Assembly (NCBI GenBank): GCA_903918315.1
Contig: CAIXEA010000128.1
Location: 1-32,799, forward strand
Length of the DNA stretch: 32,799 nt
Direction of reading: 5' to 3'
DNA from: an uncultured Acetobacteraceae bacterium
GTDB lineage: Bacteria; Pseudomonadota; Alphaproteobacteria; Acetobacterales; Acetobacteraceae
Numbering within the stretch: the stretch's first letter is position 1; the number at the start of each line of letters is the position of its first letter. Of the stretch, positions 1 through 32,799 are shown piece after piece. Both the position numbers and the translations under genes were made by a program. Below the pieces are notes generated by a model. The model was given only the letters and a program-made list of their open reading frames with translations. It had not been told where the DNA came from and made no database searches.

Positions 1-58
1 CCAACACATCGGAAAAACGCATCCGACGGATCCCTTCGTGAATGCGTGCCCGGTCCAT
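1..58 (-). CDS. Transposase N-terminus (partial, runs off the window)
   Basis: On the minus strand an ATG at 58-56 opens a frame reading MDRARIHEGIRRMRFSDVL up to the window edge, preceded by a GAGGA/GGGG-rich stretch that can serve as ribosome binding site. This N-terminus resembles what I remember of ISNCY/IS1202-like transposases, which continue into a helix-turn-helix with an RRWRDR-type motif; that part is outside the window. The direct repeats just upstream (89-132) fit the subterminal repeats of such an element. Only 19 residues are visible, so the family call is recognition from memory. It could also be another helix-turn-helix protein. Confidence 0.5.
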   Translation of the reverse strand, partial: MDRARIHEGIRRMRFSDVL

Positions 59-88
59 CTGTGCCCCCGTTCCTCACAGGGCAGATGA

Positions 89-132
89 CCGGACACGTCA
101 CGAGCTACAAACACCGGACAGATCACGAGCTA
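89..132. repeat. Two 19-bp direct repeats, probable IS subterminal repeats
   Basis: CCGGACACGTCACGAGCTA at 89-107 is repeated as CCGGACAGATCACGAGCTA at 114-132, with about three mismatches and a 25-bp period (just over two helical turns). They lie immediately upstream of the putative transposase start. Spacing and position suggest transposase binding sites at an insertion sequence end. The outer IS boundary is not clear; it probably lies shortly after 132. Confidence 0.5.
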
Positions 133-197
133 GCCACACGGCAAACGGAGTTTGCTTGATCCCGAGGCATATTCCGGCCAAACTATGAATTGGTTCA

Positions 198-222
198 TGC
201 GGGCGGGGTCATCCCTCCCGCA
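198..222 (+). promoter_or_regulatory. Hairpin in the infC leader
   Basis: The segment has a six-base stem, TGCGGG at 198-203 and CCCGCA at 217-222, with further GGGG/CCC pairing inside. It ends about 23 bases before the infC ribosome binding site and would form in the infC leader RNA. There is no following T run, so it is not a classical terminator. It may influence leader stability or transcription of infC. No confident promoter was found between the IS end and infC. Confidence 0.35.
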
Positions 223-255
223 CGGACGTTCTGAAAACTTCGACAGGAGATACCC

Positions 256-792
256 ATAGCCAGAGGACCCATGGCCGCGGCCCCGTCACGTGACGGACCC
301 CGTGTGAACGAAGAGATCCGCTCCGCGCAGGTGCGGTTGATCGACCAGGACGGCGAGATGCAGGGAGTCATGAGCGCGCGCGATGCGATGCTGCGTGCCT
401 TCTCCGTTGGTCTCGATCTGCTGGAAATCAGCCCGAACGCTGATCCGCCGGTGTGCAAGATTTTGGACTTCGGAAAGTATAAATACGAACTCCAGAAAAA
501 GAAAAATGAGGCCAAGAAGAAGCAGAAGGTCATCGAGATCAAAGAGATCAAGGTGCGCCCGAATATTGATGAAAACGACTATCAGGTGAAAATGCGCGCC
601 ATGAAGTCATTCATCGAGGAAGGCGACAAGGTCAAAGTGACTCTGCGCTTCCGTGGCCGCGAAATGGCGCACCAGAACATTGGTATCCGCGTGCTGGAAC
701 GTATCCGGGCTGAGCTGGACCTGACCACCAAGGTCGAGCAGATGCCTCGTCTGGAAAACCGCCAGATGGTTATGGTTCTGTCGCCGAAGTAA
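256..792 (+). CDS. infC: Translation initiation factor IF-3, rare AUA start
   Basis: IF-3 binds the 30S subunit, prevents premature joining of 50S and checks the start codon. The protein shows the N-terminal domain ([14 protein letters not shown], then the FGKYKYE motif before a lysine-rich linker) and the C-terminal domain ([23 protein letters not shown]). The first ATG in frame is at 271. However, an AGGAGA box at 245-250 sits at ideal distance from an in-frame ATA at 256, giving an IARGPM N-terminus and 178 residues, the usual length. Rare start codons are characteristic of infC (AUU in E. coli), where they let IF-3 repress its own translation. I therefore prefer 256, with 271 as the alternative. 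The IS lies about 120 bases upstream, where thrS often lies in other genomes. Confidence 0.93.
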
Positions 793-815
793 ATTCCGGC
801 CTCGGCCCCCTCCCC

Positions 816-893
816 CGTCATCCCGGGCTTGTCCCGGGGGCCAATCGCGGCACACTGCTGACTTTGGTCCCCGGGACAAGCCCGGGGATGACG
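816..893. repeat. REP-like palindromic element, copy 1
   Basis: The left arm (816-842) and right arm (866-893) are near-perfect inverted repeats of about 27 bases built around CATCCCCGGGCTTGTCCCGG, with a 23-base spacer. The element fills the gap between infC and the next gene and could fold into a very stable hairpin in the infC mRNA 3' end. A related copy is at 5956-6035. Such elements are widespread in alphaproteobacterial intergenic DNA. It has no downstream T run, so any terminating role is unproven. Confidence 0.8.
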
Positions 894-915
894 TGCGGGG
901 CGAGGACACCATCCC

Positions 916-1722
916 ATGACCATCGAACGCGGTCTGGTCAAAACCAGCCTGGGCTATACGCATTACCGCGCCCTCGGCACCGGCCAGCCGGTGATGCTGT
1001 TCCACATCAACCAGCAATCCTCGGCGCTGATGGTGGAGCTGATGACCGCCCTCGCCGCCCAGGGCTTTCGCGCGGTGGCGATGGATTACCCCAGCCACGG
1101 CCATTCCGACCCCGTCCCGGGCCAGCCCGGCTTCACCGACTACGTCACCTGCGCCATCGCGGTGATGGATGCGCTGGGCATTCAAACGGCCCATGCCATG
1201 GGCGAAGCCGTCGGCGCCGGCGTTGCCGCGCACATCGCCAATTCTCACCCCGATCGGATCAAGAAGGTGGTGCTGATCAACTGCCCCTTCTCCCCCGAGC
1301 GCGGGCGAACGGCGGTGCATGTGACCGAGCTGAAATCGGGCTTACGGCCGGAGGATGAGTCGGGCTTCCCGCTGACCCGCACGCTGTCGTTCCTGCTGGA
1401 CAAGGACCCCGGCCATGCGCCGCTGCACCCGACCCAGTCCTGGATGGACCGCGTGAACACCGCCCAGATGGAAGTCGGCCGCAACCGCTGGCAGGCGGTC
1501 ACCGCGCTGGCGCAGTTCGCCATGGAAGACGGATTGAAGGCGCTGTGCCAGCCAACGCTGATCCTGTTGGGCGAGCATTTCTACTACGCCACATTCGTCG
1601 ATGAGATGCTGGCCCGGGTGCGCGATGTCCGCCACGAAATCCTGCCTGGCGGGCGTTTCTGCATGAGCTGGGAACGCGCGGAGGAAATCGCGGCGAAGGC
1701 GGCGGCGTTTTTGGCGGGGTAA
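916..1722 (+). CDS. Alpha/beta-hydrolase-fold protein lacking the catalytic triad
   Basis: The 268-residue protein has the strand order and spacing of the alpha/beta hydrolase fold: VMLFH after the N-terminal hairpin, VAMDYPSHGHSD near 54-64, a nucleophile-elbow segment HAMGEAVGAG near 93-102 and a C-terminal PGGRF near 244-248. The elbow normally reads G-x-S-x-G; here it is G96-E-A98-V-G100, so the nucleophile is alanine. The usual histidine after the last strand is replaced by Arg247, and no acid is obvious in GEHFYYATFVDEM. It is therefore probably not a conventional esterase or hydrolase; it may bind a ligand without hydrolysis or use other chemistry. It follows the palindromic element after infC and stands alone. 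The start at 916 directly follows the repeat; the ribosome binding site is weak. Confidence 0.8.
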   Translation: MTIERGLVKTSLGYTHYRALGTGQPVMLFHINQQSSALMVELMTALAAQGFRAVAMDYPSHGHSDPVPGQPGFTDYVTCAIAVMDALGIQTAHAMGEAVGAGVAAHIANSHPDRIKKVVLINCPFSPERGRTAVHVTELKSGLRPEDESGFPLTRTLSFLLDKDPGHAPLHPTQSWMDRVNTAQMEVGRNRWQAVTALAQFAMEDGLKALCQPTLILLGEHFYYATFVDEMLARVRDVRHEILPGGRFCMSWERAEEIAAKAAAFLAG

Positions 1723-1752
1723 CCGCCGCTTCGCTGAGTGCATGTCCGGTGC

Positions 1753-1770
1753 TGTCAGGCGCACCTGACA
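1753..1770. terminator. Hairpin downstream of the hydrolase-like gene
   Basis: TGTCAGG (1753-1759) pairs with CCTGACA (1764-1770) around a four-base loop, 30 bases after the stop codon at 1722. It directly abuts the dispersed repeat starting at 1772. A comparable hairpin adjoins the repeat copy near 12487. No T run follows, so a terminator role is inferred from position between convergent genes. Confidence 0.4.
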
Positions 1771-1771
1771 T

Positions 1772-1840
1772 GCTCTAAGCGATTGTTTGATCGCGTGATT
1801 CACGGCTCCGGTGAGTCCATCTTCGCCGATCACGCTCTAA
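1772..1840. repeat. Dispersed hairpin repeat, copy 1
   Basis: This copy of a roughly 68-bp intergenic element runs from GCTCTAAGCGATTG to CGATCACGCTCTAA. Outer arms GCGTGAT (1793-1799) and ATCACGC (1829-1835) pair, enclosing an inner GGTG-agtc-CATC hairpin. It differs at about five positions from copies at 12418 and 17355, which are identical to each other over 67 bp. Its right end supplies the TAG stop codon (1837-1839, complement) of the ABC ATPase gene. Confidence 0.85.
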
Positions 1841-2922
1841 CCCACCACCACCGCCGATGATGCCGCGAATGACAATCCCACGGTCTTGCCGGGGGCGACG
1901 ACATCCTCTGCCCCGCCGACGACACGCAGCACCAGATCGCCCACCCGCACGTCATAGCGCGCCGAACCGCCAAGAAAGCTGGCGGCGGTGACGGTGCCAT
2001 TCAGCAGAGGCTCATCGGCGAATACGATGCTCTCCGGCCGCACCGATACGGTGGTTGGCTGGCCATCCGCGGCGCCGGCGGGAAACAGGCAGCCGATGCG
2101 GGCACCATCGGTTAGCCGGACGGTGCCGATAGCACCGGGGGCGACGGCGCCGTCGCAGACGCCGGACAGCAGATTGGCCGCACCGATGAAGCTGGCGACG
2201 AACACATTGGCCGGGCGGAAGTAGATCTCCCGCGGGTTGCCCATCTGCACGATGCGGCCTTTCTCCATCACCGCGATCTGGTCCGACATGGCCAGCGCCT
2301 CACTCTGATCGTGCGTGACGTAAATGGTGGTGACGCCGATCTGCTGCTGGAGGCGGCGGAGCTCGATGCGCATTTCTTCGCGGAGCGCGGCATCGAGATT
2401 CGAGAGCGGCTCATCCAGCAGCAGCAGCTTGGGCCGATGCACGATGGCGCGGGCGAGTGCGACGCGCTGCTGCTGGCCGCCGGACAGGCGGGTGGCGGGG
2501 CGATCGCCGTAGCCGGCCAGCCCGACGGTGGCCAGGGCCTGCTCGACCAGGCTGCGTACTTCCTCCTGCCCGGGCCGGGCGCCTTTGGCGACGCGCAGGG
2601 GGAAGGCGATGTTCTCGAACACCGTCATATGCGGCCAGATGGCATAGGACTGGAAGACCATGCCGATACCGCGCTCATTCAACGGCACGGCGGTTTTCGA
2701 CGCGGAATCGAACAGCACCCGGTCGCCGACGGCGATGGTGCCGGCGTCCGGGCGCTCCAGCCCGGCGACGCAGCGGAGCGTGGTGGTTTTGCCGCAGCCG
2801 GATGGGCCCAGCAGGGTAAAGAAGGTGCCCTCGGGCAGGTCGAAGGAGACCTCCCGCACCCCGCCGGCCTGGGTGTCAAAGCGGTTGGCGTAGATCTTGG
2901 TGAGGTCACGCACGGTCAACAT
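1837..2922 (-). CDS. ABC importer ATPase, Fe(III)/polyamine type (FbpC/PotA-like)
   Basis: This cytoplasmic ATPase of 361 residues energises the permease encoded upstream. Walker A is GPSGCGKT at 39-46, the Q-loop glutamine is at 91, the signature LSGGQ at 146-150, Walker B LLLLDE at 166-171 and the switch histidine at 204. The C-terminal 120 residues fit a TOBE-type regulatory domain (VSVRPESI, GTVTAASFLGG). This matches the CUT1/FbpC/PotA group importing iron, polyamines, phosphonates or thiamine; the substrate cannot be read from the sequence. The gene starts three bases after the permease stop. Its TAG stop lies inside the terminus of a dispersed repeat. Confidence 0.93.
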   Translation of the reverse strand: MLTVRDLTKIYANRFDTQAGGVREVSFDLPEGTFFTLLGPSGCGKTTTLRCVAGLERPDAGTIAVGDRVLFDSASKTAVPLNERGIGMVFQSYAIWPHMTVFENIAFPLRVAKGARPGQEEVRSLVEQALATVGLAGYGDRPATRLSGGQQQRVALARAIVHRPKLLLLDEPLSNLDAALREEMRIELRRLQQQIGVTTIYVTHDQSEALAMSDQIAVMEKGRIVQMGNPREIYFRPANVFVASFIGAANLLSGVCDGAVAPGAIGTVRLTDGARIGCLFPAGAADGQPTTVSVRPESIVFADEPLLNGTVTAASFLGGSARYDVRVGDLVLRVVGGAEDVVAPGKTVGLSFAASSAVVVG

Positions 2923-2925
2923 GAG

Positions 2926-4638
2926 CTAATTTCCAAACACGTCGGTGCCGCCGCGGCGGCCTTGCGCGAAGAACAGGCAGGCGATGACGGTCATCAGCAC
3001 GGTCCAGATCAGGCCGAAGGCCGCCAGCTCCCCGCCCTGCCCGTTCACCCATTGGTCGAAGATCGACACGGCGATGACCTGCGAGCCGGGGCTGGCGAGC
3101 AGCACGGCGATGGCGAGTTCCTTGTTGGCGACCAGGAAGATGAACAGCCAGCCGGCGATGATGGCGGGTGAGAGCAGCGGCGCGACGATCCGGCGCAGCG
3201 TGGTCAGGGATCCGGCGCCGGCGACTCCGGCCGCTTCCTCCAGCTCATGATGCAGTTGCAACACGCCGGAATACACGTAGCGCATGCCGTAGGGCATGAA
3301 GCGGATCACGTAAGCGATGGCGATGATCCAGAGCGAGCCGTAGATGGGCAGCGGCACCCGCAGATAGACCTCCATCACCGCGACGCCGAGGCAGATGCCG
3401 GGGAAGACCAGCGACAGCGTGGCGAGCTGATCCAGCAGCCAGCCGCCGGGGCCGCGGCGGGCGGCGATCCAGCCGGCCAGCGCGGTGATGGCCATGATGA
3501 AGGTGGCGGCGGCGGCGGCGACCATCAGGCTGTTGGTGGCGAGCTCCACATAGCCGGGGGCGGTGAAGACGGTGCGGAAGTTCTTCAGCGTCAGCATCGA
3601 CAGGCCGGCGACGCTGAAGCCGCGCAGGAAGGGCAGCAGCGACATCCACAGCAAGGTCAGCATCGGCAGCACCAGCACGATGCAGAAATTGGCGATGATG
3701 ATGGCCCCGGCGATCCAGCGCCCGGCGCCGAGGTCGAAGGGCCTCGGGCGGAAACCCTTGCCGGTGACGGAGTGGTATTTCTCCGCGTTTTTCGAAAGCC
3801 GGCTGTAGAAATACAGCAGCACGGCGACGATCACGACCATCACCACCGAGAAGGCGGCGGCATAGCCGAGGTCGGGGGGGACGACGATCGTCGCCTCATA
3901 GACATCGGTGGTCAGCACGTAGATGCGGCCGGGCATGCCGACCAGGGCCGGGACCTCGAACCCGCCGATTGCGCGGATGAAGACGAACAGGGCCAGGGCC
4001 AGAATGGCGGGCATGGCCAGCGGCAGTGATACCCGGCGCAGGGTTTGCAGCACGGTGGCGCCGCTCATGCGCGCGGCTTCCTCCATATCGGCATTGGCGG
4101 CGCGGAAGGTGCTGCCGAGCAGCAGGAAGACCAGCGGCGACCAGAGAAAGCCCTCGATCAGGATCATCCCGGCCATGGAGTTCACGTTGAACAGATTGGC
4201 CGTGCCGCCGGTGAGCGTGCGGTAGGCATCGTTCAGCGGCCCGATCTTACCCAGCAGGAACAGCCAGGCGATCACATGCAGAATGTAGGGCGTGCCGAGG
4301 GAGATGATGGTCGCGAGATAGGCCAGGATTTTGAAGGGCGCGTTGGTGCGCTCCACCAGCCAGGCCAGCACGCCGCCGACGATCAACGAAAGCGCGGTGC
4401 TGCCGGCGGCGAAGACGAGGCTGTTCCAGATGCTGCGCAGCGCGTCCTTGTCGGTGAACAGCTTTCCGAAGTGCGCCAGGGTGAAGCCGGTGACGTCACC
4501 GATCGCGTCAGTGGTGGTGATGCTGTCTTGCAGCAGGATCCATAGCGGGGGGAGCATCAGGACGGCCAGCACAAGGCCGACCAGCGCCGCGATGACGCGG
4601 CGCATATCCTGGCGCGCCCATGCCAGCGCCCTGTTCAT
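2926..4638 (-). CDS. ABC importer permease, two fused membrane domains (FbpB-like)
   Basis: The 570-residue inner-membrane protein carries two BPD-type permease domains in one chain, with about twelve hydrophobic segments. Each half has an EAA coupling loop, EEAARMSGATVLQTLRR in the first and EEAAGVAGAGSLTTLRR in the second, so one chain replaces the usual pair. This is the FbpB layout. I chose the ATG at 4638 because GAAGGAC lies 7-8 bases upstream; an in-frame ATG at 4662 would add eight residues but lacks a good binding site. It is translated with the ATPase (three-base gap). The two binding proteins at 6078-8134 are probably its partners, separated from it by vapBC and a GFA gene. Confidence 0.92.
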   Translation of the reverse strand: MNRALAWARQDMRRVIAALVGLVLAVLMLPPLWILLQDSITTTDAIGDVTGFTLAHFGKLFTDKDALRSIWNSLVFAAGSTALSLIVGGVLAWLVERTNAPFKILAYLATIISLGTPYILHVIAWLFLLGKIGPLNDAYRTLTGGTANLFNVNSMAGMILIEGFLWSPLVFLLLGSTFRAANADMEEAARMSGATVLQTLRRVSLPLAMPAILALALFVFIRAIGGFEVPALVGMPGRIYVLTTDVYEATIVVPPDLGYAAAFSVVMVVIVAVLLYFYSRLSKNAEKYHSVTGKGFRPRPFDLGAGRWIAGAIIIANFCIVLVLPMLTLLWMSLLPFLRGFSVAGLSMLTLKNFRTVFTAPGYVELATNSLMVAAAAATFIMAITALAGWIAARRGPGGWLLDQLATLSLVFPGICLGVAVMEVYLRVPLPIYGSLWIIAIAYVIRFMPYGMRYVYSGVLQLHHELEEAAGVAGAGSLTTLRRIVAPLLSPAIIAGWLFIFLVANKELAIAVLLASPGSQVIAVSIFDQWVNGQGGELAAFGLIWTVLMTVIACLFFAQGRRGGTDVFGN

Positions 4639-4725
4639 GGTGGTGTCCTTCGCGTTTCCCATTTGGGCATTTCATGCCAAATATGCTGATCGTTGCGGTC
4701 AGCCAAAAGGCGCTGTGATTGTGTT

Positions 4726-5133
4726 TCAGGGCGGCATCCGAGCAAATCGTGGCCGCTGGCTCCCGTCAAGCATCCAAAGCTGGGCGTGATCGCAGAACAC
4801 TTCCATCGTAGGGGCGAACACTGTTGCATCGTCCAATGTGCCCACCAGCACAGCCATACTGCCCGGTCGAGCCGCTGACTGGCTGAACACCCCGGAACCG
4901 CAATGCGGGCAGAAGCGACGATGGAGAATCTGTCCTGACCCGCCCGGCCTGTCGAACGTTTTCAAGGTGCCTTGTATGCTGACGGCACTGGTGGGAAAGC
5001 TCATGAACGGTTCGAATGCGGAACCGGTATGGCGCTGACAGTCCTTGCAGTGACATAGCCCACTCCGCGTTGGTTCCGCAGTTATGGTGTAACGAACCTG
5101 TCCGCAAAGGCATCCACCCGTGACGTTGGCCAT
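4726..5133 (-). CDS. GFA-family (Mss4-like fold) zinc-binding protein
   Basis: This is a small protein of 135 residues with the zinc ligands of the GFA family: C8-L-C10-G, the C27-H-C29-K-D-C32 cluster and C75-P-H-C78-G. Members include glutathione-dependent formaldehyde-activating enzyme and the S-(hydroxymethyl)glutathione synthase group, but most are uncharacterised, so I name only the family. AGGAGGGGGCC immediately precedes the ATG at 5133. It begins 18 bases after the vapC stop, so it is probably co-transcribed with the toxin-antitoxin pair. An 87-base gap separates it from the permease gene downstream. Confidence 0.9.
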   Translation of the reverse strand: MANVTGGCLCGQVRYTITAEPTRSGLCHCKDCQRHTGSAFEPFMSFPTSAVSIQGTLKTFDRPGGSGQILHRRFCPHCGSGVFSQSAARPGSMAVLVGTLDDATVFAPTMEVFCDHAQLWMLDGSQRPRFARMPP

Positions 5134-5151
5134 GGCCCCCTCCTGGTTTTT

Positions 5152-5604
5152 TTATTGCAATCCGGTTTGGGATGATACCCGCCGATCAGGATTTCTGCTA
5201 TCCTCAGGCGGGCCAATCACATCAATCGTTGGGAAATAGTCGCGATACCGCCTCACATCGCGGGTCAACAGCGGCCAACCCGACACGGCGGCGTGGGCGC
5301 CGATAAAGAAATCGGGCAGCACACCGGTTCGCATGCCACCACGGGTACGGTATTGTCGAAACGCCTTCGCCGCCAGAAAAAGCGCCGGGCGGGGAACCGG
5401 TTCCAGCCGCAACCCCATGCCTGAGACCAGATCGTCCAGCGCCTCTATGGCCGGATAGCCGGCCGCCAGTTCGGCATAAACGATATCGTTAATGGCCAAA
5501 GGGCCGGCTATGGCCGCCATTTCCAGATTCCGCAGCGACCACTCGGCCCAGCTTGCGTCGGCCAGTACGACATCAAGAATGACGTTGGTGTCGACCAGCG
5601 TCAT
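5152..5604 (-). CDS. vapC: VapC-type PIN-domain ribonuclease toxin
   Basis: The protein of 150 residues has the acidic residues of a PIN-domain nuclease: D5 in LVDTN, E45 in VYAEL, D98 in VLPDFFIGAHA and D116 in LLTRD. PIN toxins cleave tRNA or rRNA in a metal-dependent way and are held inactive by the partner antitoxin. The ATG at 5604 directly follows the antitoxin stop codon with no gap, the usual coupling of antitoxin before toxin. The C-terminal 20 residues after VIGPPED are polar and probably disordered. Confidence 0.93.
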   Translation of the reverse strand: MTLVDTNVILDVVLADASWAEWSLRNLEMAAIAGPLAINDIVYAELAAGYPAIEALDDLVSGMGLRLEPVPRPALFLAAKAFRQYRTRGGMRTGVLPDFFIGAHAAVSGWPLLTRDVRRYRDYFPTIDVIGPPEDSRNPDRRVSSQTGLQ

Positions 5605-5847
5605 TCATGCCTCGCCACGCGTCAGAGCCATGATGTCATCGGTGGTCATGTTGGATTGAAGGGTGCCGGTAAACCGGGCGAAGCGGCTGGTTTCACGCTG
5701 CGGCCCGACAGCCGCGCCGGCTTTGCGCACGATGATGTCCCCGCTCGGCCCCAAGGTGAACTCGACCTTGCTGCCGGGTCCAATGTCGAGCAGTTCGCGG
5801 ATGGCTTTGGGGATGGTGACCTGACCTTTGGTGGTGATGGCGTTCAT
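5605..5847 (-). CDS. vapB: VapB-type antitoxin, AbrB/MazE-like swapped-hairpin fold
   Basis: The 80-residue protein starts MNAITTKGQVTIPKAIRELL, the signature of the AbrB/SpoVT DNA-binding fold, followed by KVEFTLGPSGDIIVRKA. The C-terminal part (FARFTGTLQSNMTTDDIMALTRGEA) would wrap the VapC partner. I chose the ATG at 5847 because GAGG lies six bases upstream and the AbrB fold begins there; the longer ORF from 5868 would run through the operator palindrome. The protein and toxin complex normally represses its own promoter through such an operator. Confidence 0.92.
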   Translation of the reverse strand: MNAITTKGQVTIPKAIRELLDIGPGSKVEFTLGPSGDIIVRKAGAAVGPQRETSRFARFTGTLQSNMTTDDIMALTRGEA

Positions 5848-5857
5848 GGCGAACCTC

Positions 5858-5887
5858 GGTAATACCATGCCACATTATGGTATTACC
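5858..5887. promoter_or_regulatory. vapBC operator, perfect 11-bp inverted repeat
   Basis: GGTAATACCAT (5858-5868) and ATGGTATTACC (5877-5887) are perfect inverted repeats around an eight-base spacer, 10 bases upstream of the vapB start codon. AbrB-type antitoxins bind such palindromes over their own promoters. The AT-rich arms stand out in GC-rich surroundings. That VapB binds here is inferred from position and symmetry. Confidence 0.8.
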
Positions 5888-5955
5888 CATTTGGATTCAA
5901 CAGACGCAACACCCTGGCGTAGAGTGGTCACATACGCCGCACCCAGGCCAAACCC

Positions 5956-6035
5956 CGCCATCCCCAGGCTTGTCCAGGGGACCCATCGCGGCATGGGCGG
6001 ACACCTTGGTCCCCGGGACAAGCCCGGGGTTATCG
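5956..6035. repeat. REP-like palindromic element, copy 2
   Basis: The left arm at 5956-5983 and right arm at 6008-6035 (GGTCCCCGGGACAAGCCCGG) are inverted repeats of the same family as 816-893, with more divergence in the left arm. It fills most of the 190-base gap between vapB and the second binding-protein gene, which otherwise holds only the operator. Confidence 0.75.
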
Positions 6036-6077
6036 AACATGTGCCCAATGCAATCCCGCCGACACCCGGGGTCCGCC

Positions 6078-7097
6078 TTACCGGAACAGTTCGTGGTACA
6101 GCGCCACCCATTTCGGCAGGTCATCGCGTGCCATGTCGGGGGTCACGACATTGACCTTGAAGCCGCCCGCCTCGGGCTTGTTCTCCGGCACCTTCGCGGC
6201 GATCCGCGGGCTGGCCGGCAGATAGTCGTTGTCGGCCAGCACTTTCTGGCCCTCATCGGACAGCATGAACTCGGTGAACAGCCGCGCCGCGGCCGGATGC
6301 GGGGAGTCCCTGACGATGCTGATCAGGCTCATGGACTGCAACAGCGGCTCCATCTTCAGCCATTTCACCGGCGCGCCCTGACCGATGCTGATGGTCGCAT
6401 GATAATTCAGGATCATGACCGATAGCGGGTATTCGCCCGACACCACCTTATCCAGCACCACCCGCTGGGCGGCGGGGATCACCACAGGCTCCTGCTTCGC
6501 GAAAGCGCGGAGGTAGGCCATCCCCTTCTCCTGCCCCATCGTGGTCAGGATGTTATAAATGAACCCCGGAGGCCCGCCGGGCGTGAGGTCGTAGGTCCAG
6601 GCGATCTGGCCCTTCCAGCGGGGGTTCAGCAGGTCGTCATAGGTTTTCGGCACATCGTCCGGCTTGACCACGTTGGTGTTCACCGCCGCCGTCCAATAAA
6701 ACAGGTTCAGCGCGGTCCAGTGGCCGTTCGTGTCGCGCAACACCTGCGGCCATTCGGCGGCCTGCCGGGGGCGGTAATCGGCCACCAGATTGGCATCCTC
6801 CAGCAGGAATACGGTGTTGGAGCCATCGAACAGGTCCGCCTGCACCCGCCGGGCGCGGGCCTCATTGCGGATCTTCAGCGCCACGTCAGACGATGTGGCG
6901 CGGGAATACTGCACCTTGATGCCGGGATATTTGCGCTCGAACGCCTCACTCATGGGGCGGACGATCTGGTTCACGATCAACGTGCTATACCAAACCACCG
7001 TCCCCTCTTTCTTCGCCGCCTCGACGAGCGCCGGATCGGGCTCCGCCGCCCGGACAACGCCCGAGAGCAGCAACAGAACAGCCAGCAGGGTTTTCAT
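6078..7097 (-). CDS. ABC extracellular solute-binding protein (second of two)
   Basis: This periplasmic binding protein of 339 residues begins with a signal peptide, MKTLLAVLLLLSGVVRAAEP, likely cut after the alanine pair. The mature part begins with DPALVEAAKKEGTVVWYS, typical of family 1/6 Fe(III)- or polyamine-type binding proteins. Later landmarks are FERKYPGIKVQYSR, AVNTNVV, DLLNPRWKGQIAW and FMLSDEGQKVLADNDYLP. It is a clear paralogue of the protein encoded just upstream, and its ATG overlaps that gene's stop by four bases (7094-7097), so both are co-translated. Its permease and ATPase are probably 2926-4638 and 1837-2922. Ligand unknown. Confidence 0.93.
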   Translation of the reverse strand: MKTLLAVLLLLSGVVRAAEPDPALVEAAKKEGTVVWYSTLIVNQIVRPMSEAFERKYPGIKVQYSRATSSDVALKIRNEARARRVQADLFDGSNTVFLLEDANLVADYRPRQAAEWPQVLRDTNGHWTALNLFYWTAAVNTNVVKPDDVPKTYDDLLNPRWKGQIAWTYDLTPGGPPGFIYNILTTMGQEKGMAYLRAFAKQEPVVIPAAQRVVLDKVVSGEYPLSVMILNYHATISIGQGAPVKWLKMEPLLQSMSLISIVRDSPHPAAARLFTEFMLSDEGQKVLADNDYLPASPRIAAKVPENKPEAGGFKVNVVTPDMARDDLPKWVALYHELFR

Positions 7098-8134
7098 CGG
7101 AACACCTCATGATACAGCGCGATCCAGCCGGTAAGGCCTTCGCGGGTGGCGTCGGGGGATATGAAATTGACGGTGAAGTGCCCCGCCTCGGGCTTTAATT
7201 CCGGAATCCGTGCCGGCACATCCGGATCGGCCGGCAGGTAATCATTGGCGGCCATCACCTTCTGGCCCTCGTCCGAGAGGATATATTCCTCCAACAGCCG
7301 CGCCGCGTTCGGGTGCGGGGCGTCTTTCAGGATGCCCATAATGCTGAACATCGCCGGCAGCGGCTCCAGATTGACCGCCTTCACCGGCGCCCCTTGCCGC
7401 GCGCTGATCGCGGCATGGTGGTTGTACATCATGACGCCGATCATGTGCTCGCCGCTGATGACCTGATCAAGGACGGCGCGGGGGGAGGCCGCGACCGATA
7501 CCGGCTCCTGCGCCGCGAATTGCTTCAGATAGGAGCGGCCTTTCTCATCGCCCATGACCGAGAGCACGTTGCGGATGAAGCCGGGCGCGCCCTGGATCGC
7601 CAGTTCCGTCGTCCAGGCCATGTGCCCCTTCCAGCGCGGATCGAGCAAATCCGCGAACGACTTCGGCGCGTCCTCGGCTTTGATGAGGTTGGTGTTGTAG
7701 GCGATGGTCAGGAAATAGAGGTTGCTGGCGGTCCAGAAGCCATTTTTGTCCTTCAGCACGTCCGGGTAATGCATGGCGGCTTTCGGGCGATACTCGGCCA
7801 GCAGTTTGGCGTCGGTCAGAGAATGGATGCCGCTGGTCACATCCACCACATCGGCCTGCACCCGGCGGGCGCGGGCCTCGTTCAGCAGCTTGACCGTGGT
7901 ATCGGTGTTGGACGCGCGGGCGTATTGCACCTTGATGCCGGGGAAGCGCGCCTCAAAGGCTTCCGCCATGGGGCGGGTGATCTGATTGATGATCAGGCCG
8001 GTATACCAGACCGCGGTGCCTTCCTTGCGCGCGCCCTCGACCAGGGCCGGGTCGAAATCGGCCGCGCGCGCCATGGGGGCGGACAACAATGACGCCCCAA
8101 TCAAGACCCAGGCACTATCCTTGGCGCGCATCAT
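7094..8134 (-). CDS. ABC extracellular solute-binding protein (first of two)
   Basis: The 346-residue paralogue of the downstream gene has an N-terminal signal sequence ending near PMARAA, then DPALVEGARKEGTAVWYTG. Landmarks match position by position: FPGIKVQYARASN, AYNTNLI, DLLDPRWKGHMAW, YILSDEGQKVMAANDYLP. AAGGGGG lies just before two consecutive ATGs (8134 and 8131); either may be used. It is probably the first gene of the importer operon, divergent from the aminotransferase gene with a 102-base shared upstream region. The tandem duplication suggests two ligands, or two affinities, for one permease. Confidence 0.93.
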   Translation of the reverse strand: MMRAKDSAWVLIGASLLSAPMARAADFDPALVEGARKEGTAVWYTGLIINQITRPMAEAFEARFPGIKVQYARASNTDTTVKLLNEARARRVQADVVDVTSGIHSLTDAKLLAEYRPKAAMHYPDVLKDKNGFWTASNLYFLTIAYNTNLIKAEDAPKSFADLLDPRWKGHMAWTTELAIQGAPGFIRNVLSVMGDEKGRSYLKQFAAQEPVSVAASPRAVLDQVISGEHMIGVMMYNHHAAISARQGAPVKAVNLEPLPAMFSIMGILKDAPHPNAARLLEEYILSDEGQKVMAANDYLPADPDVPARIPELKPEAGHFTVNFISPDATREGLTGWIALYHEVFR

Positions 8135-8236
8135 TTCCCCCTTATCATCGGCTTGCTGGCATTGTGGGCCCAGGCTCCCGGCGCCTCAAGCCTCAGTCTG
8201 GACCCGCTGCGGGCCCCACTCAGGAAAGAGACCATT

Positions 8237-9388
8237 ATGACCGCGCGACACGCTGCCATCTGGGGACAGGCCCTTCGGTCGGAATGGGACCTCGACCCGA
8301 CTTTTCTGACCGTCAACCATGGCTCATTCGGAGCGGCCCCGCGGGTCGTCCGGGCGGAACAAGACGCCTGGCGCGCAAGGATGGAGGCGCAACCGACGCG
8401 GTTCATGGTCGCGCTGCCCGCTTTGCTGCGGCAGGCCGCCGACACGCTGGGCCGTTTTGTCGGCGCCACAGGACCGGACATCGCCTTCGTCGCCAATGCG
8501 ACGACCGGATGCAATGCCGTGCTTCGATCCCTGCGCCTGCAACCCGGCGATGAGATCATGGTCCTCAATCACGTCTACGGCGCGGTCCGCAACACGGTCC
8601 ACTACGTGGCATCGCAGGCGGGAGCGACGATCAGGGAAGCGGTCCTGCCATTCCCAGGCACCACCGAAGACGCCGCGGTCGATGCCGTCGCGCGGGCCCT
8701 GACACCGCGCACGCGATTGGCGGTCATCGATCACATCACCTCCGCCAGCGCGCTGGTGCTGCCGCTGCGGCGGATCGTCGCGGCCTGCAAGGCCGCGGGG
8801 GTGCCGGTTCTGGTGGACGGGGCGCATGCGCCCGGGCAGATCGATATCGACCTGACGGCCATTGGCGCTGATTGGTACACCGGGAATTGCCACAAATGGC
8901 TATGCGCCCCGAAGGGCAGCGCGTTTCTGTGGACGGCATCGGATCGGCAGGCAGACCTGCATCCCACCGTGATCTCCCACGGCCTCGATCAAGGCTATCT
9001 CAGCGAATTCGATTGGGTCGGGACCAGCGATCCGACCGCGTTGCTCGCGGTGCCCGCGGCCATCCGCTTCCATCAACACCTGGGTGGGGCTGACATGCGG
9101 GCGCGCAATATCGCGCTGGCGGCGGACGCCGCCGCATGGGTCGCACGGCAGCTTAATACCGGCATCGCAACGGAAGGGGGCATGGCCGGCGCCATGGCAT
9201 TGGTGCGGCTGCCGATCGCGGGCGACCCGCTGGCGTTCCGGGCAAAATTGCTGGAAGCCGGGACCGATGTGCCGGTGCACGCAATCGGCGGCATAAATTG
9301 GCTCCGTCTGTCCGCATTCGCTTACAACGATATCGACGACTACGTCCGGTTGGCCGATATTGTCACGCACGTGATCCGGGACACATGA
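8237..9388 (+). CDS. Class V aminotransferase-fold PLP enzyme (isopenicillin N epimerase-like)
   Basis: This PLP-dependent protein of 383 residues belongs to the class V aminotransferase / cysteine desulfurase / isopenicillin N epimerase superfamily. LTVNHGSFGAAPR opens the fold, D194 in VLVDGAHAPGQ contacts the PLP ring nitrogen, and K220 in GNCHKW is the Schiff-base lysine. The HGSFGAAP start and HKWLCAPKG pattern match the epimerase-like subgroup; the reaction is not predictable. I chose the ATG at 8237 because AGGAAAGAG (8222-8230) lies upstream and the fold begins soon after. The stop overlaps the next gene's start as ATGA, so the two are coupled. Confidence 0.9.
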   Translation: MTARHAAIWGQALRSEWDLDPTFLTVNHGSFGAAPRVVRAEQDAWRARMEAQPTRFMVALPALLRQAADTLGRFVGATGPDIAFVANATTGCNAVLRSLRLQPGDEIMVLNHVYGAVRNTVHYVASQAGATIREAVLPFPGTTEDAAVDAVARALTPRTRLAVIDHITSASALVLPLRRIVAACKAAGVPVLVDGAHAPGQIDIDLTAIGADWYTGNCHKWLCAPKGSAFLWTASDRQADLHPTVISHGLDQGYLSEFDWVGTSDPTALLAVPAAIRFHQHLGGADMRARNIALAADAAAWVARQLNTGIATEGGMAGAMALVRLPIAGDPLAFRAKLLEAGTDVPVHAIGGINWLRLSAFAYNDIDDYVRLADIVTHVIRDT

Positions 9389-10491
9389 CAATGACCGACC
9401 CCAATGCCATCGAATTCATCGGCATGATCCACCATCGTGAAGCGTCGGAAATTCATCCGCCGGGCCCGATCGTGCTCGACCGCGGCTATATCCGCGATTT
9501 CGCCCAGGCGGCGGAGACGGGTGGCTTCGATCGCGTGCTGGTCGGTTATTTCGCCGACGGGCCCGACGGATTCCTGATCGCCGCCGCCGCCGCGCAACAC
9601 ACCGATCGGCTTGGTTTTCTGGTCGCACACCGGCCAGGCTTCGTCGCGCCCCCCCTCGCGGCCCGCAAATTCGCCACCCTGGACCAGATCACCGGCGGGC
9701 GTGCCGCGATGCATGTCATCACCGGCGGTGACGACGCGGACATGTTCCGCGACGGCGATATCTCAACCAAGGACGAGCGCTACGAACGTACCGATGAATA
9801 TGTTGAAATATTAAAACGTATATGGACCGAACCCGGACCGACGGTCGACCATGAAGGACGGTTCTACCGCTTCAAGGGCGCTTCAACCGCCATCCGCTGC
9901 GTCCAGCAGCCGCGCATCCCGATCTTTTTTGGTGGCGCCTCCGATGCCGCCATTACCGTCGCCGCCAAGCATGCCGACGTCTTCGCGCTCTGGGGCGAGA
10001 CGCATGCGCAGGTGCGCGACATCACCGCCCGGCTGCGAGCCGAAGCCGCCACGTTCGGCCGCACCGTTCGCGTCAGCCTGTCACTGCGGCCCATTCTCGC
10101 AGCGACGGAGGATGCGGCGTGGGAGCGGGCGGCCCGCATCAAGCAACGCATTCTCGAACTCCGTGCCAAGGCGGGTATTCAAACCGTCGTCCCGGCCAAT
10201 GAAGGCTCCAGGCGGTTGCTGGCCGCCGCTGCCGAGGGTGAGCGTCTGGACAAACGCCTTTGGTTCGGCGCCGCCCTGGCCACCGGAGCCCGCGGCAATA
10301 CCACCAGTCTTGTTGGGACCCCGGCACAGGTGGCGGAGGCCATGGCCGACTACCACGAACTCGGCGTCACTACCTTTCTAATCCGCGGCTTCGACCCGCT
10401 TGACGACAACATCGAATACGGACGGTCCCTGCTGCCACTGACCCGAACCATCATCGCCGAGCGAAGCGCGCGGCGCGCCGCGGCCGCGTAA
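9385..10491 (+). CDS. LLM-class flavin-dependent monooxygenase (SsuD-like)
   Basis: The 368-residue protein has the bacterial luciferase-like TIM-barrel pattern: AAETGGFDRVLVGYF, TDRLGFLVAHRPGFVAPPLAARKFATLDQITGGR and HVITGGDDADMFRDGD, which are typical of alkanesulfonate-monooxygenase-like members. IPIFFGGASDAAITVAAKHADVFALWGE is the typical late phosphate-binding region. Such enzymes use reduced FMN supplied by a separate reductase to oxidise sulfonates, amines or related compounds. No reductase gene is visible here. The start ATG at 9385 overlaps the aminotransferase stop by four bases; a second in-frame ATG is at 9391. Substrate unknown; nearby TauABC-type transporter genes (13656-16238) fit an organosulfur or similar diet but are on the other strand. 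Confidence 0.92.
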   Translation: MTMTDPNAIEFIGMIHHREASEIHPPGPIVLDRGYIRDFAQAAETGGFDRVLVGYFADGPDGFLIAAAAAQHTDRLGFLVAHRPGFVAPPLAARKFATLDQITGGRAAMHVITGGDDADMFRDGDISTKDERYERTDEYVEILKRIWTEPGPTVDHEGRFYRFKGASTAIRCVQQPRIPIFFGGASDAAITVAAKHADVFALWGETHAQVRDITARLRAEAATFGRTVRVSLSLRPILAATEDAAWERAARIKQRILELRAKAGIQTVVPANEGSRRLLAAAAEGERLDKRLWFGAALATGARGNTTSLVGTPAQVAEAMADYHELGVTTFLIRGFDPLDDNIEYGRSLLPLTRTIIAERSARRAAAA

Positions 10492-10517
10492 ACCACTCAG
10501 TTCGGCGCAGCACCCTT

Positions 10518-11057
10518 ATGACGATCGGGATCAGACTGGCATTGGTGGGGCTGGTGGCCACCGGGCTGCTGACCGTGCTGCGCTGGATCATCGGCCGGGC
10601 CCAACCAGCGGCGCGCGGCGACGCCACGGGCACGATCAGCCCCGACCGGATCAGCACTCTGGTGACGGTGTTGCTGGGCACCGGCTTGTTTCTCATCGGC
10701 TGCGTCGCCTTCGTGCTGGATGAGGGCGTCTGGGGGCCCCGCCTCATCGCGCTCCTGGGGGCGGCGATCGCGGGATGCATGGCACCGTCCTTGACCGATA
10801 TCCACACCGTCGTCTGGTCGCCGCGCGGGGTTGAGGGCCCGAGCAACCTGTTCGGCCCGACCCTCGGTCTGCGCCGGACCACCATCCAATGGGACGACAT
10901 CAGAAAATTCGGCACCACCATCACAGGCTACTGGTACGTCCAAAGCGCCGACGGGCGGCGGGTGTATTGGAGCTACCTCTACAAAGGCCACACCGCGCTC
11001 GCCGCCGCGCTGCGGGCGCACTGCCCGCTCCTCCCGCTAACACGCGCCCGCTCGTAA
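10518..11057 (+). CDS. Membrane protein with three predicted helices, unknown function
   Basis: I do not recognise this 179-residue protein. It has three hydrophobic segments, near residues 6-25, 46-68 and 75-92, followed by a soluble tail of about 85 residues. The tail (VVWSPRGVEGPSNLFG, RTTIQWDDIRKFGTT, GRRVYWSYLYKGH) has the alternating pattern of a small beta-rich PH-like domain seen in bacterial membrane proteins, which is a guess from pattern. It starts 26 bases after the monooxygenase stop and ends 21 bases before the next start, so it is probably in the same transcript. Confidence 0.7.
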   Translation: MTIGIRLALVGLVATGLLTVLRWIIGRAQPAARGDATGTISPDRISTLVTVLLGTGLFLIGCVAFVLDEGVWGPRLIALLGAAIAGCMAPSLTDIHTVVWSPRGVEGPSNLFGPTLGLRRTTIQWDDIRKFGTTITGYWYVQSADGRRVYWSYLYKGHTALAAALRAHCPLLPLTRARS

Positions 11058-11078
11058 GTGCTCAGCAAGGACGACTCC

Positions 11079-11909
11079 ATGACCACAGCTGACCCATTGT
11101 TGGATCACGACGAACCCCATCCCGTGCGCCTGCTGCGGGAAAACGGAACATCGGACTTCTTTTTGACCGGCGACCATGCCGGGCGTGCCATTCCCCGGCG
11201 CCTGAACGCGCTTGGCGTGCCTGCGGCCGATCTGGAACGCCACATCGCCTGGGATATCGGCATTGCCGGCGTGAATGCCCATCTGTCGGAAGCCCTTGAT
11301 GCGACGGCGATCTCTCAGGTCTATTCGCGCCTGGTGATCGACTGCAATCGCGATCCCAGCTGGGCTTCGGCCATGCCGGAGGTCAGCGAATTCACCCCTA
11401 TTCCAGGCAATATCGGCCTGCGGGAGACAGATCGCGCGGCGCGGGTCGCCGCGATCTTCACCCCCTATCATGATCGCATCCGCGAGCTGTTAGATGCCCG
11501 CGCGGCGGCCGGACGGCGGACGGTGTTCGTGGCAATGCACAGCTTCACCCCCGTCTTCAAAGGGGAGCGCCGCGACATGCAGGTCGGCGTCCTGTTCAAC
11601 CGCGACATCCGCTTCGCCACCGCCCTGCTCGCGGAACTGCGCGCCCAAGGCGACATCGTGGTCGGTGAAAATGAGCCCTACGCCATCACCGATACCAGCG
11701 ACTACAGCGCCCCGGTTCACGGCGAGCAGCGCGGACTCGTCCATATTGAGATCGAAATTCGGCAGGATCTGATCGCCGATGCGGCGGGCCAGGCGCATTG
11801 GGCGGCGCGGTTCGCCCGCCTGTTACCCGCGGCTGACGCCCGCATGCGCGCCGCGGACGCAGTCACACGCGGCCTGGGCGCGCTTGCCAACCGCGGGAGC
11901 GCCGCCTAG
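11079..11909 (+). CDS. N-formylglutamate amidohydrolase family protein
   Basis: The 276-residue enzyme belongs to the N-formylglutamate amidohydrolase (HutG-like) family, zinc hydrolases that release formate or an amine from N-acyl amino acids. Visible motifs are FLTGDHAGRAIP near 35-46, HIAWDIGI, YSRLVIDCNRDPS, VAMHSFTPVF and HIEIEIRQDL, which carry the metal and substrate residues. A GTG at 11058 opens the frame, but AAGGAC seven bases before the ATG at 11079 marks the better start. The gene follows the membrane-protein gene closely. The true substrate may not be formylglutamate, since no other histidine-degradation gene is present. Confidence 0.9.
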   Translation: MTTADPLLDHDEPHPVRLLRENGTSDFFLTGDHAGRAIPRRLNALGVPAADLERHIAWDIGIAGVNAHLSEALDATAISQVYSRLVIDCNRDPSWASAMPEVSEFTPIPGNIGLRETDRAARVAAIFTPYHDRIRELLDARAAAGRRTVFVAMHSFTPVFKGERRDMQVGVLFNRDIRFATALLAELRAQGDIVVGENEPYAITDTSDYSAPVHGEQRGLVHIEIEIRQDLIADAAGQAHWAARFARLLPAADARMRAADAVTRGLGALANRGSAA

Positions 11910-11966
11910 ACGGGATCGCCACCGGCATGAAGCCGCCAGCACAAACATGGAATGGGGAGCTGACAT

Positions 11967-12398
11967 ATGACGAAAATCCTGGTGATCCACGGCGCCGGCA
12001 TGAACATGCGTGGCAAGGTTCAGACCGAGATTTTCGGCACCATGACTCTGCCGGAATACGATGCCCATATCCGCGCCTATGCGGCGGAACTTGGCGTGGA
12101 CATCGAGATCTACCATTCCAACATCGAAGGCGAGGTCGTGAACAAGCTCTACGCCGCCAATGACGGGGATTTCGATGCGGCCATTTTCAATCCAGCCGGA
12201 TTCTCCCGCGGCTATCCCGCGCTGACGGCAGCGATCGGGCAGGTGCGGTTCCCGACGATCGAGATGCACATCTCCAACCCGATGCGGCGCGGGCCGGCTT
12301 CGGACACGGTCGCGGTCAGCCGGGGCGTGGTCGCGGGCTTCGGCGTCGCGGGCTATTATCTGGCGCTGCGCGGGCTGCGCGACACGCTGGCGAAATAA
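11967..12398 (+). CDS. AroQ-like protein (type II dehydroquinase fold) with altered active site
   Basis: The 143-residue protein follows the type II 3-dehydroquinate dehydratase fold from end to end: ILVIHGAGMNM, YHSNIEGEVVNKLY, IFNPAGFSRGYPAL, IEMHISNPMRRG and GVVAGFGVAGYYLAL. Compared from memory with the Mycobacterium enzyme, the catalytic Tyr24 is Phe23, the Arg19 region reads GKVQTE, and the THTS histidine (His81) is Arg81; Asn75 and His101 are kept. Loss of the tyrosine should abolish normal dehydratase activity, so this looks like a paralogue with a new substrate rather than the shikimate enzyme. It starts 57 bases after the amidohydrolase gene. A dispersed repeat and strong hairpin follow. 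Confidence 0.88.
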   Translation: MTKILVIHGAGMNMRGKVQTEIFGTMTLPEYDAHIRAYAAELGVDIEIYHSNIEGEVVNKLYAANDGDFDAAIFNPAGFSRGYPALTAAIGQVRFPTIEMHISNPMRRGPASDTVAVSRGVVAGFGVAGYYLALRGLRDTLAK

Positions 12399-12417
12399 CC
12401 CGCGCCAGCGATCAGAT

Positions 12418-12524
12418 TCTAGAGCGTGATCGGCGGAGGTGGAATCACCGGAGCCGTGAATCACGCGATTAAACAATCGTTTAGAGCCTGTCCGATGCAC
12501 CTTTGTGCACCGGACAGGCTCTAA
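12418..12524. repeat. Dispersed hairpin repeat, copy 2, with an adjoining long hairpin
   Basis: 12418-12487 is the complement of the same 67-bp sequence found at 17355-17422, identical base for base, with stem arms GCGTGAT (12424-12430) and ATCACGC (12460-12466). It is followed by a strong hairpin in which CCTGTCCG (12487-12494) pairs with CGGACAGG (12511-12518), with an inner TGCAC/GTGCA stem. The unit lies between two convergent genes and may end transcription from both. Its terminal GCTCTA gives the TAG stop of the minus-strand gene at 12521. Confidence 0.85.
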
Positions 12525-12859
12525 GGCATGCCGAAGGCATCATTGGCAATCCGGATCAAGGCACCAATATAGGCGGCCGCGTTGTCGGGGTGGTACGCCA
12601 CCCCGATTCCAACGCGATAATCATGGGCGAAGAGGTTGAACTCCTCGATCCCATCCGATTCCGCCAGCCAATTGCAGATACAGCGGTATTCCGCCACCAG
12701 CTTCGCCGCCGCCCCCGTCCGCAGATCATCGGCCAGCGCCTGCAACCGCACCGCCGCCGCCGCGCTGACCGCATCCCCCGGCTCGGCATCGACCTTGCGC
12801 AACCGCCAGGCCGCGGCTGCCTCCAGTTCGTCGGCTTCCGGGCAGTCGCCGTCGCTCAT
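12521..12859 (-). CDS. Small soluble protein of unknown function
   Basis: I do not recognise this 112-residue protein. It starts MSDGDCPEADELEAAAAWRL, has an alanine-rich helical first half, and ends with EYRCICNWLAES, NLFAHDYRVGIGVAYHPD and AAAYIGALIRIANDAFG. I chose the ATG at 12859 because it overlaps the preceding SDR stop as ATGA, implying translational coupling; the longer ORF from 12925 reads through that gene. It is the last gene of the SsuABC-like operon. Its TAG stop is inside the repeat terminus. Confidence 0.7.
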   Translation of the reverse strand: MSDGDCPEADELEAAAAWRLRKVDAEPGDAVSAAAAVRLQALADDLRTGAAAKLVAEYRCICNWLAESDGIEEFNLFAHDYRVGIGVAYHPDNAAAYIGALIRIANDAFGMP

Positions 12860-13641
12860 TGCGCCAGCCAGCCGCCATCGATGGAAATCGGCGTGCCCGT
12901 CATCTCCCGTGCCGCATGGCCGCACAGGAAATGGATCAGTTCGGCCACATCGGCCGGATCGACAAACCGGCGGGAGGGTTGGCGTTCCGTCAGGAATTGC
13001 TCCACCACCTCATCGCGCGACAGGTTGCTGGCCGCCATGCGGGTCTGCAACTGCCGTTCGGCATTGGGCGTCAGGGTCGCGCCCGGGCAGATCGCGTTGC
13101 AGGTGATGCCATAGGGCAAACCCTCCAGCGCCACGCCGCGCGTCAGCCCGAGGATGCCGGCCTTGGTGGCGCAGTAATCCACCCGGTTCACCGTCGCGGT
13201 CTGGCCGTAATTGGACGACATATTGACGATCCGGCCCCAGCGGCGGGCCTTCATCCCCGCCATCACCAGCTTGGTCAGGATGAACGGCGCCGTCAGATTA
13301 ACCGCCACCGCCCGCGACCAGGCCTCCAGCGGAAAATCCTCGACCGGCGATACGTGGCGGAACACGGCGTTGTTCACCAGGATATCGATCGGGCCCAGCG
13401 TCGCCTCGGTATGCCGCACCAGATCCTCGATCTGCTCCGGCCGCGTCAGATCGGCCTGATGCAGCCCGATCTCGACCGCCGTTTCCGCGGCCAATGCGGC
13501 CCGGGCGGCTTGCGCGACGTCCGGTGGCTCCAGCCCATGCAGCATGACCTTGCAGCCATCCTTGGCCAAAGCCCGGGCGGTGGCATGACCGATGCCGCCG
13601 ATGGAGCCAGTGATCAGCGCGGTGCGTCCAGCGAGTTTCAT
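12856..13641 (-). CDS. Short-chain dehydrogenase/reductase (3-hydroxybutyrate dehydrogenase-like)
   Basis: This 261-residue NAD(P)-dependent oxidoreductase has the Rossmann motif TGSIGGIG at 11-18, NNA at 90-92, the catalytic serine in NMSSNYG (142-143) and the Y156-x3-K160 pair in DYCATKAG. ICPGATLTP and the C-terminal ISIDGGWLAQ match 3-hydroxybutyrate-dehydrogenase-like classical SDRs. The ATG at 13641 has GGAGA about nine bases upstream and lies 14 bases after the permease stop. Sitting in an importer operon, it probably oxidises or reduces the imported compound or its product. Confidence 0.92.
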   Translation of the reverse strand: MKLAGRTALITGSIGGIGHATARALAKDGCKVMLHGLEPPDVAQAARAALAAETAVEIGLHQADLTRPEQIEDLVRHTEATLGPIDILVNNAVFRHVSPVEDFPLEAWSRAVAVNLTAPFILTKLVMAGMKARRWGRIVNMSSNYGQTATVNRVDYCATKAGILGLTRGVALEGLPYGITCNAICPGATLTPNAERQLQTRMAASNLSRDEVVEQFLTERQPSRRFVDPADVAELIHFLCGHAAREMTGTPISIDGGWLAQ

Positions 13642-13655
13642 GGGCGATGTCTCCG

Positions 13656-14432
13656 TCAGTTGGGTTGCCAGCGCAGCAGCCGGCGCTCGGCCCAGGTTAC
13701 GATCATGTCCAGCCCATAGGCGAACAGCGTCAGGGTGATCACCCCGCCGAGAACGGCGTTGATGTCGAAAATGCCCTCGGCTTCGAGGATCAGGTAGCCG
13801 ATGCCTTTGACCGAGCCGAGATACTCCCCGATCACCGCGCCCACGAAAGCCATGCCCACGGCGTTGTGCAAGCTGGCGAAGACCCAGGTCATGGCGGAGG
13901 GAACATAGACCATTCGCAACAATTGCCGCTTGCTGGCACCCAGCATCCGGGCGTTGGCGAGCACCACCGGGTTCACCTCCCGCACCCCATGGTAGACGTT
14001 GAAGAAGACCAGGAAGAACACGATGCTGATGCCGAGTGCCACTTTCGACCACAGGCCCAGCCCGAACCAGACCGCGAAAATCGGCGCCAGGATCAGCCGC
14101 GGCATCGAATTCAGCGCCTTCAGATAGGGCGACAGCAACGCCGAGGCGGTGGGCTTCAACCCCAGCCATAGCCCCGCCACCAGCCCCAACAGGGTGCCGC
14201 CAAAGAAGGCCAGCATGGTTTCCAGCAGCGTGATCGCGAGATGCGGATAAATCGACCCGCTGGAAAACCATTTCCAGATCTGGGCGAAGACCTTCAAAGG
14301 CTCCCCAAAGAAAAACGGCGGCAGGATTTTGCTCTGCGTCAGCACGTGCCAGCCCAGCATGGCGGCAACGAACAGCGCCAGCCGGTAAACATTCAGCCGC
14401 CAGAGCGGTGGCAGCGTGTCATGCCCGCTCAT
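13656..14432 (-). CDS. ABC importer permease, SsuC/TauC type
   Basis: The 258-residue inner-membrane protein has about six hydrophobic segments and the coupling loop ANARMLGASKRQLLRMVYVPSA typical of SsuC/TauC permeases for sulfonates, taurine, nitrate or related anions. The preceding ATPase gene overlaps its start by 14 bases. It ends 14 bases before the SDR start, so the transporter and SDR form one transcription unit. Confidence 0.92.
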   Translation of the reverse strand: MSGHDTLPPLWRLNVYRLALFVAAMLGWHVLTQSKILPPFFFGEPLKVFAQIWKWFSSGSIYPHLAITLLETMLAFFGGTLLGLVAGLWLGLKPTASALLSPYLKALNSMPRLILAPIFAVWFGLGLWSKVALGISIVFFLVFFNVYHGVREVNPVVLANARMLGASKRQLLRMVYVPSAMTWVFASLHNAVGMAFVGAVIGEYLGSVKGIGYLILEAEGIFDINAVLGGVITLTLFAYGLDMIVTWAERRLLRWQPN

Positions 14433-15228
14433 GCTGCTGGTATCCTTTCAGCACTTCGTCACGCATGGTTTCCCAGATCGCGGCGTGGATTTTCAGGAAT
14501 TCCGGGGTCAGCCGGATCTCCGCCACATCGCGCGGGCGGGGCAGATCAATGGGGAATTCGCCGATGGGGCGCGATGCCGGGCCCGCCGACATCACCACCA
14601 CCCGGTCCGACATCGAAATCGCTTCTTCCAGGTCGTGGGTGATGAAAATCACCGATTTGCGATTGGCGGACCAAAGGGCGAGCAGTTCATTTTCCATGAG
14701 TTGGCGGGTCTGCACATCCAGCGCGCCGAACGGCTCGTCCATCAGCAGGATTTGCGGCTCCAGGATCAGAATCTGAGCCAAAGCGACGCGCTTGCGCATG
14801 CCGCCGGAGAGTTGATGCAAATAGGCATCACCCCGCCCGCGCAGACCGACGCGGCTGAGCCATTCGGTGGCGCGGGTGCGGCTTTCCACCGGATCGATGC
14901 CCCGCATTTCCAACCCCGCCATCACGTTCTGGATGGCGGTGCGCCAGGGCATCAGCGCCTCGGCCTGGAACATGTAGCCGGCGCGGCGGTTCAGACCGGA
15001 CAGGGACTCACCAAAAATATCCACCGAACCGGTGCTGGGGGTCAGCAACCCGGCAGTCACGTTCAGCAATGTGGATTTGCCGCAGCCGGTGGGGCCGACG
15101 ACGGACACGAATTCCCCATCCGCGATCGTCAACGAGACGTCGCGCACGGCGGTATAAGGCTGCCCCCCGCGCGACGATGGCGGGAAGGTGCAGCTGATGT
15201 CGCGCAGGACGACGGCGGGGGCGCTCAT
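14419..15228 (-). CDS. ABC importer ATPase, SsuB/TauB type
   Basis: The ATPase has 269 residues: Walker A GPTGCGKST at 45-53, Q-loop MFQAE near 86-90, signature LSGGM at 140-144, Walker B ILLMDE at 160-165 and switch histidine H198. There is no C-terminal TOBE extension, consistent with SsuB/TauB. Its start overlaps the binding-protein stop by four bases, and its end overlaps the permease start. Confidence 0.93.
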   Translation of the reverse strand: MSAPAVVLRDISCTFPPSSRGGQPYTAVRDVSLTIADGEFVSVVGPTGCGKSTLLNVTAGLLTPSTGSVDIFGESLSGLNRRAGYMFQAEALMPWRTAIQNVMAGLEMRGIDPVESRTRATEWLSRVGLRGRGDAYLHQLSGGMRKRVALAQILILEPQILLMDEPFGALDVQTRQLMENELLALWSANRKSVIFITHDLEEAISMSDRVVVMSAGPASRPIGEFPIDLPRPRDVAEIRLTPEFLKIHAAIWETMRDEVLKGYQQHERA

Positions 15229-16238
15229 TTGTATTTCTTCAGCGCCTCATCGATGAAGTGATTGTCGTAGGTTTTCGTGAGATCGATTTTCGCGTCCTTC
15301 AGATCGGGCTGGAACATCAGGATCGATTGCAGGGCGTTTTTCGACGCCGCCTCCGACACTTTCCCATCGAATTGCATCGAGGCGAGGTTGGCCGCCAGCA
15401 TCTGCCGATACTGCGCCCGATCCTTCACATACTCTCCGGGAACCTTGGCCACGATCTCATCCAGCGGCGTTTTGCCGAGCCAGAGCATCGCCCGCACGGT
15501 CGCGTTCACCACCGCCTGGGTGGTGCGCGGGTTTTTCTGCGCGAAGGCCCAGGTGGTGTAGAGCCCGTCCAACACGTAATCACCGCCATAGGCCGCGATC
15601 GTTCCGGCCTCATCGCGCGCATCCAGCAGCGGCACCACGTCGTCCCACATCTCCGTCGTCGCGGGATCCTGGGTCACCAGCGCGTCCAGTTGCCCCGCCC
15701 GCGCGGCGGCGACAGCGGTGGCGCCGAGACCCACGCCGACATAGGAGGCATCGTCTTTGGTCAGCCCGACTTTCAGCAAGGCCCGCACCGCGAATATCTG
15801 CGTCGCGCTGCCGGGGGCCGACACGCCGATGGATTTGCCCTTCAGATCCTGGACGGTTTTAATCGTCCCGGCTTTGGATTTCGGCACCACCAGCACATAG
15901 CCGGGGTAACGGCTGATGCCGACGATATCGACCATCGCCTGGCCTTTGGCCTGCAAATCGATGGTGTGCTCATAGGCGCCGGCGACGAAGTCGGTATTAC
16001 CCGCGATCAGCGCCTGCGCGCCCTTGGCACCGGAGTTGAAATCGATGAACTCGATGTCCAGGCCTTCATCCTTGTAATAGCCGAGGGCGCGGGCCATGAC
16101 CAAAGGCAGCTTCGCCACCTGGCTGAACAGCCCGCCGGCGCCGATGATGGCATGGGGATGTTCCAAAGGCTCCGCCCGCGCGGCCGCGGCAAGCAGTGAC
16201 AGCGTCGCGGCCAGAATGGCACGGCGGGCAAAAGACAT
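15225..16238 (-). CDS. ABC substrate-binding protein, SsuA/NMT1-like
   Basis: This is a periplasmic binding protein of 337 residues. It starts MSFARRAILAATLSLLAAAARA, a clear signal peptide, then EPLEHPHAIIGAG. GYYKDEGLDIEFIDFNSGAKGAQALIAGNTDFV and LKGKSIGVSAPGSATQ are hallmarks of the SsuA/TauA/NMT1 group, which binds sulfonates, aromatic acids, pyrimidine precursors or nitrate. The ligand cannot be read from sequence. I prefer the ATG at 16238 (GGGGG upstream) over the TTG at 16253. It is first in the operon binding protein-ATPase-permease-SDR-unknown. Confidence 0.92.
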   Translation of the reverse strand: MSFARRAILAATLSLLAAAARAEPLEHPHAIIGAGGLFSQVAKLPLVMARALGYYKDEGLDIEFIDFNSGAKGAQALIAGNTDFVAGAYEHTIDLQAKGQAMVDIVGISRYPGYVLVVPKSKAGTIKTVQDLKGKSIGVSAPGSATQIFAVRALLKVGLTKDDASYVGVGLGATAVAAARAGQLDALVTQDPATTEMWDDVVPLLDARDEAGTIAAYGGDYVLDGLYTTWAFAQKNPRTTQAVVNATVRAMLWLGKTPLDEIVAKVPGEYVKDRAQYRQMLAANLASMQFDGKVSEAASKNALQSILMFQPDLKDAKIDLTKTYDNHFIDEALKKYK

Positions 16239-16298
16239 GGTACGGTCCCCCAACTTTTATTTTGAACATGAGATGCTAGGGATGGGGTCCATCGGCTG

Positions 16299-16856
16299 TC
16301 AACGCGCCCGGGTGGGCGGCGCTGGGCTGGGCGGGTACGCAATCGCCAGAATTTCCATCATCTCGATGCCGCGGGGCGTATGGACCGCCACCTCATCGCC
16401 GACACGGGCCTTGGCTTTGATGAACGCCACCGCGATGGGTGCGGTCAGGCTGACCTTGCCCAGTGCCATATCGGCCTCATCGACCCCCACGATCGTCACG
16501 GTTCGTTCAACATCGGCTTCATCGATATAGGTGACTGTCGCGCCGAAGAAGATGCGGTCGCGCTGGGTTTGCGTCGCGGGATCCACGACCTCCGCGTTTT
16601 CCAGGCGCTTGCCGAGGAAGCGGGTGCGGCGGTCGATCTCCCGCAGGCGGCGCTTGCCGTATTGGTAGTCGGCATTTTCGCTGCGGTCGCCATTGCCGGC
16701 GGCCCAGGACACCACCTCCACCACCCGCGGACGCTCGACCCGGGTCAACTGATCCCGTTCGGCCTTCAGGCGTGCGAAGCCCTCCGGCGTCATGTAAACC
16801 TTGCCGCCCAGCGCCAATTGCGGTGCTTCGTCCGGAAAGTCGGCATCATCATCCAT
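16299..16856 (-). CDS. greB: Transcription elongation factor GreB
   Basis: GreB inserts its coiled coil into the RNA polymerase secondary channel and stimulates cleavage of backtracked RNA. The N-terminal coiled coil includes GDRSENADYQYGKRRLREID, whose tip Asp and Glu position the metal, and the C-terminal FKBP-like domain ends SLTAPIAVAFIKAKARVGDEVAVHTP. The YQYGKRRLREIDRR wording separates GreB from GreA. The ATG at 16856 has AGGA eight bases upstream; the longer ORF to 17006 is antisense to the peptidase gene. Length 185 residues, slightly longer than usual because of an acidic N-terminus. Confidence 0.93.
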   Translation of the reverse strand: MDDDADFPDEAPQLALGGKVYMTPEGFARLKAERDQLTRVERPRVVEVVSWAAGNGDRSENADYQYGKRRLREIDRRTRFLGKRLENAEVVDPATQTQRDRIFFGATVTYIDEADVERTVTIVGVDEADMALGKVSLTAPIAVAFIKAKARVGDEVAVHTPRGIEMMEILAIAYPPSPAPPTRAR

Positions 16857-17336
16857 ATCAGGATCCTCTATGCGGCGTTCGGCATCGCGGCCTTCTGCGG
16901 TGCGGCGCGGGCGCAGCCAGTGCTCACGGTGCCTGTTGTGCCCGCCTGTATATCGTCGCCGTTCGGACCACGCGATGGCGGCGGGCCGCGGGCGTCGCAT
17001 GTCCATACCGGGATCGATTTACCGGCCCCGGCGGGCGCCTGGGTGCGGGCGGCCGCGGCCGGCACGATCACCGCCATCCGGCGCCGCGGTTCGGCCGGGC
17101 TGGAGGTCGAAATCCGCCACGACAGCCATTGGTCAACCCGATACGATCACCTGGGGATGGTCGCCGCCCCGCTGCTGACCGGGCAGCGCAGCCTGGCACA
17201 AGGCGGGTCGATTGGCCGTGTCGGCCGAACCGGCATCACCTATGGCACGCATCTGCATTTTGAGGTGCTCTTCAATGGCACCCCAATCGATCCGACCGGC
17301 CTGCTCGGGCTGTCCCGCTGTGAAAAACGCCGGTGA
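16818..17336 (+). CDS. M23-family peptidoglycan peptidase, non-ATG start
   Basis: The secreted peptidase domain holds the zinc ligands of M23/LytM enzymes: HVHTGIDLPAPAG with His and Asp, and GTHLHFEV with the HxH pair. An N-terminal hydrophobic run IRILYAAFGIAAFCGAARA looks like a signal peptide cut before QPV. No ATG or GTG lies in frame before this run. The nearest candidate is TTG at 16818, giving 172 residues and overlapping the divergent greB start by 39 bases. An ATG at 16870 with AGGA upstream is out of frame. Either TTG is used or there is a 5' frameshift. It probably cleaves peptide cross-links in the cell wall. Confidence 0.8.
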   Translation: MRCFVRKVGIIIHIRILYAAFGIAAFCGAARAQPVLTVPVVPACISSPFGPRDGGGPRASHVHTGIDLPAPAGAWVRAAAAGTITAIRRRGSAGLEVEIRHDSHWSTRYDHLGMVAAPLLTGQRSLAQGGSIGRVGRTGITYGTHLHFEVLFNGTPIDPTGLLGLSRCEKRR

Positions 17337-17354
17337 GAAGCCGGCTTCGGACGG

Positions 17355-17423
17355 GCTCTAAACGATTGTTTAATCGCGTGATTCACGGCTCCGGTGATTC
17401 CACCTCCGCCGATCACGCTCTAA
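17355..17423. repeat. Dispersed hairpin repeat, copy 3
   Basis: This 67-bp copy is identical to that at 12418-12487 in opposite orientation. Stem arms are GCGTGAT (17376-17382) and ATCACGC (17412-17418), with the inner GGTG-attc-CACC hairpin. A short GAAGCCGGCTTC palindrome precedes it. Its right end provides the TAG stop of a small minus-strand gene (17420-17422). Confidence 0.85.
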
Positions 17424-17572
17424 GACGACCAATAGCCCGGCGGCAACCAGACGATCGCGGCAATCACCGTCGATGCCACCACCAGCAATCCCAGGCCGAC
17501 GCAGATCAGGGCCACCAGCCGGTGGGCGTTCTCTTCGCTTTGCGAAGCCCAGTGTTCGATCGCCTTCAGCAC
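17420..17572 (-). CDS. Small single-helix membrane protein (50 residues)
   Basis: From a GTG at 17572, preceded by GAGGG eight bases upstream, the frame reads MLKAIEHWASQSEENAHRL, then about 22 hydrophobic residues (VALICVGLGLLVVASTVIAA), and ends VWLPPGYWSS. It looks like a one-span membrane protein with a polar N-terminal segment. The coherent hydropathy and ribosome binding site support it; I recognise no family. Its TAG stop comes from the repeat end. Confidence 0.55.
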   Translation of the reverse strand: MLKAIEHWASQSEENAHRLVALICVGLGLLVVASTVIAAIVWLPPGYWSS

Positions 17573-17707
17573 GCTGTCAGCCCTCGTTCCACAATAAAAA
17601 GTCGCCCGCGGAGCGTATCAGCCGTTGGGCCCATCGCATCTAACGCTGACACCTAATTGTATACATCTGAGTAAATTTTGTGAATACGGTCTTTTTTAAA
17701 AATCTCT

Positions 17708-18343
17708 TCACGAGCGACTGATCGGCGATTGCGCCCTTGCTTCCTCAACCGCACGGTAAAGATACCAGGTCGCCAGCGATCGGTAGGGGGCCCAGGCCGC
17801 GCCAAGGGCCGCCAGCGCGCGTGGCTTGGGCTGCTCGTCCAGGTTGAACAGAATGCGGTAGCCCTCACGCACGCCGAAATCATCAACTGGCAGCACATCC
17901 GGTCGGCCCAGGGTGAAGATCAACAGCATCTCCACCGTCCAGCGGCCGACGCCGCGAATCGTGGTCAGGCGCGCGATCAGTGCTTCATCCGTCAGCCGGG
18001 CGGACGCGCGGCGGGTTGGGACCGTTCCATCCAGCGTACGCACACAGATGTCGCGGATGGCGGCGATCTTGGCGCCCGAAAACCCGCATCCCCGCAGCAT
18101 CGCTTCATCCGCCGCGAGCACAGCGTCCGGTTGGGGGAACGCATCACCGGGAAACAACGCCTCAAAGCGGGCCAGAATGGCTTCCGCCGCCCGCCCATGC
18201 AGCTGCTGGTGCGCAATGGCACGAACGAGCGCCTCATAGAGGCCACGCTGGCGCTCAACCATCAGGCGCGGCCGACCAACCCGGCTGATCAAGGCCGCGA
18301 AACGCGGTTCGGCGCTGAGATGACGAATGGCTTCCCTGGACAT
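17708..18343 (-). CDS. DNA-3-methyladenine glycosylase II (AlkA-type, HhH-GPD)
   Basis: The 211-residue base-excision enzyme removes alkylated purines from DNA. It has the helix-hairpin-helix LTTIRGVGRWTVEMLLIF near 126-143 and the GPD segment LPVDDFGV, whose second Asp (D155) should be catalytic. IAHQQLHGRAAEAI near 43-56 is the conserved helix that fills the DNA gap in this family. It is short because it lacks the N-terminal AlkA domain of E. coli, like many bacterial DNA glycosylases of this type. It stands alone; about 130 bases upstream of its minus-strand stop (17573-17707) hold no recognised gene. Confidence 0.92.
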   Translation of the reverse strand: MSREAIRHLSAEPRFAALISRVGRPRLMVERQRGLYEALVRAIAHQQLHGRAAEAILARFEALFPGDAFPQPDAVLAADEAMLRGCGFSGAKIAAIRDICVRTLDGTVPTRRASARLTDEALIARLTTIRGVGRWTVEMLLIFTLGRPDVLPVDDFGVREGYRILFNLDEQPKPRALAALGAAWAPYRSLATWYLYRAVEEARAQSPISRS

Positions 18344-18458
18344 GCCTGCATCCTGATTTTGGCCCGCATCCTGACTTTGGAATACGAAGGCGGCAACCAG
18401 TCCTTGCCGCCATACCCTCCCATACGGTTAAGTGCGCGGGTAAGTCGATGGACGGCCG

Positions 18459-18668
18459 ATGCGACATCCCTTTTTCCCGCTGACCGAGGCCCAGGCGCGC
18501 GAGCAGGAAAACCGTCAGACCAATGGATTGGCGGCCGTGGCGGCCGTGCTGCTCCTGTTGGTCGCGGGGCTATGGCTGGTCCATGCCTTGCATCGCTCAT
18601 CGCGACTTGAAGATTGCCTGATGTCGGGCCGGACGAATTGCTATCCGATCGACCTGAGCCACGCGTAG
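18459..18668 (+). CDS. Small one-span membrane protein with CLxSGRxNC motif
   Basis: The 69-residue protein has a polar N-terminus MRHPFFPLTEAQAREQENRQ, one hydrophobic helix (GLAAVAAVLLLLVAGLWLVHAL) and a short tail LEDCLMSGRTNCYPIDL. The paired cysteines suggest a disulphide outside the membrane. I have seen similar CL-SGR-NC tails in small proteins of related bacteria but know no function. The ribosome binding site is weak. Confidence 0.65.
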   Translation: MRHPFFPLTEAQAREQENRQTNGLAAVAAVLLLLVAGLWLVHALHRSSRLEDCLMSGRTNCYPIDLSHA

Positions 18669-18751
18669 AGTCTTTTTCCGCACCTCTGCGATTGACGTCC
18701 GGCCTCAGCAAGGCGACCGTTGGGGCCAACGACACAGCACGGGGGCAGCGT

Positions 18752-19447
18752 ATGCGTATCGCCGATATGGACTGGCGCATGGTGGAGGATTGGACCCGCC
18801 ATGACGATCGTTGCGTTCTGCCCATCGGCAGCACCGAACAGCATGCCGGCCTGTCGCTGGCCACCGACGCGATCAACGCCGAACGCGTTGCCCTGGAAGC
18901 CGCGGAGCCGCTGGGCATTCCGGTCTTTCCCGTGCTGTCCTATGGGCTGACGCCCTATTTTTCCGATTACCCCGGCACGGTGACGCTGCGCCTGGCGACC
19001 TATGCCGCCTTGCTGCGCGATATCCTCGACAGTCTCAAACACGCCGGATTCCGGCGCATCCTGATCGTCAACGGGCATGGGGGCAATCAACCGGCCTCCG
19101 TGCTGGCCCAGGAATGGATGATGGACAACCCGGACTCACGCGTTCGCGTGCACGACTGGTGGCGTGCCCCCAAAACCTGGGCCGCGGTTCAAAGCGTCGA
19201 TCCCGTGGCCACCCATGCCAGCTGGATGGAAAACTTCCCCTGGACGCGCCTGCCCGGCTCAACCCCGGCCCCCGACGCGAAGGACACGGTCGATACGGAT
19301 CGCATGCGCACGATGGCGCCCTTTGAAGTCCGCCTTCTACTGGAGGATGGCAGCTTCGGTGGTGCGTATCAGCGCGATGATTCGGATATGCGGGCGATCT
19401 GGGCCGTCGCGGTCGAGGAAACCCGCGCCCTGCTGGATAACTGGTAA
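18752..19447 (+). CDS. Creatininase-family metal-dependent amidohydrolase
   Basis: This enzyme of 231 residues has the metal ligands of the creatininase fold: E29 and H31 in GSTEQHAG, D39 in LATDA, H109 in VNGHGGN and E160 in HASWMEN. The family hydrolyses amide bonds in creatinine and, in other members, formamide or cofactor-precursor intermediates. The exact substrate is open. I chose the ATG at 18752 (GGGGG upstream and the fold begins at once) over ORF starts from 18614. It precedes the isonitrile-hydratase-like gene by six bases, so the pair is co-transcribed. Confidence 0.9.
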   Translation: MRIADMDWRMVEDWTRHDDRCVLPIGSTEQHAGLSLATDAINAERVALEAAEPLGIPVFPVLSYGLTPYFSDYPGTVTLRLATYAALLRDILDSLKHAGFRRILIVNGHGGNQPASVLAQEWMMDNPDSRVRVHDWWRAPKTWAAVQSVDPVATHASWMENFPWTRLPGSTPAPDAKDTVDTDRMRTMAPFEVRLLLEDGSFGGAYQRDDSDMRAIWAVAVEETRALLDNW

Positions 19448-19453
19448 CCCCGC

Positions 19454-20158
19454 ATGCCCCCCCTGCGCATCGGCCTGCTGCTCTTCCCCGATCTGACGCA
19501 ACTCGACCTGACCGGACCCTTTGAAGTGTTCGCCAAACTACCGGGCGCGGATGTTCGCCTGCTCTGGAAAACGCTGGAACCGGTGCGCGCGGAAACCGGG
19601 ATGCGGATCCTGCCGGATACGACCCTGGCGGATTGCCCCAGGCTGGATGTCCTGGTCGTCCCGGGCGGCCCGGGCGTGGCCGCGCTGATGGAAGATCCCG
19701 ACATCCTGGATTTCCTGCGCCACCAGGCCGGGCAGGTGCGCTATCTCAGCTCGGTTTGCACCGGTTCGCTGGTGCTGGGCGCCGCGGGCCTGCTGCGCGG
19801 CAAACACGCGACATCGCATTGGAGCGCGAAAGATCTGCTGGCCCAGTTCGGCGCGATCCCGACCGAGGGACGCGTCGTGCGCGATGGTTCGTTGATGACC
19901 GGCGGCGGCGTCACGGCCGGAATTGATTTCGCTTTGACCATGGTCGCCGAACTGGCCAGCCCAGCCGTCGCGCAGGGCATTCAGCTTGTCATCGAATATG
20001 CGCCGGCCCCGCCCTTCGACGCCGGATCCCCCGATACCGCGCCGGCCGAAGTGGCCGCCGCCATCCGGGCCCGCGGCGCCAATATGCGCGCCATGCGCGA
20101 AGCCCTGGTCGCCCGCGTCACCGCGGGATGGCCATCGCCTGGCATAAGCAACGGGTAG
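19454..20158 (+). CDS. inhA: DJ-1/PfpI-superfamily protein, isonitrile hydratase-like
   Basis: The 234-residue protein closely resembles the isonitrile hydratase of Pseudomonas as I remember it: LLFPDLTQLDLTGPFEV with Asp18 near the active site, the nucleophile elbow SSVCTGSLVLGAAGLL with C102, LLTGGG-like MTGGGVTAGIDFAL, and EYAPAPPFDAGSPDTAP. Isonitrile hydratase converts isonitriles to N-formamides. An adjacent creatininase-family amidohydrolase could then hydrolyse the formamide, which is an inference from context. It lacks the AraC helix-turn-helix of related regulators. The start is six bases after the previous stop. Confidence 0.88.
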   Translation: MPPLRIGLLLFPDLTQLDLTGPFEVFAKLPGADVRLLWKTLEPVRAETGMRILPDTTLADCPRLDVLVVPGGPGVAALMEDPDILDFLRHQAGQVRYLSSVCTGSLVLGAAGLLRGKHATSHWSAKDLLAQFGAIPTEGRVVRDGSLMTGGGVTAGIDFALTMVAELASPAVAQGIQLVIEYAPAPPFDAGSPDTAPAEVAAAIRARGANMRAMREALVARVTAGWPSPGISNG

Positions 20159-20235
20159 AACACAGGATCAAACCGAAGCACGGCGCGCGCTTTGCTTCAA
20201 ACCTGATCGCGTGAGTCCGGCCGGATGCTCCGGTG

Positions 20236-20589
20236 TCAGGACTCCGCCTCGTGCGCGGCCACGATAACCAAGCGGCGGGCCAGGCGCAGCAGCGTCTGAC
20301 GATCGTCCGGCGCGCAGGCGCGGTACAGGCGAACAAGCGCGAGTTCATCGCCCTGCTGGACCTCCAGTGGTGCCTGCTTCGCAGCCCCGTACATCAGATA
20401 TTCGACCCCAATCTCCAGGCAGGCGGCGATACGCGTCAGATTGCCGGTGATCTGCCCCGCGCGCCCGGTTTCCCACTGCGCCACCGCGCTGCGAGACACA
20501 CCGACCGCCTGCGCGAGCTGGTGCTGGGTCCAGCCACGCTCTTCGCGGATGGCTTTGATGCGGGCGCCGATATCGATGGGATTGCTCAT
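20236..20589 (-). CDS. XRE-family helix-turn-helix repressor
   Basis: The 117-residue regulator has a Cro/cI-type helix-turn-helix, IGARIKAIREERGWTQHQLAQAVGVSRSAVAQWETGRAG, near 7-45, continuing through NLTRIAACLEIGVEYLMYG. The rest is a helical tail without a known sensor domain. A TATACT box lies only seven bases before the ATG and no ribosome binding site is visible, suggesting a leaderless message, as for lambda cI. It is divergent from the GcrA-like gene, which it may control. Confidence 0.9.
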   Translation of the reverse strand: MSNPIDIGARIKAIREERGWTQHQLAQAVGVSRSAVAQWETGRAGQITGNLTRIAACLEIGVEYLMYGAAKQAPLEVQQGDELALVRLYRACAPDDRQTLLRLARRLVIVAAHEAES

Positions 20590-20596
20590 ACGAGTT

Positions 20597-20626
20597 AGTA
20601 TAATTCAACCACCCCTAACAAATCCA
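20597..20626 (-). promoter_or_regulatory. Putative promoter of the XRE repressor
   Basis: TATACT on the minus strand (20602-20597) lies seven bases before the ATG at 20589, so transcription should begin at or beside the start codon. A weak -35-like TGGATT lies 18 bases further upstream (20626-20621). GTTAG (20594-20598) and CTAAC further upstream form a loose inverted repeat that could be an operator. Confidence 0.4.
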
Positions 20627-20867
20627 CTTTTTTCTCTCTCAGGGCACCGCCCGTGCGGGATCAGCGGCTGATCCAGCAAATGCCACGCGCGGGACGGGCA
20701 ACGGCGGATTGTTTGCGCGATCACCGGGTGCCGGGACCGGATTCGGCAAACCCGGCACCGGCGCCTGTCATAAAAAATCACATCCATAGTTATTTTTATT
20801 GACTAATCATGCCACGATCACTAACGTCCGCATCGTTCTTATTATGTTCTCGTCCGCGGAGGATGCC

Positions 20868-21164
20868 ATGCCCAAAAAGCTCGATTGGACCGAAGCTCAG
20901 GACGCCACGATCAAACGCCTTCGCGCCGAAGGCGCGACCTGGGACAGCATCGCCGCTGTGCTCCAATTCACCCGCTGGACGGTCATCGAGCGCGGGCGGC
21001 GTATCGGCGCGCGCCCCCCGCCGCCCGGTTTCACGCAGCCGCCAGACGATCCCAATCGTGACCCGCTTCCCGCCGGCCATGCCCGCAGCTGGGACGCGCT
21101 GGTCCGGGGCACCAGCCTCGAAGGCGCACCCTACGACCAGCCCAACCTTCGTGGTCACGCCTAG
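20868..21164 (+). CDS. GcrA-like small DNA-binding protein
   Basis: The 98-residue protein has an N-terminal helix-turn-helix, LDWTEAQDATIKRLRAEGAT then WDSIAAVLQFTRWTVIERGRRIGA, like the N-terminus of GcrA-type regulators of alphaproteobacteria; the rest (PPPPGFTQPP, GHARSWDALV) is proline-rich and probably disordered. GGAGGA (20858-20863) lies four bases before the ATG. The full-length GcrA C-terminal zinc domain is missing, so it is a short relative. The TAG stop at 21162 opens the tandem repeat. Confidence 0.8.
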   Translation: MPKKLDWTEAQDATIKRLRAEGATWDSIAAVLQFTRWTVIERGRRIGARPPPPGFTQPPDDPNRDPLPAGHARSWDALVRGTSLEGAPYDQPNLRGHA

Positions 21165-21280
21165 AGCGTGCCTGATCGCGGGATTCAGACCTCCGGTGAG
21201 TCCACCTCCGGTCATCCCGCTCTTGTCTGATCGCGGGATTCAGACCTCCGGTGAGTCCACCTCCGGTCATCCCGCTCTTA
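21162..21280. repeat. Tandem pair of dispersed hairpin repeats (copies 4 and 5)
   Basis: Two identical 53-bp units (21172-21224 and 21227-21279) follow each other with a 55-bp period, preceded by TAGAGCGTGC. Stem arms are GCGGGAT/ATCCCGC in both units (21178-21184 with 21214-21220; 21233-21239 with 21269-21275), enclosing GGTG-agtc-CACC. They belong to a second subfamily of the repeat at 1772, 12418 and 17355. They fill the gap between the GcrA-like and DUF6362-like genes. Confidence 0.85.
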
Positions 21281-21291
21281 TAGGAACCCGC

Positions 21292-21744
21292 ATGACCGTC
21301 ACCGAACACAGCATCGATGCCGACTTCGTCGTCTATCGATTGGAGGAAGCCGGCATGACATTGCTGGCATTGCCCGGGACCGGCTGGACCACGCGGCTGC
21401 GCAGTTCATCGTTGGAGATCGTCCGAACCGCGGTGGAAGCCTATGGCTGGACGGAGGGCCGGATCCGTCCGCCAGCGCCATCATCGGCCAAAATCACGCG
21501 GATGGATGAAGCGATGGGCTTGATCCCGTTGATACCGCTGGATCGCTATGTGCTCCGCCGGGTTGTCGGCGCGCGCAGCCTGGTTCACCCCATCACCGAC
21601 CGCCATTTATTCCCATGGCGTCGGCTGGGGGCCGCACTGGGCGCGGATCACAAAGCCGTCCAACGCTGGCACGCCCAGGGGATCGCCCTGATCGTTCAGG
21701 CGTTAGAGCGTGATAACAAGATGGCGCCCCACATATCGGCGTGA
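21292..21744 (+). CDS. DUF6362-like protein, possible phage-derived
   Basis: The 150-residue protein resembles the DUF6362 family as I remember it: an N-terminal helix (VYRLEEAGMTLLALPG), VRTAVEAYGWTEGRIRPPAPSSAKITRMDEAMGLIPLIP, and a C-terminal helix-turn-helix-like WRRLGAALGADHKAVQRWHAQGIALI. Members occur mostly in alphaproteobacterial prophages, and their role is unknown. AGGA (21282-21285) lies seven bases before the ATG at 21292. It is in line with the GcrA-like gene, separated by the repeat pair. Confidence 0.75.
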   Translation: MTVTEHSIDADFVVYRLEEAGMTLLALPGTGWTTRLRSSSLEIVRTAVEAYGWTEGRIRPPAPSSAKITRMDEAMGLIPLIPLDRYVLRRVVGARSLVHPITDRHLFPWRRLGAALGADHKAVQRWHAQGIALIVQALERDNKMAPHISA

Positions 21745-21759
21745 CACACGCGATCAAGC

Positions 21760-21812
21760 CTGAGAGCGGGAGTCAGACCTCGGGTGAGTCCACCGACGGT
21801 CATCCCGCTCTA
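21760..21812. repeat. Dispersed hairpin repeat, copy 6
   Basis: This is a diverged copy of the second subfamily, with arms GCGGGA (21766-21771) and TCCCGC (21803-21808) and the inner GGTG-agtc-CACC hairpin intact. It differs from the tandem units in the bases outside the stem. It lies between convergent genes, and its final CTA is the complement of the TAG stop of the cupin gene. Confidence 0.8.
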
Positions 21813-22349
21813 CGGATGCTTGTGGATCGGGTCGACCCAGAAGACGGTCTCCGGCTTCTCGACCGGCTCGATCTCCAGATTAACCACCACGGCCTCATTG
21901 TCGGACCGCACGAGCACGCATTCCAGCGTCTCGTCCTCACTGGCATTGATCTCCTGATGCGGCACATAGGGCGGCACGAAAATGAAATCGCCGGCTTCCG
22001 CCTCCGCCACATATTCCAGCTTCTCACCCCACCGCATGCGGGCCTTGCCGCGCACGATGTAGATCACGCTTTCCAGCGCGCCATGGTGGTGCGCACCAGT
22101 TTTGGCATTCGCATGGATGTTCACCGTGCCGGCCCAGATCTTCTGCGCCCCGACACGGGCCAGGTTGATCGCCGCGGCGCGATTCATCCCCGGGGTCTGG
22201 GCCGTGTTGGTATCAAGCTGATCCGCCTTGATCACCCGCACACCGCTCAGCCGCCAATCGATCGGCGCCGGGGTCTCATCGTGATGGTGATCGTGTCCAT
22301 GCGAATGGTCATGGGGGTGCCCATGAGAATGATCATGCGAGTGACTCAC
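21810..22349 (-). CDS. Cupin protein with histidine-rich N-terminal tail
   Basis: The 179-residue protein has twelve histidines among its first 25 residues (MSHSHDHSHGHPHDHSHGHD), a metal-binding tail like those of Ni/Zn/Co chaperones. It is followed by a cupin barrel: GAHHHGALESVIYIVRGKARM gives the His and Glu metal ligands, and GDFIFVPPYVPHQEIN the last histidine. The cupin may be an isomerase or dioxygenase, or a binding protein. The stop codon lies in repeat copy 6. Confidence 0.85.
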   Translation of the reverse strand: MSHSHDHSHGHPHDHSHGHDHHHDETPAPIDWRLSGVRVIKADQLDTNTAQTPGMNRAAAINLARVGAQKIWAGTVNIHANAKTGAHHHGALESVIYIVRGKARMRWGEKLEYVAEAEAGDFIFVPPYVPHQEINASEDETLECVLVRSDNEAVVVNLEIEPVEKPETVFWVDPIHKHP

Positions 22350-22472
22350 CGCTTTGCTCCGCCATCAGGTTTACAGCACCGTTGTCGCGCAAAGGGACGA
22401 TTTCGGGAAGCCCCATCGGGCGGGTTCCAGTCAGCCAACCCGCGAATGCCCCGTTCGGCTGGGCCTGCTGAC

Positions 22473-22811
22473 TTAGGGTCCCTCACCGCCAACCGGCCCG
22501 TAAAAGATCACCCAGGTGGCGAAATCAGGGGTAAAATCCTCAAACCGATGGACATCATGGGCCGCGACGAACAGCGCATCCCCTGGCCCAAAGGCGACCC
22601 GCTCCGCCCCGCGCACGAACCAGCCTGTCCCTGACACCACGATATAGACCTCATCACGGTCATGCGGCGTTTGCGGATCATGCCCGTCCGGCGCGTACCA
22701 GCGCAGTTCCATGGAGCCATGCGACAACGCCAGCGCCGACAATCGGCCGGGGGGAAGCGGGGCCTGGGCGGCGGCGGCGCGGGTGATCAGAGTGGGGGTG
22801 CGGTCTGTCAT
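22473..22811 (-). CDS. Small single-domain cupin
   Basis: The 112-residue protein has a single cupin barrel: DGHDPQTPHDRDEVYIVVSGTGWFV with two His and a Glu, and GDALFVAAHDVHRFEDFT with the final His, so a metal site is likely. AGGAGG precedes two ATGs; the one at 22811 has nine bases spacing and the one at 22820 none, so I chose 22811. It lies 123 bases from the His-rich cupin gene, in the same orientation; the gap between them holds no recognised feature. Confidence 0.85.
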   Translation of the reverse strand: MTDRTPTLITRAAAAQAPLPPGRLSALALSHGSMELRWYAPDGHDPQTPHDRDEVYIVVSGTGWFVRGAERVAFGPGDALFVAAHDVHRFEDFTPDFATWVIFYGPVGGEGP

Positions 22812-22886
22812 GCGGTTCATCCTCCTGCGGGCGGGCAGCATGCACCAATCACGCGGGGATCGTTGGTCCAACCGCGCGGCATGGGA

Positions 22887-24014
22887 TCAGTCCGGGCTGC
22901 CATGGGGCAGCTTGCTGATTTCCACTTCGCGCCACCGGAGCACATTTTTCTCATGCGCCTCGCGCGTCGCGGCGAAAACGTGCCCACCGGTGCCATCCGC
23001 GACAAAATACAAATCATCACTGACGGCGGGATGCATCACCGCCTTCAGACTGGCGAGGCCGGGCATGCAGATCGGCGCCGGGGGCAGACCGGTGTTGCGA
23101 TAGGTGTTGAAGGGATCGTCGCGGTCCAACTCGGCCCGGGTCAACTTGTGGCCCAGCACGCCCGTGCCGCCGCTGGCACCGAAAACCACGGTTGGGTCTG
23201 CCTGCAGCTTCATGCCGCGGCGCAGCCGGTTCAGATAGACACTGGCCACATGCGGCCGCTCCTCCGGCTTGGAGGTTTCGCGTTCGACGATGCTGGCAAG
23301 GATCAGCGCATCCCGCGGACTGCTCAGGGGCAATCCCTGGGCCCGGCTGCCCCAGTTTGCGTCCAGCTCCCGCGCCATGGCGGCCTTTGCGCGGGCCACC
23401 AGGGCGGCCCGGGTGGTGCCGTATTCATAGGCATAGGTTTCTGGAAGCAGGCTGCCTTCTTCCAGCATTTGCACCGATCCGCTGGTGGCATCCAGATGAT
23501 TCAGGAGGGGGACGATCTGGTGCGCCGTCAGCCCTTCGGGGATGGTCGCATGGTGCATCACCGGCTTGGCGGTGCGCAGGATGGTCATCGCCTGGGCCAT
23601 GGATGAATGGGCGGGGAAATTGAATTCCGCCGCACGCAGCGGCCCGTCAGCCTTGCTCAGCCAGACCGCGATGCGGAATACCAGCCTGTCATCAATGACC
23701 CCGGCATCAGCAAGCTGCATGGTGACCTGATCGAGCCCGCCATGGGGCACGACCACGTCGCGCGCGGCCGCCAACGGCCCGGGCTGATCGCGCAGATGGG
23801 CCAGGCGCAGCCAGGCGCCACCCACGGCGCCCAACAACAGAACCAGCACCAGCCCAGCGCCGAGACCGACCTTCAGCAGGCCGATCCGGCGTGGCGGCTG
23901 GACGTCCGGTTCAGTCGACGGCGCGGAAGATGACGGAAGCGTTTGTGCCCCCAAAGCCGAAGCTGTTCGAAAGGGCGACTTTGATTTTCCGCTGTTGCGC
24001 GACCTTGGCAACAC
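22887..24014 (-). CDS. mltG: Endolytic murein transglycosylase MltG
   Basis: MltG cleaves nascent peptidoglycan strands in the periplasm and sets glycan length. A positively charged segment (PPRR) precedes a membrane helix near 46-66, then the LysM-like and catalytic domains. The catalytic glutamate is E244 in LASIVERETSKPEER, followed by VASVYLNRLRRGMKLQADPTV. The start is uncertain: the ATG at 24014 overlaps fabF by 104 bases, and a TTG near 23954 would overlap by 44. No in-frame ATG or GTG lies close to the membrane helix. It follows fabF, the usual alphaproteobacterial order. Confidence 0.9.
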   Translation of the reverse strand: MLPRSRNSGKSKSPFRTASALGAQTLPSSSAPSTEPDVQPPRRIGLLKVGLGAGLVLVLLLGAVGGAWLRLAHLRDQPGPLAAARDVVVPHGGLDQVTMQLADAGVIDDRLVFRIAVWLSKADGPLRAAEFNFPAHSSMAQAMTILRTAKPVMHHATIPEGLTAHQIVPLLNHLDATSGSVQMLEEGSLLPETYAYEYGTTRAALVARAKAAMARELDANWGSRAQGLPLSSPRDALILASIVERETSKPEERPHVASVYLNRLRRGMKLQADPTVVFGASGGTGVLGHKLTRAELDRDDPFNTYRNTGLPPAPICMPGLASLKAVMHPAVSDDLYFVADGTGGHVFAATREAHEKNVLRWREVEISKLPHGSPD

Positions 24015-25173
24015 GGTCGATCACACTCACGCGGCTCGGCTCATCGAGATTGAGCGTCGGCGGCGCCACACCGTCCCGAATGGCGAGGATCGAGAAGATG
24101 GCCTCGATCGCGCCCGCCGCACCGAGCAGATGGCCGGTCGCTGACTTGGTCGAGGACATCGCGATATGTTTGGCGTGATCGCCGAACAGACGCTCAACCG
24201 CTTCCAGTTCCAGATCGTCACCCAGCGGCGTCGAGGTGCCGTGCGCATTGACATACTGGATATCAGCCGGGGTAAGACCCCCGTTGCGCATCGCCGCTTT
24301 CATCGAGCGGTAGGCGCCGTCATGGCCCTCCGCCGGGGCCGTGATGTGATAGGCGTCACCGGACATGCCGTAGCCCGCCACTTCGGCGTAGATTTTCGCG
24401 CCCCGCTTCCTGGCGTGCTCGTATTCTTCCAGCACCAGCACACCAGCGCCTTCGCCCATGACGAAGCCATCGCGATCCTTGTCCCAGGGACGGGAGCCAG
24501 CGGTGGGATTGTCATTGAACCCGGTGGACAATGCGCGGGAAGCGCAGAAGCCGGCGATGCCGATTTCGCAGACCGTCGCCTCGGTTCCGCCTGCCACCAT
24601 CACATCGGCGTCGCCCCACATAATGAGACGGGCCGCATCACCGATGGCATGCACCCCGGTCGCGCAGGCCGTGACCACCGCATGGTTCGGGCCCTTGAGG
24701 CCGTACTTGATCGACAGATGGCCGGACGCGAGATTGACCAGCGCGGAGGGGATGAAGAACGGCGACAGGCGCCGGGTCTTGCCCTGGTGCACCAGCAGCG
24801 CGGCTTCGAAGATCGTCTCCAGCCCGCCGATGCCGGAGCCGATCATGACGCCGGTAGCGCAACGATCGTCCTCGGTTTGCGGGAGCCAGCCCGAATCTTC
24901 AACAGCCATCGATCCCGCGGCCATCGCAAGATGGATAAAACGATCCATCTTTTTCTGGTCTTTGATCGGGACCCAGTCGGCCATGTCGAGCTTACCTTCG
25001 CTCAGACTGCCGACAGGCACCTGACCCGCGATCTTGCAGGCGACATCCTTGGTATCGAAGGAGTCGATGACGCTAATTCCGGATTCGGAATTGAGCAGAC
25101 GCCGCCATACATGCTCGACCCCGAGCCCGAGCGGGCTGGCGATGCCCATGCCCGTCACAACAACGCGCCGCAT
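23911..25173 (-). CDS. fabF: 3-oxoacyl-ACP synthase II
   Basis: FabF condenses malonyl-ACP with acyl-ACP in fatty acid elongation. The 420-residue protein has the active-site cysteine C170 in VVTACATGVHAIGDA and the two histidines in NAHGTSTPLGD and SATGHLLGAAGAIEA. The start ATG at 25173 opens MRRVVVTGMGIASPLG with GGAGGA upstream; the longer ORF to 25284 adds a low-quality extension. It lies 28 bases after acpP. Confidence 0.97.
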   Translation of the reverse strand: MRRVVVTGMGIASPLGLGVEHVWRRLLNSESGISVIDSFDTKDVACKIAGQVPVGSLSEGKLDMADWVPIKDQKKMDRFIHLAMAAGSMAVEDSGWLPQTEDDRCATGVMIGSGIGGLETIFEAALLVHQGKTRRLSPFFIPSALVNLASGHLSIKYGLKGPNHAVVTACATGVHAIGDAARLIMWGDADVMVAGGTEATVCEIGIAGFCASRALSTGFNDNPTAGSRPWDKDRDGFVMGEGAGVLVLEEYEHARKRGAKIYAEVAGYGMSGDAYHITAPAEGHDGAYRSMKAAMRNGGLTPADIQYVNAHGTSTPLGDDLELEAVERLFGDHAKHIAMSSTKSATGHLLGAAGAIEAIFSILAIRDGVAPPTLNLDEPSRVSVIDRVAKVAQQRKIKVALSNSFGFGGTNASVIFRAVD

Positions 25174-25201
25174 GTGCCGCGATCCTCCCGCCGTTACCGG
25201 A

Positions 25202-25438
25202 TCAGGCTTTTTGCTTTTCGATGTAGTCGATCGCATCCACGACGGTGGCGATCTTCTCGGCCGCGTCTTCGGGGATTTCGACACCGAATTCTTCTTCGAA
25301 CGCCATCACGAGTTCGACCGTATCCAGGCTGTCAGCGCCCAGATCGTCGATGAACGAGGCGGTCGAGGTCACCTTGTCTTCGTCGACACCCAGATGCTCA
25401 ACAACGATCTTCTTGATCTTATCAGCGATCTCGCTCAT
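25202..25438 (-). CDS. acpP: Acyl carrier protein
   Basis: The 78-residue acidic protein carries the growing acyl chain on phosphopantetheine attached to S37 in [11 protein letters not shown]. The length and the surrounding acidic helix ([12 protein letters not shown]) are typical. The ATG at 25438 has GGAG five bases upstream. The 192-base gap to fabG may hold its own promoter, but no clear -35/-10 pair was found. Confidence 0.98.
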
Positions 25439-25630
25439 TGGCTCCGCAACTCCTACGCTATGGTCCCGCGTCGTCATGGCGGGGGGACCTGTGATGAACG
25501 GGGTATCCCGCCCGTGATATCGAATAACCTGCCCGAAGGCGAACCGGCACTGGTTTCCCGAGCGGGTTCAAGTCGTGGGCGCGGCGCTTAGCATGCTCTG
25601 GTTAGCCTGGAAAGCACGACGGCGAAAGTC

Positions 25631-26368
25631 TCACACCATCGCCATCCCGCCGTTGACGTGCAAAGTCGCCCCAGTCACCCAACCCGCCTCGTCAGAAGCA
25701 AGATAAACCACCGATGCGGCGATATCCGCCGGCTGACCAAGTCGCCCGAGCGGGATCGATTCGGCAAGCTTGGTCTTCTGCGTATCCGACAGCGCATCCG
25801 TCATCGGCGTGACCACGAAGCCGGGCGCCACGACATTGACGGTGATGCCGCGGGACGCCACCTCCTGCGCCAGAGCCTTGCTCATGCCCACCAGGCCGGC
25901 CTTGGCCGCGGCGTAATTGGCCTGACCCGGATTGCCGGTCGCACCAACGATGCTGGAAATATTGATGATTCGCCCGGCCCGGCGGCGCAGCATGCCCCGC
26001 AAAGCCGCCCGGCTCAGGCGGAACGGCGCCGCCAGATCGACATCCAGCACCGCGTTCCAGTCGGAGTCGCGCATGCGGATCGCCAGACCATCGCGGGTCA
26101 GGCCGGCATTGTTGACCAGGATGTTCAGCGGGCCCGCGGCTTTTTCCGCCGCCTCGATCAGCGCATCCGCCGCCGCCGCGTCGCTCAGATCTGCCGCGCA
26201 GACATGCACCCGTTCGGCCAGTTCAGCCGCCAGCGCGTTCAGCGGGTCGAGCCGGGTGCCTGACAGCACCACGATCGCGCCCTGCGCATGCAATCCCCGG
26301 GCAATCGCGGCGCCAATGCCACCCGAGGCTCCGGTGACCAGAGCCACCTTGCCGTCCAAACGGAACAT
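25631..26368 (-). CDS. fabG: 3-oxoacyl-ACP reductase
   Basis: This NADPH-dependent enzyme of 245 residues reduces 3-oxoacyl-ACP in the elongation cycle. It has TGASGGIG at 12-19, NNAG at 86-89, the catalytic S139 in INISSI, and Y152-x3-K156 in NYAAAKAG; it ends HVNGGMAMV, the FabG signature. A GTG at 26371 directly precedes the ATG at 26368; AAGGA favours the ATG. It follows fabD by 11 bases. Confidence 0.97.
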   Translation of the reverse strand: MFRLDGKVALVTGASGGIGAAIARGLHAQGAIVVLSGTRLDPLNALAAELAERVHVCAADLSDAAAADALIEAAEKAAGPLNILVNNAGLTRDGLAIRMRDSDWNAVLDVDLAAPFRLSRAALRGMLRRRAGRIINISSIVGATGNPGQANYAAAKAGLVGMSKALAQEVASRGITVNVVAPGFVVTPMTDALSDTQKTKLAESIPLGRLGQPADIAASVVYLASDEAGWVTGATLHVNGGMAMV

Positions 26369-26379
26369 CACGGTTTCCT

Positions 26380-27348
26380 TCAGAGCGTCTTGAGCAGCGC
26401 TTCGATCTCCGCCGGAGTCGAGGCGGAGACACCGGTCGCATCCGGTGCGATACGCTTGATCAGGCCGGACAAAACCTTGCCGGCGCCGAGTTCGACAAAA
26501 CTATCCACGCCCAAACCGACCATGGTCTGGACGCATTCCTGCCAGCGCACCGTCGCCGTCACCTGCTTGACCAGCAGGTCGCTGATGCGCGTGGGATCGG
26601 TCTCCTTGGCGGCGGACACATTGGCCACCAGCGGCACCAGCGGCGCGAGCGGCGGATTCGCTTCGAGCGCCTCCGCCATCGCGTCGGCGGCCGGGCTCAT
26701 GAGCGCGCAATGGAACGGCGCGGAGACCGGCAGCAACATCGCGCGGCGCACACCCTTGCCCTTGGCGATCTCGATCGCGCGTTCAATCGCGGCGCGATGG
26801 CCCGAAATCACAACCTGACCGCCGCCATTGTCGTTCGCCGGTTCCACCACCTGGCGTTCATTGGTCGGGCTGTCCGGCACCGGGGCCGCTTCGGCACAGA
26901 TCGCGATCGCCTGCGCCATATCGGCACCGAGCAGCGCCGCCATCGCGCCTTGCCCGGGCGGCACCGCCTTCTGCATGGCCTGGCCGCGCAGCTTCAGCAG
27001 CCGCGCCGCCGTCGCGATCGAAAACGAACCGGCCGCGGCGAGCGCGCTGTATTCGCCCAATGAATGCCCCGCGACCACGATGGCTTTCTGCTTGAGGGTG
27101 ACCCCACCCTCCGACTCCAACACCCGCAGCACCGCGAGGGAATGCGCCATCAGCGCCGGCTGCGTGTTCTCCGTCAGAGTGAGTTCTTCACCCGGCCCTT
27201 CGAACATCAGCTTGGAGAGCTTCTGCTTCAGGATATCGTCGACTTCCTGGAACACTTCGCGCGCCGCGGCGAAGGCGGCCGCGAGATCGCGGCCCATGCC
27301 TACGGACTGGCTGCCCTGGCCTGGGAAGATGAAGGCATGAACCGGCAT
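26380..27348 (-). CDS. fabD: Malonyl-CoA-ACP transacylase
   Basis: FabD moves malonyl from CoA to ACP. The 322-residue protein starts MPVHAFIFPGQGSQSVGMG, has the nucleophile S96 in VVAGHSLGEYSALAAAG and the late motif LPVSAPFHCALM. It is the first gene of fabD-fabG-acpP-fabF-mltG. The ATG at 27348 has GGGAG about nine bases upstream. Confidence 0.97.
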   Translation of the reverse strand: MPVHAFIFPGQGSQSVGMGRDLAAAFAAAREVFQEVDDILKQKLSKLMFEGPGEELTLTENTQPALMAHSLAVLRVLESEGGVTLKQKAIVVAGHSLGEYSALAAAGSFSIATAARLLKLRGQAMQKAVPPGQGAMAALLGADMAQAIAICAEAAPVPDSPTNERQVVEPANDNGGGQVVISGHRAAIERAIEIAKGKGVRRAMLLPVSAPFHCALMSPAADAMAEALEANPPLAPLVPLVANVSAAKETDPTRISDLLVKQVTATVRWQECVQTMVGLGVDSFVELGAGKVLSGLIKRIAPDATGVSASTPAEIEALLKTL

Positions 27349-27395
27349 GTATGGGGCTCCCGACGGTCGTCGGCAAAATTCTGGGATGACGCGGC

Positions 27396-27424
27396 GGGGT
27401 AGCTTGGGGTTACAGGACTGTCAA
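27396..27424 (-). promoter_or_regulatory. Candidate promoter of the fab cluster
   Basis: On the minus strand a consensus -35 TTGACA lies at 27424-27419, with a poor -10 (TACCCC at 27401-27396) after 17 bases, 48 bases upstream of the fabD start. The -35 is convincing; the -10 is not. The 27349-27583 gap holds no other feature I can name. Confidence 0.35.
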
Positions 27425-27583
27425 GGAAGGGAAAGGCGCAGGACAGGTTCGGCCATCGGGTCCGCCAACCGCGCCGCGCCGTCACCAGCACCATACAGGA
27501 ATGCCGCACGCGCTTTCGACAACCCGTTCAGGCCCGAAAAATACAGCCCCCGCTTGGTTATAGAGGTGTTTCGACGCGCTCCA

Positions 27584-28438
27584 TCAGATCCCGACCTGGC
27601 CCGAACGCCGGCGCGCCACCAGCAGGCGGTTCGACTCGAAGAAGCGGTCGACGGCCTCGGTATGCGCGGCCCGGGCAGCGGCGTCATAATCGCCCACCGG
27701 GCGGGGCTCGGGATCGAAATGGCCGAAACTGTCTTCGCCGCGAACCAGCGCCGCGGTCACGCGGACATCATTCACCAGCCGGCAACGGGTGGGGATGTAG
27801 CTGACGCCGATGCCGATACGGCGGTGGTCCGTGGTGTTGGGGTCGGAGCGGTGGACGAGATGCGTGTGGTGCAGCGATATCTGGCCCGCCCGCAGCGGCA
27901 TCATCACATAATTCTCATAATTCAGCTTGCGGTCGATGGTCTGGCCGCGCGACAGCAGGTTGTTGGGGGACACGACGTCCTGATGCGGCTGCTGGCCGAT
28001 AACGTGACTGCCGGGTAGCAGCTTGATGCACCCCATCTCGGGCGTGGAGTCGGTCAGCGCGATCCAGGCGGTCACCTGCTCCGCCGGATCCAGTCCGAAA
28101 TAGGTGCCGTCCTGATGCCAGGACACCATCGTGCCATCATGCGGCTCTTTCAGCCACGACGTCAGATGGTAGATCAGGATATTGGGTCCGATCAGGCTTT
28201 CAACCGCGTCGAGCACCCTGGGATGGCGAACGAGGGAGTCCATCCAGGTAAAGAGCAGATGCGATTTGGATCGCACGAGACCCGGCAGACGGCCGAACGT
28301 ATCGCCCTGCGCGTGCTCGAAGGCTTCCAGGGCGCCGCGATAATGGCTTACCTCGGCCTCACTCAGGCAATCGACCGGAAACAGGTAGCCGTCGCGGTGG
28401 TATTGCGCGATCGCGGCGTCTGAAAGGCTGGCTGGCAT
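27584..28438 (-). CDS. Phytanoyl-CoA dioxygenase family Fe(II)/2-oxoglutarate oxygenase
   Basis: The 284-residue protein has the iron facial triad: H108-x-D110 in VSWHQDGTYFGL and a distal histidine, probably H196, in HTHLVHRSDPN. The Arg pair in HRRIGIGVSY fits the 2-oxoglutarate clamp. Because HxD is intact it should be a hydroxylase, not a halogenase. AGGAGG lies seven bases before the ATG. It is divergent from the amidase gene, 61 bases away, which suggests a shared control region. The substrate is unknown. Confidence 0.9.
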   Translation of the reverse strand: MPASLSDAAIAQYHRDGYLFPVDCLSEAEVSHYRGALEAFEHAQGDTFGRLPGLVRSKSHLLFTWMDSLVRHPRVLDAVESLIGPNILIYHLTSWLKEPHDGTMVSWHQDGTYFGLDPAEQVTAWIALTDSTPEMGCIKLLPGSHVIGQQPHQDVVSPNNLLSRGQTIDRKLNYENYVMMPLRAGQISLHHTHLVHRSDPNTTDHRRIGIGVSYIPTRCRLVNDVRVTAALVRGEDSFGHFDPEPRPVGDYDAAARAAHTEAVDRFFESNRLLVARRRSGQVGI

Positions 28439-28499
28439 GGCTTGACCTCCTGGTTTCCGCCTATCCTAAACCCAGACGCATATCCCGAGGGAGAACCCC

Positions 28500-29906
28500 G
28501 TGACCGCTATCACCGACCTGACCCAGGCCAGCGCCACCGAGCTTCTGGCGCTCTATCGATCCGGCCAGGCCTCCCCCACCGAGGCCGCGAACGCCATCCT
28601 CGACCGGATCCAGCGGCTGAACCCGGTTCTGAACGCCTTCTGCCATCTGGCGCCGGAGGACACCCTCGCCGCCGCCGCCGCCAGCACCAGCCGCTGGCAG
28701 CGCGGCACGCCATGCGGCCCCCTGGACGGCGTGCCCGCCGCGGTGAAGGACCTGATCCTGACCAAGGGCTGGCCGACATTGCGCGGCAGCCGGACGGTCG
28801 ATCCCAATCAGGCCTGGGACATCGACGCCCCCGCCACCGCCCGGCTGCGGGAGGCCGGGGCGGTGCTGCTGGGCAAGACCACCACGCCGGAATTCGGCTG
28901 CAAGGGGGAGACCAACTCCCCGCTCACGGGCATCACGCGCAATCCGTGGAACACCGGCAAAACGCCCGGCGGCAGTTCCGGCGGCACGGCCGCGGCGGTG
29001 GCGGCGGGGTTGGGCCCCATCGCCATCGGCACCGACGGCGCCGGCAGCGTGCGCATCCCCGCCGCTTTCTGCGGCAATTTCGGCCTCAAACCGAGCTTCG
29101 GCCGGGTGCCCGCCTACCCGCTGTCGCCCTTCGGCACCGTCGCCCATCTGGGCCCGCACAGCATGAGCGTGACCGACGCCGCGCTGATGATGAACGTGAT
29201 GAAACAGCCCGATGCCCGCGACTGGACCGCCCTGCCGCCGGACGCCACCGATTACACCATCGGCCTGAATGACGGCATACGCGGCCTGCGCGTGGCCTGG
29301 TCGCCAACCCTGGGCTATGCGACCAATGTCCACCCCGAAATCGCCGCCGCCTGTGAGAAAGCCGTGCGCACCCTGGAAGCTCTCGGCGCGCGGGTCGAAG
29401 CCGTCGATCCCGGCTTCGCGGATCCGTTGGACATCACCACCGGCCTCTGGTTCACGGCCGCCACCGTGGTCTGGGACACGCTGACCCCCGCGCAACAGGC
29501 CGTCGCGGATCCGGATTTCGTGGCCGAGGTCGAACGCGGCCGGGCCTATTCGGCGCTTGATCTGCAGAAACTGAGCCTGCGGCGCGGCGCACTGGGCAGC
29601 CACATGCGCCAGTTCATGCAACGGTATGACCTGCTGATCACCCCCAGCGTCGCCGTGCCCGCCTTCGATGCGAAACCCGCCGGGCATCAGACCCTGACGC
29701 CGGAGGCGATGCTCGGCTGGACGCCCTTCTCCTATCCGTTCAACCTCACGCAGCAGCCCGCCGCCACCATCCCCTGCGGCCTGACCAGCGACGGTCTGCC
29801 AATGGGCCTGCAGATCGTCGGGCCAATGTTCGGCGATGCGCTGGTCCTGCGCGCCGCCCGCGCCTTCGAGTCCGCCTGCCCGATCCCGCGGCCCACCATG
29901 GTGTGA
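28500..29906 (+). CDS. Amidase, amidase-signature family
   Basis: The 468-residue enzyme has the K83-S159-S183 catalytic triad of the amidase-signature family: PAAVKDLILTKG, TPGGSSGGTAAAVAAG and GTDGAGSVRIPAAFCGNFG. It hydrolyses amides to acids; the substrate is open. The start is the GTG at 28500, preceded by AGGGAGAA. The CoA-transferase gene follows after 75 bases, so an acid released by the amidase could be activated by CoA transfer, an inference from context only. Confidence 0.94.
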   Translation: MTAITDLTQASATELLALYRSGQASPTEAANAILDRIQRLNPVLNAFCHLAPEDTLAAAAASTSRWQRGTPCGPLDGVPAAVKDLILTKGWPTLRGSRTVDPNQAWDIDAPATARLREAGAVLLGKTTTPEFGCKGETNSPLTGITRNPWNTGKTPGGSSGGTAAAVAAGLGPIAIGTDGAGSVRIPAAFCGNFGLKPSFGRVPAYPLSPFGTVAHLGPHSMSVTDAALMMNVMKQPDARDWTALPPDATDYTIGLNDGIRGLRVAWSPTLGYATNVHPEIAAACEKAVRTLEALGARVEAVDPGFADPLDITTGLWFTAATVVWDTLTPAQQAVADPDFVAEVERGRAYSALDLQKLSLRRGALGSHMRQFMQRYDLLITPSVAVPAFDAKPAGHQTLTPEAMLGWTPFSYPFNLTQQPAATIPCGLTSDGLPMGLQIVGPMFGDALVLRAARAFESACPIPRPTMV

Positions 29907-29981
29907 CGGCCAAAGGGATTTGCCTCCTGGATTTGACTCCGGTCCTCCATCGGCCAAGGCTGCTCCAAAAGGGGAGAAATC

Positions 29982-31130
29982 ATGAGCAGCCTCAGCCTCG
30001 AAGGTGTTCGCGTCCTCGAACTGGCCCGCTACCAGGCGGGGCCGCGCGGCGGCATGATCCTGTCCGACCTCGGCGCCGAGGTCATCAAGATCGAACGCCT
30101 CGGCGGTGAGGAAACCCGCGGCAACGCGCCCATCGTGCGGGGCCAGAGCCTCTATTTCACCGTCTATAATCGCGGCAAGAAAAGCCTGTGCCTTGATATG
30201 CGCAGCGCTGCCGGCAAGGCGATCTTCACCGACCTGGTGAAAACCGCCGACATCGTGCTGGAGAATTTTCGACCTGGCACCATGGAGGCGATGGGCTTCG
30301 CCTACGCGCAGCTCAAAGCCATCAATCCGCGCATCATCCTCGTCTCGGTCTCCGGCTTCGGTCAGGACGGCCCCTATCGTGATCGGCCGGCCTTCGACCC
30401 GCTCGGTCAGGCGATGTCCGGCCTCATGTCGCTCACCGGTCAACCCGTCGGCCAACCCATTGGCACCGCGTCGTCGATCATCGACCGCACCACCGCGCTG
30501 CACGCAACCATCGGCGCGCTTGCCGCGCTACGCCACCGCGATCGCACCGGCGAAGGCCAGGTGGTCGATTGCTGCCTGCTCGATTCAGCGCTGACGCTGG
30601 TCGAAATCCCCACCAGCTATTACCTCGCGACCGGGGAGGAAGGCGGCGAGGCCGGCCGCCTGCCCTACAAAGCCGCCGACGGCCATGTGGTCATTTCCGC
30701 CATCGGGCGGGAGATGGCGGCACGGCTGTTCAAACTCGTTTCCGGCGGCGCCGACGCCAGCGGCGGGCCGGTCAATTCAAGCACCGGCGGTGACCGCCGC
30801 AAAATGCTCGACGACTGGTGCGCGCGCCATACGGTCAACGCGATCTGCACCGCGCTGATGGACCTCGGCATCCCCGTGGCACCGGTCAAAACCATTCCCC
30901 AGGTGGCCGAAGACCCGCATCTCTGGGCGCGCGAGATGCTGGTCAAAGTCGACGACGCGGTCGCCGGGGACATATATGTGCCGGGCGTGGCGATGAAGCT
31001 GTCCGCGACACCCGGTCATGTCGGAACGGTGCCAACACCCGGACAGCACACCGACGAAATCCTGTCGCGGCTGCTCGGCTATGACGCCGAGCGCCTGGCA
31101 TCGCTGCGGGCGGAGAAGGTCATCGGATAG
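29982..31130 (+). CDS. Family III CoA-transferase (CaiB/BaiF/Frc)
   Basis: The 382-residue enzyme moves CoA between carboxylic acids through an aspartyl-CoA intermediate. LEGVRVLELARYQAGPRGGMILSDLGAEVIKIER is the typical N-terminus and D168 in SSIIDRTTAL aligns with the formyl-CoA-transferase Asp169. ENFRPGTM and SGFGQDGPY are further family motifs. GGGGAG precedes the ATG at 29982. It follows the amidase gene in the same orientation. Acceptor and donor cannot be predicted. Confidence 0.93.
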   Translation: MSSLSLEGVRVLELARYQAGPRGGMILSDLGAEVIKIERLGGEETRGNAPIVRGQSLYFTVYNRGKKSLCLDMRSAAGKAIFTDLVKTADIVLENFRPGTMEAMGFAYAQLKAINPRIILVSVSGFGQDGPYRDRPAFDPLGQAMSGLMSLTGQPVGQPIGTASSIIDRTTALHATIGALAALRHRDRTGEGQVVDCCLLDSALTLVEIPTSYYLATGEEGGEAGRLPYKAADGHVVISAIGREMAARLFKLVSGGADASGGPVNSSTGGDRRKMLDDWCARHTVNAICTALMDLGIPVAPVKTIPQVAEDPHLWAREMLVKVDDAVAGDIYVPGVAMKLSATPGHVGTVPTPGQHTDEILSRLLGYDAERLASLRAEKVIG

Positions 31131-31228
31131 CTCGGCCAGACCATCGCGCAGTTCATCCTATATGTGGAATGTCCGCCGCGCCTGATCCCGCGCCTGACCT
31201 TGGGCCATCCCCTCAAGGGCAGGTGATA

Positions 31229-31639
31229 TCACGGCTTTGCCGCGCCCTTAAGGGACGGCACACAGACCATCGAAGGCGCGGCAACTTTCACGGTCTCGGT
31301 GCCGAATTGATTTGTTATCGTCACGGTCTTGTCAGCGCTCTTACCGCCATCTGCCTGATAGCAGACCAAATGCGTCTTCGAATCCTTCGCCGCCGCCCCA
31401 TTCTTCGCCGTCGGAGCACATAAAAGGATCGGCTTCAGCAACTTCACATCCGCCGTTCCGAACGGATCTTTCACTGTCATACCGACATGTCTGAATGGCG
31501 TCTGTTCCGTGATCCGATAGCACTGATATTGGGCCAGGTTCACCCCGGGCGGATCCTTACCCTGCGCCGCCGCCGGCGACAGCGCCGAAAGGCCGCCCAC
31601 CACCAGCCCGAACGAACCGGCAACCAACATCATATTCAT
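31229..31639 (-). CDS. Secreted protein with two DUF7450-like repeats
   Basis: The 136-residue protein has a signal peptide (to PAAAQ near 26) and two related segments: YQCYRITEQTPF...VKDPFG...LLKPILLCAPTAKNG, and HLVCYQ...VTITNQFG...APSMVCVPSLKG. Each has a Cys-Tyr start, an N/DPFG-type turn and a C-terminal CxPS/T-K motif. This pattern resembles DUF7450 as I remember it. Function unknown. GAGGGG precedes the ATG. The 99 bases between the CoA-transferase stop and this gene's stop hold no recognised gene. Confidence 0.8.
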   Translation of the reverse strand: MNMMLVAGSFGLVVGGLSALSPAAAQGKDPPGVNLAQYQCYRITEQTPFRHVGMTVKDPFGTADVKLLKPILLCAPTAKNGAAAKDSKTHLVCYQADGGKSADKTVTITNQFGTETVKVAAPSMVCVPSLKGAAKP

Positions 31640-31673
31640 CCGTTTTCCCCTCGGCGCCGAAGCGCCAACGATC

Positions 31674-32630
31674 TTACCCGATTTTTATCAGTTTTTGCAG
31701 GCACCGTACCGCCTGATCGTCCGGGACGGGCGTCCCTTTGTTGCGCATGGCCGTACGCGCGACCTCACCCACATAGATATCACCGCGCGAGTCCACCGCC
31801 ACCCCGTGTGGGGCGATAAACTGGCTGGGACGATCCAGCGTCGCATCGCCCAGCCGCGCGATCGGCTTGCCGTCATGGGTCCAGAGGCTCACGCGCGGGC
31901 CAATGCCAGGGGACCGCGCGTTGATCGCCAGTCCGGGTCCGCTTTCCCCGATGATCGCGATCGGGTTGCGCCCTTTGGTCATGCACAACCCGCATGGACG
32001 GTGCATGTTGTTCCATTGCGTCTCGAACCGGCCTTTGCCGTCGAACACCTGAATGCGATGGTTTTCCCGATCCGCGACGTAAACCCAACCATCCTCATCG
32101 CAACAAATATTATGCACGATGTTGAACGCGCCGGGCTCAGTGCCAGGTTTGCCCCAGGAATAGAGCAGCCGACCGGCGGGATCGTAACGATGCACGCGTG
32201 CGTTGCCGTATCCATCGGCGACGTAGATATCGCCGCCAGGCGCGAGCGCGGTGTGCGTGCAACGGTTCATCGGACTGCCGCTCATATAGGGGGCGGGATC
32301 ACCGGGAACCCCGATTTCCAGCAACAGTCTGCCGTCGGTGGTCATCTGCCGGACGGTATGGTCCCCGTCATCGGTGCAGTAGATGGTATCGTCCGGACCA
32401 AAATGAACCCCATGCGGACGGACGAACACGCCCTCCCCCCAGGATCGCAGAAAATTTCCGTCACGATCGAACACCATCATCGGGTGTTCCGATCGACTGA
32501 AGACGTAAACTTGATCTTTGCTATCGACCCCGACAGCGGCGACTTCGCCAAAACGCCAGCCGTCAGGCAGCTTGCCCCAGTTCTCGGTCACCGCGTACCG
32601 ATGCGCCCCGTCACCGATAACAATGCCCAT
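31674..32630 (-). CDS. NHL-repeat beta-propeller protein (peptidyl-amidating-lyase-like)
   Basis: The 318-residue protein has several NHL-type blades: RPHGVHFGPDDTIYCTDDGDHTVRQM, GDIYVADGYGNARVHRYDPAG, DEDGWVYVADRENHRIQVFDGKG and PHGVAVDSRGDIYVGEV. The pattern matches bacterial peptidyl-alpha-hydroxyglycine amidating-lyase-like and SMP-30/NHL proteins. There is no signal peptide, so it may be cytoplasmic. GGGGGAA lies before the ATG at 32630. Function unknown. Confidence 0.88.
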   Translation of the reverse strand: MGIVIGDGAHRYAVTENWGKLPDGWRFGEVAAVGVDSKDQVYVFSRSEHPMMVFDRDGNFLRSWGEGVFVRPHGVHFGPDDTIYCTDDGDHTVRQMTTDGRLLLEIGVPGDPAPYMSGSPMNRCTHTALAPGGDIYVADGYGNARVHRYDPAGRLLYSWGKPGTEPGAFNIVHNICCDEDGWVYVADRENHRIQVFDGKGRFETQWNNMHRPCGLCMTKGRNPIAIIGESGPGLAINARSPGIGPRVSLWTHDGKPIARLGDATLDRPSQFIAPHGVAVDSRGDIYVGEVARTAMRNKGTPVPDDQAVRCLQKLIKIG

Positions 32631-32776
32631 TGTCCGATTCCCCCAACAAACCGGGGAATGCTAGCCCATCTTATTCATCGCATGGCAGGGATTCGCGAAC
32701 GGACATGGCGCAAACATATGGAATCGTTCAGTGATTGGTTGCTTACACCCACACCGAACGCCGGACATAATCCGCC

Positions 32777-32799
32777 ATGCCCGCCACCGATGAGGATAC
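32777..32799 (+). CDS. Possible start of a further gene, cut by the window edge
   Basis: An ATG at 32777 opens MPATDED to the window edge, about 146 bases after the divergent NHL gene. CATAAT (32766-32771) close upstream would make it leaderless. There is no further support. Confidence 0.25.

Follow-up and report, generated by a model that had tools for sequence, protein, structure and literature searches.

A two-hairpin repeat whose termini carry the stop codons of adjacent genes in an uncultured Acetobacteraceae bacterium, probably mobilised by an IS630-family transposase

Introduction

Several described repeats resemble the one analysed here. The CIR element (Chen and Shapiro 2003, as summarised by Delihas, PMC2229807) is a high-copy intergenic repeat of alphaproteobacteria associated with CcrM; in the table of that summary it is entered with neither a terminal inverted repeat nor a known duplication, and its mobility is left open there. 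The same source describes RUP as an IS630-linked miniature inverted-repeat element (MITE) together with IS630-Spn1. GTAG-tagged REPs lie near the 3′ ends of genes, and their termini often give the TAG stop codon of the flanking genes (Di Nocera et al. 2013, PMC3733652, where Nezha is referred to as a MITE). MITEPsy1, a 100-bp MITE, is described as IS5-like, with a CTAG or YTAA target and a 4-bp duplication (PMC3189936). As to mechanism and effect, ISY100 of the IS630 family is described as duplicating TA in vitro (PMC2170065), and REPs of Escherichia coli located at most 15 nt from a stop codon are reported to stall ribosomes (PMC12306157).

Results

The repeat spans about 104 bp and comprises two hairpins, one with GANTC in its loop; both ends carry TA, and the outer tips agree with each other across TAGAGC. 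In the window, i.e. the whole analysed stretch of 32,799 nucleotides, five gene ends have as their TAG stop the outermost three bases of a repeat copy, each time in frame with the open frame, as the initial annotation had reported. Four of the five genes were called by the codon-usage caller, and an Rfam search of the window gave no match at gathering scores.

Three of these stops belong to the main subfamily, A. The two-arm element at 1736..1839 (+ strand) has a mutated left tip (GAGTGC), and its right tip GCTCTA provides the TAG (1837-1839) of an ABC transporter ATPase gene (1837..2922, − strand; ABC_tran, 5.7e-35). Its orthologue in the closest relative, genome G026, ends with TAG at the same codon without the element (locus L187, by eye). 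The complete element at 12420..12523 (− strand), with TA at 12420-12421 and 12522-12523, supplies through its left tip, in element orientation, the TAG (12521-12523) of a gene without a Pfam match (12521..12859, − strand). The copy at 17361..17422 (+ strand) is the right half of an element with a degenerate left arm; its right tip is the TAG (17420-17422) of a 52-codon open frame with a putative start (17420..17578, − strand), which was uncalled by the codon-usage caller. The scan for converging genes at this copy chose a different ORF, ending 288 nt away. The product of the 52-codon frame looks hydrophobic by eye and has no Pfam match at E<=0.01.

The other two stops belong to subfamily B. 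Two tandem units with 55-nt spacing occupy 21162..21279 (+ strand), and the TAGAGC tip of the first is the TAG (21162-21164) of an ORF (20844..21164, + strand) called with a low coding score of 17. The unit at 21751..21812 (+ strand) provides with its right tip the TAG (21810-21812, − strand) of a cupin gene (21810..22241, − strand; Cupin_2, 1.9e-9). The names given earlier to the ABC ATPase and the cupin agree with Pfam, whereas 'GcrA-like', applied to the ORF at 20844..21164, is unsupported because this ORF has no Pfam match at E<=0.01.

The 5.04-Mb genome holds over 100 copies: the core pattern of the repeat is matched 105 times, and a reversed-pattern control not once. TA is present at both tips in 25 A copies, and a tip is changed in 15 others that have the left arm. 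The first GANTC site is intact in 56/56 A copies; the second, straddling the loop, in 53/56. Viral contigs contained no exact match to the right arm, and searching plasmids for distant matches to the element returned none.

Genes meet the repeat termini in exact phase. The initial annotation had proposed that copies be collected genome-wide and the frame of the nearest stop measured; this revealed an excess of in-frame terminal TAG. For subfamily A, a terminus lies exactly at the stop of a called gene in 40 of 57 testable copies (left termini 20/42, right 22/51, including three termini one base off yet still TAG or TAA). Seven right termini near contig ends, inner tandem units and B left ends were left out of the counts. 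With stops scored up to +110, a single gene stops within an A element. With the range extended to +900, genes that run as far as an A terminus stop in phase at the terminal TAG or TAA in 37 of 39 cases, and those that run as far as a right B terminus in 12/12, where chance would give one third. The two exceptions are the right terminus of L070, with its terminal TAG mutated to TGG, and the left terminus of L038, where the coding frame enters the copy out of phase and reads through. Two other species of the genus behave alike, with 12/12 genes in phase in G015 and 10/10 in G030 (22/22; stops up to +110). In G018, 0/4 elements lie at a stop, and in G028 nine regions held no recognisable right arm.

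The comparison of orthologous gene ends, likewise suggested earlier, was run in G026. Of 51 queried ends, 39 were found; the stop occupies the same codon in 26 of these and another position in 13, and at least 24 of the 26 have no similar tip at the stop. The stops at the same codon comprise 18 TAA/TAG and eight TGA, the latter without a TA site. Conservation at element sites (26/39) is lower than in control genes (19/22), of which, unlike the sites, only well-aligned cases were kept; TAA/TAG was retained in 7/7 control genes whose own stop is TAA or TAG. The orthologous intergenic regions of G026 are too diverged for an exact duplication to be read, and a contig scan with the ABC ATPase, an ill-suited query, returned distant homologues only, so that loci L106-L185 were left out of the analysis. 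These data bear on the view that elements truncate or extend genes, the tip TAG being merely the first stop met. The 13 displaced ends and the read-through at L038 are in its favour, but it predicts about one third of genes in phase instead of 37/39 and leaves the 26 unchanged ends unaccounted for; we consider it highly improbable.

The target is a YTAR tetranucleotide. The earlier suggestion that the element targets YTAR-like sites, stop codons included, is borne out by YTA on the left and TAR on the right in 24 of the 25 A copies with intact tips, a strict count from which 17 A copies lacking the left arm, 15 whose tips are changed and two at an edge were left out. Under a looser reconstruction that did not need intact tips, YTAR-like sites were recovered for at least 24 of the 26 copies lying on stops and for 10 of 12 others. 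In 21/21 termini on stops with intact tips, the far TA is followed by A or G, and the rebuilt codon is therefore TAA or TAG. The flank pairs of the 25 copies fit a target of which TA alone is shared. This does not sustain the parallel drawn earlier with IS5-group elements, under which the repeat would belong to that group and duplicate the 4 bp of YTAR. The target is indeed YTAR, and the genome has its own DUF4096 IS5-type element (L293) with TTAG on both sides, by eye; but no more than 6 of the 25 copies could have equal 4-bp flanks and the tips of L293 are unlike those of the repeat, so that an IS5-group origin appears very unlikely.

In 247 kb examined outside repeats, YTAR occurs 79 times in 222 kb of coding sequence, 93 times in 24.6 kb of intergenic sequence and 25 times at stops. 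Stop usage exceeds this supply 5.6-fold relative to 3′ intergenic sites (Fisher p 2.8e-6) and 7.3-fold relative to all intergenic sites (Fisher p 1.8e-8). Given this five- to seven-fold over-use of stops, neutral survival alone may be insufficient as an explanation. Conceivably, though we rate it low, the element is steered to stops by translation termination, transcript ends or supercoiling, or is kept as a stop with a 3′ hairpin, with methylation at GANTC coupling it to the cell cycle. That selection holds the element at stops because it serves as stop codon and 3′ hairpin at once, in transcript ending, mRNA protection or ribosome stalling, is itself a rather unlikely reading, favoured by the use of stops above the YTAR supply and by the structure of subfamily A. 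The A consensus (106 nt; two arms and a linker) has a very stable fold (z -8.7) with a hairpin beginning at the stop, and pair counts over 37 copies show compensatory changes at five left-arm pairs; a similar role is proposed for REPs near stops, and those of E. coli within 15 nt of a stop are reported to stall ribosomes (PMC12306157). Stable hairpins do not separate a MITE from a functional element, however, because palindromes also serve transposition. Against such selection, the fold of the B unit is weak (z -2.0), neither end is preferred (left 20/42, right 22/51), and the repeat has matches in 21 of 32 other sampled genomes of the genus and 0/26 outside it. Moreover, 26 orthologous genes in G026 have an unchanged end, and at least 24 of these lack a similar tip at the stop.

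The MITE Nezha is linked to IS630, and an IS630-family element (L299; transposase DDE_3, 1.5e-32) lies in G026. Its left tip, TAGAGCGTGATCG, is identical to the right tip of the repeat over 13 bases and its right tip over 11, whereas the identity with the left tip of the repeat covers six bases only. This element interrupts a transposase gene (DDE_Tnp_1, 1.5e-8) at its TAA stop; a second copy of that gene end in the same genome (L331) is the empty site, identical at 180 of 182 positions (99%) to the joined flanks with a single TA. The insertion has therefore duplicated TA and converted TAA to TAG. For two further IS630 insertions (L303 and L300), the joined flanks yielded no continuous gene, and TAGAGC tips were present in only 3 of 32 IS630-type loci examined. 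The common 13-base tip suggests that the repeat is probably moved by this family.

Mobiliser families were searched as Y1_Tnp and DDE_3 across the genus and DUF4096 in the own genome. The search for DDE_3 in the genome of the window returned no transposase, so the partner is now absent there or lies within a gap. Y1_Tnp bears on the possibility that the repeat is a GTAG-type REP moved by a RAYT transposase. A short palindromic repeat beside gene ends would suit that possibility, as would the TAG stops known for GTAG REPs; yet the own genome is without Y1_Tnp, and among 31 genomes of the genus the five with Y1_Tnp have no match to the repeat. We regard this origin as most improbable.

Discussion

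We consider it likely that the repeat is a non-autonomous, CIR-like MITE spread by a transposase of the IS630 (Tc1/mariner) family, and that it often lands on stop codons, where its surviving copies concentrate. The element proper, GAGC...GCTC, would enter the TA of a YTAR tetranucleotide, duplicating the TA. Where this TA opens a TAA or TAG stop codon, the first base of the element, G, would complete a new TAG; as this base is the same on both strands, either orientation would rebuild TAG and keep the protein length, and insertions elsewhere in genes or in promoters would be lost. Stop codons would then be a safe landing place, because the end of the repeat rebuilds the stop and leaves the protein intact, and surviving copies would gather there because in this GC-rich genome YTAR is rare in coding sequence and dense at stops while other insertions would be lost. 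We infer that survival rather than function is behind most of the stop preference. The rule would be that a TA-targeting element beginning with G can enter TAA or TAG with the protein unchanged, which gives a quantitative and testable account of short repeats crowding gene ends in a GC-rich genome.

The initial annotation knew of no described family with such behaviour, but GTAG REPs are already described, in PMC3733652, as supplying TAG. They share with the repeat the TAG-giving termini and the location at 3′ ends, and differ in sequence and in the RAYT transposase class, the description used here giving no TA duplication. MITEPsy1, as described in PMC3189936, is alike in size class and target and differs by its 4-bp duplication and IS5-like nature. 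The closest architecture is that of CIR as described in PMC2229807: about 110 bp, two arms and a linker, a GANTC terminal loop, TA termini and high copy number. The likeness is one of architecture, and the repeat differs from CIR in its matching outer tips and in having an IS630 relative. A partial literature survey returned no published IS630 link for CIR-like elements, and the family offers a candidate mobiliser for these repeats, whose mobility PMC2229807 left unresolved. With IS630-linked MITEs the repeat shares its short, geneless make-up, a TA target and tips common to an IS630 element; unlike them, it has a two-arm structure with GANTC, and its copies are concentrated exactly on stop codons.

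Repeat copies and arm structure

With up to two mismatches allowed, the core pattern of the repeat was matched 105 times in the genome containing the window (5.04 Mb, 241 contigs), and the reversed pattern, used as a control on the same genome, gave no match. The regions fetched around the listed copies (100 places among the 105 matches) hold 107 copies at up to three mismatches, among which two subfamilies, A and B, were distinguished. Subfamily A, about 104 bp long, is composite: a linker joins a left to a right hairpin, and both ends read TAGAGC/GCTCTA. Units of subfamily B are 55 or 62 nt long, frequently tandem and akin to the right arm of A. Head-to-tail B arrays of 3-4 units with 55- or 62-nt spacing lie at C62:53650-53834 (L092) and C187:13691-13834 (L089). 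In the window, two-arm elements occupy 1736-1839 (left tip mutated) and 12420-12523, the right half of an element 17361-17422, two tandem units 21162-21279 and a single unit 21751-21812. At 822-887 and 6003-6029 the window also holds another kind of short palindromic repeat, TTGGTCCCCGGGACAAGCCCGGGG, whose sequence has no relation to that of the TAGAGC family. Contigs C19, C31, C112, C197 and C241 start, near the first base, within or beside a repeat copy, so the assembly seems to be broken at repeats.

Folding gives two arms for the A consensus (z -8.7) and a weak structure for a B unit (z -2.0). Pairing holds in 94.4% of cells over the 37 A copies counted. Five pairs are altered on both sides in the left arm and none in the right, and, again in the left arm, columns 1-44 do not pair in 16 of the 37 copies and columns 13-32 do not in 15. 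Within the right arm of A, the first GANTC is intact in 56/56 copies and the second, which straddles the loop, in 53/56. Three left tips (L095, L054 and L069) carry one added base after TAG (TAGCAGCC, TAGGAGCC), and those of L054 and L069 still provide a gene's stop.

Outside this genome the repeat was matched in 21 of 58 relatives, all of them among the 32 genomes of the same genus. The elements of one, G015 (L253-L266), have another palindrome as left arm and retain the right arm and the tips, hence the arms seem to have been swapped as modules. By eye, TCAAGTTGAC of these loci is similar to the inner part of the IS630 ends in G026, the closest relative.

Stop codons at the repeat termini

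The initial annotation had read repeat tips as the TAG stops of five unrelated genes in the window, and all five were found in place, each being the outer TAG of a repeat copy; the gene caller recognised four of these frames, all but the short one at 17420. On gene calls made around the copies with a trained codon-usage gene caller, a terminus falls exactly at a gene stop in 40 of the 57 A copies having at least one testable terminus, and in 13/32 for B. A second, separate scoring covered a longer range. By it, 39 genes run as far as an A terminus, of which 37 end on its outermost TAG or TAA, and 12 run as far as the right terminus of B, all of which end in this way. The two exceptions are L070, where the tip is mutated, and L038, where the frame reads through. 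At about 2014-2119 of L038 a strongly coding frame crosses the left tip out of phase, possibly a truncated or fused gene. Termini lie at stops in 11/15 elements of G015 and 9/19 of another relative, G030, and the genes reaching a terminus in these two are all in phase (22/22, stops up to +110); none of four elements in G018 is at a stop, and nine regions of G028 contain no recognisable element.

This use of stops exceeds the supply of YTAR sites. Outside the repeats there are 79 such sites in 222 kb of coding sequence, 93 in 24.6 kb of intergenic sequence and 25 at stops. Against this background, which was taken from the regions around repeats and not from the whole genome, the 40/57 A elements at stops give an odds ratio of 5.6 relative to 25 stop and 59 3' intergenic sites, and of 7.3 relative to 25 stop and 78 intergenic sites between called genes.

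Both tips are intact in 25 A copies; in 24 of them a pyrimidine precedes the left TA and a purine follows the right TA, and no target consensus wider than YTAR was seen. The IS5-like 4-bp duplication suggested initially was rejected, being compatible with just 6 of these 25 copies. In all 21 intact-tip termini at stops a purine follows the far TA, therefore the rebuilt codon is TAA or TAG. It agrees with a same-codon TAA/TAG of G026 in six cases (L052, L040, L037, L027, L015 and L006) and differs in three (L065, L061 and L057).

The suggested comparison with orthologous gene ends was run on 51 ends queried against G026, of which 39 were located in fetched regions. The G026 stop is at the same codon in 26 (nine TAG, nine TAA and eight TGA) and elsewhere in 13; among the 26, a similar tip is also present at the G026 stop in two (L085, L072), and placement is weak in two (L085, L064) where the alignment ended 25-40 nt short of the stop. 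In a control set of genes lying away from the elements and restricted to good alignments, 19/22 end at the same codon. The end of the window's ABC ATPase gene is, by eye, unchanged in G026, with TAG and without the element. Together, the same-codon stops and this unchanged end indicate that most insertions left the protein as before.

Candidate mobiliser

Neither Y1_Tnp nor DDE_3 transposases were found in the genome containing the window. Among 31 genomes of the genus, DDE_3 is present in 28 and Y1_Tnp in five, none of the latter with a repeat match; TAGAGC tips were seen on 3 of 32 DDE_3 loci examined. An element of G026 (L299) measures 1060 bp including both TAs; it carries two ORFs, for which DDE_3 and helix-turn-helix matches were obtained. 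Its left tip, TAGAGCGTGATCG, is identical to the right tip of the repeat across 13 bases, and its right tip agrees with the same repeat tip across 11.

The gene whose stop codon holds this element codes for another transposase (DDE_Tnp_1 match), which we take as IS5-type. G026 has a second, uninterrupted copy of this gene end, identical at 180/182 positions to the two flanks when these are joined over a single TA. Comparison of the empty site (...TTCACGT-TA-AGACTTTT...) with the filled one (...TTCACGT-TA[GAGCGTGATT...CGATCACGCTC]TA-AGACTTTT...) therefore indicates that insertion of L299 duplicated TA and turned TAA into TAG. In G010, a TAGAGC-tipped IS630 element (L303, 8-946) follows an IS110-type transposase frame (DEDD_Tnp_IS110, 7e-30), which ends at the element's terminal TAG; the far flank has no continuation of the frame.

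Judging from the tips, the transposase family of L299 would move the short repeat. The best explanation, which we consider quite probable, is a MITE spread by an IS630-family transposase, inserting at YTAR and rebuilding stops; our confidence is not higher because the left tip of the repeat agrees with the IS630 element across only six bases.

Comparison with known repeats

The literature searched yielded no report that joins CIR-like anatomy to an IS630 partner and to an empty site that lies in the same genome and at a stop codon. The initial statement that no described family behaves in this way does not hold, since the termini of GTAG REPs frequently supply the TAG of flanking ORFs (PMC3733652). 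ISY100 duplicates TA (PMC2170065), and REPs close to stops are said to stall ribosomes (PMC12306157). In the light of these reports, the TAG-supplying tips represent behaviour of a type already known. The anatomy of subfamily A is, in turn, the same as that given for the CcrM-associated intergenic repeats (CIR) in a review (PMC2229807).
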